In this document: in pieces, positions 1 through 64,000 of the stretch
Layout of the letters: every line of letters starts with the position of its first letter
Numbering within the stretch: position 1 is the first letter of the stretch
Source: Sphingomonas sp. LY54
Lineage (GTDB): Bacteria > Pseudomonadota > Alphaproteobacteria > Sphingomonadales > Sphingomonadaceae
Length of the DNA: 64,000 bases
Direction: 5' to 3'
Assembly: GCF_035594035.1 (NCBI RefSeq)
Contig: NZ_CP141588.1
Coordinates: 744,001 to 808,000 of the forward strand
Made by a program: the position numbers and the translations under genes
The notes under the pieces: model-generated
Seen by the model: the letters and a program-made list of their open reading frames with translations, nothing else
The model's database searches: none
What the model was told of the DNA's origin: nothing

Positions 1-288
1 GAGGCCGTTGGGGCGGGTCCAGCGGGCGATCTCCGCGCCGACCGGATCGGGCAGGGAAGCGACCTCCTCGAGCGACCGGGCGATGGCCTCGACCCGCGCT
101 TCGTCCAGCCGCAGCCGGTCGACCATCCCGCTCGCTTGCGCGACATCGGCGGCATTGGCGGCGAGCACGTGCGCTTTGTTTTCGCGCAGGCGCCTGGCCA
201 TCGCCACGATCGCCGCGCTACGCGTGTCCGCCGCGCCGGTGCGCAGCTGCGCGGCCGCGTCGCGCGCTTCCCGGCCCATCGCCTCCAT
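1..288 (-). CDS. proA: Gamma-glutamyl phosphate reductase, N-terminal part (cut by window edge)
   Basis: The first 96 codons of ProA, the NADPH-dependent enzyme that reduces gamma-glutamyl phosphate to glutamate-5-semialdehyde, the second step of proline synthesis. The visible part has the typical N-terminal pattern: MEAMGREAR at the start, an ENKAHVLAANAADV segment, a DRLRLDEARV segment, and LPDPVG followed by WTRPNGL at the window edge. The start is set at the ATG at 288; a second in-frame Met three codons later is also possible. It follows proB on the same strand with a 14-nt gap, so proB-proA form an operon. The catalytic cysteine lies outside the window. Confidence 0.9.
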   Translation of the reverse strand, partial: MEAMGREARDAAAQLRTGAADTRSAAIVAMARRLRENKAHVLAANAADVAQASGMVDRLRLDEARVEAIARSLEEVASLPDPVGAEIARWTRPNGL

Positions 289-302
289 CCTTGCGCGCAG
301 GC

Positions 303-1451
303 TCACAGCATCACCATGTCGTCGCGGTGGATGAGTTCGTCGGGCCCACTATAGCCGAGCCGCTCGGCTATGCGGTCGCTGCCGCAGCCGGTAATGGCGC
401 CCGCCTCGGCCGAGGAATAAGCGGTGATGCCGCGCGCCACCTCCCGCCCCGCTCCGTCCACCACGCGCAGGCAGACGCCGCGCTCGAACCGGCCGGTCAC
501 CTCGGTCACCCCGGCCGGGAGCAGGCTCTTGCCGGCCGCCAGCGCTTTCGCGGCGCCATCGTCGATCGCCACCACCCCGGCCGGTGCGAGCGCGCCCGCA
601 ATCCATTGCTTGTAGGCGCTGGCCGGCGACATGCCGGCGGCGATGACGGTCGCTTTGGCGCCTTCGAGCAGGCGCCGGATGGGGTGCGGATCGCGGCCGC
701 AGGCGATCAGTGTCGAGCAGCCGGCGGCGCGCGCGATCCGCGCGGCGGCGAGTTTGGTACGCATGCCGCCCGTGCCCGGTCCGGCCGCGACGGGGCCGGA
801 GGCCCATCCCTCGATCTCGGGAGTCAATTCGTCAACGAACGGGATGTGGCGGGCGGCCGGATTGCTCGCCGGATCGGCCGTGTAAAGCCCGTCGACGTCG
901 GAGAGAAGGATCAGCATGTCGCTGCGGATCATCTGCGCCGCCCGCGCCGACAGCCGGTCGTTGTCACCGTAGCGCAGCTCGTCGGTCGCGACGCTGTCAT
1001 TCTCGTTGATCACCGGCAGCGCGCCTTGAGCGAGCAGCACCTCCATCGTCGCGCGCGCATTCAGCCAGCGCCGCCTTTGCTCGGTATCGTCGAGGGTCAG
1101 CAGCAATTGCGCGGTGGCAATCCCGTGCGGCGCCAGCGCCGTCTCCCAGGCCTGCATCAGCAGGGACTGGCCGGCGGCGGCGGCCGCCTGCTTGTTGGCA
1201 AGCCGCGGCGAGCGGCCGAGGCCGATCTTGCGTCGCCCGAGCGCGACAGCGCCCGACGACACCACGATCACCTGCCGCCCCTCGGCCCGAAGCGCAGCGA
1301 TATCCTCGCCCAAGCTGGCCAGCCAGTCGCGGCGCACGCCGCTGCCTTCGCCGTCGACGAGCAGCGACGATCCGATCTTGATCGTGACCCGCCGCGCAGC
1401 GCCGATCAGGCTCGCCGCCGACTGCGCATATTGTCCATGCTTCTGTGCCAT
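303..1451 (-). CDS. proB: Glutamate 5-kinase
   Basis: A 382-residue glutamate 5-kinase, which phosphorylates L-glutamate with ATP in the first and feedback-controlled step of proline synthesis in the cytosol. The amino-acid kinase domain begins with [12 protein letters not shown] (Lys25 in the phosphate-binding site). It continues through [15 protein letters not shown], the substrate-loop [18 protein letters not shown] and a [15 protein letters not shown] segment. The last ~100 residues form the PUA domain usual for bacterial ProB, and the length is normal for the two-domain form. proA follows 14 nt downstream. The 156-nt gap to the divergent metallopeptidase gene must hold its promoter, which I could not define. 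Confidence 0.95.
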
Positions 1452-1607
1452 CGGCCGACGCTAGGACAGCCTGCTGCGCTGCACAATCGCGGATCGGAGC
1501 CTACCCTATGCCCAGATCGGTTATATTTGCCTGTGGTCGGGTCGGCCGTCGTAACGTAGGTTCGTGGACTGGCCGGGAGCGCCGGCCGCCTCCAGCTGGG
1601 GCCTGCC

Positions 1608-3524
1608 ATGGCGGACAAGATCGGGGACGGGGACGACACGGCCGGATCGCGCGGCGCCGCCCAGCAGGCCGCGATGGAGTCCGCTCCCGGCGGCGCGCCG
1701 ACGCTGCACCACGCCGTACTCGATCAGGATTTCCTCCACGGCGATGTGCTGTTCCGCGGCTCGCAATGCCGGCGCTACCGCCGCATGGACGGCGACCCGC
1801 TCTATCGACCCTTACGCATCTACAGCTCGGATCCGATGCGCTCGCGCTACGAGGGCGCGGAGATGGTCGTCTCGGTCCCCTATGAGGCGCTCGAAAAGCG
1901 CCCCGACGTACCCGACAAGGCGCTGCCGGCGGGTTCGATGGTCGAAGTGGTCGAAGATGTCGATCCGCTGGAGGGAACGCCGCTCTTCCCGCTCGTCGAC
2001 CTCGATGACCGCGCCCTGCTGCTGACCCAGGGTCTGCCGCCCTCGGCGAGCGACCCGCGCTTCCACCAGCAGATGGTCTATGCGGTGGCGATGGACGTGG
2101 TCGCCCAGTTCGAGGTCGCGCTCGGGCGCGAGCCCTGCTGGGGCTTCAATCCTTCCGCAGAGGGGCGCCGGCTGCGCCTGCGGCCGCACGGCGGCGAGGA
2201 ACAGAATGCTTATTATTCGAAGGCCAAGGGCGAGATCGCGTTCGGCCAATTCGCAGCGACCCACGATGCCGACGGCCAGGTGTTGCCCGGCGGCACGATC
2301 TACACCTGCCTCTCGCAGGACATCATCGCCCACGAAATGGCGCATGCCCTGCTCGACGGGATGCGCGCCCGCTTTGACGAGGACACCAATCCCGACGTGC
2401 TCGCCTTCCACGAGGCCTTCGCAGACCTCGTCGCCGTGCTCCACCATTTCTCCCATGCCGAGAGCGTCCGCCGCGAGATCGCCCGGGGCGCGGGCACGCT
2501 CACCGGCGGCAAGGGCATCTTCACGATCGCCCGCCAGTTCGGCGCGGCGACCGGCCGGCCCGGCCCGCTCCGGGTGCTGCTGACGGAGGGCGGCGGCACG
2601 CGCTTCTACGGCACCACCGAGGAACCGCACGAGCTAGGCGCGGTGCTGGTCGAGGCGGTGCTCGACGCGTTCAATACCATCTTCGAACGGCGCGTGGCCC
2701 AACTCCGCACGATCTACGGCCTCTCGGTCCTCGAAGGCCGGCCTCTGCACCCGGCTTTCATCGACATGCTGGCCAAGGATGCGGCGCGGATCGGCGGCCA
2801 GTTCCTGTTCCTGTGCATCCGCGCGATCGATTATTGCCCGCCGATCGATATCACCTTCGGCGAATATCTGCGTGCTCTGGTCACGGCCGACCGCGATCTC
2901 GTCGAGAACGACCCCTGGGGCTATCGCGAGAGCCTGATCGCCGCGTTCGGACGCAAGCGCATCTTCCCGCCCAACGTCACCGACCTCAGCGAGGATGCCC
3001 TCCTGTGGCGCACGCCCCGCATCGAGATGCCCAAGATCGTGGACCTGTCGCTGCGCAAGCTGCAGCTGGGCGACGATCCCGCCTTGGCGCCGGAGACGTC
3101 TGAGGTCCGGCGGCAGGCGCAGGCACTGGCCGATCTGATTTGCGTCCACGAATTCGCCCGAGAGTTCGGAATCGCGCCGGTCGGAACCGGGGCGGACGAG
3201 GCCCGCAATCCGCCGATCATCGAATCGATCCGCACGATCCGCCGCGTCGGCCCCGACCGCCAAGTCCGGTTCGGGCTCGTCGCCGAGATCCTCCAGAATT
3301 ACGACGAGCGGCGCCATCCCGGACGCTGGGGCGGCAGCACCGTCATCCTCGGCGGCTCGGGCGAGGTCCGCTACGTGATCGGCCGCAGCCCGCCCAAGCC
3401 GGGCGAGAAAAGATGGAAACGCGCGGGGTCCGCCGCGCGCAACCTCACCGCCGACCGGAAGGAACCGTGGAAGGCGCTCCACTCACTCGATGCGGCCTCG
3501 TCGGCTACGCCGAATAAGGGCTAG
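1608..3524 (+). CDS. HExxH (gluzincin-type) metallopeptidase-like protein
   Basis: A 638-residue protein without a signal peptide, so probably cytosolic. The clearest feature is HEMAH at residues 242-246, followed by HEAFADL with Glu269. This HExxH plus downstream Glu is the zinc-ligand layout of thermolysin-like gluzincins, with a slightly longer spacing than in classic M4 enzymes. The N-terminal ~100 and C-terminal ~250 residues match nothing I can name, and the Gly-rich last 40 residues look disordered. The ATG at 1608 has only a weak GGGG ribosome-binding site. The 3' end overlaps the convergent metacaspase gene by 4 nt. I infer zinc peptidase activity; the substrate is unknown, and activation by or of the neighbouring caspase-fold protein is speculative. 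Confidence 0.75.
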   Translation: MADKIGDGDDTAGSRGAAQQAAMESAPGGAPTLHHAVLDQDFLHGDVLFRGSQCRRYRRMDGDPLYRPLRIYSSDPMRSRYEGAEMVVSVPYEALEKRPDVPDKALPAGSMVEVVEDVDPLEGTPLFPLVDLDDRALLLTQGLPPSASDPRFHQQMVYAVAMDVVAQFEVALGREPCWGFNPSAEGRRLRLRPHGGEEQNAYYSKAKGEIAFGQFAATHDADGQVLPGGTIYTCLSQDIIAHEMAHALLDGMRARFDEDTNPDVLAFHEAFADLVAVLHHFSHAESVRREIARGAGTLTGGKGIFTIARQFGAATGRPGPLRVLLTEGGGTRFYGTTEEPHELGAVLVEAVLDAFNTIFERRVAQLRTIYGLSVLEGRPLHPAFIDMLAKDAARIGGQFLFLCIRAIDYCPPIDITFGEYLRALVTADRDLVENDPWGYRESLIAAFGRKRIFPPNVTDLSEDALLWRTPRIEMPKIVDLSLRKLQLGDDPALAPETSEVRRQAQALADLICVHEFAREFGIAPVGTGADEARNPPIIESIRTIRRVGPDRQVRFGLVAEILQNYDERRHPGRWGGSTVILGGSGEVRYVIGRSPPKPGEKRWKRAGSAARNLTADRKEPWKALHSLDAASSATPNKG

Positions 3525-4342
3525 GCGACGGCGAACGGCTTCTGGTTCACGAATGCGGCATCGACGGTGCCGACCTTCGAGACTTGCGGCGACTGGCTCA
3601 TCGGCATCTGCGCGGCGATCTGCTGATGGAACTTGCCGTAGCCGCCCTTGAAGGCGCCGTTCTTCCAGACCTTCTTGAGCTTCTCGGTGAACAGCCCGTT
3701 CTTCGTTCCGTCGAGCGAGACCTGCGTGTCCTTGCAGCCGGACAGCAGGATCACGCCCGCCGGGATCGGCGCCGCGCTCGCCCCCGCCGAAGCGATCTGC
3801 AGCGGCAGATAGGTGGAGGCATGCTTCTCGAACACCGAGCGCGTGAGGTCGATGTCGGCGAGGCGGGAGACGAACTCGCCAATATCCTCGGTCGTCCCCT
3901 CCTGCTCGCGCAGCTTGTTGACGGAGCCGCTGTGGCAGCTGTCGGAGATGATGCTGATCCGCACGCCCGGCTTGAACAGGCCGTACATCCGGTAAAGCTC
4001 GTCATCGATCACCATGCGATCGTAGAGCAGCCAGGTCTCGTCCAACTTGTCTTCCTCGTCGCCGGTATCATCGTCGACCTGGCCGCCATGGCCGGCATAA
4101 GTGAGCAGCAAGATGTCGCCCGCGACCAGCTTCTTCGAATAATCGAGCAAGGCGCCGAGCAAGGCCTGCGAGGTCGCCTGCTTGGTGAGCAGCACCTGCG
4201 ATTCCTGATAGCCGAGCGACTTGGCGATCGCGTGCATGTCGTTGGCGTCGAACTCGCACGCCCGGAGCTGCCCGCTCCAGGCGTCATAATGGGCGGGATC
4301 GACCGAATTCAGGCCTAGGTGCAACGAATAGCCTTTTGCCAT
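3521..4342 (-). CDS. Metacaspase-like caspase-fold peptidase (C14)
   Basis: A 273-residue stand-alone caspase-fold domain. It has the p20 catalytic dyad: His85 in YAGHGGQ and Cys136 in SDSCHSGS, plus the acidic DDDTGDEEDKLDETW stretch between them that is typical of type I metacaspases and orthocaspases with Arg/Lys specificity. No propeptide, TPR, NACHT or other sensor domain is fused. An upstream in-frame start exists, but the ATG at 4342 is preceded by GGGAGG at ideal spacing and begins right at the beta-strand (MAKGYSLHLGLN). It is convergent with a HExxH metallopeptidase gene, so two peptidases of different classes sit tail to tail. Its biological role cannot be told from sequence; bacterial relatives include stress, cell-death and defence proteins. 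Confidence 0.85.
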   Translation of the reverse strand: MAKGYSLHLGLNSVDPAHYDAWSGQLRACEFDANDMHAIAKSLGYQESQVLLTKQATSQALLGALLDYSKKLVAGDILLLTYAGHGGQVDDDTGDEEDKLDETWLLYDRMVIDDELYRMYGLFKPGVRISIISDSCHSGSVNKLREQEGTTEDIGEFVSRLADIDLTRSVFEKHASTYLPLQIASAGASAAPIPAGVILLSGCKDTQVSLDGTKNGLFTEKLKKVWKNGAFKGGYGKFHQQIAAQMPMSQSPQVSKVGTVDAAFVNQKPFAVA

Positions 4343-4596
4343 GCCAACCTCCCTGCCCCATCTCGCAATTGCGGCCACGCGTAGGCTCGGGCGCGGCACG
4401 ACCGGGCGCACGAATGGCAAGACGGCAGGCTATCACCTCCCGACGAGAGGAGCACGATTATTTCGGCGGATTTATATCCACTTTGACCGGTCTTTCCGCA
4501 TTACTTCACGGCCGCGTTGCGCTTGCCAACGGCAAGTGCGAGCATGGACCGCCCGACTGACACGGAACTTCGGGCTCAGCCTCGGGAGGGTCGCAC
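4343..4596. other. Divergent intergenic region, metacaspase / di-haem lipoprotein
   Basis: A 254-nt spacer between two divergent genes that must carry both promoters. The part near 4450-4500 is noticeably richer in A+T than its surroundings. I found no Pho box, convincing -35/-10 pair, repeat or small ORF with a ribosome-binding site. Confidence 0.4.
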
Positions 4597-6390
4597 ATGA
4601 AAGCGCCGTTCGTCCCCGCCGCCGCCCTTGCGGCCAGCGCCTCGTTGGTTCTCCTCGTCGCCTGCACCGGCAACGGCCCGGACACGCCCCCGCAATCGGC
4701 CAGCTACCAGAATTGGGACAGCCAGGAGCAGGCGTGGTGGTATGAATCGACGCAAGGGTCGCGGCTGATGCCCTATGCCTGGTTCCAGGCGCTCGAGCAG
4801 CCCGGCAGCGACCAGCCTTTCCTTGCCGACGACCATATGAAGGGCTTCCGCTTCGTGCCGCGGACGACCTCGTTCAACGTGCGCCTCCCGGTCGGCTTCG
4901 CGATCGACCGCACCCGCGACGAAATCCTGCACGAGACCAGCCCGACCCGGCTGCGCTGGTTCGCCGACCAGCCCAGCAACGAGCCGTGGATCGGCCTCAA
5001 TTGCTCGGCCTGCCACACCGCCGTCCTCAACCATCAGGGCCGCTCGCTGGTGGTCGACGGCGGGCCCAGCCTGGTCGATTTCCAGAGCTTCACCGAGGCC
5101 GTCGACGCGGCCCTGGTCGCGACCCGCGACGACCCGGCCAAATGGGAGCGCTTCGCCGGGCGCGTGCTGACCGGCAAGGACACGCCCGCCAATCGCGACA
5201 TGCTGCGCGCCGCCTTGGGCCGCCTGATCGCGTGGGAGGAAGCGGCCGAGCGCCTCAACGAGACGCCGCTGCGCTACGGCTTCGCCCGCGTCGACGCGTT
5301 CGGGCACATCTACAACAAGGTCGCTCTGTTCACCGGCGCCGAGAATCCCGAGATCAATCCCGCCGACGCACCGGTCAGCTATCCCTTCCTGTGGGACATC
5401 TACCGCCACGACCGGCTGCAGTGGAACGGCATCGCCGGCAGCGCCCGCATCAAGCTCGGCGATTCCTATCTCGATTACGGCGCGATGGGCCGCAACACCG
5501 GCGAGGTGCTCGGCGTGTTCGGCGACATCGTCGTCAAGGACCAGCTCAACCTGTCCGGCTATCCCTCGACCGTACGCACCGACAATCTCAATCGGCTCGA
5601 GATGCTGCTGGCGAAGCTGCGCCGCCCGGCCTGGCCGACCGACCTGCTCGGCGCGACCGACCCGGCCAAGGTCCAGGCGGGCCAGCAACTCTACGAGGCC
5701 AAATGCCAGGGCTGCCACGCAATCCAGCCCGGCACCGAGCCTTATAAGGTGAAGATGGTTCCGCTGACGGGGGCGGAGGAGAACCGGACCGATCCGTGGA
5801 TGGCGTGCAACGCCTTCAGCTACCAGACCGCCAGCGGTCGGCTCGAGAACCAGCGCAGCAACATCGTCGCCGGCGCGCGCATTTCCGATCCGGCGCCGCT
5901 CTCCACCCTGCTGGCGACCACGGTCAAAGGCGCGCTGGCCGCCCAGAAGGGCCGCATCCTGGCCGAGGCCGCCAACACCTGGCTCGGCGTCGATCGCCCC
6001 CCGCGGGTCGTCACCCGCGCTCGGCAAACCGCGGCGGAGCGGCGCGCCGAACGGCTGCAGCATTGCCTCGACCAAGGCGGGGAATTGATGGCCTACAAGT
6101 CGCGCCCGCTTGACGGCATCTGGGCCACCGCCCCCTATCTGCACAATGGCTCGGTGCCGACGCTCTACGATCTGCTGCTGCCCGCCGCCCAGCGCCCGGC
6201 CCGGTTCCGCGTCGGCACCCGCGACTATGATCCGGTGCGGGTCGGCTATGTCACGGGCGACGCGACCGGCAACAGCTTCGTCTTCGACACCAGCCTCACC
6301 GGCAACTCCAATGCCGGTCACGATTACCGTGTCGGCGAACTCACCGACGCGCAGCGCTGGGCCTTGGTCGAATATCTGAAGACGCTTTAG
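4597..6390 (+). CDS. Di-haem c-type cytochrome lipoprotein (RoxA-like / cytochrome c peroxidase superfamily)
   Basis: A 597-residue exported haem protein. It starts with a lipoprotein signal (LVLLVACTG, lipidated Cys near residue 23) and has two c-haem motifs, CSACH at 136-140 and CQGCH at 370-374. The C-terminal block IWATAPYLHNGSVPTLYDLL, near residue 509, is shared by the di-haem group that includes rubber oxygenase RoxA and di-haem peroxidase/MauG-like proteins. The two haems ~235 residues apart and the total length fit a RoxA-type layout better than short CcpA peroxidases. It is monocistronic and divergent from the metacaspase. Likely location is the outer- or inner-membrane periplasmic face. 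The substrate is unknown; rubber cleavage should not be assumed. Confidence 0.65.
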   Translation: MKAPFVPAAALAASASLVLLVACTGNGPDTPPQSASYQNWDSQEQAWWYESTQGSRLMPYAWFQALEQPGSDQPFLADDHMKGFRFVPRTTSFNVRLPVGFAIDRTRDEILHETSPTRLRWFADQPSNEPWIGLNCSACHTAVLNHQGRSLVVDGGPSLVDFQSFTEAVDAALVATRDDPAKWERFAGRVLTGKDTPANRDMLRAALGRLIAWEEAAERLNETPLRYGFARVDAFGHIYNKVALFTGAENPEINPADAPVSYPFLWDIYRHDRLQWNGIAGSARIKLGDSYLDYGAMGRNTGEVLGVFGDIVVKDQLNLSGYPSTVRTDNLNRLEMLLAKLRRPAWPTDLLGATDPAKVQAGQQLYEAKCQGCHAIQPGTEPYKVKMVPLTGAEENRTDPWMACNAFSYQTASGRLENQRSNIVAGARISDPAPLSTLLATTVKGALAAQKGRILAEAANTWLGVDRPPRVVTRARQTAAERRAERLQHCLDQGGELMAYKSRPLDGIWATAPYLHNGSVPTLYDLLLPAAQRPARFRVGTRDYDPVRVGYVTGDATGNSFVFDTSLTGNSNAGHDYRVGELTDAQRWALVEYLKTL

Positions 6391-6436
6391 GCACTTGGCA
6401 GGTGCATTGCGGACGCCGAGTCGCTAGCCAGAAGGC

Positions 6437-7213
6437 GTGAGGATCGCGACCTTCAACGTCAACGGCATCAACGGCCGGCTCGAGCGCCTGCTCGAATGGC
6501 TGGAGGAAACGCAGCCCGACGTCGCCTGCCTGCAGGAGCTAAAAGCCCCGCAGGACAATTTCCCCGAAGCCGCGATCGCCAAGGCCGGATACGGCGCGAT
6601 CTGGCACGGCCAGAGCCGCTGGAACGGTGTCGCCATCCTGGCGCGCGGCTGCGATCCGGTCGAGACGCGGCGCGGCCTGCCCGGCGACCCGGAGGATCTG
6701 CACTCGCGCTATATCGAGGCGGCGGTGAACGGCGTCCTCATCGGCTGCCTCTATCTGCCGAACGGCAACCCCCGGCCCGGCCCCAAGTTCGACTATAAGC
6801 TCAAATGGTTCGAGCGATTGAACGCTCACGCCGCCGAACTGGTCGCGACCGGCCTGCCCGTCATCCTCGCCGGCGACTACAATGTCGTGCCCACCGATTT
6901 CGACATCTACAACACGCGCAGCTGGAAGGACGACGCTTTGCTCCAGCCCGAGCCGCGCGCCGCTTATGTTGAGCTGCTCGCGCAGGGCTGGACCGACGCG
7001 ATCCGCGCGCTCCACCCCGACGAACCGATCTACACATTCTGGGATTATTTCCGGAACGCCTGGAGCCGCAACGCCGGCCTCCGCATCGACCATCTCCTGC
7101 TCAGCCCGGTCGCGGCCGGGCGGCTCCGCGCTGCCGGGGTCGACCGCGAGGTGCGCGGCCGCGAGAAAGCGAGTGACCACGCCCCCGCCTGGGTCGAGCT
7201 TGCCGACGCATGA
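6437..7213 (+). CDS. xth: Exodeoxyribonuclease III (AP endonuclease)
   Basis: A 258-residue exonuclease III family enzyme that cuts DNA at abasic sites and trims 3' ends during base-excision repair. Landmarks are MRIATFNVNGING at the start, CLQELK with metal-binding Glu34, GDYNVVPTDFDIYN, LRIDHLLLS and the terminal catalytic SDHAPAWVEL. Length is normal. The start is a GTG at 6437. Its stop overlaps the start of the hypoxanthine-DNA glycosylase gene by 4 nt, so glycosylase and AP endonuclease, consecutive enzymes in base-excision repair, are translationally coupled. Confidence 0.92.
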   Translation: MRIATFNVNGINGRLERLLEWLEETQPDVACLQELKAPQDNFPEAAIAKAGYGAIWHGQSRWNGVAILARGCDPVETRRGLPGDPEDLHSRYIEAAVNGVLIGCLYLPNGNPRPGPKFDYKLKWFERLNAHAAELVATGLPVILAGDYNVVPTDFDIYNTRSWKDDALLQPEPRAAYVELLAQGWTDAIRALHPDEPIYTFWDYFRNAWSRNAGLRIDHLLLSPVAAGRLRAAGVDREVRGREKASDHAPAWVELADA

Positions 7214-7698
7214 GGAAAAGCTCGTTCGCGCCGTTCACGGACGCGCGCACCCGCCTCCTCGTCCTCGGCAGCCTGCCCGGCGAGATGTCGCTGGCGGCGC
7301 AGCGTTACTACGCCAATCCGCGCAACCAGTTCTGGCGGCTGATCGGCGCCGTGATCGACGTGGACCTCGTCCCGCTCTCCTATGAGGAACGCTTGGCCAC
7401 CCTGCTCCGCCACCGGGTCGGCCTGTGGGATGTGGTCGGCTCGGCGCTGCGTCCCGGCAGCCTCGACGGCGCGATCCGCGAGCACGAGGCGAACCCGCTT
7501 GCCGAACTCGCCGCCGGCCTGCCGGACCTGCGCGCCGTCGCCTTCAACGGCGGCACCTCGGCGCGGCTCGGCATGAAGGAGCTGGGCGCCGACACGCCCT
7601 TCGCGCTCGTGCCACTGCCGTCGAGCAGTCCCGCCTTCACTCTGGCGTTCGAAATCAAGCTGGAGCGCTGGCTGACGCTGCGCGCGTTCCTGGCCTAA
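7210..7698 (+). CDS. DNA-deoxyinosine (hypoxanthine) glycosylase, UDG superfamily
   Basis: A 162-residue member of the uracil-DNA glycosylase superfamily, family 6 (hypoxanthine-DNA glycosylase). The signature LVLGSLPGEMSLAAQRYYANPRN, followed by FW at about residues 18-42, is diagnostic. A second motif, near VPLPSSSPA at residues 134-142, forms the DNA-intercalating loop. It would remove deaminated bases (hypoxanthine, possibly uracil), leaving abasic sites for the exonuclease III encoded just upstream. The ATGA overlap with xth supports co-translation. It converges on a TauE/SafE permease gene, with stop codons overlapping by 4 nt. Confidence 0.85.
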   Translation: MRKSSFAPFTDARTRLLVLGSLPGEMSLAAQRYYANPRNQFWRLIGAVIDVDLVPLSYEERLATLLRHRVGLWDVVGSALRPGSLDGAIREHEANPLAELAAGLPDLRAVAFNGGTSARLGMKELGADTPFALVPLPSSSPAFTLAFEIKLERWLTLRAFLA

Positions 7699-8432
7699 GG
7701 CTGACTCAGGAACAGGCCGATCGCGAGGCCGATCCCGAGCAAGACGATGCCGACTTTGAGCACGGTTTCGTTGACGCGGCGCAGTAGCCATACGCCCCAC
7801 AGCCCGCCGGCAACCGCGCCTGATCCGAGCACCGCGACCTGGAGCAAAGGCACCCGCGTCGCATAGAGGAAGATCAGCACCGCCGAGGCATTGATGAGGC
7901 CGGCCAGCACGTTCTTAGCAGCACCGGCGCCGCGCACCTTCATGCCCGCCATCGTCATCACCGCCATCATCAGGAAGCCGATGCCGCCGCTATAATAGCC
8001 GCCATAGACCGCCACCGCGCCCTGCATCGCCGCCGCCGTCTGCGGCCCGAGATGCGCCGCCGCCGGCTTGCGCCCGAAATTGCCCCACGCGAACACCGCC
8101 GTCGCGAACAGGACCAACCACGGCACCAGCCGCGCGAACGACGCCGCCGAGGTAGCGAGCAGCAGAAAGGCGCCGAACGCCCCGCCGACCAGGCTGATCC
8201 AGGCCAAAGTGCGGAAGCGCAGCCCGGGCATGTCCTCGATCATCGAGCGTCCGGCGATCCCGCTCACCACCTGGCCGGGAAACATCGCGATGGTCGAGGC
8301 GATATTGGCGAGCCGCGCGTCGAGCCCCGCCAGCATCAGGGCCGGCAACGTCACGAACGAACCGCCGCCGGCGAGCGCATTCTGGGCGCCGGCCCAGATC
8401 CCGGCGGCGAACAGCAGCAACAAGGTCAGCAA
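7695..8432 (-). CDS. TauE/SafE family sulfite/organosulfonate exporter-like permease
   Basis: A 245-residue, almost entirely hydrophobic protein with about eight predicted membrane spans. It carries the TauE/SafE hallmark GAQNALAGGGSFVTLPALMLAG just after the first segment and a second, weaker repeat (GGYYSGGIGFLMMAVM) near the middle. Members export or import sulfite, sulfoacetate or other small anions across the inner membrane; the substrate here is not predictable. It stands alone, convergent with the glycosylase gene and divergent from the enoyl-CoA hydratase gene across ~100 nt. Confidence 0.85.
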   Translation of the reverse strand: MLTLLLLFAAGIWAGAQNALAGGGSFVTLPALMLAGLDARLANIASTIAMFPGQVVSGIAGRSMIEDMPGLRFRTLAWISLVGGAFGAFLLLATSAASFARLVPWLVLFATAVFAWGNFGRKPAAAHLGPQTAAAMQGAVAVYGGYYSGGIGFLMMAVMTMAGMKVRGAGAAKNVLAGLINASAVLIFLYATRVPLLQVAVLGSGAVAGGLWGVWLLRRVNETVLKVGIVLLGIGLAIGLFLSQP

Positions 8433-8533
8433 CGAATATCCTCCCGCACGGACGTCCGCGCGGGACCTCGATAGAAAGGCTTCTGCGGCCCGCCAAGCTC
8501 CTCTATGCCGGGCACGAGGGAGGACGCCTGCTC

Positions 8534-9298
8534 ATGGATATATTGGTCAGCACCGACGGCCCGGTCATGGAGATCCGGCTCAACCGTCCGGACAAGAAGA
8601 ATGCGATCACCGTGGCGATGTACGCCGCGCTCGCCGATGCGCTCGCCCGGGCGGCCGAGGATCCGGCCGTGCGCGTCGTCACCATCTCGGGCAATGGCGG
8701 CCTGTTTACCTCCGGCAACGACATCAAGGACTTCATGGCCGAGCGCCCGTCGGGCACCGACATGCCGGTCTTCCGCTTCCTGCGCACGATCGCCGCCTTC
8801 CCCAAGGTCGTCGTCGCCGGGGTCGAAGGCTCGGCGATCGGCATCGGCACCACGATGCTGCTCCATTGCGACCTCGTGGTCGCCACCACCAGCGCCAGCT
8901 TCGTGATGCCGTTCGTCGATCTCGCTCTGGTCCCCGAGGCAGCAAGCTCGCTGATCCTGCCGCGCCAGATCGGCCGCCAGCGCGCCGCCAAGCACCTCAT
9001 CCTCGCCGAGCCGTTCGATGCCGAGACCGCCTTCGAATATGGCATCGTCACGCATCTCGTCGGAAACGACGAGCTGGAGGCGCAGCTGCGCGCGCTCGCT
9101 CTGCGCGTCGCCGCCAAGCCGCCCGAGGCGGTGCAGCTTACCAAGCAATTGCTCAACGCCCCGCCCTGCTCGATCGAAGAGAGGATTGCAGCCGAAGGCG
9201 CCCTGTTCGGCGATCGGCTGCGCTCGGCCGAGGCGATCGAGGCCTTCACCGCCTTCTTCGAAAAACGCCCCCCGCGCTTCGGCCCTCGGCCCGAATAG
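8534..9298 (+). CDS. Enoyl-CoA hydratase/isomerase (crotonase) family protein
   Basis: A 254-residue crotonase-fold protein. It has the oxyanion-hole segment LFTSGNDIKDFM, the VVVAGVEGSAIGIGTTMLLHCDLVVAT core and FVDLALVPEAASSLILPR. In the last, the Glu of VPEA occupies the usual catalytic position, while the first glutamate of true hydratases is not obvious. It may therefore be an isomerase or a hydratase of fatty-acid or aromatic-acid degradation. It is monocistronic; a Pho box for the next gene begins 8 nt after its stop codon. Confidence 0.85.
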   Translation: MDILVSTDGPVMEIRLNRPDKKNAITVAMYAALADALARAAEDPAVRVVTISGNGGLFTSGNDIKDFMAERPSGTDMPVFRFLRTIAAFPKVVVAGVEGSAIGIGTTMLLHCDLVVATTSASFVMPFVDLALVPEAASSLILPRQIGRQRAAKHLILAEPFDAETAFEYGIVTHLVGNDELEAQLRALALRVAAKPPEAVQLTKQLLNAPPCSIEERIAAEGALFGDRLRSAEAIEAFTAFFEKRPPRFGPRPE

Positions 9299-9306
9299 GG
9301 GGCGCC

Positions 9307-9338
9307 GCGTCATTAAACTGTCACCCCCGGCTGCTGAA
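9307..9338 (+). promoter_or_regulatory. Pho box and -10 upstream of the CYTH gene
   Basis: Two direct 7-bp half-sites, GCGTCAT (9307-9313) and CTGTCAC (9318-9324), are separated by four bases, giving the 11-bp period of PhoB sites. A GCTGAA element at 9333-9338 follows after 8 nt, placing transcription start shortly before the ATG at 9361. The same block recurs almost unchanged upstream of the second phoB gene. Confidence 0.75.
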
Positions 9339-9360
9339 TGGTGCGCTGGGGGAAGAGCGG

Positions 9361-10338
9361 ATGACGAAAGGTGCGCGCGAGCTCGAGCTCAAGCTGGAAA
9401 CCGATGCCGACGCGGCGGAAGCGCTCGGATCGCACCCGCTGCTCAAAGACGTCCCGTCCCGCGCCCGGCGTGCAGTCTCCATCTATTACGACACCGGGAA
9501 TGCTGCGCTGCGCGCGGCGGGGCTGACATTGCGGGTGCGGCAGGCGGACGGCCGCCACGTCCAGACGCTCAAGGGCAGCCGGAAGGGAGCGGCCGGACTC
9601 CACGACCGCACGGAATGGGAATGGCCCGTCGACGGGCCCGAGCCCGACGTCGGCCTTGCCGCCGACACGCCGCTCGCCGGCCTGCTCGCAGGTCCGGCCG
9701 ATGCGCTGCGCGCCGCCTTCCGCACGATCATGATCCGCCGCTCTTGGGAAGTGGATCACCACGGCGGGCGGATCGAGGTCATTCACGACCGCGCCCGCGT
9801 CATTGCCGACGGGCGGCGCCAGTCGTTCGCCGAGGTCGAGCTGGAACTGCTCGGCGGCCAGCAGGACGCGCTGTTCGCAATGGCCCGCGCGCTCCACGCC
9901 AGCGTGCCCCTGCGTCTCGGCGTGCTCACCAAGAGCGACCGCGGCCGCCTCATGCTCGGCGGGCGGGTCGACGCCGTCGTCCGCGGGCAACGGGCCGGCG
10001 ACCTGGCTTGCGCTCCGGGCGACCCGTCATGGCCCGCCGTCGCGCTCGCCTGCCTGCGCCACTTCCGCTGTAACGAGCCCTTGCTCGCCCAGCGCTCGCC
10101 CCCTGCCCTGCGCGAATGCCGGATCGCCTTGCGCCGCCTCGGCCTGGCGCTGCGCAGCGCGGCCGGACCGGACGCCGCGCGCTTCCAGCGCGCGATAGGC
10201 GACGCCGAACGGTTGCTCGCAAGCGGCCACTGGGAGCGCGTCGGCCATCTCCTCGACCAGCGCGCCTTCCAGGCGACGATGATCGACATCCTGCACTGGA
10301 TCGTCTGCGAGCAAAGTTCCGAGCCTGTCGCAGCCTAA
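9361..10338 (+). CDS. CYTH domain protein with shortened CHAD-like tail (triphosphatase-like)
   Basis: A 325-residue protein. Residues ~1-205 form a CYTH domain starting with ELELK (the ExExK motif, residues 7-11), which binds triphosphates and divalent metals through a tunnel of acidic and basic residues. Residues ~225-325 resemble the first helices of a CHAD domain (LRECRIALRRLGLALRS) but the second half of CHAD is missing. CYTH-CHAD proteins such as E. coli YgiF hydrolyse inorganic triphosphate, and CHAD binds polyphosphate. The ATG at 9361 has a GGGGAAGAG ribosome-binding site. An upstream Pho box predicts induction on phosphate starvation, which fits a role in polyphosphate/triphosphate turnover. 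No catalytic residue is visibly missing in CYTH. Confidence 0.85.
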   Translation: MTKGARELELKLETDADAAEALGSHPLLKDVPSRARRAVSIYYDTGNAALRAAGLTLRVRQADGRHVQTLKGSRKGAAGLHDRTEWEWPVDGPEPDVGLAADTPLAGLLAGPADALRAAFRTIMIRRSWEVDHHGGRIEVIHDRARVIADGRRQSFAEVELELLGGQQDALFAMARALHASVPLRLGVLTKSDRGRLMLGGRVDAVVRGQRAGDLACAPGDPSWPAVALACLRHFRCNEPLLAQRSPPALRECRIALRRLGLALRSAAGPDAARFQRAIGDAERLLASGHWERVGHLLDQRAFQATMIDILHWIVCEQSSEPVAA

Positions 10339-10346
10339 TCGGACCC

Positions 10347-10389
10347 GCGTCATCGAACGGTCACCATCCTGTCACGCGGGGCTGCTGAA
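10347..10389 (+). promoter_or_regulatory. Triple Pho half-site promoter of the second phoB gene
   Basis: Three half-sites in one orientation at an exact 11-bp period: GCGTCAT (10347-10353), CGGTCAC (10358-10364) and CTGTCAC (10369-10375). A GCTGAA element at 10384-10389 follows 8 nt later. This predicts PhoB-dependent, possibly autoregulatory, control of the downstream response regulator. Confidence 0.75.
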
Positions 10390-10427
10390 ACGGACCCAGA
10401 TAAGAACTACAGGGAAGAGAGCTGCGG

Positions 10428-11120
10428 GTGTCCAAAACGCGATTGCTCCTGGTCGAGGACGACCCCGCCATCGTCGAGCTGCTCGCCTACCGGTTTGAGA
10501 GCGAGGACTTCCACGTCCAGCATACCGGCAATGGGGAGGAAGCGCTCAGCCTGGCGGCTGCGACGACGCCCGACGTAATCCTGCTCGACTGGATGCTCGA
10601 GGAGCTTTCCGGGATCGAGGTGTGCCGCCGGCTGCGGGCCGTGCAGGAGACCCGCAACGTGCCGATCATCATGCTCACCGCGCGCGGCGAGGAATCCGAT
10701 CGAGTGCGCGGCCTCGAGACCGGCGCCGACGATTATGTGACCAAGCCGTTCAGCCCGCGCGAGTTGGTCGCGCGCGTGCGCGCCGTGATGCGCCGGGCGC
10801 GCCCCGCCTTGGTCGGCGAGATGCTCCATTTCGCCGACGTCGAGATGGACGTGACCAGCCACAAGGTGAAAAGGCGCGGCACGACGGTAAGCCTCGGCCC
10901 GACCGAATTCCGGCTGCTGCGCTATTTCATGGAAAATCCGCGCCGCGTCTTCTCCCGCCAGCGGCTGCTGAGCGCGGTCTGGGGCCACGATCCCGACATC
11001 GATTCGCGCACCGTCGACGTCCATATCCGGCGTCTGCGCCGCGCCCTTAACGCGGACGGCCGGCCGGATCTGCTGCGCACCGTCCGCTCGGCCGGCTACG
11101 CACTCGACCAGTTCGACTAG
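10428..11120 (+). CDS. Second PhoB-like OmpR-family response regulator (orphan)
   Basis: A 230-residue receiver plus winged-helix regulator. Phospho-acceptor Asp54 lies in ILLDWM, the switch region in IIMLTAR, and Lys in VTKPFSPRELVARV. The C-terminal domain contains GPTEFRLLRYFMENP and RTVDVHIRRLRRAL. It is nearly collinear with the phoB product encoded at 51659-52357 and keeps the same recognition-helix region, so I treat it as a PhoB paralogue; no histidine kinase gene is adjacent. It starts with GTG. It lies behind a triple Pho half-site and is convergent with the last gene of the type II secretion operon, with only 2 nt between stop codons. It may sharpen or prolong the phosphate-starvation response in this region. 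Confidence 0.85.
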   Translation: MSKTRLLLVEDDPAIVELLAYRFESEDFHVQHTGNGEEALSLAAATTPDVILLDWMLEELSGIEVCRRLRAVQETRNVPIIMLTARGEESDRVRGLETGADDYVTKPFSPRELVARVRAVMRRARPALVGEMLHFADVEMDVTSHKVKRRGTTVSLGPTEFRLLRYFMENPRRVFSRQRLLSAVWGHDPDIDSRTVDVHIRRLRRALNADGRPDLLRTVRSAGYALDQFD

Positions 11121-11122
11121 GC

Positions 11123-11839
11123 TCAGAGCGCGCCCGCGGCCTCCAGCACATAGCCGGTGGCGGTCAGCCGGAAGCCCGCGGCGAGCAACGCGTCGCGCAT
11201 GCCGTCGTCGGCCGGTCGGATCGCCAGCGCGACCTCGTAGCGGCCGTCGTCGAACAGGCGCAGGTTGAGCGATTCCATCCCGCTCTGGCTGGCCAGCGGC
11301 AGCAGCAATGCGCCTTGGTCGCAGCGGGCATTGCCGCTGAGCGCGGAGGGCAAGGGCAGGCCGCCCGCCTCGCCCGCGACGTCGGCCTTCACCCGGCCCT
11401 CGGCGCTGCTGCACATGCCGTCGGTGAAGTGGGCGCTGACGTCCTCGAAGGCGAGCTTGCCGATCGGCAGGGGCGCCAGCGCGCCGCCGATCGCGAGCGG
11501 CCCGGTCATGTCGTCGATCAAGAACCGATTGCGCGACAGCGTGACCGACGCCTGGAACGGCTCCGTGTCGTCGTCGCGGACCAGATCGACGCGCGCGCGT
11601 CCGACGAACAAGGGCAAGGTCCGCAGGCTCGCGCGCAGGTCGCCCAATGCCACCGAGCCGAACTGCGCTTCGCTGAGCGCGCCTAGCCACAAACTCCCCT
11701 TCGCCTCGCGCGCGGCGAAACCGCGTTCGTCGAGCGCCAGCCAGTCGAGCGCCAACCGCAGCGGCAACAGCGCCACGATCGCGAACAGGAAAGCCGACAC
11801 AAGAAAGAGCGTGCGGCCCAGCGGCAATCGGATACGCAT
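11123..11839 (-). CDS. gspN: Type II secretion system protein N
   Basis: A 238-residue bitopic inner-membrane protein. One N-terminal membrane segment (~residues 9-28) is followed by a beta-rich periplasmic domain with alternating hydrophobic strands, as in GspN. Its identity rests on position, as the last gene after gspM, and on this topology rather than on strong motifs. GspN is an accessory component present only in some systems. The ATG at 11839 overlaps the gspM stop codon by one base (TAATG), which fixes the start. The gene ends 2 nt from the convergent second phoB. Confidence 0.75.
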   Translation of the reverse strand: MRIRLPLGRTLFLVSAFLFAIVALLPLRLALDWLALDERGFAAREAKGSLWLGALSEAQFGSVALGDLRASLRTLPLFVGRARVDLVRDDDTEPFQASVTLSRNRFLIDDMTGPLAIGGALAPLPIGKLAFEDVSAHFTDGMCSSAEGRVKADVAGEAGGLPLPSALSGNARCDQGALLLPLASQSGMESLNLRLFDDGRYEVALAIRPADDGMRDALLAAGFRLTATGYVLEAAGAL

Positions 11840-12321
11840 TACAGGGCCCTCGCTCGGAACGTGGCCTCGATGGCGAGGGTCTGGTCGCTGTTCGCGGTCG
11901 CCTTCAGCCGCTCCACCAGCAGCCCTTCCTGATTCTCCATCCGGTCCACCCACTGGAAGAAGGCCTGCGGTCGCGCCGCCTCGATCGCGATCGTCGCCCG
12001 GGCCGAGCCCGCACTGTCCACGCGCGCAACCTTGAACCCGGTCTCGTTCGCGGTCCGCATCAGCAGCGCATCGACCGGACCCGATGCGCGGGGTGCCACC
12101 TCACCCTGCAATTGGGTCACCAGCTTGGCCTGCGCGCGCGCCTGGGCCAGCGCCACCACCGCCTCGCCGTGCCGCTCCCGGGCCGACGAGAGCGCATCCG
12201 ACAAGGGCCGCACGATCAGCAGCCAGGAGAGAAGGATCGCGGCGAGCGCCGCCATCACGAGCAGCAGCCTCTGCTCGCGCAAGGTGCGGCTGCGCCACCA
12301 GGCTTTGAGGCTCGCATTCAT
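11839..12321 (-). CDS. gspM: Type II secretion system protein M
   Basis: A 160-residue inner-membrane protein. A short cytosolic stretch, WWRSRTLREQRLLLV, leads into one membrane span (~residues 20-40). A coiled region rich in Ala/Glu and a ferredoxin-like periplasmic domain (FKVARVDSAGSARATIAIEA) follow. GspM pairs with GspL in the assembly platform. The start at 12321 is fixed by a 4-nt ATGA overlap with the gspL stop. Length is normal for the family. Confidence 0.85.
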   Translation of the reverse strand: MNASLKAWWRSRTLREQRLLLVMAALAAILLSWLLIVRPLSDALSSARERHGEAVVALAQARAQAKLVTQLQGEVAPRASGPVDALLMRTANETGFKVARVDSAGSARATIAIEAARPQAFFQWVDRMENQEGLLVERLKATANSDQTLAIEATFRARAL

Positions 12322-13457
12322 CGCGCGCGCACCGTCATTTCCATCATCGGCCTCCCGCCGGCGCTCTGTGTCTGTCCGGCCTGGGTCGCGAAGCCGGCCG
12401 CCTCGATCCGCTGCTGCAGCAAGGCGACGTTCGCCGGCGTGTCGGCGAGCACTGCGACGCGCAGGCTGCCGTCCCGCTCGAAGGTGAATGCGCCGAGCTC
12501 GACTCCGGCGGTGGCGCGCACCGCGGCGAACAAGGCCGAGGTGATCGCAGTATAGCCCGCGCCGCTGCCGCGCAGGTCGGCGACACGTTCGGCGAGGCGC
12601 CGGGCCGGATCGCTGGCATTCGTACCGGGCGGAAGCACGCTTGCCGCGACCGCCTGCGTCTCGGCTTCGAGCGCATCGGCGGCATGGGTGTAGCGCAGGA
12701 TGGAGGCGAGCTGGATCGCCAGCGTCACCGCCAGCAGGGCGATGGCGAGCGCCGCGATCCGCCGTACCCAAGGCCATTCGATCTTCCAGCGCCGCCTTTT
12801 GGCGAACGCGCCCTGGCGCAGGTCGACCGGCATCGCGGCAAGCGCGGCGGCGAGCCCCTCCTCGAACGCAGCCCGGTCCAGATCCGTCACCGGCGCGTCG
12901 CCGACGATCACGCCGGCCAATTCAGGTTCGATGCTAAACGCTTCGGTGGCGCCGCGGTAGAGCGGCGCGTCGCCGCGCGCGAAGCGGGCAAAGCCCTGCT
13001 CGGGCGGCACCAGCAGCAGCGGCTTGGGCACGATCGCGTCGGGGTCTAGCCCGTGCGCCTGGAGCTGCTCGATCCAGCGCGTCATGCGCAGCACCGGCGT
13101 GAGCGCGACCGCGCGAAGGCCGCCGCCTTCCGCCTCGCCGCCGACCGCGACATGGAGATCGGCCAGCCCTTCCGCGCTGACGTCCGCCGCGGCCATCCGC
13201 CCGGCGACGAGCGCCTGCGCGGGGGCGAGGCCGGCGGGCAGCTCGAGCCAGTGCACGGTCACTTCCTCGCCGGGCACCACCGTGACGATGCGCAGCGGGT
13301 CGCCGCTCCCCGGGTCCGCGAGCAGCGGCAGCCCGTCAAGCCCGTCGCCGCGCCGCGCGACGCGGTCGCCTTCGACCAGCAGCCAGCCTTCGGCCTCGCC
13401 CAGCGGACCTACGAAGACCAGGAGACTATCCACGCCGCTCAATCCACTTCCCCCCAT
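12318..13457 (-). CDS. gspL: Type II secretion system protein L
   Basis: A 379-residue GspL. An actin-like cytosolic domain (~residues 10-240) is followed by a membrane segment near residue 245-265 (IAALAIALLAVTLAIQL). A ~110-residue periplasmic ferredoxin-like domain ends in GGRPMMEMTVRAR. It couples the GspE ATPase to the inner-membrane platform. The ATG at 13457 overlaps gspK by 19 nt and has no clear ribosome-binding site. A GTG eight codons later (13433), beyond a GGGGGAAG stretch, is an alternative start. It is co-directional and overlapping with gspK and gspM. Confidence 0.87.
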   Translation of the reverse strand: MGGSGLSGVDSLLVFVGPLGEAEGWLLVEGDRVARRGDGLDGLPLLADPGSGDPLRIVTVVPGEEVTVHWLELPAGLAPAQALVAGRMAAADVSAEGLADLHVAVGGEAEGGGLRAVALTPVLRMTRWIEQLQAHGLDPDAIVPKPLLLVPPEQGFARFARGDAPLYRGATEAFSIEPELAGVIVGDAPVTDLDRAAFEEGLAAALAAMPVDLRQGAFAKRRRWKIEWPWVRRIAALAIALLAVTLAIQLASILRYTHAADALEAETQAVAASVLPPGTNASDPARRLAERVADLRGSGAGYTAITSALFAAVRATAGVELGAFTFERDGSLRVAVLADTPANVALLQQRIEAAGFATQAGQTQSAGGRPMMEMTVRAR

Positions 13458-14431
13458 GTGCGGGCGACGATGCGGGCGCCCCCCTGGCGCGCATCGACGA
13501 GCGCCGATTCCTGCAGTTCCGCTTCCCGCAACGCAATGCGCAGATCGATGCGGAACCAGCTAGTCTTCACTTGCGGCTGGCCGAGGATGTCGCCGGGAAT
13601 CTGCACCTCGGCGAGCCCCGGCGTCCGGTAGAATTCGCCCAGGTCGCTCCATCCGGCCACCGGCCGCGAGGCGATCACCTGCCGCGCCGCATCGAGGCTG
13701 ATCTGGTCGGGCGCAAGCATCGCGATCAGCGGCGCCTGCTCGGGCGTCAGCGTATTGACGTTGATCGGCGAAAGCTCGGCCGCCGGAAGCGCGCACAGAA
13801 ACGGCCGCACCCGTTCGTAAATCTCCGCGGTCATGCCGCTCAGCGCGCGCAGTTCGCTGACGTCGGCGAACAAGGTGTTGCCGGTGCGGTAGGGCTGCTC
13901 GCGCTCGGCATAAGCCGAATCCTCGGCGCCCTGCTGGCTGGGAACGTCGTCGCCGTCGATCCAGTCGCCCGCCGCTTCGGCGACGCGCCGCGCCGACCCT
14001 TCCGGGATCTCGAGCGCCCGCATCAGGCCGACGAACTGGGCGATGCCGGACGGACGCGGCGCGAGCGCGGTCGGGATGTCGCCCTCGCCGAGGCTGTTGA
14101 TATTGAAGCAATTGCCGCCGTCGCGCACAGTGGCGCGGGCGATCCCGCCGCCGGGCAAGGGAATTTGCCGCTCGGCGCCGTTCCAGCCGCCCATGAGCGT
14201 CGTCTTCTCCGGGCTGGCGGCGAGGATGTCGTCGACCCGCAAAGTAAGCAGCGATTCGATCCCGGTCGCGAAAGCACGCGCCTGTTCGAGCGCCGCGGAA
14301 TTGGCGGCGAGCGCGGTCGACAGGCGTAATTTCTCGAAGGCGGCAGCCGCGAGCGCGCCCATCACCGCGACCAGCAACAGCACCGTCAGCAGGGCAGCGC
14401 CCTGCTCGCCGGGAGGCACCTGGCGCTTCAC
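13439..14431 (-). CDS. gspK: Type II secretion system minor pseudopilin K
   Basis: A 330-residue GspK, the large minor pseudopilin that caps the pseudopilus tip with GspI and GspJ. The N-terminus EQGAALLTVLLLVAVMGALAAAAF is the prepilin-like segment; as usual for GspK the +5 Glu of other pseudopilins is absent. The helical domain contains INVNTLTPEQAPLIAML and VIASRPVAGWSDLGEF (SAM-like fold). The start overlaps the gspJ stop by 4 nt. Confidence 0.9.
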   Translation of the reverse strand: MKRQVPPGEQGAALLTVLLLVAVMGALAAAAFEKLRLSTALAANSAALEQARAFATGIESLLTLRVDDILAASPEKTTLMGGWNGAERQIPLPGGGIARATVRDGGNCFNINSLGEGDIPTALAPRPSGIAQFVGLMRALEIPEGSARRVAEAAGDWIDGDDVPSQQGAEDSAYAEREQPYRTGNTLFADVSELRALSGMTAEIYERVRPFLCALPAAELSPINVNTLTPEQAPLIAMLAPDQISLDAARQVIASRPVAGWSDLGEFYRTPGLAEVQIPGDILGQPQVKTSWFRIDLRIALREAELQESALVDARQGGARIVARTWGEVD

Positions 14432-15012
14432 GAGGGCGCGCCCACGGCGAAAAGCTGGCGGACCGTGCCTTCGTTCTCGCTGTCGACGACCAGTTCGACC
14501 GCGCTGGGCAGATCGGTGATCCGGGTCGGGTCCCAGCGGTCGCGCCAGGCGCCTTCCGCGTCGCGATAGCGCAGGCCCATCCGCCGCACGCCGGTCAGCA
14601 AAGTCACGCTCTCCAGCGGCTGCGCGCCGTCGACATGGAAATAGCCGCGCCGCTCGAGCCGGTCGCCGAGCAGCCGATATTCGACCTTCTGCAGCGAGGG
14701 CCGCGGCGCGCCGTCGAAATTCTCCCAGCCACGCCGGACCAGCATCAGCGAATCAGCCGCCCCGTCGAAGGCGGGGCGGACCGCACCCGCCTCGTCGCGG
14801 CTGATCCGCGGCGTCGCCTGGGCCAGATCGGCGCCGATCAGCGCGTTCGCTCGCCGCAGCGCCGACAGCGCGTCGAGCCGGGTGTCGGCCGCGTCCTGCG
14901 CGCGCACGCTGAACGAGAGCAAGGCGACGCCGGCCGCCGACAGCAGCCCGAAGATGAACAGGGCGACGAGCAACTCGACCAATGTGAAACCGGCTTCCTG
15001 CGGGCGAGTCAT
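14428..15012 (-). CDS. gspJ: Type II secretion system minor pseudopilin J
   Basis: A 194-residue pseudopilin. The prepilin peptidase site lies in EAGFTLVELLVALFIF near the N-terminus (cleavage between Gly and Phe, Glu at +5), and a beta-rich C-terminal domain has the YRDAEGAWRDRWD segment typical of GspJ. An in-frame extension upstream is out of context; the ATG at 15012, overlapping the gspI stop as ATGA, is the start. It works at the pseudopilus tip. Confidence 0.9.
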   Translation of the reverse strand: MTRPQEAGFTLVELLVALFIFGLLSAAGVALLSFSVRAQDAADTRLDALSALRRANALIGADLAQATPRISRDEAGAVRPAFDGAADSLMLVRRGWENFDGAPRPSLQKVEYRLLGDRLERRGYFHVDGAQPLESVTLLTGVRRMGLRYRDAEGAWRDRWDPTRITDLPSAVELVVDSENEGTVRQLFAVGAPS

Positions 15013-15383
15013 TGTTCGGCCCGCCGGAACAGAGTGAGCGTCGCGCCGCCGGCCGCGCCTTCGACCGAGACGGTGATCATCTGGATGCGCGGTTCGGGCG
15101 ACAGCGCGGTCACCCGCTTCCACGCCCAGCGGCGGCCGCCGTTCACCGTCTCGCCGCGTTCCTCGCCCAGGGCCGGCGCGCGCGGGTCGGTCATCGTCTC
15201 GACGGCGATGTTGCGCGCGACGATCTGGGCGATCGCCTGCTCGTCGAGCCGCGTTGTGTTGGCGAGCGTCGCGCCTTCGAGCCGCAGCAAGGCGAGCGCG
15301 GCGAGGCTGAAGATCGCGAGCGCGACCAGCATCTCGACGAGCGTGAAGCCCTGTTCGCTGGGGTCAGCCGCCGACACGGACAT
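15009..15383 (-). CDS. gspI: Type II secretion system minor pseudopilin I
   Basis: A 124-residue pseudopilin with the leader SEQGFTLVEMLVALAIFSLAALALL. A short domain with the GspI-like pattern RNIAVE followed by VNGGRRWAWKRVTAL comes after it. The start lies 20 nt inside the end of gspH, so translation is probably coupled. It nucleates the GspI-J-K tip complex. Confidence 0.9.
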   Translation of the reverse strand: MSVSAADPSEQGFTLVEMLVALAIFSLAALALLRLEGATLANTTRLDEQAIAQIVARNIAVETMTDPRAPALGEERGETVNGGRRWAWKRVTALSPEPRIQMITVSVEGAAGGATLTLFRRAEQ

Positions 15384-15849
15384 TCCCGTCGGCGCCGATC
15401 TCGACCGCCACCTGTTCGCCAGCGCGCTGCAGCACGATCCGCGCCGGCACGGCGATGCCGGTCGGGTCGAGCGTGATCCGCACGATCCCCTCGCCGCCGA
15501 CGCCGGCCGTCACGCCTTCGCTCCACGCCTGGTCGACGAACGGCTTGCGGTCGAGCGGACGCCATGCGCCGGCCTCGCGCACGTCGAAGCCGTAGCCGGC
15601 GGCGCCGACCCGGACCGCCATCGCGCGGGCGTCGGTGATCGCTTTCTCCTGGGCCGCGGCGGTGCGGGCGGCGAAGCGCTCGGCCTCGGCCACCAGCGCG
15701 CCGCGCGGGTCGGGCATCGCCACGATCACCGCGGCCGACATCAGGCCGAGCAGCACCAGCACGACCAGCAGCTCGATGAGCGTGAAGCCCTGCTCGCCGC
15801 GATCGCACCGGGGCCGGATGTCAGCTCTTCCAGTTGCCGATGTCCGCAT
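15364..15849 (-). CDS. gspH: Type II secretion system minor pseudopilin H
   Basis: A pseudopilin of about 161 residues with the prepilin motif GEQGFTLIELLVVLVLLGLMSAA and the GspH-type domain (FAARTAAAQEKAITDAR, then DPTGIAVPARIVLQRA). The start is uncertain. The ATG at 15849 would overlap gspG by 29 nt and give a ~20-residue leader, long but acceptable; a non-ATG start nearer the motif cannot be excluded. Confidence 0.85.
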   Translation of the reverse strand: MRTSATGRADIRPRCDRGEQGFTLIELLVVLVLLGLMSAAVIVAMPDPRGALVAEAERFAARTAAAQEKAITDARAMAVRVGAAGYGFDVREAGAWRPLDRKPFVDQAWSEGVTAGVGGEGIVRITLDPTGIAVPARIVLQRAGEQVAVEIGADGNVRVGG

Positions 15850-16255
15850 CGTCGCCTTCGCCGCCCTCGCGCCCGTCCGCGCCATAGCTGTAGATGTCGA
15901 AGGCGCGCCCCTCGCCCCCGGGAGCGGCATAATGATAGGGATTGCCCCAGGGATCGTCGGGCAGTCGCTTGACGAAGCCTTCGCTGACCAACGCCTGCAG
16001 CCCCTGCCCGCCCGCCGGATAATCGAGCTTGTTCAGCCGGTACATTTCGGCGGCCTGCTCGAGCAGAGCGATATCGGCCTCGGCCTTCTTGACCCGCGCG
16101 GTATCCTGCGCCGGCATGACGTTGATCACGACCACGGTCGCGAGCAGCCCCATGATGACGATCACGACCATCAGTTCGACCAGGGTGAAGCCCTGTTCGG
16201 CGCGCCGGCGGCGCAGCCTCCGCCAGGCCTTCAGACGCGTCACGACTTTCTGCAT
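15821..16255 (-). CDS. gspG: Type II secretion system major pseudopilin G
   Basis: A 144-residue major pseudopilin. After a basic leader (~20 residues) comes AEQGFTLVELMVVIVIMGLLATVVV. Next is the conserved GspG core: ALLEQAAEMYRLNKLDYPAG, DPWGNPYHYAAPG and a calcium-site-like tail with YSYGADGREGGEGDDADIGNW. It polymerises into the pseudopilus that pushes folded substrates through the secretin. Maturation needs a prepilin peptidase (GspO/PilD), which is not encoded in this window. Confidence 0.93.
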   Translation of the reverse strand: MQKVVTRLKAWRRLRRRRAEQGFTLVELMVVIVIMGLLATVVVINVMPAQDTARVKKAEADIALLEQAAEMYRLNKLDYPAGGQGLQALVSEGFVKRLPDDPWGNPYHYAAPGGEGRAFDIYSYGADGREGGEGDDADIGNWKS

Positions 16256-16256
16256 T

Positions 16257-17475
16257 CTAACCCCCTGCCAGCGTATCGAGCTGGAGAATCGGGAGCAGGA
16301 TCGACAGCACGATCAGCGCCACGACCACTCCCATGACAATGATGATCGCCGGCTCGAGCAGGGCCAGCGCCGTTGCGGTGAAGCCGTCGAATTCGCGTTC
16401 CAGATAATCGGCGGCGCGCTCGAGCATCGTGTCGAGCTTGCCGCTCGCCTCGCCGCTCGCCGCCAGATAGACGAGCAAGGGCGGGAACACGCCGGTTCGC
16501 TTCAGCGCCGCCGACAGGCTGCCGCCGGTGCGCACCGCCTCGGTGATGTCGGTCGAGGCCTTGCGCAGCACGCGGTTATGGACCGTTTCGGTGGTGAGCT
16601 TCAGCCCCTCCAGCAGCGGCAGCCGGCTCGCGACCATCGTCGACAGGGTCCGCGCCATGCGCGCCGCATTGAGGTCGCGGATCAGCCGGCCGATCAGCGG
16701 CAGTCGCAGCAGCCCGGCATCGAACCGCAGCCGCAGCGCCTCGTCGCGCAAGGCGCGCGCGCTGAGCAGGGCGATGCCGACAAGGGCGGCGAGCAGCAGC
16801 CACCACCAGGCGGCGAGAAATTCCGAAAGCGCAATCACGATCCGCGTCAGCAGCGGCAATTGCTGGCCGACGCCGTCAAATTGTTCGACCACTTTGGGCA
16901 CAACGAACACCATCAGCGCCATCACGACGAAGCTGGCGACGAACGCGAGCACGACCGGGTAGGCGAGCGCGCTCAGCACCTTGCCCCGGACCAGCGCCTG
17001 CCGCTCGAGCAGGTCCGACAGCCGCTCCAGGATGTGCGCCAGCGTGCCCGAGGCTTCGCCGGCCGAGATCATGGCGCGGTAGAGCGGCGGGAAGCTCGCC
17101 GGCTCGCGGGCCATCGCCTGCGACAGCCGCCGCCCCTCCAGCACCGCGGCGTGGACGGCGATCAGGATGCGGCGGACATGCTCCTGCTCCGCCTGCCGCC
17201 CGATCGTGCGCAACGCCTCCTCGAGCGGGCTGACCTGAACCAGGGTGGCGAGCTGGCGCGTGAACAGGGTCAATTGCTTGGCGGAAAGCTTGCGCCGCCG
17301 GCCTAGGCCCAGCCCGGCCGAAAGCAGCGGCCGCTCGCTCCTGGCGGTGCCGGGCGCCAGGCGGACGACGAACAGGCTGCGCGCCGACAGAAGGTCGCGC
17401 GCCTCGTCGATGCCCGGCGCGCTCACGCTGCCGCGGCGCTCGCGCCCGGCCGTGTCGACTGCCAGATAGTCGAAG

Positions 17476-17483
<8 letters not shown>
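16257..17483 (-). CDS. gspF: Type II secretion system inner-membrane protein F
   Basis: A 408-residue polytopic platform protein with two GspF repeats, each beginning with a soluble helical bundle (LSAKQLTLFTRQLATLVQ; later LNAARMARTLSTMVASRLPL), and three membrane spans. The C-terminal one is ALLEPAIIIVMGVVVALIVLSILLPI. The start is TCTAGC-adjacent ATG 17483, overlapping gspE by 8 nt. It acts as the rotor-like base under GspE. Confidence 0.93.
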
Positions 17484-18980
<1,497 letters not shown>

Positions 18981-18984
<4 letters not shown>

Positions 18985-21101
18985 CGCGCGCCCTCTGCGG
19001 CCGGCGTTACGGCCGGCGCGTAGAGCGCGGGATCGAGCGGCGCCGGCACGGCCGGCGGCTGCCCGGGCGGGGTGACGCCCATATATTCGCGCAAAAGCTC
19101 GTCGAGGCTCGGCTCGGCATCCGGGTTCTGCAGATATTGGCGGCCGCGTATGTAGCCGTAGCGGCGGTCGGTCATCGCCCGCGCGTCGGCCGCCGAGCGC
19201 AGGATGGTCGGCCGGATGAACACCATCAGGTTCGTCTTGGCGCGCGCCTTGCCCTTGGATTTGAACAAATTGCCGAGCACCGGCAGGTCGCCGAGGAACG
19301 GGATCTTCTCGATCGTGCGCCGCTCATTGTCGTCGAGCAGCCCGCCAATGCCGACGATCTCGCCATCATCGACCGTGATCGTCGTCTCGATCTCGCGCTT
19401 GTTGAGGATCAGATCGGAAAAATCGCGCGACACCGGCCCGGCGATCGAGCTCACCTCTTGCCTCAGGTCGAGCTTGATCGTGCCGCCGGCATTGATCTGC
19501 GGTTTGACCTCCAGCGAGATGCCGACATTCTGGCGCTGGACGGTGCGGAAGGCGTTGTCGAAATTGTCCGACAAGGCCTCGCCGGTCGTGATCGGGATCT
19601 CCTGGCCGACCAGGATCCGCGCCTCCTGATTGTCGAGCGTCATGATCGAGGGCGTCGAGAGGATGTTCGACTGGTTGTCGGACTGGACCGCGTTGATGAT
19701 CGCCCCGAATATCTCGCGGCCGCTGCGCAAGGCGAAGCCGCCGAGGCCGCCGGTCGCGCCGAGCAGCTCGGCCGCCGCCGCCTGCTGCAGCGTGTCGGCG
19801 AGCCCGCTATTCTGGGTGGTGGTGACGACCTGGCCGTTGACCGTGGTCGTCGTCCGCCGCAGCCGCTCGGCCGCCACCGCGCCCGCGATCGGCAGGATGT
19901 TGGGCGAGGCGTTGGAATAATTGGTGACCGCGAACGGGATGTTGCTCCCCTCCAGCCCCGCCATCAGCAATTGCACGCCAAGCTGCTTGGCGGCCGTGTC
20001 GGAAATCTCGACGATGATCGCCTCGACCAGCACCTGCGCGCGGCGCGTGTCCAGCTGGCGGATGACCGCGCCCAATTGCCGCTGGACGTCGGCCGGGGCG
20101 GCGATGACGATCGCATTGGCGCCCTCGAACCGCGTCACCACCGTAGTCTTGTTGCCGAACACGCTCGCCCCGCTCGCCGCGGCGGCAGCCGCCGCGGGCG
20201 GAGGCGGCGGCGGCGACGTGCCGCCGCTGCGGGAATTGTTGGCATTGCCGCTGGTCCGCGCCAGCCCCTGCGAGCGCGCCGGGGTCGGCGCCTGGCCGAG
20301 CAATTGCTGGATCACCGGCAGCAATTGCTCGGCGTCGGCATGTTCGAGGAACACCACGCGCAATTCGGTGCCGCTGGCCGCGCGCGCGTCGAGGTCGCGC
20401 GCCATCTCGACGAGCCGCGCCACGGTGGCCGCATCGCCCCTGAGCGCGATCGCATTGGCGCTGTCGACCGCCACCACCGACACCTTGGCATCGGGCCCGA
20501 CCAGCGCGCCCAGCGCCTCGGCGATCTCGCGCGCGCCGGCATTGTCCAGCGCCAGCGTTCGCGTTGACGCAGTGTCGCGGTCGATCCCGGCCAATATGCC
20601 GCGGATGCGCGCGATATTGTCGGCAAAGTCGGCCACCACCAGCGAATTGCGGTTGGCGGTCACCGAGCCGTCCTTGCTGACCAGAGGCCGCACCGTCTCG
20701 GCCGCCGAAGCGGCATCGATATGGCGCAGCCGGAAAATCTCGGTGACGAAGCTGCTCGGGCTCGCCGCCCGCCGCCCGGCCGAGCCCGACGAGGCAGCGC
20801 CGGCCGCCGGCTGGACGCGAAGCCCGCCGCCCGCAATCGGCACCGCCACCAGCCCGTTGGCGCGCAGGGTCGACAGGAACAACTCGAAATATTCCGAGCG
20901 CGACAAGGGCCGCTGCGTCACCACCGACACCTTGCCCTGCACCCCGCCGTCGATCACGATCGCCCGACCCGTCACCCGCGCCGCATCCTCGATGAACGCC
21001 CGAATGTCCGCATCGCGCAGGTTCAAAACATATTGCGACCACGCCGGCGAAACCGGCGCCGCAACCAGCGCCAACGCCACAAACCAACCACGAAACTTCA
21101 T
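18981..21101 (-). CDS. gspD: Type II secretion system secretin D
   Basis: A 706-residue outer-membrane secretin. It has a cleavable signal (MKFRGWFVALALVAAPVSPAWS), the N0 domain (LNLRDADIRAFIEDAARVTGRAIVIDG) and N1-N3 KH-like repeats. The secretin domain contains VPFLGDLPVLGNLFK near the C-terminus. Between N-domains there is a Pro6/Ala-rich linker around residue ~300. The start is ATG 21101, overlapping the gspC stop (ATGA); a longer open frame upstream lies inside gspC and is ignored. No pilotin (GspS) gene is seen nearby. Confidence 0.94.
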
Positions 21102-21658
21102 TGCGGGGCACCATCCTTGGCAGCGGCCGGGGCCGTAACGGGCGCCGCAGGCGCGGACGCGGGCACGCCGACGACCACGGGCGCGGACGAAGATTGATCG
21201 AGGAACAGGCGCTCGGGCGTGCCGCCGCGCGAAACGACGACATGATCGAAGCCGACCGCGGTCAAAGTCGCGCCGGGAGCGATCTCGTCGCCGATCGCGA
21301 AGCTGCGCTGAGCGCCGTCCGGCGTGGCGATGATCGCCGAGCCGCCGCCCGACGCGCGATTCTCGCTGACGCCGTGGAGCTTGAGATCGAGCGCGGTGAC
21401 CGCGACCGGGCCGGCTTCGGCGAGGCGGAAGAACGGATCGAACCCGGTCGTCGCACCCGCGACGGCCGGTGCGGGCTTGGCAACGCCTTCCGCCTGCCAA
21501 GCGCCGACCGGCCCGACTGGCGCCAGCGCCGTCCATACCAGGCGGGCGCATTGCAGCGCGATCAGCGCCAGGAGCAGCAGCTCGAGCGCGGAATAGGCCG
21601 TCTGGTGGGGGACCCGACGCAACAGGCGGCGGGCGACCGGATTGAGAGCGATACGCAT
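21098..21658 (-). CDS. gspC: Type II secretion system protein C without PDZ domain
   Basis: A 186-residue inner-membrane protein. A basic N-terminus and one membrane span (~21-42, YSALELLLLALIALQCARLVW) are followed by a periplasmic homology region (residues ~75-155: LDLKLHGVSENRASGGGSAIIATPDG, ATLTAVGFDHVVVSRGG) that contacts the secretin. The usual C-terminal PDZ or coiled-coil domain is replaced by a Pro/Ala-rich tail. The start ATG 21658 has an AGGAGA ribosome-binding site. It is the first gene of a contiguous, overlapping gspCDEFGHIJKLMN operon. A second GspC-like protein that does have a PDZ domain is encoded 5 kb upstream. Confidence 0.88.
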   Translation of the reverse strand: MRIALNPVARRLLRRVPHQTAYSALELLLLALIALQCARLVWTALAPVGPVGAWQAEGVAKPAPAVAGATTGFDPFFRLAEAGPVAVTALDLKLHGVSENRASGGGSAIIATPDGAQRSFAIGDEIAPGATLTAVGFDHVVVSRGGTPERLFLDQSSSAPVVVGVPASAPAAPVTAPAAAKDGAPQ

Positions 21659-21680
21659 GAAGTCTCCTGGACGGCCTGCG

Positions 21681-21734
21681 ATTAGGCCGCGTGGATGACG
21701 GTTCGATGCTAATCTTGTGACAGGTCCGTGACAG
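21681..21734 (-). promoter_or_regulatory. Extended Pho box driving the type II secretion operon
   Basis: On the minus strand, half-sites CTGTCAC (21734-21728), CTGTCAC (21723-21717), a weak TTAGCAT (21712-21706) and CCGTCAT (21701-21695) follow at an exact 11-bp period. CCTAAT at 21686-21681 comes 8 nt after the last one and fits a -10 element. It lies 23 to 76 nt upstream of the gspC start codon and is the only evident promoter for the whole gsp operon. Confidence 0.8.
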
Positions 21735-21777
21735 CCCGTCCGTGCCGCCGATCGGCCCGTACCGATCCGCGCCAAAC

Positions 21778-21815
21778 GAAAAAGCCGCGCACCCCGGATC
21801 CGGGACGCGCGGCCG
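21778..21815 (-). terminator. Intrinsic terminator behind TonB receptor gene
   Basis: On the minus strand a GCCGCGC...GCGCGGC stem with a further CCC/GGG extension is followed by TTTTT. A second strong stem-loop (CCGGGCGGCGC / GGCGCCGCCCGG, 21834-21863) precedes it. Together they end the lipoprotein-receptor transcript and insulate the gsp promoter. Confidence 0.75.
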
Positions 21816-21872
21816 CGATATGCACGGGAAATCCGGGCGGCGCACTGGGGGGCGCCGCCCGGACCTTACCCG

Positions 21873-24572
21873 CTAGAACCTCAAGCCGAGGCCGAGCGAG
21901 AAGCTGGTGCCGAGATCATATTCGTTGTTGGTGATCCGGATTTCGTCCTGCTGATATTCCGAGAATTTCGTGCCGAGCAGGTTGCGCGCCTCGAACTTCA
22001 GCTCGAGTTCCGCGCCGAACAGCTCGATCCCCTCGCGGGCGACGAAGTCGAGCCGCAGGCCCGGCTTCTCGACGATGTCGGCCTGACGGATCGAACCGAG
22101 CACCGGGCCGCGATTGGTGACGCGGTTGCTGGCATAGGTGACCAGTAAGGTCTGCTGCGACAGGCGGTCGGTATTCTCGAGGCCGAACTGGAGGTTGGCG
22201 ATATGCTTGGACTGGCCGGTCAGCGGATCGCCGTCGCCGAACACTTCCGACGCCGGGCGGAAGCCGCGATTGTCGTTGAGCAGCGTCTGGTCGCCGTCCT
22301 TCACCTTCAGCTTGGAGTCGCTGTAGGTATAGTTGGCGATCGCCACCGCCCGCCGCGCCGCGAAGAAGTCCCCGCCGAGGCCCTCGAGCGGGAAATATTT
22401 CTGAAGCTCGACCTCGACGCCGTAGAGATCGGCCTTGGGCGCGTTGGCGAAGGTCGTCTGAAGCGTGCCGCCGCCGGCGAAGGCCGCGACCGCCTCGATC
22501 GGATTGTCGATCCGCTTGAAGAAGCCGGCGACGCTGAAGCGCTGGTCGCGGCCGAAATACCATTCGTAGCGGGCTTCGGCGTTGAGCAATTCGCTGTCGA
22601 TCAGGAACGGATTGCCGACGAACTGGCGGTCCGAATCGATGTCGAGATAGATTTGCGGCGCCAGCTCGCGGAACTGCGGCCGGGCCAGCGTCTTCGACGC
22701 GTTGAAGCGCAGCTGCATGTCCTCGGCGAAGTTCCAGGTCACGGTCGCCGCGGGCAGGAAGTAGCTCTTATGCAGCGGCCGCGTCTGGACGAGACCGCCC
22801 TGGTTGAACAGGTCGATCTGGGTAACGCCCTGGACGCCGTCCTCGTAGCGCACGCCGCCGCTGAAGCGGACGCCGTCGACCGGCTCGGCGGTGAGCTGGA
22901 GGTAGGTGCCGAACACCTCGAGATCCGCTTCATAGGCGGCGGCCCCGGCGAGCGCCGAGGTCTCCACCATCAGGATGTCGTAGGTGTAGATATTGTAGTC
23001 GGACAGCAGGTAATCGGGGCGCTGCTGCGAGACCGCGAGGTTCAGCGTGTTGGCCGGGCGGAACGCGAAGTCGCGCCGCGACGAGGTGCGCTTGGTGTTG
23101 AGGTAGGCGAGGCCGAAGCCGAGGCTGGCGTCGAACGGCGTCGGCAGATCGTAGCTGAAATCGGCGCCGAGATTGTAGACGTCCTCGTTGAGGTCACTGA
23201 ACGAGATGCTCGCCGACTGGCCGGTCGCGGTCAGGTTGTTGACGTAGTCGTTGGCGTCGGTGCTGTAGGCGTAGCTGAACTCGCGCTCGTACGGGGACTC
23301 CCGCTGCGAGTTCGCATAGCCCGCGCGGATGTCCATCTTGACGAGGTCGAAGTCGAACTCGCCGACGAACTGGGTGTTGATCAGCTGGCGCTCGAACCAG
23401 GCGCTGCCCTGGCGGATGAGCTGCGGCGGCAGCGCCGGATCGGGGTCGCCGACCGACAGGCTGTAGCCCGAGGAAAGCCGCGCCTGCTTCAGCGTGTCGC
23501 GGATATAGAGGTTGGTCCAGCGCAGCTTGTGCTCGCCGATCTCGGCGCCGAGGCCGATCAGGCCGTTGACGACGATGCGGTTGTCCGAGCGCACCGAGCG
23601 GAAGTCGGTGGCGACCGTGTTGAGGCCGCCGGTCTGCTGGATCGCGTCGCGGGTGCGCCAGCTGTTGTTATAGCCGAAGCTGGCGATCAGGCCGACGCGG
23701 CTGTCGCCGATGTCCCACGATTTGCCGCCGCTGATATCGCCGGAGAAATTGGCCGGGATGTTCTTGTTGCGCTGAATGAGCGAGGTCGAGGCGTTGGCAA
23801 GGCCCGCCGCCATGTCCTGGATGTCGCGGCGGCTGAAGGTGGCGCCTTCGTTGATCAAGGTACCGCTGTTCATCGCCTGCTTGAGCAACGGCGGAATGTC
23901 GCGCGAACCGTCGTCGAAGCCGGTCCAGTCGGTGTCGCTGCCATAATAAGTGTAGCCGAGCTGGCCGGTGGTCTCGGTGTCGCCGCTGATGCTGCCGCCG
24001 ATCGAGAGGAACGAATCCTCGGGGATCGCCGAGGTGGTGAGATTGATGACGCCGCCGCCGAACTCGCCGGGATAATTGACCGAATAGCTCTTCTGCACGA
24101 CCGCGCTGGCGAGCACGCTGGTCGGGAAGATGTCGAGCGGGACGACGCGGCGCAGCGGCTCGGGCGACGGCAGAGCGAGGCCGTTGAGCAAAGCCAGCGA
24201 ATAGCGGTCGCCGAGGCCGCGGACATAGACGTAGCCGTTGCCGACGACGCTGAGGCCGGTGACGCGCTGCAGCGCGCCGGCAATGTCGCCGTCGCCGGTG
24301 CGGGCGATATCCTCGGTCGACAGGACCGAGATGACCTGGGGCGTGGCGCGGACCGGCTGGGGGATGTAGCGGCCGGTGACGACGATGTCCTCGCCGCCGT
24401 CCATGCCGGGCGCGGAGATGTCGACCGACTCGTCCACCGGCTCCTGCGCCTGGGCGAGCGCGTCGCCGGTATCGGGCAGGCCCTGCTCGGCGACGTCCTG
24501 CGCGAGCGCGGCCGGCGTCCACAAGGCGGTGGTCAGGAGCAGCAAACTCCCCAGAGTAAGCGGCTTCGGCAT
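21873..24572 (-). CDS. TonB-dependent outer-membrane receptor (partner of upstream lipoprotein)
   Basis: An 899-residue receptor. It has a signal peptide ending near ALAQ, then a plug domain beginning DIVVTGRYIPQPVRATPQVISVLS and containing VRGLGDRYSLALLNGLALPSPE. A large beta-barrel follows, ending in LGTSFSLGLGLRF with a terminal Phe as outer-membrane barrels require. The start at ATG 24572 is preceded by GGGGGA at 5 nt; an upstream TTG is less likely. It is co-transcribed with the lipoprotein gene upstream (74-nt gap containing a stem-loop) behind a Pho box. It takes up an unknown ligand; Pho control suggests a phosphorus-containing one. Confidence 0.9.
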   Translation of the reverse strand: MPKPLTLGSLLLLTTALWTPAALAQDVAEQGLPDTGDALAQAQEPVDESVDISAPGMDGGEDIVVTGRYIPQPVRATPQVISVLSTEDIARTGDGDIAGALQRVTGLSVVGNGYVYVRGLGDRYSLALLNGLALPSPEPLRRVVPLDIFPTSVLASAVVQKSYSVNYPGEFGGGVINLTTSAIPEDSFLSIGGSISGDTETTGQLGYTYYGSDTDWTGFDDGSRDIPPLLKQAMNSGTLINEGATFSRRDIQDMAAGLANASTSLIQRNKNIPANFSGDISGGKSWDIGDSRVGLIASFGYNNSWRTRDAIQQTGGLNTVATDFRSVRSDNRIVVNGLIGLGAEIGEHKLRWTNLYIRDTLKQARLSSGYSLSVGDPDPALPPQLIRQGSAWFERQLINTQFVGEFDFDLVKMDIRAGYANSQRESPYEREFSYAYSTDANDYVNNLTATGQSASISFSDLNEDVYNLGADFSYDLPTPFDASLGFGLAYLNTKRTSSRRDFAFRPANTLNLAVSQQRPDYLLSDYNIYTYDILMVETSALAGAAAYEADLEVFGTYLQLTAEPVDGVRFSGGVRYEDGVQGVTQIDLFNQGGLVQTRPLHKSYFLPAATVTWNFAEDMQLRFNASKTLARPQFRELAPQIYLDIDSDRQFVGNPFLIDSELLNAEARYEWYFGRDQRFSVAGFFKRIDNPIEAVAAFAGGGTLQTTFANAPKADLYGVEVELQKYFPLEGLGGDFFAARRAVAIANYTYSDSKLKVKDGDQTLLNDNRGFRPASEVFGDGDPLTGQSKHIANLQFGLENTDRLSQQTLLVTYASNRVTNRGPVLGSIRQADIVEKPGLRLDFVAREGIELFGAELELKFEARNLLGTKFSEYQQDEIRITNNEYDLGTSFSLGLGLRF

Positions 24573-24605
24573 TTTATCCCCCAAATCTCAAAGAACAAAG
24601 GAAGG

Positions 24606-24629
24606 GGGCGGCGGCCGAAGCCGCCGCCC
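24606..24629 (-). terminator. Intercistronic stem-loop between lipoprotein and receptor genes
   Basis: A perfect 10-bp stem (GGGCGGCGGC / GCCGCCGCCC) with a CGAA/TTCG tetraloop, followed on the minus strand by a C/T-rich stretch. It could act as a partial terminator or an mRNA-stabilising hairpin that sets the lipoprotein:receptor ratio. Confidence 0.5.
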
Positions 24630-24646
24630 GGAGCAAGGCAGATCGA

Positions 24647-26182
24647 TCAGCTGGCGGTGTTGGCGGGAATGGCGGTGCAGGACGCGCCGCTGCCGAAATT
24701 GGCGTAGCCCGAGTCGCAGGTCCAGCCGCGATACCAGGTGTCGGAAGCGTCGCGGACGGCGCCGACATAGTTGGTGTTGGTGAAGAAGCCGCTGATCGAC
24801 GACAGGTTGGTCACCGCCGGCCGAGCGGCTTCGCCGGCGCCGTTGACGAACAGGTTGGTCAGCGTCGAGACGAAGTTGGCGGCGTTGTTGGTACCGGCGT
24901 TGAAGGTCGGCGCCTCGAAATCGTCCGAGTCCGGATCGAACGCGGTCGGGCAGGAGAAGAGGACCGAGCTGAACACCGGTGCGCCGGCTTCGTCCTTGGC
25001 CGGATCGGCAGCCTGCACCGTCTGCGCCGTGTCGATATCGAGGCAGTTGGTCGGGCCGACGACGACGCCGTTGTACAAAGCGTAATCGGTGCCGCCGCGC
25101 AGCAGGATCGCGCTGCGGCCGGTGCGGCGCTGGATGAAGGTGAAGTTGGCGAGGCGGGTGTTCTGGCGCGGAGTCGCGTCGAACAGGCCGTCGTCGGTCG
25201 AGTCGGCCTCGATCATCGTGTCGCCGCTGGCGCCGGCCGCCTGGTCGCGCTGGATGGCGATGACGTACTGGATGAAGCCCTTGTAGCCGAAATCGGTGTC
25301 GAGGCTGTCATCGTCGGCGCCGGTGATGACGATGTTCTTCATATTGTGGCGACCGCCGAAAATCTCGATGCCGTCGTCGCCGCTGTTGTGGACCTGGAGG
25401 TACTGGATGTTGGTGCCCGAGCCGACGCCGCCGGTGGTGAGGCCCTGCAGCTCGTTGCCTTCGATCAGCGAGAAGCCGGTATAGCGGATCTGGACGTAGC
25501 GCAGCGAGCCGCTGCTGTCGGTCGGCACGTCGCCGCCGTAGAAGGCGTTGGCGCCCGGGCCCTCGACCAGCTTCTGGCAGCCGGCAGTGCCGCCGGCGAC
25601 GCCGCCGTCGCAATTGCTGATCGGTGCGCGGCCGAGCATGACGATGCCGCCCCACTGGTTGCTGCTGGCGTCGGTCGCCGTGCCTTCGATGTTCTGGCGC
25701 GAGGTGAAGACGATCGGCTTGGTGGCGGTGCCTTCGGCGATCAGCTGCGAGCCGCGGTTGACGACGAGGAAGTCGGCGCCCGACGAGGCGAACACGACGA
25801 CGCCCGGATCGACGGTCAGCGTGGCGGACGCGCCGCCCGCTGCGTTGCCGGCGCCGCCGATGTCGACGCCGACGTTCACGCGGCCGGCGATCGAGTAGAT
25901 CGTGCCGGCAAGGTTGCGGAGCGAGAGGTTGCCACTGATCTGGTTGGGCAGGCGGCAGTTGCGGCGGTCGGCGATCACGCCGGCGTCGGTGGTGCCGTTC
26001 GGGCAGCTCGCGGCCGGGCCGGTCGGGGTCGGGTTGGGATTGGGGTTCGGGTTCGGATTGGGGTTAGCGCCGGGGCCGGGAACGACGATCACGCCTTCTC
26101 CGGGTGAAGCGACATCGTCCGCGCCGCAAGCGGCAAGCGGAATGACCGAGCTGATCAGAAGGATATTGCGGAGAAGAGACAT
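24647..26182 (-). CDS. Large surface lipoprotein, beta-helix-like, paired with TonB receptor
   Basis: A 511-residue lipoprotein. Signal peptide MSLLRNILLISSVIPLAAC has the lipobox LAAC with Cys19; Gly at +2 predicts outer-membrane sorting. A linker of six Asn-Pro repeats (residues 40-51) separates it from a Cys-containing domain. That domain is rich in short hydrophobic/Gly/Asn strands (LVVNRGSQLIAEGTATKPIVFTSR; IQYLQVHNSGDDGIEIFGG), the pattern of a right-handed beta-helix. I recognise no catalytic motif. It is the first gene of a Pho-box-controlled operon with a TonB receptor and lies next to the type II secretion operon. An attractive inference is a secreted or surface-displayed type II substrate that captures or processes the receptor's ligand. 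Confidence 0.8.
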   Translation of the reverse strand: MSLLRNILLISSVIPLAACGADDVASPGEGVIVVPGPGANPNPNPNPNPNPTPTGPAASCPNGTTDAGVIADRRNCRLPNQISGNLSLRNLAGTIYSIAGRVNVGVDIGGAGNAAGGASATLTVDPGVVVFASSGADFLVVNRGSQLIAEGTATKPIVFTSRQNIEGTATDASSNQWGGIVMLGRAPISNCDGGVAGGTAGCQKLVEGPGANAFYGGDVPTDSSGSLRYVQIRYTGFSLIEGNELQGLTTGGVGSGTNIQYLQVHNSGDDGIEIFGGRHNMKNIVITGADDDSLDTDFGYKGFIQYVIAIQRDQAAGASGDTMIEADSTDDGLFDATPRQNTRLANFTFIQRRTGRSAILLRGGTDYALYNGVVVGPTNCLDIDTAQTVQAADPAKDEAGAPVFSSVLFSCPTAFDPDSDDFEAPTFNAGTNNAANFVSTLTNLFVNGAGEAARPAVTNLSSISGFFTNTNYVGAVRDASDTWYRGWTCDSGYANFGSGASCTAIPANTAS

Positions 26183-26248
26183 CGGTAACCCCCTTGTGGA
26201 AACAAGTGTGAGACTCGGGCCGCGAAGGCGGCGCCGTTCCAGGGCGGA

Positions 26249-26280
26249 GCTAGGCCGATTCGATGATAGTATTGTTACAG
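26249..26280 (-). promoter_or_regulatory. Pho box and -10 of the lipoprotein-receptor operon
   Basis: On the minus strand, CTGTAAC (26280-26274) and CTATCAT (26269-26263) lie 11 bp apart. CCTAGC at 26254-26249 follows 8 nt after the box. The gap and -10 (eight bases ending in CGG, then CCTAGC) are shared with the promoter of the PDZ-GspC gene. Confidence 0.7.
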
Positions 26281-26341
26281 ATTCATATTCGATTTGATGG
26301 TGTCTAAAGAAACACGGGTCAGTAACAGTGGCGACTTATTC

Positions 26342-26359
26342 TTGTCACGGAACTGTTAC
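26342..26359 (+). promoter_or_regulatory. Isolated Pho-box-like direct repeat
   Basis: TTGTCAC (26342-26348) and CTGTTAC (26353-26359), 11 bp apart on the plus strand, lie just outside the 3' end of the PDZ-GspC gene and ~80 bp upstream of the lipoprotein Pho box. The plus-strand direction faces antisense into that gene. It may be a distal PhoB site or chance. Confidence 0.35.
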
Positions 26360-26364
26360 AGTCG

Positions 26365-27165
26365 TTAATTCTTGAAACGGACCTTGGCTTTCATCCGTTG
26401 TCCGCCGCGTTCGAACTCGATTTCCGAGGTTTCGACGCTGGCGAGTTCCTCCGACATTCCGAACAGCCGCTCCTCGCCGTCCAGCGCCTGGCCGTTGACC
26501 GCAAGCAGCACGTCGCCTGGCCGGAGGCCGGCCTGGCCGAGGATCGGGAGGCGCGCGCCGGGCTTCACCACATAGCCGGTGACGTTGCCGCCGGCCTTGC
26601 GCGCCGCCATGCCGAGCCGGAAGGCGGTGGTGGCCTGGCGATGCGCCGCCGGGTTCGCGGGGACGGCCTGGGCGGCAGGTGCCGCGACCGGCGTCGCGCC
26701 GGCGGCGGGCGCGGCCCCGGCAAAGCGGTTGAGGTCGAGCCGGAGGTCGCCGCCCGGGCTGGCGAGCACGACATGGTCGACCGCCACCGACTTGAGGGTG
26801 AGCCCGGGCTGGAATTCGCGCCCGACCGGGACGGTGCGCTGGCTGCCGTCGGGCATGGCCAGGATCGCCGATCGGGCGAGCACGCCGCGCAGGACGAACG
26901 CATTGGCCGGTGCGGGCGCGGTGGCGGGCGGCAGCGGTCCGGAGGGTGGCGACGCGACGGGCAGCGGCGGGGCGGATGAGCCTGCGGCGCGGCTAGGATC
27001 GCCAAGCTCGACCGGCGCCATGTCCTCCGCCTCGTCCGCGCCGCCCGAAAGAATCGCCGCGAAGGCAAGGACGGCAGCCGCGCCGGCGCCGACGAAGAGT
27101 CGCTCGCGCGGCTGCAGGGCGGCGAAGCGCGCGCGGAGAAGGCGGGGGCCGGCCGGTCCAGTCAT
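26365..27165 (-). CDS. Second GspC-like protein with homology region and PDZ domain
   Basis: A 266-residue inner-membrane protein. It has a short cytosolic N-terminus, one membrane span (~22-40, LFVGAGAAAVLAFAAIL) and a Pro/Ala-rich linker. A GspC homology region follows at ~88-148 (FVLRGVLARSAILAMPDGSQRTVPVG, VDHVVLASPGG), then another Pro/Ala linker, and a C-terminal PDZ domain (~200-262: LPILGQAGLRPGDVLLAVNGQALDG). This is the complete GspC layout, while the operon-encoded GspC lacks PDZ. Its own Pho box sits so close that the mRNA is predicted to be almost leaderless. It may be an alternative or substrate-specific GspC for the same secretion machine. Confidence 0.8.
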   Translation of the reverse strand: MTGPAGPRLLRARFAALQPRERLFVGAGAAAVLAFAAILSGGADEAEDMAPVELGDPSRAAGSSAPPLPVASPPSGPLPPATAPAPANAFVLRGVLARSAILAMPDGSQRTVPVGREFQPGLTLKSVAVDHVVLASPGGDLRLDLNRFAGAAPAAGATPVAAPAAQAVPANPAAHRQATTAFRLGMAARKAGGNVTGYVVKPGARLPILGQAGLRPGDVLLAVNGQALDGEERLFGMSEELASVETSEIEFERGGQRMKAKVRFKN

Positions 27166-27173
27166 GGGGCCCG

Positions 27174-27205
27174 GCTAGGCCGACAGCATGACAAAGATGT
27201 GACTC
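27174..27205 (-). promoter_or_regulatory. Pho box and -10 of the PDZ-GspC gene
   Basis: On the minus strand, GAGTCAC (27205-27199) and TTGTCAT (27194-27188) lie 11 bp apart, and CCTAGC (27179-27174) follows 8 nt later. Transcription would start within a few bases of the ATG at 27165. Confidence 0.7.
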
Positions 27206-27232
27206 GCCGGTCGGGCCGGCGCGGGCCGAGCG

Positions 27233-27592
27233 TCAATAGCGGGCGAGCAACCGCCGGGCGAGCGCATCGGTGGAGACGACCTCGCCGCTCCCGGTCTCCA
27301 CCACGAAGTGGCGCGGCGACGCCAAAGCGAGCTGCCACGCGGCCCGGGCCTCCTCCCTGCGCCCCGTCTCCATATAGACGCGGCCCAGGTTGATCAGCCG
27401 GGCGGGATCGTCGGCCCGCACCGCGGCCGTGCGCATCAGCCCCTTCTCCGCGGTCGCCCAATCGTGTCGCGCGATCGCCGCGACGCCGAGCGTGCCGCGT
27501 TCGTAACCCTGCTCGACGAGCGAGGCCGACGGACTGGTCGCGCAGGCGGAAAGAGCCAATGTGGCGGCGGAAACGAGGATCGCAGGACGCAT
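27233..27592 (-). CDS. Small TPR-containing lipoprotein
   Basis: A 119-residue lipoprotein. Signal MRPAILVSAATLALSAC gives lipidation at Cys17 (lipobox LSAC) with Ala at +2. Residues ~30-90 contain about one and a half TPR-like helical hairpins (GTLGVAAIARHDWATAEKGLMR; ARLINLGRVYMETGRREEARAAWQLAL). The start ATG 27592 follows GAGGGG; six extra codons upstream are unlikely. It is preceded by a Pho box and ends 28 nt before the Pho box of the PDZ-GspC gene. It could assist assembly of the secretin, as TPR or pilotin-like lipoproteins do, but that is inference. Confidence 0.75.
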   Translation of the reverse strand: MRPAILVSAATLALSACATSPSASLVEQGYERGTLGVAAIARHDWATAEKGLMRTAAVRADDPARLINLGRVYMETGRREEARAAWQLALASPRHFVVETGSGEVVSTDALARRLLARY

Positions 27593-27620
27593 GGCGGACC
27601 CCTCAGGCAAAACGAACCAA

Positions 27621-27652
27621 TTCTAGCGCCCAAGGTTACAGCAATATGACGG
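27621..27652 (-). promoter_or_regulatory. Pho box and -10 of the TPR lipoprotein gene
   Basis: On the minus strand, CCGTCAT (27652-27646) and CTGTAAC (27641-27635) lie 11 bp apart. CTAGAA (27626-27621) follows after 8 nt. The GAGGGG ribosome-binding site and ATG lie ~30 nt further on. Confidence 0.72.
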
Positions 27653-27682
27653 TACCGGCAAATAACGCCCGCCCCGCAAACG

Positions 27683-27717
27683 AAAAGGGGCGGCGAGCCT
27701 CGCGGCCGCCGCCCCCT
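27683..27717 (-). terminator. Intrinsic terminator behind second TonB receptor gene
   Basis: On the minus strand a GGGGGCGGCG / CGCCGCCCC stem is followed by TTTT, 38 nt beyond the receptor stop codon and just before the Pho promoter of the TPR lipoprotein gene. Confidence 0.75.
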
Positions 27718-27754
27718 TCCTTCGGGCGTCCTGTTCAGCGTGTGACGGCGACGC

Positions 27755-30295
27755 TTACAGGCGGACAGATGCGCCGATGTAGAAGGTTCGGCCGTAGCGC
27801 TCGTTCTGGGTCACCCAGTCGCGCACCCCGCCCTGATATTGCCGGGTCGGCTCGTCGGTCAGGTTCTGGCCTTCGGCGAAGAGGCGCAGATTGGGGGTGA
27901 CGTCGAAGCCGATCTTGGCGTCGAGCCGGCGCAGATCGTCATTGTAGGCGTCGGTCAGCGCCTCGTCGCCGGCCGAGATCAGCGCGCGGCCGGTATGGTG
28001 GTAGGCGACCGACGCCTCGATCGGGCCCTTCTGGTAGAAAAGCTGGGCGCCCCACAGCAGCTTCGACTGCTCGGGGAAGTCGGTCGATCCGCGGTCGGGG
28101 CTGCGCAGATTGCCGTCGAGCAAGGTCAGGTTGAGGTTGAGGCCCAGCCCCGACAGCAGGCCCGGCAGGAAGGTGAATTGCTGCTGATAGGCCGCTTCCA
28201 GGCCGACGATGTCGCCCTTGTCCGCGTTCAGCGTCTGGCTGAAGTTGATGATGTCGTACGTCTCGCCGCCGAAGCTGCCGCCGTTGATCGTATAGCTCTG
28301 GCCGAAGATCGGGTTTTTGATGAACTTGGCGAAGGCGCCGAGCGTCAGCATGCCGCCGCGCGTGAAATACCATTCGCCCGAGACGTCGAACGCGTCGGCG
28401 ACATAGGGCTTCAGCGCAGGGTTGCCGGTGCTGACGTTGAGTTCGCCGTCGCCGTCCACCGACACGCGGCCGCCGGGCGACAGGTCGGAATATTGCGGAC
28501 GGCCGACGCTGCGCGAATAAGCGACGCGGAAGACGGTGTCGTCGGACGGGGTCATCCGCACCACCAGGCTCGGCAGAAAGTCGGTGTAGCTGCGCTTGCC
28601 GCTGGTCGGAGTCACGACGTCGCCCTCCAGCAGATAGCCGGTGATGCCGAGCTTGCTGTGCTCGACGCGCAGGCCCGCGGTCACGGCGACTTCGCCGAAG
28701 TCGAGATTGGCCATGGCGTAGCCGGCATAGACATCCTCATCGAGGATGAAGTCGCCGAGCGTGTCGTTGGCGAGCGTGGCGCTCCGGTCGAGCACGAACT
28801 GCGGCCCGCCCAGCCGGCCGTCGGTATAGGCGCGGATCAGGTCGGCATCGATCGAGGGCGAGAGGAAATAGGTGCGGCCGTCGCCAAGGTCGACGGTCAC
28901 GTCGCCGCCGGAGAGCCCGGCCATGGTGAAGCGGTTGGCGGCGCTGCCGCGGCCATAGCTCGCGCTGGCGGAATCGAAGCTCTTGTCGGTGGTGCGGACG
29001 TTGCCGCCGACCTTGACGAAGCTGTCGCGGCCGAGGCCAAGCTTGCGGGTGAGGTCGACCCGGCCCTGCCAGCTCTTCTCCAGCCCGTATTCATCCTGCA
29101 CGCCATGGGTGCGGAAACCGAGACCGTCGGGTCCGAGATAGCCGTTCACCGGCGTGACCGAATAGAGCTTCTCGGTGAAATCGACCGCGAGCGGGCCCGG
29201 CGAATTGCGGAACTGCCAGCTCTGGTTGGGCTCGATGACCTCGTTGCGGGTCCGCGCGACGCCGTAATCCACCGTCCAGTCGTCGCCGATCTCGCTGGTG
29301 CCGCCGGCCATCAGCGACAGCACCGATTTCTCCTTATATTCCAGCCGCAGGTCGTTGCGCTGGTCGGTCGTCGCCGCGACGCCGGTCACGCCGGCAGCGT
29401 CCCAGGCGATGTTGGAGAAATCGAGCCGCATGCGCTGGCGATATTCGTCCTCGGCGAACTTCGAATAGACGCCGCGCAGATAGAGCTGGGTCGCGTCGCC
29501 GCGCCAGTCGAGCGAGCCCGCCGCGCCGATCCGCTCGCGGCTCAGGCGATAGTCGGTATATTTGAGATTGGCCGGCACGCCGCCGCGCGCCGCCCGGGCG
29601 TCGGGCACCCAGTCGTCGGGATAGATGCCGTGGCTGGTGAAGGTGCGGTCGGCATAGCTCGCGCCGAGCAGGATGCCGAATTGCTCGTCGGCGCCGAAGC
29701 GGCCGCCGACGGTAATGTCGCCGCGGATCGGCTGGTCGCCCTTGCGCATCTCCTGATAGCCGATCTGGCCGTTCGCCTGGAGCGTGAAGGGCTTGGCGAA
29801 ATCGAAGGCGGTCTGGGTGACGAGGTTGATCGCCGCGCCGATGCCCTGGCCGGGCAGGTCAGCGGTCTTGACCTTCGACACCTCGACCCGGTTGAGCAAC
29901 TGGCCCGACAGGATGTCGAGCGGCAGCGCGCGCGTATTGCCGTCCGGGTTGCCGATCTCGAAGCCGTTCAGCGTGTAGCCGTTGAGGCTCGACGGAATGC
30001 CGCGCACGGCGACGTAGCGCCCCTCGCCCTGGTCATATTGCACGCCGACGCCGGGCAGGCGCTCGATCACCTCGGCGACGTTCTTGTCGGGCAGCTGGCC
30101 GATTTCGTCGGCGGCGGCGACGTCCATCAGGCCCAGCGCCTTGCGCTTCAGGTCGATCGACCGCTCCTGCTGGGCGCGCTGGCCGCTGATGACGATGTCC
30201 TCGCCAGCATCCAATTCGACGGGCGTCTGGGCCTGGGCGGCTTGGGCGATGAACAAAGCGGTGAAACTGGCGGTGGTAAGCAACAAACGCGACAT
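27755..30295 (-). CDS. TonB-dependent outer-membrane receptor (Caulobacter/Xanthomonas type)
   Basis: An 846-residue receptor. It has a signal peptide ending AAQAQ, a plug with EDIVISGQRAQQERSIDLKR, LPDKNVAEVIERLPGVGVQYDQGEGRYVAVRGI and NGYTLNGFEIGNPDG, and a 22-strand-type barrel ending RTFYIGASVRL. The plug pattern (DEIGQLPDKNVAE...) is that of the TIGR01782-like receptors used by sphingomonads and Caulobacter for glycans and other large nutrients. It is monocistronic with its own terminator. A Pho box lies ~45 nt upstream of the start, so it is probably induced under phosphate limitation. The ligand is unknown. Confidence 0.92.
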   Translation of the reverse strand: MSRLLLTTASFTALFIAQAAQAQTPVELDAGEDIVISGQRAQQERSIDLKRKALGLMDVAAADEIGQLPDKNVAEVIERLPGVGVQYDQGEGRYVAVRGIPSSLNGYTLNGFEIGNPDGNTRALPLDILSGQLLNRVEVSKVKTADLPGQGIGAAINLVTQTAFDFAKPFTLQANGQIGYQEMRKGDQPIRGDITVGGRFGADEQFGILLGASYADRTFTSHGIYPDDWVPDARAARGGVPANLKYTDYRLSRERIGAAGSLDWRGDATQLYLRGVYSKFAEDEYRQRMRLDFSNIAWDAAGVTGVAATTDQRNDLRLEYKEKSVLSLMAGGTSEIGDDWTVDYGVARTRNEVIEPNQSWQFRNSPGPLAVDFTEKLYSVTPVNGYLGPDGLGFRTHGVQDEYGLEKSWQGRVDLTRKLGLGRDSFVKVGGNVRTTDKSFDSASASYGRGSAANRFTMAGLSGGDVTVDLGDGRTYFLSPSIDADLIRAYTDGRLGGPQFVLDRSATLANDTLGDFILDEDVYAGYAMANLDFGEVAVTAGLRVEHSKLGITGYLLEGDVVTPTSGKRSYTDFLPSLVVRMTPSDDTVFRVAYSRSVGRPQYSDLSPGGRVSVDGDGELNVSTGNPALKPYVADAFDVSGEWYFTRGGMLTLGAFAKFIKNPIFGQSYTINGGSFGGETYDIINFSQTLNADKGDIVGLEAAYQQQFTFLPGLLSGLGLNLNLTLLDGNLRSPDRGSTDFPEQSKLLWGAQLFYQKGPIEASVAYHHTGRALISAGDEALTDAYNDDLRRLDAKIGFDVTPNLRLFAEGQNLTDEPTRQYQGGVRDWVTQNERYGRTFYIGASVRL

Positions 30296-30325
30296 GATGG
30301 ACTTCCTTTCGTACTCGAGGGAGCC

Positions 30326-30357
30326 GATAGGACGCGCCCATGACGGATCGGTGACGG
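30326..30357 (-). promoter_or_regulatory. Pho box and -10 of the second TonB receptor gene
   Basis: On the minus strand, CCGTCAC (30357-30351) and CCGTCAT (30346-30340) lie 11 bp apart. CCTATC (30331-30326) follows 8 nt later. An AAAGGAAG ribosome-binding site precedes the ATG at 30295. Confidence 0.75.
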
Positions 30358-30436
30358 TGCCGCGACTTTCCCCCTTGAACGAAATCTATCGCGAGGCGAT
30401 AAAACCGGCCCACTCAATGGCGCGACCGCACCGCTC

Positions 30437-30847
30437 ATGACCAAGCCTCCCGCGCTCAGCGACAGCGACTATCGGATCCTCGCATCGGTGCGGGCGGAGC
30501 TGCGCAGCTTCGCGCATTTCACGGAGGAGGCGACGAGCCGGGTCGGCCTCACGCCGCAGCAGCACCAAATCCTGCTCGCGTTGCGCGCCGCCGAAGATGG
30601 CGCGCTCACTGTCGGCGAGCTCGCCGAGACCATGTTCCTGAAGCCGCACAGCGTTTCCGGAATGGCCGATCGGCTGGAGGCGGCGGGGCTGCTCGAGCGG
30701 GTGCGCGGCGAACAGGATCGCCGCCGCATCAGCCTCCGTCCCACCGCCGCCGCGCAAGACCTGCTCGCCTCGCTCGGCCAGGCGCACCGCGCCGAGCTGA
30801 AGCGCATCCGCCCGCTGCTCATCTCGCTCCTGTCGCAGCTCGAATAA
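30437..30847 (+). CDS. MarR family transcriptional regulator
   Basis: A 136-residue winged-helix dimeric repressor of the MarR type. It has an N-terminal dimerisation helix, DNA-binding helices GLTPQQHQILLAL and LTVGELAETMFLKPHSVSGMADRLEAAGL, then the beta-wing LERVRGEQDRRRISL with the conserved DRR motif. A C-terminal dimerisation helix completes it. It is divergent from the second TonB receptor across 141 nt and convergent with the DUF488 gene. Its ligand and targets are unknown. Confidence 0.88.
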   Translation: MTKPPALSDSDYRILASVRAELRSFAHFTEEATSRVGLTPQQHQILLALRAAEDGALTVGELAETMFLKPHSVSGMADRLEAAGLLERVRGEQDRRRISLRPTAAAQDLLASLGQAHRAELKRIRPLLISLLSQLE

Positions 30848-30856
30848 GACTGGCGC

Positions 30857-31396
30857 CTACGCTCTCGGGTAGGTGAGCACGTCCCCCTCGGCCTTCGCGC
30901 CCGGCGTCATCTTGGCCGGCTCGACGCGGTCCTTGCCCATCAGGTGCAGGACCTCGTGGCCGCGGAGAAGGAGATAGTCGGCGATGATGCGCCGATGGCA
31001 GCGCCACCACACCGCCTCCGAGCACATGATTGCGCACGGCGCTTCGGCGCTCAGCGCGACGAGCCGGTCCAGCCCGGCGCGATAGTCGTCGGACAGCGCG
31101 TAATCGGCGTAATTGTGGAAGCTCTGATTGTCCCAGAAGCCATTGACCGCCGGATCGACCTGCTTCTCCCGCGCGCGCCGCCCGCCAAGCTCGGGAATGA
31201 TCGTGTGGCGGATCTGCCAGTCCGCCAGCGTGTCCGGCAAGGTGTCGAGATTATATTGGGGATTGGTCCGCGACCGCGGGATGCTGCGGACGTCGACCAG
31301 ATGCCGGACAGGGCCGGCGCGCAGCAATTCGACGAACTCCTCGATGCTCCGCGTCGAATGGCCGATCGTGTAGATCGGATTCTCTCCATCCCTCAT
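30857..31396 (-). CDS. DUF488 domain protein
   Basis: A 179-residue DUF488 protein: IYTIGHSTRSIEEFVELLR at the start, then VDVRSIPRSRTNPQYN, and CSEAVWWRCHRRIIADYLLLRGHEVLHL. The conserved Arg/Asp and Cys-His residues suggest an enzyme, but no activity is established for the family. The start (ATG 31396) overlaps the stop of the upstream glycosylase-like gene by 4 nt, so the two are coupled. Family members often sit next to DNA-repair or nucleotide genes. Confidence 0.85.
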   Translation of the reverse strand: MRDGENPIYTIGHSTRSIEEFVELLRAGPVRHLVDVRSIPRSRTNPQYNLDTLPDTLADWQIRHTIIPELGGRRAREKQVDPAVNGFWDNQSFHNYADYALSDDYRAGLDRLVALSAEAPCAIMCSEAVWWRCHRRIIADYLLLRGHEVLHLMGKDRVEPAKMTPGAKAEGDVLTYPRA

Positions 31397-31977
31397 CGGC
31401 TCGCCCCTTCGAGCGCGCGTCGCACCAGTCGTCGCAGCTCTGGAAGCACCTCGTCCTCGAACCACGGATTGTTCGCGGCCCAGATCCGCGAGCGCCACGA
31501 CGGGTGCGGCAGCGGGAAATAGTCCGGCAGATAGGTTCGGAAATCCCGTACCCGATCGGTCATCCTGCCCGGCCCCAGCACCGCTTCCTGGGCGTAGGTC
31601 CCGACGAGAAGGGAGAGGCGGAGCGCAGGCATCTGCGCCAGCAGCTCCGGCCGCCACAGCCGCGCGCATTCCGGGCGCGGCGGGGCGTCGCCGCTCTGGC
31701 CGCGGCCGGGATAGCAGAAGCCCATCGGCAGGATGGCAATCCGCGCACTGTCGTAGAAGGTCGCCTCATCGATCCCCATCCATTCGCGTAGCCGATCGCC
31801 GGACGGGTCGGAGAAGGGCAGGCCCGAAGCGTGGACCTTGGTCCCCGGCGCCTGGCTCGCCACCAGCAAGCGCGCCGTCGGCGAGACCTGGAAGACCGGG
31901 CGCGGCCCGAGCGGCAGGTCGTCCGCGCACACGCGACAGGCGCGGACCTGCGCGACCAGCTCCTCGAACCCCGTCAC
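31393..31977 (-). CDS. Uracil-DNA glycosylase family protein
   Basis: A 194-residue UDG-fold protein: CRVCADDL at the N-terminus, LLVASQAPGTKVHASGLPFSDPSGDRLREW (motif 1 region), ILPMGFCYPGR and LPHPSWR (a motif-2-like loop near residue 157). Only a single CxxC is present, so a 4Fe-4S cluster as in families 4/5 is doubtful. It is probably a family-related protein acting on nucleic-acid bases; specificity is unknown. It forms a two-gene unit with DUF488. Confidence 0.82.
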   Translation of the reverse strand: MTGFEELVAQVRACRVCADDLPLGPRPVFQVSPTARLLVASQAPGTKVHASGLPFSDPSGDRLREWMGIDEATFYDSARIAILPMGFCYPGRGQSGDAPPRPECARLWRPELLAQMPALRLSLLVGTYAQEAVLGPGRMTDRVRDFRTYLPDYFPLPHPSWRSRIWAANNPWFEDEVLPELRRLVRRALEGASR

Positions 31978-32025
31978 GCGGTAGCCTTAGACACGGAGCC
32001 GATCGTCAAACAGATGCGCCCACTG

Positions 32026-32862
32026 TCAATGGCCATGTCTCGCGAGGACGACAGGCGGAGCCTCGGTTTGCGGCGCCTCGGCCTGCGGAACGGCCGCCTC
32101 GCTGACCGGGAACAGCAATTCGAACAGCGCTCCCTCCCCGACTTCGCTCGTGACCCTGACATATCCACCGACCTGCCGCATGCTGGCGCTCACCTGGGGC
32201 AATCCGAGGCCGGTGCCCTTCTCGCCCTTGGTCGTGAAATAGGGATCGAAGATCCGGTTCGCCACCTCCGGAGTCATGCCGATCCCGCTGTCGCGCACGC
32301 CGACGCTGACATAGCGTCCCGTCCGGTCCGGCGCGTCGTCGACAAGCGCGGTACACACGCGGATCACTCCGCCCTCAGGCATCGCGTCGCGCGCGTTCAT
32401 CACCAAGTTGAGCAGGGCGGCGTTGAACCGGGGCGGATCGACGAAGCAATTGGGCAATCGGGGCGCGAGCGAGAACTCGACCTGGATCCCCGGCCCGGCG
32501 CCATATTTGACGAAGGTTTCGAGCGAGCCGAGCAGCTCGTTCAGATCGTCGGAATGCACGTCCGACTCCTTCCGCTTGCCGAAGGCGAGCATCCGCGACG
32601 TCAGCCGCGCACCCCGCGCCACGGCGTCCCGCGCTGCCTGCAGATAGGCCAAAGATGCGGCGGGGTCGGCGATGTTGCGCTCGGCCAGGCTGAGGCCGGA
32701 ATCGATGATCGCCAGGATGTTGCGGATATCGTGGGCGATGCCGCCGGCCATCTCGCCCAGCGCGGCGAGCTTGATCGAGGCGCGCTCGCTCCGCACCCGT
32801 TCGCCGTCATCCGGCGGCGGCGGCCGCTCGATCCGGTCGAACGGGGCTGTGAAGCAGATCAT
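32026..32862 (-). CDS. Soluble sensor histidine kinase (NtrB/ArcB-like transmitter), orphan
   Basis: A 278-residue protein consisting almost only of a transmitter. The H-box GEMAGGIAHDIRNILAII has phospho-acceptor His44. The ATPase motifs are the N box LNLVMNARDAMP, G1 DSGIGM and G2 GTGLGLPQV. A Pro/Ala/Glu-rich tail follows. No membrane segment or PAS/GAF sensor is present, and no response-regulator gene is adjacent, so its input must come from another protein. The start ATG 32862 has an AAAGGTG ribosome-binding site; an upstream GTG is less likely. An inverted repeat (32931-32949) lies 70 nt upstream. Confidence 0.85.
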   Translation of the reverse strand: MICFTAPFDRIERPPPPDDGERVRSERASIKLAALGEMAGGIAHDIRNILAIIDSGLSLAERNIADPAASLAYLQAARDAVARGARLTSRMLAFGKRKESDVHSDDLNELLGSLETFVKYGAGPGIQVEFSLAPRLPNCFVDPPRFNAALLNLVMNARDAMPEGGVIRVCTALVDDAPDRTGRYVSVGVRDSGIGMTPEVANRIFDPYFTTKGEKGTGLGLPQVSASMRQVGGYVRVTSEVGEGALFELLFPVSEAAVPQAEAPQTEAPPVVLARHGH

Positions 32863-32930
32863 GGCTCGCACCTTTCATGGCTCGGCAACGCCCTCGGTCG
32901 ATAGCACAACCTCCGTCGCGTGTCACATTT

Positions 32931-32949
32931 TATATCGCGTCACGATATA
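32931..32949. promoter_or_regulatory. Perfect inverted repeat, operator-like
   Basis: TATATCG and CGATATA, perfect 7-bp complements separated by five bases, in an otherwise GC-rich genome. The site lies between the histidine kinase gene and the Rnk-like gene upstream of it, and looks like a dimeric repressor site. The cognate regulator is unknown. Confidence 0.5.
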
Positions 32950-32965
32950 GATAAGTGCGATACTT

Positions 32966-33433
32966 TTAAGCCGGATCGCGGCCCAGCCACGCGCTCAGCC
33001 CCGGGCAATTCTCGACATGGACGGCAGTGAGGTCGCACAATGTGCCGCTCTCGTCCGGCCACAGGATCGTCTGGCCGGCCCGCAGGCCGATCAGGCCGGC
33101 GCCGACCGATCCGGTGATCGGCAGCGCGTAATCGGGCCGGTGTATCGAGGGGTGAAGCAGCTGGCAGAATTGCTTCTGCCCCCCGTCGAACAGATATTCG
33201 AGGAAGCTGTTCATCGCCACGGTGTCGCGCGGCAGCTTCGAGGCCGCCACGATCCGCGCGACGCGGAGCTTGCGCAGCAGGAGCGAGGAGGTCACGTCGT
33301 CGTCGATCATGAGCGCCATTGTCCGCAGATAATGGACCTGGCTTTCGGAAATGGTCAGCTCGACGTCCTTGTGGAGCGCCGACCAGATGCCTCCGAGGCT
33401 GTCCGCGAGCGAGGGCTGAAGCAAGGGCTGCAT
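32966..33433 (-). CDS. Rnk/GreA-C-like protein (nucleoside diphosphate kinase regulator family)
   Basis: A 155-residue protein. An N-terminal helical part is followed by a C-terminal GreA/GreB-C-like fold, visible as PITGSVGAGLIGLRAGQTILWPDESG. The second protein at 34247-34660 has the same pattern (TPVGAGLIGMSAGREINWPCPDGR). Such Rnk-type proteins bind RNA polymerase's secondary channel or affect nucleotide metabolism. The start ATG 33433 follows GGGAGG; an overlapping GTG nine bases earlier sits within the ribosome-binding site and is less likely. It is co-directional with the small gene 5 nt upstream. Confidence 0.75.
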   Translation of the reverse strand: MQPLLQPSLADSLGGIWSALHKDVELTISESQVHYLRTMALMIDDDVTSSLLLRKLRVARIVAASKLPRDTVAMNSFLEYLFDGGQKQFCQLLHPSIHRPDYALPITGSVGAGLIGLRAGQTILWPDESGTLCDLTAVHVENCPGLSAWLGRDPA

Positions 33434-33438
33434 GGCAC

Positions 33439-33684
33439 TCACCTCCCCGACAGCGGTTGATGGGAAGCCGCCTCGCCCCGCTCACTCTCGCGGCGGGCCG
33501 AAAGCCGCGTCGTCTGCGCCACTTCGCTGATGCGGCGCGCCATGGCGCGCGCGCGTGGGAAGGTCGTGGCCTCGAGCTCGCGAAAGGCGGGATCGGACGA
33601 GAAGAACTTGAAGCCGCCGGGCACCCGCACGGCCAGGCCGACCACTTTCCTGTCGGCCTCCACCACGAACCTGTCGCCAGACAT
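33439..33684 (-). CDS. Small conserved-looking hypothetical protein
   Basis: An 81-residue soluble protein without recognised motifs. It begins MSGDRFVVEADRKVVGLAVRVPGGFKFF and continues into a helical stretch rich in Arg/Ala. The start ATG 33684 is preceded by GGAGA at good spacing. It lies 5 nt upstream of the Rnk-like gene, so they are very likely co-transcribed. Function unknown. Confidence 0.65.
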   Translation of the reverse strand: MSGDRFVVEADRKVVGLAVRVPGGFKFFSSDPAFRELEATTFPRARAMARRISEVAQTTRLSARRESERGEAASHQPLSGR

Positions 33685-34246
33685 AACATCTCCGAGCATC
33701 TCAAAGGGACGATCCCGAGAAGGCGCCGTGGCCCGCGCAGATGCGCTGCGACGGAGGATTGCGCTGGTTCTCGGATGAGCGGGAATGGCTTCCCCGCAGC
33801 GGACGGGGCGGCCCCGTCGCTAGCCCCAGGGCCTCACGCTCAGCCGGTGCGGCGAGCGGGCCCGGGGCCTAATATCGTGCTGTGCTGCTGCCCGGATGCA
33901 GCTCGGGATGCCCGATCTGGAGACGTTCTACCATACCACGGACGATATGGCCCGCCGATCCGGCAAGTCAAGCTGACGTCCCCCCGCCGACCGGCGCCTT
34001 CCCCTTCCCGCCGGGGGCACAGGTTGACACTGTGCTTTGGGTAGCTACATCATAGGGCATGCACGGTTTTTCACATTTCTGTCGATTCCGTGTCCACTCG
34101 GGCCAACTGCTCGCAGGCGCCTAGCCCCAGGCCCAACTCCGCTGAAGCGTTGAGCGGTCTGGGGGGAAATCGAAAGGGTCATCGAATGCCGCGCCGATGC
34201 GCGCATCGATCCTCCAAGTTCCGCAACTCCGACGGCAGAAAACATC
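33685..34246. other. 562-nt divergent intergenic region
   Basis: No protein-coding frame here has both a ribosome-binding site and plausible composition. The right half drops in GC content. A sigma70-like promoter for the rightward Rnk-like gene is possible, with TTGACA at 34024-34029 and TACATC at 34046-34051. Its distance from the gene would leave a leader of about 190 nt. I see no tRNA-like structure or repeat. A small RNA cannot be excluded. Confidence 0.4.
34024..34051 (+). promoter_or_regulatory. Candidate sigma70 promoter
   Basis: TTGACA (34024-34029) is a perfect -35 hexamer, and TACATC (34046-34051) lies 16 nt downstream as a weak -10. It faces the Rnk-like gene at 34247. Confidence 0.4.
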
Positions 34247-34660
34247 ATGCAGGATACTGCAACCAAAGCGCGCTCCAAGAAGCCACCGCTTCACATCACC
34301 GAATCCGACTACGACGTCATCGCCGAGCTGGCGCACGTCATCGAGAAGCGCTCGCCGGCGCTTTCGAAGCAGCTGGTCGATGAGATCGAGCGCGCCAAGG
34401 TCCATCCGGACGGCAAGCTGCCGGCTGATGTCGTCGCTTTGGGTTCCGAAGTGGAGTTCGTCGACGACAGCAACGGCACCCGGCGCAAGGTCCAGCTGGT
34501 GATGCCGTCCGAGGCGGATATCGAGGCCGGCCGCATCTCGATCCTGACGCCGGTCGGCGCCGGGCTGATCGGCATGAGCGCGGGTCGCGAGATCAACTGG
34601 CCCTGCCCCGACGGCCGTCCGCGCAAGCTCAAGATCCTGCAGGTCACACAGAAGCCCTGA
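34247..34660 (+). CDS. Rnk/GreA-C-like nucleoside diphosphate kinase regulator
   Basis: A 137-residue Rnk-type protein. A basic N-terminus and a helical segment (LHITESDYDVIAELAHVIEK) precede a GreA-C-like beta domain (VVALGSEVEFVDDSNG; ISILTPVGAGLIGMSAGREINWPCPDG; RKLKILQV). In E. coli, Rnk binds RNA polymerase and was first described as a regulator of nucleoside diphosphate kinase. It is the second family member within 1.3 kb, divergently arranged from the first. It lies 97 nt upstream of the glutamate dehydrogenase gene on the same strand and may share its transcript. Confidence 0.82.
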   Translation: MQDTATKARSKKPPLHITESDYDVIAELAHVIEKRSPALSKQLVDEIERAKVHPDGKLPADVVALGSEVEFVDDSNGTRRKVQLVMPSEADIEAGRISILTPVGAGLIGMSAGREINWPCPDGRPRKLKILQVTQKP

Positions 34661-34757
34661 TCGCGGTCCGCCGCGCGCTTTTCCCCATTCCATGCCGCCC
34701 GCTCTCGATCCTTCGGATCGGGACCGGCGTGCGGCCACGCTTTTGAGGTTCAGTAAG

Positions 34758-37700
34758 ATGTCCGACACTTTCGACGTTGGCCTGATCGCGGCCAACCGTA
34801 TCACCGAAGATATCCAGGCCGCCTTCTCGCAGCGTCTGGGCCGCCCGTTGACCGAGGCCGAGCAGGCGTTCGTCGGCGAGATGTTCGACGAGGACAGCAT
34901 TGCCGCGCAGAGCTGGGCCTGGATGGACGCGTTCGAGGATCTCGTCGTCAGCAGCGAGGGCGTCGTCGGCAATCCCGCCGACTTCATCCGCAAATGGGGC
35001 AAGGCGTTCGGCGCCGGCTACCAGGAGATGTTCGGCGCGGAGGATGCGCTGGCCGACATCGTCGCCGTCGAGGACATGCTGAAGGCCGGGCGCAAGGTCG
35101 CCATCCGCTCCTATCGCCGCTTCGACGACCTGAAGAGCCGCTTCCGCTTCAAGCTCTACCATGACGGCGATGCGGTGCCGCTCGCCGACGTGCTCCCCAT
35201 CCTCCACGACATGGGATTGAAAGCGCTCGTCGAGGAAGGCTTCCCGATCCGTCCGCGCGATGCCGGCAAGATCTGGGTCCACGAATATCTGGTCGACGAT
35301 CCCAAGGGCGAAAGTCTCGTCTTCCGCCACGTCGAGCGTCCGTTCGCCGCCGCCTTCCTCGCCGCCTGGACGGGCGTGACCGACAGCGACGGCTTCAACC
35401 GCCTCGTGCTGGAGCTCGGCGTGTCGTGGCGCGAGACCGCTGTGCTGCGCGCGCTCGCCCGCTATCGCCAGCAGACCGGCCTCGATCCGTCGCAGGACGT
35501 CCAGATCGCTGCTCTTGTCGAGCATCCGGCCGTGGCGCGGCTGCTGCTCGATCTCTTCCACCTCCGCTTCGATCCCGCGACCGGCGCGAGCGCGGAGGAA
35601 CGGGCCGAGGGTGCCGCGGGCATCACTTCCGCGCTGCAGGATGCGCTGCAGGCCGTCCCCAGCCTCGACGCCGACCGCGCGCTGCGTCGTATCATGGCGC
35701 TGATCAACGCCATCAAGCGCACCAACTTCTACCAGGCCGACGCCAATGGCGCGCCCAAGCCGCACATCGCCTTCAAGATCGCGAGCCAGGAGCTCGAGGA
35801 CCTTCCCGAGCCCAAGCCCTATCGCGAGATCTTCGTCGCCGCGCCGCACGTCGAGGGCGTCCACCTCCGCTTCGGCGCCGTCGCCCGCGGCGGCCTGCGC
35901 TGGTCGGACCGCAAGGACGATTTCCGCAGCGAAGTGCTCGGCCTCGTCAAGGCCCAGCAGGTCAAGAACGCCGTGATCGTGCCGGTCGGCGCGAAGGGCG
36001 GCTTCTACGTGAAGGGCGCGCGCCCGGCCGACCCCCAGGCGGCGCGCGCGGCCGGCGTCGCCGCCTACCGCACGTTCCTCTCCGCGATGCTCGACGTCAC
36101 CGACAATATCGACGCTGCCGGCGCGATCGTGCCGCCCGCCGACGTCGTTCGCCACGACGAGGACGATCCCTATCTGGTCGTCGCCGCCGACAAGGGCACG
36201 GCCAGCTTCTCGGACATCGCCAACGAGGTCTCGGAATCCTACGGCTTCTGGCTCGGCGACGCGTTCGCCTCGGGTGGATCGGCCGGCTACGACCACAAGG
36301 CGATGGGCATCACGGCGCGCGGCGCCTGGGAAGCGGTCAAGCGCCACTTCCGCGAGGTCGGCAAGGACATCCAGTCCGAGCCGTTCACCGCGGTCGGCGT
36401 CGGCGACATGTCCGGCGACGTGTTCGGCAACGGCATGCTGCTCTCCAAGTCCACCCGGCTGGTGGCGGCGTTCGACCATCGCGACATATTCATCGATCCC
36501 AATCCCGATCCCGCCACCTCGTGGGCCGAGCGCAAGCGCCTGTTCGATCTGCCGCGCTCGTCCTGGCAGGATTACGACAAGGCGAAGCTGTCGGCCGGCG
36601 GCGGCGTCTATTCGCGCAATGCCAAGACGATCGAGCTCTCCCCGGAAGCGCGCGAAGCGCTCGGCCTCGCCGAGGCCAGCCTCTCGCCGACCGATCTCAT
36701 GCAGGCGATCCTGCGCGCGCCGGTCGAATTGCTCTACATGGGCGGCATCGGCACCTATGTGAAAGGCGCCGAGGAGACGCACCAGCAGGTCTCCGACAAG
36801 GCCAATGACGCGGTCCGCGTCGACGGCCGCGAGCTCAAGGCGAAGGTCGTCGGCGAAGGCGCCAATCTCGGCTTCACCCAGGCCGGCCGCATCGAATTCG
36901 CCCGCACCGGCGGCCGCATCAACACCGATGCGATCGACAATTCCGGCGGCGTCGACAGTTCGGACCTCGAGGTCAACATCAAGATCCTGACCGCTCTGGT
37001 CGAGGCGGCGGGCGAGCTCGGCCGCGCCGACCGCGACGCCCTGCTCGCCTCGATGACCGACGACGTGGCCGAGAACGTGCTCGCCAACAACCGCGCCCAG
37101 ACGCTGGCCCTGAGCCTCATCGAAACCACCGCCGCGGCGGACATCGGCAGCCATGCCGCTTTGATGGACCTGCTGGAGCGCGCCGGCCGGCTCAACCGCC
37201 GCATCGAGGGCCTGCCCGACGCCGCCGCGATCGCCGAGCTCGAGCAGGAGGCGAAGGGGCTGACCCGTCCGGAACTGGCGGTGCTGCTCGCTTACGGCAA
37301 GCTCACCTTGTTCGAGGATGCGGTGAAGACGCAGATGCCTGACGATCCCCATTTCGAAGAAGTCCTGCGCGCCTATTTCCCGAGCGGGATCGAGGCGCAC
37401 GCCGCCGCCCTGGAGAAGCATCCGCTGCGCCGCGAGATCATCGCGACGGTGCTGGTCAACAATCTCGTCAACGTGACCGGCCCGGCTTTCCCCTATGAAG
37501 CGATGCAGACCGTCGGCTGCGACGCCGGCGCGATCGTCTCGGCCTTCGCCATGGCCGGCAACCTGTTCGGCCTCGACGCGATGTGGCGGGACGTGGCGGG
37601 GCTCGCCGACACGGTCGACGCCGACACGCAGCTCACCCTCTATCGCCGCCTGGCCGACGCCTACCGCCACCAGGCGCAGCGTCTCGCCCGGCTCGACGGA

Positions 37701-38258
37701 CGGACTTCGGCGCGCTGCCTCAGCGACACCTACGGCGCTCCGATCCGAGCGCTCGTCGCGGCCGGCGAGGATGCGCTCCTCCCCGCCGATGTGCAGCCCT
37801 ATCGCGAGCAGGTCGCCGCCTGGGTCGCGGCCGGCGTTGCGCAGGAGCTGGCCGGGAAGATCGCTCTCCTCCCCTATCTGGAGGGCGCGGTTCCCGCCGC
37901 ATTGCTGGCGCGCGAGGGCGCGGCGCCGGTCGCCAACGTCGCCTTGCTCTATCGCGAGATGGGCGCTTTGACCGGCCTGGAGGAGCTGCGCGCGGCCGCC
38001 GCCACGATGAAGGGCGGCGACCGCTTCGAGCGGCTCGCCATCGCGCGGCTCGTCGAGCAGACCTATGCAAGGCAGGAAAGCCTCGCGCGCCAGGCGATGG
38101 CCAAGTCGGCCTGCGTGGACTCGGCGGCAAACGCCTGGGCGGACGAGAATGCGGACCGCGTATCAAGCGCCCGCGACGAGCTCGAGCAGGTCCGGCGCGC
38201 GCCGGGCCCGTGGTCGCTCGGCCGCCTGACCGTCGCCGCGGCGGCGCTCACGGCCTGA
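34758..38258 (+). CDS. NAD-specific glutamate dehydrogenase, large type with shortened N-terminus
   Basis: A 1166-residue member of the large NAD-GDH family, which oxidatively deaminates glutamate to 2-oxoglutarate. The catalytic block begins near residue 360: LRFGAVARGGLRWSDRKDDFRSE, VKNAVIVPVGAKGGFYVK, then VGVGDMSGDVFGNGM and VVGEGANLGFTQAGRIEFA. A ~400-residue helical C-terminal domain follows. The GDH180 class is ~1600 residues with several ACT-like domains in front; here about 400 N-terminal residues are absent. The upstream DNA encodes the separate Rnk-like protein, so this is not a frame error of one gene. The start ATG 34758 is preceded by GAGG. Loss of ACT domains suggests altered amino-acid control. 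Confidence 0.9.
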   Translation: MSDTFDVGLIAANRITEDIQAAFSQRLGRPLTEAEQAFVGEMFDEDSIAAQSWAWMDAFEDLVVSSEGVVGNPADFIRKWGKAFGAGYQEMFGAEDALADIVAVEDMLKAGRKVAIRSYRRFDDLKSRFRFKLYHDGDAVPLADVLPILHDMGLKALVEEGFPIRPRDAGKIWVHEYLVDDPKGESLVFRHVERPFAAAFLAAWTGVTDSDGFNRLVLELGVSWRETAVLRALARYRQQTGLDPSQDVQIAALVEHPAVARLLLDLFHLRFDPATGASAEERAEGAAGITSALQDALQAVPSLDADRALRRIMALINAIKRTNFYQADANGAPKPHIAFKIASQELEDLPEPKPYREIFVAAPHVEGVHLRFGAVARGGLRWSDRKDDFRSEVLGLVKAQQVKNAVIVPVGAKGGFYVKGARPADPQAARAAGVAAYRTFLSAMLDVTDNIDAAGAIVPPADVVRHDEDDPYLVVAADKGTASFSDIANEVSESYGFWLGDAFASGGSAGYDHKAMGITARGAWEAVKRHFREVGKDIQSEPFTAVGVGDMSGDVFGNGMLLSKSTRLVAAFDHRDIFIDPNPDPATSWAERKRLFDLPRSSWQDYDKAKLSAGGGVYSRNAKTIELSPEAREALGLAEASLSPTDLMQAILRAPVELLYMGGIGTYVKGAEETHQQVSDKANDAVRVDGRELKAKVVGEGANLGFTQAGRIEFARTGGRINTDAIDNSGGVDSSDLEVNIKILTALVEAAGELGRADRDALLASMTDDVAENVLANNRAQTLALSLIETTAAADIGSHAALMDLLERAGRLNRRIEGLPDAAAIAELEQEAKGLTRPELAVLLAYGKLTLFEDAVKTQMPDDPHFEEVLRAYFPSGIEAHAAALEKHPLRREIIATVLVNNLVNVTGPAFPYEAMQTVGCDAGAIVSAFAMAGNLFGLDAMWRDVAGLADTVDADTQLTLYRRLADAYRHQAQRLARLDGRTSARCLSDTYGAPIRALVAAGEDALLPADVQPYREQVAAWVAAGVAQELAGKIALLPYLEGAVPAALLAREGAAPVANVALLYREMGALTGLEELRAAAATMKGGDRFERLAIARLVEQTYARQESLARQAMAKSACVDSAANAWADENADRVSSARDELEQVRRAPGPWSLGRLTVAAAALTA

Positions 38259-38260
38259 AA

Positions 38261-38308
38261 CCGGGGCGAGGATCGGGTCGGGTTTCCCGCCTGATCCTCG
38301 TCGCCCGG
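38261..38308. terminator. Bidirectional stem-loop between gdh and glmS
   Basis: CCGGGGCGAGGATC (38261-38274) pairs with GATCCTCGTCGCCCGG (38293-38308) with a small bulge. It lies in the 51-nt gap between two convergent stop codons, so it probably ends both transcripts. There is no clear T-tract. Confidence 0.6.
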
Positions 38309-38309
38309 C

Positions 38310-40133
<1,824 letters not shown>

Positions 40134-40227
40134 AGATCGTCCCGTTCATCCTTGGGTTCGTCCCGGACTCCGAGGCCCCGGCAGGGGCATCACGGCGTCC
40201 GCTCAAAAATCGTGGCGTTATAGCGTC

Positions 40228-41586
40228 CTAGCCCGCCTGCTTCTTCGCCGCCATCGCCGCCTTGAAGCGTGCCGCCCAGCCGGGCCGGGCCTGTTGCTCG
40301 CCGCGCGCCACAGCCAGCGCGCCGGCCTCGACATCCCTGGTCACCACCGAACCGGCGCCGACCATCGCGTGGTCGCCGATCGTCACCGGCGCCACCAGCG
40401 CGCTGTTCGAGCCGATGAAGGCGCCCGCCCCGATCCTGGTCGGATATTTGAAGAAGCCGTCATAATTGCAGGTGATCGTGCCCGCGCCGATATTGGCGCC
40501 CTCGCCCACCTCGGCATCGCCGAGATAGGTAAGGTGGTTGGCTTTGGCGCCCTTGCCGAGCCGGCTCTTCTTCACCTCGACGAAATTGCCGACCTTGGCC
40601 TTCTCGCCGATGTCGGCGCCCGGGCGCAGCCGCGCATAGGGGCCGATCTCCGCCCCGGTCGCGATGGTCGCGCCCTCGATATGGCTGAACGCGCGGATGC
40701 ACACCCCGTCGGCGATCCGCACGCCGGGGCCGAACACCACATTGGGCTCGATCACGCAGTCGCGGCCGATCAGCGTGTCGTGAGCGAACCAGACCGTGTC
40801 GGGCGCGACCAGAGTGACGCCGTCGGCCATCGCCTGCAGCCGCCGCCGCCGCTGCCATTCGGCCTCGACCAAGGCGAGCTCGGCGCGGCTGTTGACGCCG
40901 GACATCTCCCACGGCTCGGCCTCGATCACCACCGACTTGCGGCCTTCGGCGGCGGCGAGCATCACCACGTCGGGCAGATAATATTCGCCGGCGGCATTGT
41001 CGTTGCCGACCTTCGCCAGCAGCCCGAACAGATCCTCCGCCCGCACCGCCATCATGCCGCTGTTGCACAGGTTGACGGCGCGCTCCTCGGGCGTCGCGTC
41101 CTTATATTCGACCATCTTGGCGATCGCGCCGTCGCCGTCGGCGATGATCCGGCCGTAAGCGAGCGGATCCTCGGGCCTGAAACCGACCACGACGATGGCG
41201 GGCCCGTCCGACGCGTTCAGCCGGTCGAGCATCCGCGCCATCGTCTCGGCCTCGATCAGCGGCGTGTCGCCGAAAAGGATGACGACGTCGCCCTCGAAGC
41301 CAGCCAGCGCCTGCTCGGCCTGGCCGACCGCGTGGGCCGTGCCCAGCTGCTCCTCCTGGACGACGACCTCCCCGCCGCGCGCGGCGACCAGCCCCTCGAC
41401 CTGCTCGCGCCCGCTGCCGACGACGACGATCTTGCGCGCCGGCCCGAGCGTCTCGAGCACGCCGAGCAGATGGTCCAGCATCGCCCGCCCCGCAATCGGG
41501 TGCAGCACCTTGTGCACATCCGATTTCATCCGCGTGCCCTTGCCGGCCGCGAGTATGACGGCTGCGAATTCCCTGGTCCGTGTCAT
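40228..41586 (-). CDS. glmU: Bifunctional GlcNAc-1-P uridylyltransferase / GlcN-1-P acetyltransferase
   Basis: A 452-residue GlmU catalysing acetylation of glucosamine-1-phosphate and its uridylylation to UDP-GlcNAc. The nucleotidyltransferase domain starts AVILAAGKGTRMKSDVHKVLHPIAG and contains LFGDTPLI. From residue ~250 a left-handed beta-helix acetyltransferase follows with hexapeptide repeats and NFVEVKKSRLGKGAKANHLTYLGDAEVG. The start is the ATG at 41586; eleven extra in-frame codons upstream have no ribosome-binding site. It is divergent from gph across 77 nt and upstream of glmS in the same direction. Confidence 0.97.
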   Translation of the reverse strand: MTRTREFAAVILAAGKGTRMKSDVHKVLHPIAGRAMLDHLLGVLETLGPARKIVVVGSGREQVEGLVAARGGEVVVQEEQLGTAHAVGQAEQALAGFEGDVVILFGDTPLIEAETMARMLDRLNASDGPAIVVVGFRPEDPLAYGRIIADGDGAIAKMVEYKDATPEERAVNLCNSGMMAVRAEDLFGLLAKVGNDNAAGEYYLPDVVMLAAAEGRKSVVIEAEPWEMSGVNSRAELALVEAEWQRRRRLQAMADGVTLVAPDTVWFAHDTLIGRDCVIEPNVVFGPGVRIADGVCIRAFSHIEGATIATGAEIGPYARLRPGADIGEKAKVGNFVEVKKSRLGKGAKANHLTYLGDAEVGEGANIGAGTITCNYDGFFKYPTRIGAGAFIGSNSALVAPVTIGDHAMVGAGSVVTRDVEAGALAVARGEQQARPGWAARFKAAMAAKKQAG

Positions 41587-41663
41587 GTCGTTTCCCGTGC
41601 TTCGTCCGCCCCATCGCATGGAAATCTTGGCAATTCCAGAGACGCGCCCCTAAGCGACCCGTC

Positions 41664-42326
41664 ATGACCCTTATTCCCTTCGACGTCGTCGCCTTCGATC
41701 TTGACGGCACCCTCGCCGACACCGCGCCCGACCTTGCCGCCGCGCTCAACCACACGCTCGGCGCGCTCGGGCGGCCCGGCATCGATCCCGGCTCGGTGCG
41801 CAACCTTGTCGGCCACGGCGCCAGAGCGCTGATCCGCAAGGGGCTGGCGGTCTCCGGGTCCACATCGGAGGAACTGGTGGAACGCGGCTACCCCATCTTC
41901 CTCGAATATTATGGCGCCAACATCTGCGAAGGCACGCGCCTCTTCCCCGAGGTCGATGCGGCGTTGGACGCGCTCCGGGCAGCCGGGATCAGGCTCGCGC
42001 TCTGCACAAACAAGCCGGAAAGCCTGACCCATCTCCTGCTCGACGCCTTGGGCTGGACCGGGCGCTTCGACAGCGTGATTGGCGGCGACACGCTCGCGGT
42101 CCGCAAGCCCGATCCCGCCCCGCTCCACGAGGCCATCGCCCGCGCCGGCGGCGGCAAGGCCGTCTTCATCGGCGATTCGATCACCGACGCCGACACCGCC
42201 AAGGCCGCCCGCCTCCCCTTCGTCGCGGTCAGCTTCGGTTTCTCGGACCGGCCGGTCGAGCAGCTCGGCGCCGATGTGATCATCCATCATTATTCGGAAC
42301 TGCCCGGCGCGCTCGCGCGGCTCTAG
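41664..42326 (+). CDS. gph: Phosphoglycolate phosphatase (HAD family)
   Basis: A 220-residue HAD hydrolase with the nucleophile motif FDLDGTLADT (Asp12, Asp14), the alpha-helical cap, motif II in LALCTNKPE, and the C-terminal GGDTLAVRKPDPAPLHEA and VFIGDSITDADTAKAA motifs. Length and motif text match Gph, which clears 2-phosphoglycolate produced by 3'-end DNA repair. The start ATG 41664 was chosen because the longer frame overlaps the glmU start region. It is divergent from glmU; its stop overlaps the convergent nucleotidyltransferase gene by 4 nt. Confidence 0.88.
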   Translation: MTLIPFDVVAFDLDGTLADTAPDLAAALNHTLGALGRPGIDPGSVRNLVGHGARALIRKGLAVSGSTSEELVERGYPIFLEYYGANICEGTRLFPEVDAALDALRAAGIRLALCTNKPESLTHLLLDALGWTGRFDSVIGGDTLAVRKPDPAPLHEAIARAGGGKAVFIGDSITDADTAKAARLPFVAVSFGFSDRPVEQLGADVIIHHYSELPGALARL

Positions 42327-43339
42327 CGCGTCGCCTTCACCCACAGATGCCGCGCCAGCATCAGCGGCGGCATGCGCAGCCAGTGCGAGCGGACGTAGAA
42401 GGCCAGCCGCAAAAAGGGCCGCGTCTCCTGCCCCCATCCGTTGCGGGCGAGCAGGCGCAGCGCGAACAGCCGATCGGCGAGGGTCAGGCCACCCACGCCC
42501 GCGACCGGCGTGCCATAGAGAAAAGCGGCCAGCCGCAGTGCCCGGGCCGTCGGGCCGCTGAGCTGGTGCCGCCGCCTACGCTCCCGCAGCCGGTCCCAGA
42601 AACCGGGTTCCCTCGCGAACGCCCGCGCCAGCCGGTCGATATCCCACAAATTGCGCAGGCCGCCGGCCAGGTCGCCGTCCGCGAACAGGTGGCAGGCGGC
42701 GTGGATCACCATGTCCTCGCGGCAAAGCACGCGCAGCCCATTGTCTAGGGCGACGCTGTCGGCGATCATCGCCGCCGCGTCCGGCGTCGGCGTGGCGGTC
42801 AAGGGCAGGATCGTGTGGTGGACGTCGATCATCCGGTCGCGCTCGCGGTGGATCAGCGGCGGCAGCTCGTGCATCCAGCGGCGATAATAGAGATCGTCAT
42901 AATCGTCCGCCTTCACCCACTCCCAGCCGGCGCCGAGCAGCGCCTCCTGGACGGAATCGAGGCTGGCGCGCGGCACCAGGATATCGAGGTCGCCGATCGA
43001 GCGGCCCGCCGATGCCGGTAGCCCGGCGGCGGCATAAGCGGTGCCCTTGAGCAGGATCACCGGCACGCCCAGCGGCTCCAACGCCCGCCGCGCCATTTCC
43101 GCTTCCCACAGTGCCTGGACACGCCCTTGGTCGTGATCGCGCCGGGCATCGTCCAGCAGCCGCGCCGCGCGCTCGGGAAGCGCCTGCCCTTCAAGCCGCC
43201 AAGCCAGGCTGCCGATCAACGATTCCGCGCGGGCGGCGGCGATGAGCGAAGTCCATTGCCGCGCGTCGAGCGACGCGGCCGAGGCGGGATCGCGCAATGC
43301 CGCTACGAGGAGGCGCGCGCCCGTCACAGGCTGCTCCAC
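42323..43339 (-). CDS. Nucleotidyltransferase-fold family protein of the HprK-rel-A cassette
   Basis: A 338-residue protein with a nucleotidyltransferase-like core: LLKGTAY at 97-103 and GRSIGDLDILV (Asp117 and Asp119 as likely metal ligands). A helical region and a third acidic/His patch (MIDVHHTILPL) follow. It resembles the nucleotidyltransferase-family proteins found in lasso-peptide and related peptide-modifying clusters. The last of four leftward genes, it overlaps the kinase gene by 16 nt, which argues for translational coupling. Probable role: transfer of a nucleotide or a related group to a small molecule or peptide; this is inference. Confidence 0.8.
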   Translation of the reverse strand: MEQPVTGARLLVAALRDPASAASLDARQWTSLIAAARAESLIGSLAWRLEGQALPERAARLLDDARRDHDQGRVQALWEAEMARRALEPLGVPVILLKGTAYAAAGLPASAGRSIGDLDILVPRASLDSVQEALLGAGWEWVKADDYDDLYYRRWMHELPPLIHRERDRMIDVHHTILPLTATPTPDAAAMIADSVALDNGLRVLCREDMVIHAACHLFADGDLAGGLRNLWDIDRLARAFAREPGFWDRLRERRRRHQLSGPTARALRLAAFLYGTPVAGVGGLTLADRLFALRLLARNGWGQETRPFLRLAFYVRSHWLRMPPLMLARHLWVKATR

Positions 43340-44187
43340 AACTCATCGACGAGCGCCAAGGCAGCCTCGGTGTCGGGATAATCGATCGCGCGCGCCGGCA
43401 CGTCGCGGACCAGCGCCGCCAAGGCCTCGAACCCGATCTCGCCGAGTCCGACATAATTGGTCGAGGCCTGGGTCAGCCGTACGAACACTTCGGCCGCGCC
43501 GACCGTCCGCACTTCGGCGGTGAGATCGCGCCCGAATCGCGGGAACAGGATCAAGGCCGGCCGCGCCGGCTCGGCCATGCGTGCGAGCGCCTCGGCCTTG
43601 GGCCGCAAATGGCGGATCGAGCCCTTGGGCGTGCCGACCAGCAAAGGTCCCAACCGGCTCTGGTCGGCCACTCCAGCCACCACCGAGATCGCCCCGTTCT
43701 TGAGGCTGATCGCGCGAGGAAAAGCGTGGAGCAGGCCGGTCGCCGGGTCGAGCAAGGCGAATTCGTCGCCCATCAGCCGCCAACCGCGCTCGCCGAGGAT
43801 CGCGGCGAGGGTGGACTTTCCCGATCCCGAATGGCCGGTCATCAGCAGCGCCCGCCCGTCTTTCTCGACGCTGGAGGCGTGCAGCAGCAGATAGCGCTTC
43901 TGGCCGAGCGCCATCTGGAGATTCATCCCCATTTCGGCGGCGAGCAGCCCGTGCGCGAGCGGCATCGGCGCGGCGTCGGGAAGGACATAGTCGCCGCGGA
44001 TCGCCACCGCCGGCTTCAGCCAGCGCCGCCACGGCTTCTCCGCCTCCAGCCGCACGGTGAAGTCGCACGGCCCCTCAGGCGCCGGATAGCCGGCATAAAG
44101 CGACGCGAGCGCCTCGACCGGCGCCTTCCACTCGGACCCGACGCGGAACGCGACCGGGCCGACCTGGATTTCATGGACGTGCCTCAT
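43324..44187 (-). CDS. HprK-related kinase A
   Basis: A 287-residue kinase related to HPr kinase/phosphorylase. An N-terminal beta-rich region is followed by HASSVEKDGRALLMTGHSGSGKSTLAAIL, in which GHSGSGKST (118-126) is the P-loop. GWRLMGDEFALLD (Walker B-like) and AFPRAISLKNG come next. HprK-like kinases in RiPP clusters phosphorylate a peptide substrate; members near a PqqD-like protein form the HprK-rel-A system, whose function is undefined. The start ATG overlaps the stop of the PqqD-like gene (ATGA). No HPr (ptsH) gene is nearby. Confidence 0.9.
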   Translation of the reverse strand: MRHVHEIQVGPVAFRVGSEWKAPVEALASLYAGYPAPEGPCDFTVRLEAEKPWRRWLKPAVAIRGDYVLPDAAPMPLAHGLLAAEMGMNLQMALGQKRYLLLHASSVEKDGRALLMTGHSGSGKSTLAAILGERGWRLMGDEFALLDPATGLLHAFPRAISLKNGAISVVAGVADQSRLGPLLVGTPKGSIRHLRPKAEALARMAEPARPALILFPRFGRDLTAEVRTVGAAEVFVRLTQASTNYVGLGEIGFEALAALVRDVPARAIDYPDTEAALALVDELWSSL

Positions 44188-44531
44188 GCCGCGCGCTTGC
44201 TCCCCGGCGAAAGCCGGGGTCCAGCAGCGCCCTCCGCCTGGGCCCCGGCTTGCGCCGGGGAACTGCGGTGGATGAGCCCCGCCGCCTCGAGTTCGTCGAG
44301 CCGGGGCAGAAGCGCGTCACGGTCCCCATCGACATCGAAGCCGGCCGCCATGCGGGCGAGGATTTCGTCGGCCGTCGCCGGATCGTCGGCGATCGCGGCC
44401 AGGATCTGCGGCGCGGGCGCCGCCAATATATGGGTGGTGCCCGACGGCCGGTGGTAGAGCGCCGTCAGCCCGTCCAGCTCGATCAGCCGGACGTCGTCCG
44501 CGCGATCGGCGATGTAATGAGGACCGGCCAT
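44184..44531 (-). CDS. PqqD-like peptide-binding protein of the HprK-rel-A system
   Basis: A 115-residue protein with a PqqD-type winged-helix fold: VRLIELDGLTALYHRPSGTTHILAAPAPQILAAI, then ADEILARMAAGFDVD and LPRLDELEAAGLIHRS. PqqD-like proteins bind leader peptides and present them to modifying enzymes. The core ends at about residue 92. The last ~23 residues (from the SSPAQAGA segment on) are encoded by a genomic palindromic repeat, so they are probably not functional. It is coupled to the kinase gene by an ATGA overlap. Confidence 0.85.
   Translation of the reverse strand: MAGPHYIADRADDVRLIELDGLTALYHRPSGTTHILAAPAPQILAAIADDPATADEILARMAAGFDVDGDRDALLPRLDELEAAGLIHRSSPAQAGAQAEGAAGPRLSPGSKRAA
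44202..44260. repeat. GC-rich palindromic repeat inside the PqqD-like gene
   Basis: CCCCGGCGAAAGCCGGGG-TCCAG (44202-44223) and CTGGGCCCCGGCTTGCGCCGGGG (44238-44260), two hairpins in inverted orientation around a short centre. The sequence style is that of the short intergenic repeats common in sphingomonads. Here it is translated as the C-terminal tail of the PqqD-like protein. A related copy lies at 53986-54070. Confidence 0.7.
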
Positions 44532-44547
44532 GGCGTCCGGCCGGTGA

Positions 44548-44949
44548 TCAGCGCGGCATCTGCAGCGAGGCGTAGCAGGTGAAGCCGCTCATCCCCGCCT
44601 GCAGACGGCGAATATAGTTGGCGTAGGCCTGGGCCGCCTGGCTGTCGACGCCGACCGGAGTGCCGCCGCGCAGCAGCACCTTGGCTTCCTCACCGGTCAG
44701 CGGCCGCGCCGCCGGCGGGAAGGAGCCGGGCGTGCCGGGCGCCACCAGCGATCCGTCCTGGGCGATATACTGGCCCGCCGCCTGGGGCGCGGGCACCGGA
44801 ATCTGGCAGCTCAGCACGGAGCCGGCGGTCTGGGCGAGCGCCGGCTTGATCGTCACCACGGTCGAAGCCGCGGCTGCGCCGAGCGCGAGCACGATGCGGC
44901 GGCTGGGCTGGGCCGCGCCCTCTTCCGGCTCTGGGTTCATCTCGCTCAT
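44548..44949 (-). CDS. Small Tat-exported protein, possible HprK-rel-A substrate
   Basis: A 133-residue protein. Twin-arginine-like leader QPSRRIVLALGAAAASTVVTIKPALAQ (Arg17-Arg18, cleavage after Ala39-Gln40 region) is followed by a short mature domain. That domain has two cysteines (Cys48, Cys125), a Pro/Gly-rich middle and a helical ALTG-like segment (PLTGEEAKVLLRGG, AAQAYANYIRRLQAG). It is the first gene of the leftward PqqD/kinase/nucleotidyltransferase cassette, 16 nt upstream of the PqqD-like gene. Both its position and its size make it a candidate for the protein or peptide bound by the PqqD-like protein and modified by the kinase and nucleotidyltransferase; that is inference. Confidence 0.72.
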   Translation of the reverse strand: MSEMNPEPEEGAAQPSRRIVLALGAAAASTVVTIKPALAQTAGSVLSCQIPVPAPQAAGQYIAQDGSLVAPGTPGSFPPAARPLTGEEAKVLLRGGTPVGVDSQAAQAYANYIRRLQAGMSGFTCYASLQMPR

Positions 44950-45044
44950 AGGCCGTCTCTAACGCACCCTTGCTTTCATAAGCGTAAAGCCGCTGTTTTT
45001 CGACCGGTGGCGAGAGCGGTGCGATCCCGCTATGGGACGGCGCC

Positions 45045-46313
45045 ATGGGTTCCAATCGTTTCTTCCGGCCTGTTGCAGCCGTTGTCGCCGCCCTTGCGGG
45101 GCTCGTCGCCGCGACTTCTGCCGGTGCGCCCCTCGTCGCGGCGCTGATCGCGATCGTCGCCGGCGCGATCGCGCTCGCCGTGCTGGCGGCGCCCGGCACG
45201 GCCGAGCCGGCCAGCGAGCCGGTGGCCGAGGGCAACGGCGATTCGTTCCTGCCCGAGACCGAGGTTATGGTGGACGCCGTCGATTATCCGCTGCTGGTCG
45301 TCCGCGAGCGCCGCGTGATCCTCGCCAATCTCGCCGCCAAGGACGTGCTCGGCGCGCATATCGAGGGCGTCGACGTTCGGCTCGGCATCCGCCATCCCGC
45401 CGCCGCCGAGCAGCTTCTCGTCGAGCAGATGGACGGTCCCAGCCGCACCGAGCTGGTCGGCCTCGGCGGTGAGGACCGGCGCTGGGACATGACGATTGCC
45501 CCCCTCCCCGACGGCAGCCGCCTCGTCCGCTTGGTCGACCGCAGCGAAGCCCACGCCGCCGAGCAGATGCGGGTCGATTTCGTCGCCAATGCCAGCCACG
45601 AACTGCGCACCCCGCTCGCGACGCTGATCGGCTTTGCCGAGACGCTCCACGACGACGACAGCGCCGACCCCGCCACCCGCAAGCGCTTCCTGTCGATCAT
45701 GTCGGGCGAGGCGCGGCGCATGCAGCAGCTCGTCGAGGACCTGATCTCGCTGTCGCGGATCGAAGCCGAGCGCTTCTCGGTCCCCCGCGACCCGGTGCCC
45801 TTGCTGCCGCTGGTCGAGGAAGTCCGGGCGGGCTGCGCGCAGCTGATTGCCGAGAAGAACAGCCGGATCGAGATCGAGGGCGCCGACATTGCTCCGGTCG
45901 TGCCCGGCGACCGCGCCCAGTTGCTGCAGCTGCTGCGCAACCTCGTCATCAACGCGCTGAAATATGGCCGGTCCGGCGAGCCAGTCACCGTGCGCTTCGA
46001 CGAAGCCGGCCCCGACATGCTCCAGCTCAGCGTCGTCGACCGCGGCGACGGCATCCCCGCCGAGCACCTCCCCCGCCTCACCGAACGATTCTACCGCGTC
46101 GATCCCGGCCGCAGCCGCGCAATCGGCGGCACCGGGCTCGGCCTCGCCATCGTCAAGCATATCGCCCAGCGCCACCGCGGCCGGCTGGAGATCGCCAGCG
46201 TGGTGGACCAGGGGACGGCCGTGCGCGTTACGCTGCCATTGTCATCAAAGAGTCACGCAAGCGTCACAGAAACCACTTCCAGCGGCCCTAGGGACGAGCC
46301 GGAAGCCGCATAA
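45045..46313 (+). CDS. phoR: Phosphate regulon sensor histidine kinase
   Basis: A 422-residue inner-membrane kinase. Two hydrophobic N-terminal segments (within residues 8-50) form a hairpin anchor. A PAS-like domain (YPLLVVRERRVILANLAAKDVLG) precedes the transmitter with H-box VANASHELRTPLATLIGFAE (His185) and the ATPase motifs NLVINALKYG, VDRGDGIPAEHLP and GGTGLGLAIVKHIAQRHRG. The downstream pst-phoU-phoB genes confirm its role: it phosphorylates PhoB when PstSCAB/PhoU signals phosphate shortage. The start ATG 45045 is close to the divergent Tat protein gene. Its last codons contain the pstS Pho box. Confidence 0.93.
   Translation: MGSNRFFRPVAAVVAALAGLVAATSAGAPLVAALIAIVAGAIALAVLAAPGTAEPASEPVAEGNGDSFLPETEVMVDAVDYPLLVVRERRVILANLAAKDVLGAHIEGVDVRLGIRHPAAAEQLLVEQMDGPSRTELVGLGGEDRRWDMTIAPLPDGSRLVRLVDRSEAHAAEQMRVDFVANASHELRTPLATLIGFAETLHDDDSADPATRKRFLSIMSGEARRMQQLVEDLISLSRIEAERFSVPRDPVPLLPLVEEVRAGCAQLIAEKNSRIEIEGADIAPVVPGDRAQLLQLLRNLVINALKYGRSGEPVTVRFDEAGPDMLQLSVVDRGDGIPAEHLPRLTERFYRVDPGRSRAIGGTGLGLAIVKHIAQRHRGRLEIASVVDQGTAVRVTLPLSSKSHASVTETTSSGPRDEPEAA
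46239..46292 (+). promoter_or_regulatory. Pho box and -10 of pstS, inside the phoR 3' end
   Basis: Half-sites TTGTCAT (46239-46245), GAGTCAC (46250-46256) and GCGTCAC (46261-46267) at an exact 11-bp period. If a degenerate fourth site is allowed (46272-46278), CCTAGG (46287-46292) lies 8 nt further, as in the island promoters. It drives pstS and possibly the rest of the operon. Confidence 0.78.
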
Positions 46314-46333
46314 CGGCGCTAATGGAGGCAAAT

Positions 46334-47383
46334 TTGACCAAATCGATTCTCACCGCGGCAGTGGCCGCGCTTGCGCTTACCGCATGCGGCCAGGGGGGCG
46401 GCGCCGGTGGCGAAGGTGGTGCCCGCCAGCAGATCCGCGTCGTCGGCTCCTCGACCGTCTATCCGTTCACGACCGCGGTCGCGGAGCGTTTCGCCCAGGC
46501 CAACCCGTCGTTCAAGGCGCCGATCGTCGAATCGACCGGCACCGGCGCCGGCATGAAATTGTTCTGCGCCGGCGTCGGCGCCCAGCACCCCGACGTCGCC
46601 AACGCCTCGCGCCGCATCAAGAAGTCGGAGCTCGAGGATTGCGCCAAGAACGGCGTCAACAAGGTCGTCGAAGTCCAGGTCGGCATTGACGGCCTCGCCT
46701 TCATCGAGGCCAACAGCGCCCAGCCGATGAAGCTCACCGTCGAGGACGTGTACAAGGCGATCGCCGCCAATCCGTACGGCAAGCCCAACACGGCCAAGAC
46801 ATGGAAGGACGTCAATCCGGCCCTTCCCGCGGTCAAGATCCAGGTTTACGGCCCGCCGCCGACCTCGGGCACCCGCGACGCGCTCGCCGAAATGATCCTC
46901 GAAAAGGGTTGCACCGCCGACGCGGCGATGAAGGAGCTCAAGAAGACCGACGAGGACAAGTATAAGGACGTCTGCACCAAGGTCCGCGAGGACGGCGTCT
47001 ATGTCGAAGCCGGCGAGAACGACAACCTTCTCGTCCAGAAGGTCTCGGCCAATCCGGGTTCGGTCGGCGTCATGGGCTATTCGTTCCTCGACGAGAATGC
47101 CGACAAGGTCCGCGGCATCCCGCTCGGCGGCGTGACCCCGACCTACGAGACCATCTCGACCTTCGACTATCCGGGCGCCCGTCCGCTCTACATCTACGTC
47201 AAGGGCGAGCATGTCGGCGTCATCCCGGGCCTCAAGGAGTTCCTCGCCGAATATGCGAAGGGCTGGGGCGACAAGGGCTATCTCGTCGAGCGCGGCCTGA
47301 TCGCCTCGCCGGCCGACGCCCAGGCTTCGGCGGCTGCCGCGGCCACGGCGCTGACCCCGGTCGACGCTGCCCAACTCAAGTAA
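46334..47383 (+). CDS. pstS: Phosphate ABC transporter substrate-binding protein (lipoprotein)
   Basis: A 349-residue high-affinity phosphate-binding protein. The most likely start is TTG 46334, preceded by GGAGG at 7 nt; an ATG twelve bases upstream overlaps that ribosome-binding site. The signal MTKSILTAAVAALALTAC carries a lipobox (LTAC), so the protein is lipid-anchored. Mature domain: IRVVGSSTVYPFTTAVAERF and GTGAGMKLFCAG, GPPPTSGTRDALAEM, then GSVGVMGYSFLDENADKVRGI. Anchorage differs from the free periplasmic PstS of enterics. It is followed by an intrinsic terminator that should leave it expressed in excess over pstC. Confidence 0.93.
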   Translation: MTKSILTAAVAALALTACGQGGGAGGEGGARQQIRVVGSSTVYPFTTAVAERFAQANPSFKAPIVESTGTGAGMKLFCAGVGAQHPDVANASRRIKKSELEDCAKNGVNKVVEVQVGIDGLAFIEANSAQPMKLTVEDVYKAIAANPYGKPNTAKTWKDVNPALPAVKIQVYGPPPTSGTRDALAEMILEKGCTADAAMKELKKTDEDKYKDVCTKVREDGVYVEAGENDNLLVQKVSANPGSVGVMGYSFLDENADKVRGIPLGGVTPTYETISTFDYPGARPLYIYVKGEHVGVIPGLKEFLAEYAKGWGDKGYLVERGLIASPADAQASAAAAATALTPVDAAQLK

Positions 47384-47391
47384 TGACTTTT

Positions 47392-47430
47392 GCGCCGGAC
47401 CTGCTTAGCGGGTCCGGCGCATGCTTTTTT
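47392..47430 (+). terminator. Intrinsic terminator between pstS and pstC
   Basis: A perfect 10-bp stem GCGCCGGACC / GGTCCGGCGC with a 9-nt loop, followed by ATGC and TTTTTT. It lies 9 nt after the pstS stop. Because pstC has no other evident promoter, partial read-through would lower permease relative to binding protein. Confidence 0.85.
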
Positions 47431-47471
47431 CAACGCCGCGGAGACAAGCGGCGACTTAGGGAACGACCACA

Positions 47472-48854
47472 TTGTCGCTAGCAGCGATCGCCTTGCTGAT
47501 CTTGGGGCTCGGGCTTGTCGCCTGGCTGACCGCACGCGCGAAGGCTGCCGCCTTCCCCCGTGCCGGTGGGGCGCGTCCCCACTCGCTCCCTTCCTACCAT
47601 GGCTGGTATGTCGCCCTGTGGGCGGTCATTCCCGCTTTGCTGTTCCTCGCCGTGTGGAGCAGCGTCTCGGGCTCTCTGGTCACCGACGCGGTGCTCGCCA
47701 GCCCGGCGGCGCAGACCCTGCCGACCGAGCCGATGCAGCGCGGCGCGATCCTCGCCGAGGCGCGCGCGCTCGCCAACGGCAGCGCCCAGGCCGCCTTCGC
47801 CCCGCAGGCCACGCAGCTCGCCCCCGCTTATAAGGAAGCGTCGGACCATTATGGCCTGATCGGCGGCACGGTCGCGTTGCTGCTCGCCTTTGCCGCCGGC
47901 GCCTTCGCCTTCACCCGCCTGTCGCCGCATTTCCGCGCCCGCACCCGGGTCGAGCGGCTGGTGATGGGCGTGCTGCTGATCGCCTCGCTGATCGCGATCC
48001 TGACGACGCTCGGCATCGTCCTCTCGCTGATCTTCGAATCGTTGCGCTTCTTCGCCAAGGTCAACCCGGTCGAGTTCCTGTTCGGCCTCAACTGGAGCCC
48101 GCAGACCGCGATCCGCGCCGACCAGGCCGGCTCGTCGGGCGCGTTCGGCGCCATTCCGCTGTTCTGGGGCACGATCTTCATCGGCGCGATCATCGCCATG
48201 ATCGTCGCCATTCCCTTGGGGCTGATGAGCGCCATCTACCTCACCCAATATGCCAGCCAGCGCGTCCGCGCCTGGATGAAGCCTCTGCTCGAGATCCTCG
48301 CCGGCGTCCCGACCGTGGTCTACGGCTATTTCGCCGCCCTGACGGTGGCACCGATGATCCGCGATCTCGGCACGTCGCTCGGCATCCCGTCCTCGTCCGA
48401 GTCGGCGCTCGCCGCCGGCCTCGTCATGGGCATCATGATCATCCCGTTCGTCTCCTCGATGGCCGACGATTCGATCGCCGCGGTGCCGCAGGCGATGCGT
48501 GACGGTTCGCTGGCGATGGGCGCGACCAAGTCCGAGACGATCAAGAAGGTTCTCGTGCCCGCGGCCCTTCCCGGCGTCGTCGGCGGCGTGCTGCTCGCCG
48601 TCAGCCGCGCGATCGGCGAGACGATGATCGTGGTGATGGCTGCCGGTCTCGCCGCCAATCTCACCGCCAATCCGTTCGCCAGCGTCACCACGGTGACGAC
48701 CCAGATCGTCCAGCTGCTGACCGGCGACCAGGAATTCGACAGCGCCAAGACGCTCGCCGCCTTCGCGCTCGGCCTCGTCCTGTTCCTCGTCACTCTGGCC
48801 CTCAACATCGTCGCGCTCCGCGTGGTGAAGAAATATCGCGAAGCCTATGAATGA
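47472..48854 (+). CDS. pstC: Phosphate ABC transporter permease
   Basis: A 460-residue permease. It starts at TTG 47472 behind AGGGA. An N-terminal extension (two spans and a ~100-residue periplasmic loop) characteristic of alphaproteobacterial PstC precedes the conserved domain. That domain contains FGAIPLFWGTIFIGAIIAMIVAIPLGLMSAIYL and the ABC-coupling EAA-like loop DSIAAVPQAMRDGSLAMGATKSETIKKVLVPAALPGVVGG. It ends 8 nt inside pstA. Confidence 0.93.
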   Translation: MSLAAIALLILGLGLVAWLTARAKAAAFPRAGGARPHSLPSYHGWYVALWAVIPALLFLAVWSSVSGSLVTDAVLASPAAQTLPTEPMQRGAILAEARALANGSAQAAFAPQATQLAPAYKEASDHYGLIGGTVALLLAFAAGAFAFTRLSPHFRARTRVERLVMGVLLIASLIAILTTLGIVLSLIFESLRFFAKVNPVEFLFGLNWSPQTAIRADQAGSSGAFGAIPLFWGTIFIGAIIAMIVAIPLGLMSAIYLTQYASQRVRAWMKPLLEILAGVPTVVYGYFAALTVAPMIRDLGTSLGIPSSSESALAAGLVMGIMIIPFVSSMADDSIAAVPQAMRDGSLAMGATKSETIKKVLVPAALPGVVGGVLLAVSRAIGETMIVVMAAGLAANLTANPFASVTTVTTQIVQLLTGDQEFDSAKTLAAFALGLVLFLVTLALNIVALRVVKKYREAYE

Positions 48855-50127
48855 CATGACCGCCGGCGCCGCTCCCAAGCGCGCCCCGACCGACTGGAAG
48901 GCCGATGCGATGCAGAAGCGCATCCGCCGCCGCTATGCGGCCGAGCGGCGCTTCCGCCTGGTCGGCCTCGGCGCAGTTTTGCTCTCGGCCGCCTTCCTCG
49001 CTTTCCTGCTGGTGACCATGGTCGCCAACGGCGCCAGCGGCTTCACCCAGACCGAGGTGAAGCTCGACATCGCCTTCCCGCAAAGCGAATTGTTCCTCGA
49101 TCCAGCCGCGCTGCAGGATCCGGCGACAGCCGACGCCGCGCTGGCCGGCGCCGATATCGAAGGGACGATGCGCGCCGTCGCCGAACAGCGTTACGGCGCG
49201 ATCGGGCCGGCCCTGCTGTCCGACTCCGCGTGGCCGCGGATTCGCGAACGCATCAAACAGGAGCCCGCGATCCTGAACGGAACGGCGACCTTCTGGCTGC
49301 CGGCGTCGGACGGGCTCGACGTTGCCGCCAAGGGCGAAGGCGCGCCCGAGGCCGAGGCCGCCTACCGGCGCCTGCAGGAGGCCGATGCCGTGCGGACCGG
49401 CTTCAACGCCAATTTCCTCACCGGCTCGGATGCCACCGATCCGACCGCGGTCGGCATCTGGGGCGCGTTCAAGGGCTCGCTGCTGACGATGATGGTGACG
49501 CTCGCTCTGGCCTTCCCGATCGGCGTCCTCTCGGCCATCTATCTAGAGGAATATGCCCCGCGGAACCGCTGGACCGACCTTATCGAGGTGTCGATCAACA
49601 ACCTCGCGGCGGTGCCCTCGATCATCTTCGGCCTGCTCGGCCTGGCCGTGTTCCTGAATTTCATGCACCTGCCGCGTTCGGCGCCATTGGTAGGCGGCAT
49701 CACGCTCGCCTTGATGACGATGCCGGTCATCGTCATCGCCGGCCGCAACGCGATCAAGTCGGTGCCGCCGTCGATCCGCGACGCCGCATTGGGCATCGGC
49801 GCCAGCCGCGTCCAGGTCGTCTTCCACCACGTATTGCCGCTGGCTCTGCCCGGAATCCTCACCGGCACGATCATCGGCATGGCCCGCGCCTTGGGCGAGA
49901 CGGCGCCCTTGCTGATGATCGGCATGCGCGCGTTCATCGCCTCCCCGCCGGGCGGCTTCACCGATCCGGCGACCGTGCTGCCGGTGCAGATCTACCTCTG
50001 GTCGGACGAGGTCAGCCGCGGCTTCGTCGAGAAGACCTCGGCCGCGATCATCGTCCTCCTCGTCTTCCTTCTCGCGATGAATGGCCTCGCCATCTATCTC
50101 CGCAACAAATTCGAACGGCGCTGGTAA
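48847..50127 (+). CDS. pstA: Phosphate ABC transporter permease
   Basis: A 426-residue permease. A long N-terminal part (one span and a periplasmic domain of ~150 residues, DUF3333-like) is followed by [36 protein letters not shown] and the coupling loop [40 protein letters not shown]. It overlaps pstC by 8 nt and precedes pstB by one base. Confidence 0.93.
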
Positions 50128-50128
50128 T

Positions 50129-50941
50129 ATGAACGACCAAACGATGAACGACCTCGCCACCCCGCAAGCGAACGGCAACGGCGGCGCGCTCAAGATGATC
50201 GCGCGCGACGTCAACGTCTTCTACGGCGACAAGCAGGCGATCGACCGGGTGTCGATCGACATCAGCCAGGAGAATGTCACCGCCTTCATCGGCCCGTCGG
50301 GCTGCGGCAAGTCGACCTTCCTGCGCACGCTCAATCGCATGAACGACACGATCCCCAACGCGCGCGTCGAGGGCAGGATCGAGCTGGACGGCGACGATAT
50401 CTACGCCTCGTCGATGGACGTGGTGCAGCTCCGCGCCCGCGTCGGCATGGTGTTCCAGAAGCCGAACCCCTTCCCCAAGTCGATCTACGAGAATGTCGCC
50501 TACGGCCCCCGCATCCACGGGCTCGCCGCCGGCAAGGCCGATCTCGACCAGATCGTCGAGAAGTCGCTGAAGCGCGCCGGCCTCTGGGAAGAGGTCAAGG
50601 AGCGCCTGCAGGAAAGCGGCACCGCCCTTTCCGGCGGCCAGCAGCAGCGCCTCTGCATCGCCCGCGCGATCGCGGTCGATCCCGAAGTCATCCTGATGGA
50701 CGAGCCCTGCTCGGCGCTCGATCCGATCGCCACCGCGAAGATCGAGGAGCTGATCCACGAGCTGCGCGGCCGCTACGCGATCGTGATCGTTACCCACAAT
50801 ATGCAGCAGGCCGCGCGCGTCTCGCAGCGCACCGCCTTCTTCCACCTCGGCCACCTCGTCGAATATGGCGACACGTCCGAGATCTTCACCAATCCGCGCG
50901 AGACGCGCACCAAGGATTACATCACCGGCCGCTACGGCTGA
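50129..50941 (+). CDS. pstB: Phosphate ABC transporter ATPase
   Basis: A 270-residue ABC ATPase with a ~22-residue N-terminal extension. Walker [10 protein letters not shown] (55-63), Q-loop in [25 protein letters not shown], signature [16 protein letters not shown], Walker [14 protein letters not shown], and the switch His in [30 protein letters not shown] and KPNPFPKSI are typical of PstB. It energises PstCA. The start ATG 50129 fits the end of pstA. Confidence 0.96.
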
Positions 50942-50955
50942 GAAGGATCAGGGAC

Positions 50956-51658
50956 ATGGGTACCAGCGCACATACCGTCAAAGCCTTCGACCAGGATCTT
51001 GACCAGCTCCGCGCCTCGATCGCGCAGATGGGCGGCCTCGCCGAAGCCGCGATCGCGGAAGCGATGCGGGCCCTCGTCGACCGTGACACCGAGGCGGCGA
51101 ACCGCGTCGTTGAGAATGACAAGAAGATCGACGCCCTCGAGGCCGAGGTCGAGCGCAACGCCGTCCAGCTGATCGCGCTGCGCGCGCCCATGGCGGACGA
51201 CCTTCGCGAGGTGGTCGCCGCATTGAAGATCGCCGGCGTGGTCGAGCGGATCGGCGACTATGCCAAGAACATCGCCAAGCGCGTCCACATCATCGAGGGT
51301 TCGAGCAAGATCGAGCCGCTGTCGCTCCTTCCGGAAATGGCGCGGATCGTCGCCGAGATGGTCCGCAACGTGCTCGACGCCTTCGCCGCGCGCGACGCGC
51401 AGAAGGCTGTCGCCGTCTGTGAACGCGACCGCGCGGTCGACGATTTTTACAACAGCATCTTCCGGACGCTCCTCACCTTCATGATGGAGAACACGCACAA
51501 CATCACCGCGGCGACGCACCTGATGTTCATCGCCAAGAACCTGGAGCGGATGGGGGATCACGCCACCAACGTCGCAGAGATGGTCTATTTCGCAGCGACC
51601 GGGGAGCACATGGCCGAGCGTCCGAAGGGCGAAGATCCGACCCAGTCAGAAGTGACTC

Positions 51659-51666
<8 letters not shown>
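50956..51666 (+). CDS. phoU: Phosphate-signalling protein PhoU
   Basis: A 236-residue helical protein with two PhoU repeats, each with the acidic metal-binding pattern (ENDKKIDALEAEVERNAVQLIALRAPMADDLREVVAALKIAGVVERIGDYAKNIAKR is the first, with an equivalent second repeat ending LERMGDHATNVAEMVYF). It connects PstSCAB to PhoR and shuts off the Pho response when phosphate is plentiful. It overlaps phoB by 8 nt. Confidence 0.95.
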
Positions 51667-52357
<691 letters not shown>

Positions 52358-52460
52358 TCCGGGCTCGCTCGGGATAAAAATCCGTCCGACATCGTTACAC
52401 CTTCGCAACTGGGGCATTGCCGCTGGCGTGGGAGCGGGTCCGCCGGCCGAGGAGAGTCAG

Positions 52461-52985
52461 ATGAGAAAGCTTATTTTCGCCGCGATGCTCGGCGCGAGCA
52501 GCATCGCCATGGCCCAGAACACCAGCGATCCGCAGGACACGACCACCCAGCAGACGCAGACGACCGAAGAAGAGGCCATGGACGCCACGCAGACGGACAC
52601 CACGACCGACACCACAACCCAGAACCAGCCGGGCACTCAGACCACGACGCCGACCAGGACGCAGACGAGCCCGCCCGACACGGCGACGCCGACCAGCGGT
52701 ACGATGTCGACCAGTGGATCGATGTCGGCCGGCAGCGGCATGGCCGTTGCCCCGGGCAACCAGGCGCCAGAGCGCGACGCCCGCGGCATTCCGGTCGTGT
52801 CGGATCCGGCGACCGCGCCTGCCGGCACCAATCAGATGACTCCGGTGCCCCCGGGCGCGCAGGTCCAGCTCGGCGGCAGTGGCGCTTTCGCGACCCAGGC
52901 CGGCAGCGACACTTATCCGGCCTGCTCGAAGACCGTGACCGACAATTGCGTCCAGAGCTACGAGCGCGGCGCACGGCCCCGCTAA
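52461..52985 (+). CDS. Secreted Thr/Gln/Ser-rich low-complexity protein
   Basis: A 174-residue protein with a clean signal peptide (MRKLIFAAMLGASSIAMA). A ~90-residue low-complexity region of Thr, Gln, Asp and Ser repeats follows, then a short C-terminal part with two cysteines (TYPACSKTVTDNCVQSYERG). The start ATG 52461 has a GAGGAGAG ribosome-binding site. No known fold; it is probably periplasmic or extracellular and disordered. It stands alone after phoB. Confidence 0.7.
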   Translation: MRKLIFAAMLGASSIAMAQNTSDPQDTTTQQTQTTEEEAMDATQTDTTTDTTTQNQPGTQTTTPTRTQTSPPDTATPTSGTMSTSGSMSAGSGMAVAPGNQAPERDARGIPVVSDPATAPAGTNQMTPVPPGAQVQLGGSGAFATQAGSDTYPACSKTVTDNCVQSYERGARPR

Positions 52986-52989
52986 GGCA

Positions 52990-53023
52990 CTGAAGGCCGG
53001 GGCGCGACGCGTCCCGGCCCTTC
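52990..53023 (+). terminator. Stem-loop after the Thr-rich protein gene
   Basis: GGCCGGG / CCCGGCC with a GC-rich loop, a few bases past the stop codon, ending in CTTCCC rather than a T-tract. A terminator is probable but weak. Confidence 0.45.
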
Positions 53024-53077
53024 CCTATCGGGCCTCACTTTGCCATCACCTTTTCCGATCTATGGAAGAGGTATTGC

Positions 53078-53977
53078 GTGACAATCAGTTTTGAAGGCCG
53101 CGTCGCGATCGTGACCGGCGCCGGCGGCGGCCTCGGCCGCGCATATGCACTCGAACTCGCCCGCCGCGGCGCCAGGGTCCTGGTCAACGATCTCGGCGGC
53201 GGCCGCGACGGTTCGGGCAGCTCCGACGCCGCGGCGCTCGTCGTCGAGGAGATTGCCCGCGCCGGCGGCACCGCCATGGCCAACGGCGCCAGCGTCACCG
53301 ACGAGGAGCAGGTCGCGGCCATGGTAGCGGCCGCGCGCGAGGCCTGGGGCGGACCCCATATCCTCATCAACAATGCCGGCATCCTGCGCGACAAGAGCTT
53401 CGCCAAGATGACGATCGAGGATTTCCGCGCGGTCGTCGACGTGCACCTGATCGGCTCGGCAATCTGCACCAAGGCGGTGTGGGACGTCATGCGCGAGCAG
53501 AATTACGGCCGCATCCTGATGACCGCCTCGTCGACCGGGCTGTTCGGCAATTTCGGGCAGGCCAATTACGGCGCCGCCAAGCTCGGCCTCGCCGGCCTCG
53601 CCAAGACCCTCCATCTCGAGGGCGCGAAATACGATGTCCGGGTCAACACCCTCGCACCGACCGCCGCGACGCGCATGACCGAGGACATCTTCCCGGCCGA
53701 GATGCTCGCCGCCTTCAACCCGGAGAATGTGGTCCCGGCCGCGCTCTTCCTCGTCTCGGAGGACGCGCCCACCAACGTCATCCTCGGCGCCGGCGCGGGC
53801 GTCTACCAGGCGAGCTATATCACGCTGACGCCGGGCGTCGCCCTGCCCGAGGACGAGCGCACGGTCGAAGGCGTTGCCGCCCAGTGGGACCGGATCGTCG
53901 ACCGCACCGGCGAGATCGTGCCGCAGTCCGGCACCGAACAGGCGATGACGATCCTGCAGACGCTGCAGAAGGGCTGA
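53078..53977 (+). CDS. Short-chain dehydrogenase/reductase
   Basis: A 299-residue classical SDR. It has a dinucleotide site TGAGGGLGRAYALELARRGARVLVNDLGG (residues 13-41), NNAGILRD, catalytic Ser151/152, Tyr164 and Lys168 (NYGAAKLG). The longer-than-usual DLGGGRDGSGSSDAAALVV insertion after the first strand is typical of the dehydrogenase domain of peroxisomal-type multifunctional beta-oxidation enzymes. It may act on 3-hydroxyacyl-CoA or a steroid-like alcohol; no partner hydratase is adjacent. The start is GTG 53078 behind GGAAGAGG. Confidence 0.87.
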   Translation: MTISFEGRVAIVTGAGGGLGRAYALELARRGARVLVNDLGGGRDGSGSSDAAALVVEEIARAGGTAMANGASVTDEEQVAAMVAAAREAWGGPHILINNAGILRDKSFAKMTIEDFRAVVDVHLIGSAICTKAVWDVMREQNYGRILMTASSTGLFGNFGQANYGAAKLGLAGLAKTLHLEGAKYDVRVNTLAPTAATRMTEDIFPAEMLAAFNPENVVPAALFLVSEDAPTNVILGAGAGVYQASYITLTPGVALPEDERTVEGVAAQWDRIVDRTGEIVPQSGTEQAMTILQTLQKG

Positions 53978-53985
53978 GGTCAGGC

Positions 53986-54070
53986 GTCGCCCCGGCGGAG
54001 GCCGGGGCCCCGGGACAGCCGGGTGCGACCTCGTCCCGAGATCCCGGCCGCCGCCCGGATGACGAGAGTG
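53986..54070. repeat. GC-rich palindromic intergenic repeat
   Basis: Begins GTCGCCCCGGCGGAGGCCGGGG and ends CCCGGCCGCCGCCCGGATGACGAG: two inverted, GC-rich hairpin units around a centre, similar in style to the repeat at 44202-44260. It lies directly after the SDR gene; probably a genomic dispersed element. Confidence 0.6.
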
Positions 54071-54089
54071 TATTGTACCAACAATACAC
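54068..54089. promoter_or_regulatory. Perfect inverted repeat upstream of membrane protein gene
   Basis: GTGTATTGT (54068-54076) and ACAATACAC (54081-54089) with loop ACCA. This is A/T-rich amid GC-rich DNA, 40 nt upstream of the start codon and at the border of the repeat. It looks like a dimeric repressor operator. The regulator is unknown. Confidence 0.5.
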
Positions 54090-54128
54090 CTGTGGTAAAT
54101 CGGCCGCCTCTAGGGAGGGAACACGCCT

Positions 54129-55205
54129 ATGTACAGTGACAGCGATCTCGAGGCGGCCGTCGCGGCCGGGGCGCTGACGCCCCAGGCGGCGGACGCCCTG
54201 CGCGCCTATGTCGCGCGCACCCGCGCCACGCCGGCGGTGGACGAGGAGCATTTCCGCCTGCTCACCGGCTTCAACGACATCTTCGTGGCGATCGCCGCGG
54301 TGATCCTGCTCGTCGCGCTCGCCTGGATAGGCAATTCTATCCGCGTCGGGCCGCCCGAAATGCCCTCGCCGCTGGGCGGCGCGTTCGTCGCGGCCGCGGC
54401 CTGGGGCCTCGCCGAATTTTTCACCCGCGAGCGGCGCATGGCGCTGCCGAGCATCATCCTGTTGCTCGCCTTCGTCGGCGGCGTCTTCGCCACCTGCGCC
54501 TTCACCGTCGCCAATATCGTCTCCGAAGCGACGCTGCAGGACAATGAGGTGCTGCAGGGCCTGATCGGCGCGGGCTGCGCCGCCGTCGCGGCAGTCGCGG
54601 CGTGGGTCCACTGGCGTCGTTTCCGGGTGCCGATCACGATCGCTGCGGGCGCGGCGGCCGTCGCCGGCATCGGTGCGGGCCTGGTCGCCTCCGCGGTCCA
54701 GGATGCGCCCCAGCTCCGCGAAGTGATGCTCGGCTTCACGCTCGTCGCCGGCCTCGCCATCTTCCTGTTCGCGATGTGGTGGGATTCGTCCGATCCCAAG
54801 CGCGAGACGCGGCGTTCGGACGTGGCCTTCTGGCTGCACCTGCTGGCCGCGCCGATGATCGTCCATCCGATCTTCTCTCTGCTCGGCCTCACCGATGGCC
54901 AGGCGAGCGCGCCGGAGGCTGTCATCGTGCTTTTGGTCTATGTCCTGCTTGGCCTGACCGCGCTGGCGATCGACCGCCGCGCTCTGCTCGTGTCCGCTCT
55001 GGCCTATGTCTTGTGGGCGCTGAGCGATCTGTTCGAGCGCTTCGGCGCGGTCGAACTCAGCTTCGCGCTGACCGCCCTGCTGATCGGCTCGGCTCTGCTG
55101 CTGCTGTCGGCCTTCTGGCACCATGCCCGGCGGGCGGTGGTGCGGCCGCTGCCGGCCCGGCTGCAGGCGCGGCTGCCGATGGTAGACCGGCCCGCGACGG
55201 TGTGA
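54129..55205 (+). CDS. Multispan inner-membrane protein (DUF2157-like)
   Basis: A 358-residue protein. A short N-terminal soluble helix region (SDLEAAVAAGALTPQAADALRAYVA) is followed by a long, strongly hydrophobic part with ten or so membrane spans. The arrangement resembles DUF2157/DUF4401-type membrane proteins; function unknown. The start ATG 54129 follows AGGGAGGG. It ends in a strong bidirectional terminator. Confidence 0.75.
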   Translation: MYSDSDLEAAVAAGALTPQAADALRAYVARTRATPAVDEEHFRLLTGFNDIFVAIAAVILLVALAWIGNSIRVGPPEMPSPLGGAFVAAAAWGLAEFFTRERRMALPSIILLLAFVGGVFATCAFTVANIVSEATLQDNEVLQGLIGAGCAAVAAVAAWVHWRRFRVPITIAAGAAAVAGIGAGLVASAVQDAPQLREVMLGFTLVAGLAIFLFAMWWDSSDPKRETRRSDVAFWLHLLAAPMIVHPIFSLLGLTDGQASAPEAVIVLLVYVLLGLTALAIDRRALLVSALAYVLWALSDLFERFGAVELSFALTALLIGSALLLLSAFWHHARRAVVRPLPARLQARLPMVDRPATV

Positions 55206-55208
55206 ATG

Positions 55209-55240
55209 GAAAGGCCCGGCGGTTCGCCGCCGGGCCTTTT
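55209..55240. terminator. Bidirectional intrinsic terminator
   Basis: AAAGGCCCGGCGG / CCGCCGGGCCTTTT with a TTCG loop: perfect stem, A-tract on one side and T-tract on the other, between convergent genes ending at 55205 and 55248. Confidence 0.88.
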
Positions 55241-55247
55241 CGGCATC

Positions 55248-55586
55248 TCAGCCGCTGACCACCTTCATCAGCCGCCGCTCGAGCGGCGCAAGGACGGGGC
55301 CCAGTTCGTGGCCCCGTTTCAGCACCAGGCCATGCTCGCCGATCAGCGCCCACATTCCCTGCTTGGCGCGCAGCGACGGCCTTTTCTCGATCTTGTATTC
55401 GGGCCGCTCGGCGGTGCGCCGGAACGCCCAGAAGGCGGCGTAGTCGCGGCCGAAATCGATCGCGTAATCGCGCCACAGGCCGGCGGCGACCATCCGGCCG
55501 TAGAGATCGACAATGCGGGAGAGTTCGGCTTTGTCGAAGCCGATCTGCGGCGATGAGGCATTGGGAAAAGGGTGGACGGTGCCCAT
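55248..55586 (-). CDS. DUF2794 family protein
   Basis: A 112-residue soluble protein found mainly in alphaproteobacteria: FDKAELSRIVDLYGRMVAAGLWRDYAIDFGRDYAAFWAFRRTAERPEYKIEKRP. No function is known. It starts at ATG 55586, overlapping the cysE stop by 1 nt, so it is translated from the cysE mRNA. Confidence 0.85.
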   Translation of the reverse strand: MGTVHPFPNASSPQIGFDKAELSRIVDLYGRMVAAGLWRDYAIDFGRDYAAFWAFRRTAERPEYKIEKRPSLRAKQGMWALIGEHGLVLKRGHELGPVLAPLERRLMKVVSG

Positions 55587-56281
55587 CAGGCCCGATCGCG
55601 CTTGGCGGCGCGGCCGGTGCCCTGCCGCTCCTCCAGCACTTGCGCCAACCTCTGGCGCAGCAGCTCGACCTCGGCCTGCAGCGTCTCGAATTTCTGCGCG
55701 GCGGGGTCCGCGCAGTCGGTGCACGGCGTGCCGTAGGGGAGGAAGCCGCGGCCATATTCGGCCGCGTCGACCAGCGTCGAGCGGGCGGGAATGCCGGTCA
55801 TGGTCGCGCCTTCGGGCACGTCCTTGGTCACCACCGCATTGGCGCCGATCTTGGCGTTGGCGCCGACCAGGATCGGCCCCAGCACCTGCGCGCCGGACCC
55901 GATCACGACCCCGTCGGCGATGGTCGGGTGGCGCTTGCCGGCGACGCCGTTGTTCGGATTGGTGCCGCCCAGGGTGACGCACTGGTAGATGGTGACGTTG
56001 TCGCCGATCACCGCGGTCTCGCCGATCACGGTGAAGCCGTGGTCGATGAAGAAGTGGCGGCCGATCTGCGCGCCCGGATGGATGTCGATCGCCGTCACGA
56101 AGCGCGCGATGTGGTTGATCAGCCGCGCCAGGAAATAGAGTTCGCCCCGGAACAGCCAGTGGGCGACGCGATGCAGCGCCAGCGCCCACACGCCGGGATA
56201 GATCAAAATCTCCCAGCGCGATCTCGGCGCTGGGTCTCGCGCCTTGATCGAATCCAGATACGCGACAAGCCCCGACAGCAT
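55586..56281 (-). CDS. cysE: Serine O-acetyltransferase
   Basis: A 231-residue serine acetyltransferase, the first enzyme of cysteine synthesis. A helical N-terminus precedes the left-handed beta-helix with hexapeptide repeats: [66 protein letters not shown]. Catalytic His pair and the GG(T/N) motif are present. The start ATG 56281 follows GAGGG; ten extra upstream codons are less likely. It lies upstream of DUF2794. Confidence 0.88.
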
Positions 56282-56408
56282 AGGCAAACCCTCAAACCCC
56301 GTAGGCGGCAAAATAGGCCTTGCCGCGCCAGAATGCCAGAAGGGCCACTAATCTTTTGCTACCGGTCCGAAACGGATGGGGGCCGGCCGCGCCGTGCCCC
56401 CAGCCGGG

Positions 56409-56927
56409 TCAGAGCGTGGCGTGGACCGTCGCGACGGCCTTGACGATCGCGCCGATCCGGGCCGCGGCCTGGATCGCCTCGGCGTTGACTCCGTGCTGCT
56501 TCAGCACCTTCTCGTGGCTGTCGATGCACATGCCGCAGCCGTTCATCGCGCTGACGGCAAGGCTGAACAGCTCGAAATCGGCCTTGTCGATGCCCGGATT
56601 GCCGATCGCGTTCATGCGCAGCTTGGCCGGCATCGTGCCATATTCCGGGTTCGAGGCGAGGTGGACGAAGCGGTAATAGACGTTGTTCATCGCCATTACC
56701 GCAGCCGACGCGCGCGCCGCATTGGCGGCTTCGGGCGAGAGCTTGCCCTCGACCTCGGCCTCGGCGGCCTCGACGATCGGCTTGTAGCCGGTGCCGTGCG
56801 CGCAGGCGAGCAGCAGCCCGTATTTGCGCTGGTCGCCGAGCGTCTGGTCGGACAGCAAGGAGCCCATGTTGAGCCGCAGGTCCTTGGCGTAATCGGGAAG
56901 CGTTTCGGTGAATGTCTTGAGCGACAT
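56409..56927 (-). CDS. ahpD: Alkyl hydroperoxide reductase-type peroxidase AhpD
   Basis: A 172-residue AhpD-like protein with the CxxC redox site NGCGMCIDSHE (Cys131, Cys134, His138) and an all-helical fold. In AhpC/AhpD systems it recycles oxidised AhpC. The start ATG 56927 was preferred to an upstream in-frame codon because GGAG precedes it. It lies downstream of ahpC in the same direction with a hairpin between. Confidence 0.9.
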   Translation of the reverse strand: MSLKTFTETLPDYAKDLRLNMGSLLSDQTLGDQRKYGLLLACAHGTGYKPIVEAAEAEVEGKLSPEAANAARASAAVMAMNNVYYRFVHLASNPEYGTMPAKLRMNAIGNPGIDKADFELFSLAVSAMNGCGMCIDSHEKVLKQHGVNAEAIQAAARIGAIVKAVATVHATL

Positions 56928-56951
56928 GATTTCAATCTCCTTCGGGTAAAG

Positions 56952-56985
56952 AAAAGGGGCGCGGAAACGTGGTTCCCGCGCCCCT
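56952..56985 (-). terminator. Hairpin with T-tract between ahpC and ahpD
   Basis: On the minus strand AGGGGCGCGGGAA / TTTCCGCGCCCCT is followed by TTTTCTTT. A likely partial terminator lowering ahpD relative to ahpC. Confidence 0.65.
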
Positions 56986-57020
56986 CCCAAGGTCCGAGCC
57001 CTGGCGTGCCTAGGGGGGCG

Positions 57021-57560
57021 TTAGGCAGCAGCCGGCTTCAGGACCTCTTGGCCCTCCGTCCAGTTGCACGGGCAGAGCTCGTCGGTCTGCAGCGCGTCGA
57101 GGACGCGCAGCGTTTCCGCCGGGTTGCGGCCGACATTGAGGCCGTTGACCGTGACATGCTGGATGATGTTGTCGGGATCGACGATGAAGGTGGCGCGGAA
57201 CGCGACGCCTTCCGGAGCGACGATGCCGAGCGCGTTCGCCAGTTCCTTCTTGTGATCCGCGATCCACGGGAAGTCGCAGGCGGCGAGGCGCTCGTCGGCC
57301 TTGCGCCAGGCGTGGTGCACGAAGTCGGTGTCGGTCGAGGCGCCGATCAGCACCGCGTCACGATCCTCGAAATCGCTCTTGAGTTCGCCATAGCCGATGA
57401 TCTCGGTCGGGCACACGAACGTGAAGTCCTTCGGCCAGAAGAACAGCACCTTCCACTTGCCGTTCGTCTCGGCGAGATCGATCGTCTCGTCGGCCGGCAG
57501 CGCGGCGCCCTGCTGAACGGAGAGCGTGAGTTCAGGAAGCTTATCACCAACGGTGAGCAT
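57021..57560 (-). CDS. ahpC: Peroxiredoxin (alkyl hydroperoxide reductase C type)
   Basis: A 179-residue thioredoxin-fold peroxidase. Peroxidatic Cys50 lies in FWPKDFTFVCPTEI, with cysteines 163 and 165 near the C-terminus (ELCPCNW); one of these is the resolving cysteine of the typical 2-Cys scheme. It reduces H2O2, alkyl peroxides and peroxynitrite. Divergent from oxyR across a 112-nt gap with a dyad-rich operator and upstream of ahpD, it is the classic OxyR-controlled peroxide defence unit. Confidence 0.92.
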   Translation of the reverse strand: MLTVGDKLPELTLSVQQGAALPADETIDLAETNGKWKVLFFWPKDFTFVCPTEIIGYGELKSDFEDRDAVLIGASTDTDFVHHAWRKADERLAACDFPWIADHKKELANALGIVAPEGVAFRATFIVDPDNIIQHVTVNGLNVGRNPAETLRVLDALQTDELCPCNWTEGQEVLKPAAA

Positions 57561-57631
57561 GTACTTTTCCCTCTGTTTTGGATTGGGTGGCAGGAAGTGT
57601 TGCAGCGCTCATATGGGGGCTGGTGCCCATC

Positions 57632-57662
57632 GATCAAATTGATTAGATCAAATATATTGATC
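57632..57662. promoter_or_regulatory. Candidate OxyR operator between ahpC and oxyR
   Basis: Two A/T-rich dyads in tandem, ATCAAATTGAT and ATCAAATATATTGAT, within the divergent gap and ending ~11 nt before the oxyR start codon. LysR-type regulators bind such dyads next to their own genes. The spacing permits control of both ahpC and oxyR. Confidence 0.6.
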
Positions 57663-57672
57663 GAGAGGGACG

Positions 57673-58572
57673 ATGAGCACCTATCTCCCGACGCTGAAGC
57701 AGCTGCAATATTTGGTCGCCCTCAAGGACCACGGCCATTTCGGCCGCGCCGCCGAGGCCTGCTTCGTCACACAGTCGACTTTGTCTGCCGGTTTGCGCGA
57801 GCTGGAATCGCTGATCGGCATCACCCTGGTCGAGCGCACGCGCCGCGTCGTCCGCTTCACGCCGCTCGGCAATCGCATCGCGGACAAGGCGCAGAAGATC
57901 CTGCGCGAGGCCGAGGAACTGGCCGATATGGCGCGCGCCGCCGGCAAGCCGCTCTCGGGCGAGCTGCGCATGGGCGTCATCCCCACCATCGCCCCGTTCC
58001 TGCTGCCCAAGCTGCTGCCCAAGCTGCGCAAGCAATGGCCCGATCTCAAACTCTATCTGCGCGAGGAGACCAGCCAGGCGGCCTGCGATTCCCTGCACCG
58101 CGGCCAGGTCGACTGCGTATTGCTCGCCCTTCCCTACGGCTGCGGCGAGGTGGAATCGTTCGAATTGTTCGAGGACCGCCTGTTCGTCGCCTTCCCGCCC
58201 GGCGCCTCCGAGCATCTGCCCGCCGAAATCACCCCGGCGGCGATCGACGAGGACAAATTGCTGCTGCTCGAGGACGGCCATTGCCTGAAGGACCATGCGC
58301 TCGCCGCCTGCAACCGGCCCGAGCTGCGCGCCGAGGCCACCATGCTCGGCACGTCGCTGCACACGATGGTGCAGATGGTCGATAACGGCCTCGGCGTGAC
58401 GATGCTTCCCGAAATGGCGGTCACGGCCGGCATCCTGGAGGGCACCGGCGTCGTCGCGCGGCCGCTCGACGCCGATCACCCCGCCCGGCGCATCGCGCTC
58501 ATCTGGCGCAAGGGCAGCCCGCGCGAGAAGGAATTCCGGCTGCTCGGCGACGCGCTGAAGGCCGCGGCCTGA
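57673..58572 (+). CDS. oxyR: Hydrogen peroxide-sensing LysR-type regulator OxyR
   Basis: A 299-residue LysR regulator. It has an N-terminal winged helix (LKQLQYLVALKDHGHFGRAAEACFVTQSTLSAGLRELE) and a periplasmic-binding-protein-like domain. The latter has the redox cysteines Cys204 and Cys213 in LEDGHCLKDHALAAC, spaced nine residues apart as the disulfide pair Cys199/Cys208 of E. coli OxyR. It is divergent from ahpC. The start ATG 57673 overlaps the operator edge. Confidence 0.93.
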   Translation: MSTYLPTLKQLQYLVALKDHGHFGRAAEACFVTQSTLSAGLRELESLIGITLVERTRRVVRFTPLGNRIADKAQKILREAEELADMARAAGKPLSGELRMGVIPTIAPFLLPKLLPKLRKQWPDLKLYLREETSQAACDSLHRGQVDCVLLALPYGCGEVESFELFEDRLFVAFPPGASEHLPAEITPAAIDEDKLLLLEDGHCLKDHALAACNRPELRAEATMLGTSLHTMVQMVDNGLGVTMLPEMAVTAGILEGTGVVARPLDADHPARRIALIWRKGSPREKEFRLLGDALKAAA

Positions 58573-58655
58573 GGGCGTCCCGCCGCTTCGGCGCGGCGCC
58601 GTCTTTGCAGTCGCCGCCTTGCCCCGCTAGGGCGGGATTGAACGACGGAGAGACT

Positions 58656-59243
58656 ATGACCCGATATCTCGCGCGCGCTTTCGCGCTGGCCCTGTTCGCC
58701 GTCGCGGGCTGCGCGCCGACGGTGCAGGCGCCGCCGGCAACGCCCCCGTCCCCGACCGGCCCGATCGTCGGCGGAGCGACGATGCGTTCCGATTTCACGC
58801 TCTGGCAGAACCTCCAGGCCTCGAGCGACCACAGGATCTTCATCGGCGGCGCGACCGCGTCCGGCCACGCCTCGACGCTGGCCGCCGCCGGGTCCTACAC
58901 AGTGTTCGCGCCTCCCGACGCGGCGTTCCGCAGGCTCGCCAACGGCACGATCGAGGCGCTGATGGACCCGCGCAGCCGCCAGGAGCTGAGCGGCGTGATC
59001 GGCTATCATATCGTGCCGGGGGCCAAGACCCGCGCCCAGATCGCGGCCGATGCCCGGGCCGCCGGCGGCACGGCGATTTATCGCACGCAGCAGGGCCAGA
59101 CCCTGCGCGTCGCGCTGCAGGGCGAAACGATCGTTCTCACCGACATGAACGGCCGCCGGAACCAGGTCACCCAGGGCGACATCGCCCAGGCCAACGGCGT
59201 GCTCTACGTCGTCGACGGCGTGCTGCTGCCGCAGGCTTACTAG
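58656..59243 (+). CDS. Fasciclin-domain lipoprotein
   Basis: A 195-residue lipoprotein: signal with lipobox near LFAVAGC (Cys ~19), Pro-rich linker, then one fasciclin (FAS1) domain. The domain has YTVFAPPDAAFRRLANGTIEALMD, GVIGYHIVPGAKTRAQIAADARAAGG and the final ANGVLYVVDGVLLPQ. FAS1 domains mediate adhesion. The start ATG 58656 has ACGGAGAG. It is convergent with moaE (4-nt overlap). Confidence 0.88.
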   Translation: MTRYLARAFALALFAVAGCAPTVQAPPATPPSPTGPIVGGATMRSDFTLWQNLQASSDHRIFIGGATASGHASTLAAAGSYTVFAPPDAAFRRLANGTIEALMDPRSRQELSGVIGYHIVPGAKTRAQIAADARAAGGTAIYRTQQGQTLRVALQGETIVLTDMNGRRNQVTQGDIAQANGVLYVVDGVLLPQAY

Positions 59244-59638
59244 AGCCAGCGCTCCGAACCGTCCGCCATCAGCGCCTTGCGCCAGAAGGGCGCGCGGGTC
59301 CGCGCCCCGTCGAGCACGTGGTCGAGCGCCGCGGCGGCGGCCTTGCGGTCGGACGCGGCCACCCCTGCGAACAGGATCGGGTCGCCCGGCTTGAAGCGGC
59401 CGTGGCGGTGGATCAGGATCATTCCGGCCAGCGGCCAGCGCTCCGCCGCTTCCTCGGCGATCCGCGTGAGCTCGGCCTTGGCCATCGCGGCATAATGCTC
59501 GATCAGGATGCCGCTCCCGCCTTCGCCGCATTCGGCTTGAATGAGCCCGGTCACGACCGCGCCGGCGCCGACTTCCTCCAGCCGCGCCAGCTGCGCGCCG
59601 GGATCGAACGAGGTCGATTGGACGCGGACGTCGATCAT
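59240..59638 (-). CDS. moaE: Molybdopterin synthase catalytic subunit
   Basis: A 132-residue MoaE: GAGAVVTGLIQAECG, LIEHYAAMAKAELTRIAEEAAERW, IHRHGRFKPGDPILFAGVAASDRKAAAAALDHVLDGARTRAPFWRKA. The catalytic Lys/Arg region (APFWRKALMADG) is intact. With MoaD it converts precursor Z (cPMP) to molybdopterin. Translation is coupled to moaD by an ATGA overlap. Confidence 0.93.
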   Translation of the reverse strand: MIDVRVQSTSFDPGAQLARLEEVGAGAVVTGLIQAECGEGGSGILIEHYAAMAKAELTRIAEEAAERWPLAGMILIHRHGRFKPGDPILFAGVAASDRKAAAAALDHVLDGARTRAPFWRKALMADGSERWL

Positions 59639-59895
59639 GTCCCGCTCACCGGCGGGAACAGGGCCACTTCCTGCGCTCCGAAGAAGGAATCGGCCGGCCC
59701 GGCATGCTGGCGGTTGATCGCGGCGCGGACGCGCGTGGGGTCGGCGAAGGCGGCGGCAAAGGGCTGCTCGCGCGCAGCCATCCAGCCGATCAGGTCGGCG
59801 ACCGTCAGGATATGGCTCGGCGGGTCGATCCGCTCGCCGTCGCGGCCCAGCGCTTCGCGCAGCGCGCCGAAATAGACCAGATCGACCTCGGTCAT
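59635..59895 (-). CDS. moaD: Molybdopterin synthase sulfur-carrier subunit, non-standard C-terminus
   Basis: An 86-residue beta-grasp MoaD (VDLVYFGALREALGRDGERI, ADLIGWMAAREQ, EVALFPPVSGT). Normal MoaD ends in Gly-Gly, the last Gly carrying the thiocarboxylate. Here the last codons read CCG GTG AGC GGG ACA TGA, ending Ser-Gly-Thr. The ACA codon overlaps the ATGA start of moaE, so it is forced by the reading-frame overlap. Either a protease trims the Thr, or the terminus is abnormal, or there is a base error. It sits 1 nt downstream of pgsA. Confidence 0.88.
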   Translation of the reverse strand: MTEVDLVYFGALREALGRDGERIDPPSHILTVADLIGWMAAREQPFAAAFADPTRVRAAINRQHAGPADSFFGAQEVALFPPVSGT

Positions 59896-59896
59896 G

Positions 59897-60481
59897 TCAG
59901 TCCATGTGCTTGATGCCGACGCGGAGATAGTCCCAGCCGGTCAGCAAAGTCAGCGCCGCCGCCGCCCACAGGCTGACCAGGCCGACATCGTGCACCCAGG
60001 GGAAATGCGGCACCGCGCCCCCCAGGATCAGGGCGCCCAGCGAGACGAGCTGGAAGGTCGTCTTCCACTTGGCGAGCTGGCTGACCGGCACCGAGACCTG
60101 CAGCCCCGCCAGGAATTCGCGCAGGCCCGAGACGGTGATCTCGCGCAGCAGGATCACCAGGCCCGCAATCACGTGCACGCCATGGATCACGCCGCGCTCG
60201 CCCGGCCCGGCCGTGGCGGCGTCGCGCGTGAAGATCAGCATCACGATCACGGCGGCGATCATCACCTTGTCGGCGATCGGATCGAGGAAGACCCCGAGCC
60301 GCGACACCGTGCCCTTAGCGCGCGCCAGATAGCCGTCGAAATAATCGGTGATGCCCATCAGGCAGTAGAGCGCGAAGGCGATCGCATAGTCAAAGCGGCT
60401 CGGCTGCGGCCAGAGCAGGAAGACCAGGAGCGGCACCGCGAAGATACGCGACAGCGTCAGGATGTTCGGCAAAGTGAGCAT
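59897..60481 (-). CDS. pgsA: CDP-diacylglycerol--glycerol-3-phosphate 3-phosphatidyltransferase
   Basis: A 194-residue membrane enzyme making phosphatidylglycerol phosphate. The CDP-alcohol phosphotransferase motif DG-x2-AR-x8-G-x3-D-x3-D is complete at residues 49-71 (Asp49, Gly50, Ala53-Arg54, Gly63, Asp67, Asp71). N-terminal LTLPNILTLSR is typical of PgsA. The start ATG 60481 was preferred over an ATG 30 nt upstream because MLTLPNILT is the family's usual beginning. First gene of pgsA-moaD-moaE; a link of lipid and cofactor genes is by transcription only. Confidence 0.92.
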   Translation of the reverse strand: MLTLPNILTLSRIFAVPLLVFLLWPQPSRFDYAIAFALYCLMGITDYFDGYLARAKGTVSRLGVFLDPIADKVMIAAVIVMLIFTRDAATAGPGERGVIHGVHVIAGLVILLREITVSGLREFLAGLQVSVPVSQLAKWKTTFQLVSLGALILGGAVPHFPWVHDVGLVSLWAAAALTLLTGWDYLRVGIKHMD

Positions 60482-60635
60482 CTGGGACCGTCCCTTAGCC
60501 CGGTTGTTCATGGCTTGGGAAGGGGCGGGGGAATCGGGCGTAAGCGGCGCGCCGCGGGGGGTGCGGGTGCCGCTCTTGTAAGGCCGGGGAAGCTACGCCA
60601 AGAAGGCGCACCTGTTTGTTGTTCCGGAGTTTCGA

Positions 60636-62195
60636 ATGCGCCTGTTCGCCGCCGCGTCCCTGTTCCTCGCCGCCACGGCACTCACCCCGGCCCAGGCCGC
60701 GCGCCCGATCGCCTTCGCGCCCGCCGCCCAGCCCGCCGGCGCTTTGGTGCTGCCGCTGGGATCGCTGGAGGACCTGGCGAGCCGCGGCGCGAGCCTCGAC
60801 GCCGCCAGCCGCGACGCCGTCGGCCGCGCCCTGCAGGCGGCATCGTTCGATTATGCCAAGGGCAGCACGCTCGGCCTGCGCGGCATCGGCCCCTATGCGC
60901 AATTGGTCGTCGTCGGCACCGGAACCGCCCCGCTCGACGCGGCTGCCCTCCAGGATCTGGGCGGCACTGCCGCCAGGGAAACCGCGAAGAATGACGGCCC
61001 GGTCGCATTCGTCGCCACCGGCCTTCCCGCCGACGCGCCGGTCCAGATCGCGCTCGGCGCCGCGCTCGGCAGCTACAGCTTCGACCGCTACAAATCCTCC
61101 GACCCGAAGAAGCCGCGCAACGCCGGGCTCGATGCGCCGCTGACCATCGTCACCGCCGATGCCGGCGCCGAGGCCCGCTACCACCGCGACGGCCGCGCGA
61201 TGGCCGAGGGCGTCGCCTTCACCCGCGACCTCATCACCGAGCCGGCCAACGTGATCTATCCCGAGAGCTTCGTCGAGCGCACCCGCGAGGCCTTCAAGGG
61301 CGTGTCCGGCGTCACGATCGAGGCGCTCGACGTGGCGGCGATGGAGAAGCTCGGCATGGGCTCGATCCTCGCCGTCGGCAAAGGCTCGCAGCGGCCGCCG
61401 CGCATGCTGCTGGTTCATTACAAGGGCGCGAGCGGCGCCCCGGTCGCGCTCGCCGGCAAGGGCATCACCTTCGACAGCGGCGGCATCTCGCTGAAGCCGG
61501 GCTCCGGCATGTGGTACATGAAGGACGACATGTCGGGCGCGGCCACCGTGGTCGGCACCGTGCTCTCGCTCGCCAGGGCCGGGGCCCCGGTCAACGTCGT
61601 CGCCATCGCCGCGCTCGCCGAGAATATGCCGGGGGGCACCGCGACCCGCCCCGGCGACGTCGTGAAGGCGCATAACGGCAAGACGATCGAGATCATCAAC
61701 ACCGACGCCGAAGGCCGGCTCGTGCTGGCCGACGCGGTCGCTTATGCCGAGCGCCGCTTCCGCCCGGCCGCGATCGTCGATGTCGCCACTTTGACCGGTT
61801 CGGTCGTCGGCGCATTGGGTGACGAATATGCCGGCCTGTTCTCGCGCCACGATGCGCTTGCCGACCAGCTCGCCGCCGCCGGCCGCACCACCGGCGAAGC
61901 CCTGTGGCGGCTGCCGCTCCACGAGAACCATGCGAGCGACATGAAGTCCGACATCGCCGACATCAAGAATTCGGCCGAAGGCGGCGGCCCGGGCGCGAGC
62001 CTCGGCGCGCACTTCATCGGCTATTTCGTGGAGAGCACCCCTTGGGCGCATCTCGACATTGCCGGCACCGCCTGGCGCAAGGAAGCGCAGCCGACCGTGC
62101 CCAAGGGCGCGGCGGGCTGGGGCGTGCGCCTCCTCGACCGGTTCGTGCGCGACTTCCGCGCCGTGCCGGCTGCGGCGTCGGCCGCCGGGAACTAA
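60636..62195 (+). CDS. pepA: Leucyl aminopeptidase family protein (M17) with signal peptide
   Basis: A 519-residue M17 metallopeptidase. N-terminal signal peptide MRLFAAASLFLAATALTPAQA implies export, unusual because M17 aminopeptidases are usually cytosolic. The N-terminal macro-like domain and catalytic domain follow: GITFDSGGISLKPGSGMWYMKDDMSGAA, NMPGGTATRPGDVVKAHNGKTIEIINTDAEGRL (NTDAEGRL at 355-362). Metal-binding and catalytic residues are intact. A ribosome-binding site CCGGAG precedes the ATG. It removes N-terminal residues from peptides, here probably in the periplasm. Confidence 0.9.
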   Translation: MRLFAAASLFLAATALTPAQAARPIAFAPAAQPAGALVLPLGSLEDLASRGASLDAASRDAVGRALQAASFDYAKGSTLGLRGIGPYAQLVVVGTGTAPLDAAALQDLGGTAARETAKNDGPVAFVATGLPADAPVQIALGAALGSYSFDRYKSSDPKKPRNAGLDAPLTIVTADAGAEARYHRDGRAMAEGVAFTRDLITEPANVIYPESFVERTREAFKGVSGVTIEALDVAAMEKLGMGSILAVGKGSQRPPRMLLVHYKGASGAPVALAGKGITFDSGGISLKPGSGMWYMKDDMSGAATVVGTVLSLARAGAPVNVVAIAALAENMPGGTATRPGDVVKAHNGKTIEIINTDAEGRLVLADAVAYAERRFRPAAIVDVATLTGSVVGALGDEYAGLFSRHDALADQLAAAGRTTGEALWRLPLHENHASDMKSDIADIKNSAEGGGPGASLGAHFIGYFVESTPWAHLDIAGTAWRKEAQPTVPKGAAGWGVRLLDRFVRDFRAVPAAASAAGN

Positions 62196-62227
62196 GCGTT
62201 GGCGCGCGCCGTTGGCAGCCCCGAATC

Positions 62228-63499
62228 ATGACACCTTCGATCCGGCTTCTGGGGAAGCGGCGCTTCCTTCCCTTGTTCGCGACCCAGTTCCTGGGCGCGT
62301 TCAACGACAATCTGTTCAAGACGGCGATGGTGATCTTCGTCACCTATTACGTCTATTCCGACCCGACCAAGGAAGCGACGTTCAACGCGATCGCGGGGGG
62401 GATCTTCATCCTCCCCTTCTTCCTCTTCTCCGCGCTCGCCGGTCAGCTCGCCGATTCGATGGACAAGGCGCGGATCATCCGCTTCGTAAAGTCCGCCGAG
62501 ATCGCGATCATGGTCGTGGGCGCGATCGGCATCCTGCTCCACAACGTGCCGTTGATGCTCGCCGCTCTGTTCGCGATGGGCGTCCATTCGAGCTTCTTCG
62601 GCCCCATCAAATATGCGATCCTCCCGCAGCATCTTAAGAAGGACGAGGTGCTCGGCGGCACCGGCCTGGTCGAGGCGGGCACCTATTGCGCGATCCTGAT
62701 GGGGACGATCGCCGGCGGCCTGATCCCGCCCGCGGCCGCCGCCAGCGCGGTCTTGGGCGTCGCCATTCTCGGCCGCCTGACCGCCTCCACCGTGCCGCCC
62801 GCCCCGCCCGAGCCGGATGCGCCGATCGCCAAGATGGACTGGCACATCATCCGCGCCTCGATCACGCTGGTGAACGGCACGATGCACATCCCGCGCCTGT
62901 TCCTCGCCATCGTCGCGATCAGCTTCTTCTGGGCCGAGGGCGCGATCCTCGCCGCCCAGTTCCCGCCGCTCGTCAAGAACGTGCTCCACGCCAACGAGGA
63001 GGTCGCTACCCTCTTCCTCGCCATCTTCTCGGTCGGCGTCGCGCTCGGCTCGGTGCTGATCAACCGCCTGCTCGCCGGCCGCGTGCTCGCCAAATATTCG
63101 CCCGCCGCCGCGATTGCGATGGGCTTGTTCATCCTCCACCTCTACTGGAACGTCAGCCACTGGCCCGCCACCGGCGGCGAGCTGATGGATTTGCGCACCT
63201 TCGTGCTCATCCCCCAGGCCGAATGGGTGATGTTCGATCTGTTCGGGGTGGCCGTCGCCGGCGGCATGTTCGTCGTGCCGCTCTACGCCTTCCTGACCAC
63301 CACCGTGCACAAGTCGGAGACCGCGCGCACCGTGGCAGCGAACAACATCGTCAATTCGGGCGCGATGGTCGCCTCGGCGCTGATCCTGACCCTGCTCGTC
63401 CAGGCCGGCGTGTCGGTGGCGGAGACCCTGCTGATGGTCGCGGTGGCGAGCCCGGTCGCGGCGTGGATCGCGTGGAAGCTGCACCTCGCCTGCGACTGA
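62228..63499 (+). CDS. MFS transporter, LplT-like
   Basis: A 423-residue major facilitator with twelve spans. LGAFNDNLFKTAMVIFVTYYV at the start and VHSSFFGPIKYAILPQHLKKDEVLGGTGLVEAGTY in span 4/5 region match the lysophospholipid transporter LplT and the MFS half of Aas-type proteins (LGAFNDN / FFGPIKY motifs). LplT flips lyso-phospholipids back across the inner membrane for re-acylation; no acyltransferase gene is adjacent here. The start ATG 62228 lies 32 nt after pepA, suggesting co-transcription. Confidence 0.83.
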   Translation: MTPSIRLLGKRRFLPLFATQFLGAFNDNLFKTAMVIFVTYYVYSDPTKEATFNAIAGGIFILPFFLFSALAGQLADSMDKARIIRFVKSAEIAIMVVGAIGILLHNVPLMLAALFAMGVHSSFFGPIKYAILPQHLKKDEVLGGTGLVEAGTYCAILMGTIAGGLIPPAAAASAVLGVAILGRLTASTVPPAPPEPDAPIAKMDWHIIRASITLVNGTMHIPRLFLAIVAISFFWAEGAILAAQFPPLVKNVLHANEEVATLFLAIFSVGVALGSVLINRLLAGRVLAKYSPAAAIAMGLFILHLYWNVSHWPATGGELMDLRTFVLIPQAEWVMFDLFGVAVAGGMFVVPLYAFLTTTVHKSETARTVAANNIVNSGAMVASALILTLLVQAGVSVAETLLMVAVASPVAAWIAWKLHLACD

Positions 63500-63509
63500 G
63501 CGGGCGGTT

Positions 63510-63680
63510 TTAGCCGAACAGGGTCCCGAAGAAGACCAGCCCGCCGACCCAGCCGGCGGCGAACAGTTTCAGGTCCTCGAGCGCCTTACCGGCATCGACG
63601 GCGGGCGCGGGCTTCTCCCAGGCGATCGCCCGGGCATGCGGGCCGACGCGGCGGACGATGAGGGGCGTGAGGCGGTTCAT
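63510..63680 (-). CDS. 56-residue membrane-anchored small protein
   Basis: Reads MNRLTPLIVRRVGPHARAIA, then a short linker and a C-terminal hydrophobic segment FAAGWVGGLVFFGTLFG. A TAAGGC ribosome-binding site precedes the ATG at 63680. A stop in a sensible position and a coherent single-span pattern support a real gene; function unknown. It is convergent with the MFS gene. Confidence 0.5.
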   Translation of the reverse strand: MNRLTPLIVRRVGPHARAIAWEKPAPAVDAGKALEDLKLFAAGWVGGLVFFGTLFG

Positions 63681-63785
63681 GCCTTACGAGTTAATGATTT
63701 GTTTACCAGCGCTTCAAGGGGGCCCGACCGGGTCCGCAACGGCTGTTCCGACTTGGCACACGTTTCGTCGCACGCCGCGCAAACG

Positions 63786-63822
63786 GAAACGGCCGCATCC
63801 CGTGTGGAATGCGGCCGTTTCG
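63786..63822 (-). terminator. Stem-loop downstream of tRNA-Ala
   Basis: AAACGGCCGCAT / ATGCGGCCGTTT, a 12-bp stem with a ~10-nt loop, 8 nt past the tRNA CCA end on the minus strand and followed by a few T residues. A terminator for the tRNA gene is likely. Confidence 0.7.
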
Positions 63823-63829
63823 GAAAAGA

Positions 63830-63905
<76 letters not shown>

Positions 63906-63957
63906 GATCTTTTGAGCCGCCGAAACTGGGCTTCGGCGGTGTCCCTGTGGGCGCTGC

Positions 63958-63986
63958 CTCTAGGAGAGGTTGCAGCGCCCTGGCAA
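63958..63986 (-). promoter_or_regulatory. Candidate promoter of tRNA-Ala
   Basis: On the minus strand TTGCCA (63986-63981) and CTAGAG (63963-63958), 17 nt apart, lie 52 nt upstream of the tRNA. A sigma70-like arrangement. Confidence 0.5.
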
Positions 63987-64000
63987 GGGTCTTTTTTAAA

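Follow-up and report, generated by a model that had tools for sequence, protein, structure and literature searches.

ElpS loci in Caulobacter and in Sphingomonas

The closest described system is the ElpS locus of Caulobacter crescentus. In the passages of PMC2996285 devoted to it, the locus comprises ElpS (CC0170), a TonB receptor (CC0171) and gspC-N, and a similar organisation is noted in Sphingomonas alaskensis, Xanthomonas campestris and Hyphomonas neptunium. According to the same passages, ElpS is induced by phosphate starvation and is found at the surface without the type II system, while the type II genes are expressed alike whether the medium is rich or poor (RT-PCR, 1.7-fold; protein similar). 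The relevant section of a later Caulobacter transcriptome assigns type II genes and TonB receptors to the PhoB regulon, the former as direct or indirect members (PMC11208175). Among the literature matches listed, there is no report of a second PhoB or of a Pho regulon in sphingomonads.

Here we analysed a 64-kb stretch of the Sphingomonas sp. LY54 genome (the window), which contains a 21-kb island with the order lipoprotein, TonB receptor, gspC to gspN. Judged by the locus description in PMC2996285, the island shares with Caulobacter this gene order, a lipobox lipoprotein, a TonB receptor and a complete type II set (GspC, D, E, F, G, H, I, J, K, L, M and N all found). Unlike the Caulobacter locus, it also contains a PDZ-bearing GspC-like protein (PDZ-GspC) and a TPR-like lipoprotein, both with their own boxes, a second TonB receptor, a CYTH protein and a second PhoB; its operon GspC has no PDZ match, and its gspC box is built of four half-sites. 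In the domain scan, the operon GspC matched nothing beyond PF11356. PDZ-GspC passes the Pfam T2SSC model and fails the NCBIfam GspC test (TIGR01713, 54.4 bits versus a cut-off of 101.6); by its sequence it is GspC-like, and we do not file it as GspC. Its HR and PDZ regions recall EpsC/GspC proteins with PDZ-dependent cargo choice, as these are presented in part of PMC12369372, from which the island differs in that a gene of its own, next to elpS, encodes the PDZ-bearing protein, and the operon GspC has no PDZ match.

The ElpS-like lipoprotein had no Pfam match in the scan of this protein, and at least 120 homologues among the matches listed carry PF28492. A sequence search placed homologues of this putative ElpS in Hyphomonadaceae and other groups. 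By sequence, the best match among solved structures had an E value of 0.39, and the structural model (mean pLDDT 87.2) matched none at E ≤ 0.001. Beta-helix proteins make up most of its best-ranked structural matches; query TM-scores do not exceed 0.32 in the 50 listed, which is too weak for naming a function. A CHAD domain was sought in the CYTH protein by domain scan and was not found.

Table 1. Features of the island and of the pho cluster. Positions count from the first nucleotide of the window.
Feature	Position	Strand	Details
Pho box and -10-like GCTGAA, CYTH gene	9307..9338	+	GCGTCAT-4-CTGTCAC-8-GCTGAA, 2 half-sites
CYTH-domain protein, 325 aa	9361..10338	+	PF01928 63.2 bits
Pho box and -10-like GCTGAA, phoB2	10347..10389	+	CGGTCAC-4-CTGTCAC-8-GCTGAA at 10358-10389; 3 half-sites in all
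phoB2, second PhoB, 230 aa	10428..11120	+	TIGR02154 336.9 bits, cut-off 296.2; 71% identical to PhoB1 (blastp); tree
gspN	11123..11953	-	PF01203 80.5 bits; ORF bounds, true start inside
gspM	11839..12777	-	PF04612 87.3 bits; ORF bounds, true start inside
gspL	12318..13457	-	TIGR01709
gspK	13439..14431	-	NF037980
gspJ	14428..15123	-	TIGR01711; ORF bounds
gspI	15009..15383	-	TIGR01707
gspH	15364..15930	-	TIGR01708 best match, 72.8 bits, below cut-off 80
gspG	15821..16255	-	TIGR01710
gspF	16257..17483	-	TIGR02120
gspE	17476..18984	-	TIGR02533 626.9 bits, just below cut-off 630.25
gspD secretin, 706 aa	18981..21101	-	TIGR02517 551.6 bits, cut-off 351.35
gspC, HR domain only	21098..21661	-	PF11356 81.9 bits
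Pho box and -10-like CCTAAT, gspC	21681..21734	-	last pair 21681-21712, TTAGCAT-4-CCGTCAT-8-CCTAAT
First TonB-dependent receptor	21873..24584	-	PF00593, PF07715; without own Pho box
ElpS-like lipoprotein, 511 aa	24647..26182	-	lipobox LAAC, then GADD
Pho box and -10-like CCTAGC, elpS	26249..26280	-	CTGTAAC-4-CTATCAT-8-CCTAGC
PDZ-GspC, HR and PDZ-like region, 266 aa	26365..27165	-	PF11356 32.2 bits (cut-off 27); PDZ_6 24.2 bits (below cut-off 27)
Pho box and -10-like CCTAGC, PDZ-GspC	27174..27205	-	GAGTCAC-4-TTGTCAT-8-CCTAGC
Small TPR-like lipoprotein	27233..27610	-	TPR_2 25.8 bits, below cut-off 27; lipobox by reading
Pho box and -10-like CTAGAA, TPR gene	27621..27652	-	CCGTCAT-4-CTGTAAC-8-CTAGAA
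Second TonB-dependent receptor (TonB2)	27755..30295	-	TIGR01782 574.1 bits, cut-off 310
Pho box and -10-like CCTATC, TonB2	30326..30357	-	CCGTCAC-4-CCGTCAT-8-CCTATC
phoR sensor kinase	45045..46313	+	TIGR02966 best match, 291.7 bits, below cut-off 334.2
pstS promoter	46239..46292	+	3 good and 1 weak half-site; CCTAGG 8 nt past fourth position
phoB1	51659..52357	+	TIGR02154 349.2 bits; end of phoR-pstSCAB-phoU-phoB cluster

Arrangement of the promoter sites

All seven island promoters contain at least two 7-bp half-sites with an 11-bp period, and in all seven a -10-like hexamer lies 8 nt after the last half-site. Both features had been claimed in the preliminary description, with CCTAAT, CCTAGC, CCTAGC, CTAGAA and CCTATC as the hexamer in five promoters and GCTGAA in two, and each detail was located as given. 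The third half-site of the phoB2 box, GCGTCAT, lies 11 bp upstream of the CGGTCAC-CTGTCAC pair. The gspC box has two further perfect CTGTCAC heptamers (21717-21723 and 21728-21734) in addition to its last pair and thus amounts to four half-sites at the 11-bp period. The ATG of PDZ-GspC is located 8 nt past the -10, and its transcript is probably leaderless. The housekeeping -10 of Caulobacter is of the GCTANAWC type. The pstS promoter, in the same window, matches the island promoter register and served as an internal positive control. As in proteobacterial Pho regulons, direct repeats take the place of the -35 element and PstSCAB-PhoR-PhoB is present (parts of PMC11208175, PMC3616915 and PMC10294691); as in the Caulobacter regulon, type II genes and TonB receptors appear as members (PMC11208175, in part). 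What sets the island apart is its CCTAGC-type -10 and the presence of a second PhoB that would itself be a target. We read the seven sites as boxes of the PhoB type that keep the canonical promoter register, a reading supported by the pho and pst genes of the window, the pstS grammar and the conserved boxes.

CTGTCAC heptamers taken singly show no enrichment (5 in the window versus 4.0 expected); the signal lies in the arrangement. With leave-one-out matrices run over the window (128k positions), no non-member scored above the left-out site for CYTH, phoB2, gspC, elpS and TonB2, one did so for PDZ-GspC and two for TPR. A spacer-masked version was applied to 20 evenly spaced 20-kb stretches of the genome (400 kb, both strands, 800k positions). 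No position reached the left-out CYTH, phoB2, elpS, PDZ-GspC or TonB2 site, with CYTH, phoB2 and TonB2 among the best-scoring, compared with 19 positions at or above the gspC last pair and seven for TPR, the two lowest left-out scores. Support for the gspC site comes from its extra half-sites or conservation, and that for the TPR site is confined to its arrangement in this genome. As claimed in the preliminary description, the spacing is not due to chance: five of the seven left-out sites beat all 800,000 sampled positions, which gspC and TPR do not.

A full-genome scan had also been proposed in that description, and profile scans rank the island first. The profile including island sites gave seven matches, the top six inside the island, and missed the TPR site; a profile derived solely from sites of other genomes gave four at E ≤ 10, three of them in the island (elpS, gspC and TonB2). 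An initial, too strict pattern returned zero matches genome-wide, and a looser one returned three places, two inside the island. One genome-scan match, at 816422 (11.7 and 9.6 bits), lies upstream of a gene weakly similar to chemotaxis receptors (59.4 bits versus a cut-off of 900).

Conservation of the boxes and the second PhoB

The orthologue promoter survey covered elpS, gspC, PDZ-GspC, phoB2, the first TonB receptor and gspE; the boxes of CYTH, TPR and TonB2 are thus judged from the sites of this genome. At a score threshold of 11, a box is present upstream of 34 of 40 elpS orthologues (1.16 expected from shuffles) and 8 of 12 gspC orthologues (0.28 expected), versus 0/40 and 0/10 for the negative controls, the first TonB receptor and gspE. 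No box reached this score in 6/40 elpS promoters, 4/12 gspC promoters and 3/7 operon heads in which phoB2 comes first. The other four of these seven heads have a box above score 13. By eye, one of the three heads without a scored box (L141) shows three clear half-sites. Where PDZ-GspC heads an operon in other genomes, the box is present in 3/3. Among ElpS homologues, whose named loci are mostly from Hyphomonadaceae and relatives, 33/69 have the box, versus 2.65 in shuffled sequences and 5 in the reversed control. In the elpS promoters of relatives, half-site pairs were picked blind to the -10, and of 20 CTA triplets found no more than 45 nt from such a pair, 17 fall into the single predicted phase out of 11 possible ones; this shared phase independently confirms the -10 spacing.

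The window encodes PhoR, PstSCAB, PhoU and two PhoB proteins; PhoR and PstS fall under the NCBIfam cut-offs, yet these are their best matches. PhoB2 is over the PhoB equivalog cut-off. Its alignment with PhoB1 keeps the residues at what we take to be the receiver-site and recognition-helix positions of PhoB, and the RTVDVHIRRLR stretch is common to both. In the tree, PhoB2 branches are longer than PhoB1 branches. Relatives of PhoB2 adjoin elpS in genus mates, and no kinase gene lies beside phoB2. PhoB2 is not essential to the scheme: three genus mates (G087, G094 and G095) have elpS and one PhoB match at E ≤ 1e-90, although further copies may escape this cut, and two genomes on the PhoB2 branch (G085 and G089) yielded no elpS.

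A candidate phosphate-starvation programme

We consider it highly probable (about 0.87) that the 21-kb island is a phosphate-starvation unit of seven transcription units directly activated by PhoB. Because the arrangement is exact, beyond chance, matched by pstS and conserved, a single PhoB-driven programme is well supported as an inference. The preliminary description had joined the secretion machine, lipoproteins, receptors and CYTH protein in one such programme; the conserved boxes and the pstS grammar support this, with the first TonB receptor lacking a box of its own. As the same switch stands at seven promoters, the export machine, surface cargo, receptor and spare PhoB are probably co-induced in low phosphate, and phosphate-dependent transcription would be expected from all seven.

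The readings that compete with this one differ in how much of the pattern they accept. A chance resemblance picked out by a pattern-seeking reader, to which the unremarkable count of single heptamers would lend itself, has a negligible probability in view of the leave-one-out, genome-sample, whole-genome and conservation tests, and for elpS, gspC and PDZ-GspC the conserved boxes, set against matched negative controls, already refute it. It is improbable, if much less so, that just some of the seven work as PhoB promoters and that TPR, or CYTH and TPR, are look-alikes. The low left-out scores of gspC and TPR, the GCTGAA instead of CCTANN at CYTH and phoB2, and the reliance on this genome's sites for CYTH, TPR and TonB2 would fit such a partial set; against it, CYTH, phoB2 and TonB2 rank with the best sites, gspC combines four half-sites with the box in relatives, and phoB2 boxes recur in genus mates.

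The boxes could also be real but serve a different regulator of the OmpR family, or PhoB2 acting alone on a non-phosphate signal, in which case the programme would not be one of phosphate starvation. Sites of OmpR-family regulators resemble each other, and PhoB2 lies inside the island, on longer branches than PhoB1 and without an adjoining kinase gene. However, pstS, beside phoR, has the same grammar, PhoB2 is a PhoB by the equivalog cut-off and the stretch shared with PhoB1, and elpS boxes persist in the wider family even though 38 of 40 stretches have no nearby PhoB-like match above 43% identity (the exceptions are L034 and L047). We regard this reading as very improbable.

Under direct activation by PhoB, PhoR would phosphorylate PhoB1, and probably PhoB2 too, in low phosphate. 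Phospho-PhoB would bind the tandem half-sites, substituting for the -35 element, and position RNA polymerase at the -10, which lies 8 nt further downstream. Switching on the seven transcription units would yield a surface phosphate-scavenging apparatus of the GspC-to-GspN type II system, ElpS cargo, the PDZ-bearing GspC-like protein, TonB receptors and the CYTH protein, with PhoB2, under its own box, as a possible amplifier.

What is already known from Caulobacter, in the parts of PMC2996285 and PMC11208175 concerned, is ElpS, the TonB receptor and the type II core with its PhoB control. New here are a second PhoB that has its own box and whose relatives adjoin elpS in genus mates, an operon GspC that lacks PDZ and is accompanied by a separate PDZ-GspC, driven by a box and tied to elpS, and GspN together with a G/D-rich sorting stretch in ElpS, which suggests an export route. 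For the ElpS/type II phosphate programme, the island shows promoter wiring that is both precise and conserved in another order of alphaproteobacteria, and it supplies a matrix with which members of the programme can be sought. It also adds two features that lend themselves to testing: a PhoB paralogue that belongs to the PhoB regulon itself, and a PDZ-GspC encoded separately and linked to the lipoprotein cargo.

By analogy with Caulobacter, ElpS may be induced in a phosphate-dependent manner and released with the aid of the type II system; by analogy with other species, outward transport of ElpS may be the task of GspN, and the extra GspC-like protein may select part of the cargo through its PDZ region. 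According to part of PMC12802150, a glycine/aspartate hybrid motif occurs in lipoproteins that depend on type II secretion in Burkholderia pseudomallei and Shewanella oneidensis, and the island likewise has gspN and an ElpS with GADD after the lipidated cysteine. Unlike those GspN-dependent lipoproteins, Caulobacter ElpS is surface-exposed without type II secretion, as stated in the passages of PMC2996285, which disfavours the GspN route; the GspN dependence of the island ElpS is putative. We consider rather improbable a more ambitious scheme in which phosphate starvation rebuilds the type II system: the operon GspC would lack the PDZ domain that chooses cargo, the separate, probably leaderless PhoB-driven PDZ-GspC tied to elpS would provide it and thereby retarget the system to ElpS through GspN, and PhoB2 would be a dedicated amplifier. 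The island itself has no prepilin peptidase; a prepilin-peptidase-like gene, recognised by reading and with no NCBIfam match at 1e-10, is located ~78 kb away.

Pho-box grammar of the island and the whole genome

Coordinates of the features discussed, within the window and elsewhere in the same genome (G000)
Feature	Coordinates	Strand	Content
Window	744001-808000 of the contig		part of a single contig of 3,282,853 bases
Island, first part	within window 9307-30357	+	in order: CYTH gene, second phoB
Island, second part	within window 9307-30357	-	next in order: gspN, M, L, K, J, I, H, G, F, E, D, C, TonB receptor, ElpS-like lipoprotein, GspC-like protein (HR and PDZ regions), TPR-like lipoprotein, second TonB receptor
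Segment similar to the second gsp set	window 17478-21059
Hairpin	window 24585-24646		GC hairpin between elpS and the TonB receptor
PDZ-GspC promoter	window 27165-27179		predicted -10, ending 8 nt before the ATG
Pho cluster	window 45-52 kb		phoR, pstS, pstC, pstA, pstB, phoU, phoB1
Second gsp set (L164, L165)	G000:C1 ~683.5-688.9 kb, outside the window		gspC2-gspD2-gspE2
Pho-box-like pair (L080)	G000:C1:816422-816445, outside the window		TTGTCAT-4-CTGTCAC

The preliminary description had proposed that seven promoters of the island share 7-bp half-sites at an 11-bp period, with a -10-like hexamer 8 nt after the last half-site, and this arrangement is present in all seven. The excess resides in the arrangement of the half-sites, the heptamers alone not being enriched. 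In a leave-one-out test of the matrix, no non-member among 128k window positions scored above the omitted site for five of the seven promoters, while one did so for PDZ-GspC and two for TPR. In a 400-kb sample of the genome, searched on both strands with spacers masked, five of the seven had no equal among 800k positions; gspC was equalled or bettered by 19 and TPR by 7. The full seven-site matrix, which is circular for the seven sites themselves, scores them at 20.3-24.0, versus a best of 15.5 in the sample and 17.0 in the reversed control. The pstS promoter, which played no part in building the first matrix, ranks next among the window positions that this matrix scored; three of its half-sites are good, the fourth is weak, and CCTAGG follows at exactly 8 nt. 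The PhoR and PstS proteins of the window do not reach the NCBIfam cut-offs.

The whole genome was scanned at E<=10 with 20 sites combined into one profile, 7 of its own and 13 from relatives. The scan gave seven matches, recovering six of the seven promoters, missing TPR and adding one site at 816422. A profile built solely from relatives' sites gave four matches, namely elpS, gspC, TonB2 and again 816422. The pstS promoter was matched in neither scan, with 150 of 1030 and 150 of 651 first-look candidates scored. The scans therefore locate the strongest sites rather than the full regulon. The gene approximately 38 bp downstream of the 816422 pair has weak similarity to chemotaxis receptors.

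Conservation in relatives and the second PhoB

The Caulobacter locus of ElpS, TonB receptor and type II secretion, its phosphate link and its PhoB control have been published, and a 2010 paper reports a similar organisation in Sphingomonas alaskensis (PMC2996285). Beyond this, the present evidence contributes a promoter grammar that is conserved in another order, a second PhoB and a split arrangement of GspC. ElpS homologues are found in 55 of 79 family genomes and 15 of 26 genus genomes; that of G053 is 80% identical to the protein of the window, and one of 78% identity from Allosphingosinicella flava is among the matches listed. In the 260 bp upstream of elpS (40 loci from 39 family genomes), 34 of the 40 score >11 and 21 score >15, versus 1.16 and 0.05 expected from dinucleotide shuffles. 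Upstream of gspC the count is 8/12 at >11 versus 0.28 expected, or 7/11 without L066, which is linked to elpS and is not an operon gspC. The negative controls gave 0/40 for the TonB receptor, 0/10 for gspE, 1/11 for gspD and 1.7% for random windows. The fixed spacing is independently backed by the relatives: with the best half-site pair chosen blind to the -10 (39 elpS promoters, one of the 40 being without a pair), 17 of the 20 CTA triplets located within 45 nt downstream of it share the expected phase (offset 9 modulo 11). Among 69 named elpS-homologue loci, mostly from Hyphomonadaceae and relatives with some from Idiomarina and SAR86, and many closely related to one another, 33 score >11 versus 2.65 from shuffles and 5 reversed. 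Two genus mates (L136, L138) have a rearranged type II cluster with gspF apart and a box-like sequence directly upstream (scores 19.4 and 18.5). In one genus mate (L133, genome G083), genes related to CYTH (35%) and TPR (47%) adjoin phoR and pstS, not elpS.

With 71% identity to PhoB1, PhoB2 scores above the cut-off of the PhoB equivalog. In the tree (40 rows, 35 different), it groups with elpS-linked PhoBs and apart from PhoB1; support for this is moderate (forks 84/80 and 91/90). The same branch contains proteins of G085 and G089, in which elpS was not found among the genus genomes searched. In 7 of 13 genus-mate elpS loci, PDZ-GspC and elpS are directly preceded by a PhoB gene; these 13 loci represent 13 of the 14 elpS-bearing genus-mate genomes, L034 included. 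Four of these seven PhoB-first operon heads have a box above score 13, that of L141 scores 9.1 yet has three clear half-sites, and those of the sister pair L034 and L126 have none. PhoB2 is likely a PhoB-driven amplifier. It is an option rather than a necessity, since G087, G094 and G095 possess elpS with one PhoB match each at E<=1e-90.

Two GspC proteins

The GspC heading the type II operon carries an HR domain and stops at the start of gspD; a domain scan gave no PDZ match. Among five gspD-linked GspCs scanned in relatives, four have a PDZ match (L124, L130, L142, L046), and the fifth, L051, is without one and, like that of the window, adjoins an elpS-linked PDZ protein. Recurrence of this arrangement favours a division of labour between the two GspCs. 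L124, L130 and L142, with PDZ on both proteins, speak against reading PDZ-GspC as a mere replacement. Upstream of elpS, 10 of the 13 genus loci carry a separate PDZ-GspC, some of them in stretches without type II genes. In Vibrio, the PDZ domain of EpsC is required for part of the cargo only (PMC12369372), so that a role of PDZ-GspC as an ElpS-linked PDZ supplier would be a reasonable reading. The PDZ-GspC message is probably leaderless: in the window, as in three PDZ-first genus mates, 8 nt separate the end of the predicted -10 from the presumed start codon.

The second gsp set is 96.7% identical in DNA to the window over 3.58 kb (proteins: GspD 99.6%, GspE 90%, GspC 65%), as if by recent gene conversion. 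GspC2 has kept its PDZ-like part. The set adjoins a gene reading like a prepilin peptidase, with no NCBIfam match at 1e-10, and the best Pho-box score upstream, 11.3, is not convincing.

ElpS and its route to the surface

Across the genus, elpS and a close gspD occur together: both are present in 14 of 26 genomes, elpS only in 1, gspD only in 4 and neither in 7 (Fisher p 0.003, uncorrected for relatedness, with gspD matches of at least 60% identity and draft genomes included). The lipobox of the window's ElpS, LAAC, is followed by GADD. A lipobox-like stretch is present in 108 of 120 listed homologues, followed by GADD in 39 and GGGA in 17. A study on two other species places a glycine/aspartate motif at the same position in GspD-dependent lipoproteins, which its authors reason may depend on GspN (PMC12802150). 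GADD, together with the gspN of the type II operon, would suggest such a route for ElpS. In Caulobacter, however, ElpS did not need the type II system to reach the surface but did need it for release (PMC2996285), and this argues against the GspN route.

The hairpin after elpS may allow more ElpS than receptor. For the 70 nt downstream of elpS in relatives, the fold z is below -2 at 47 of 51 loci (median -3.5), the value for the window itself being only -1.5. At L166-L244 (Hyphomonadaceae and others), ElpS homologues are ~830 aa long and apparently contain two tandem domain copies each.
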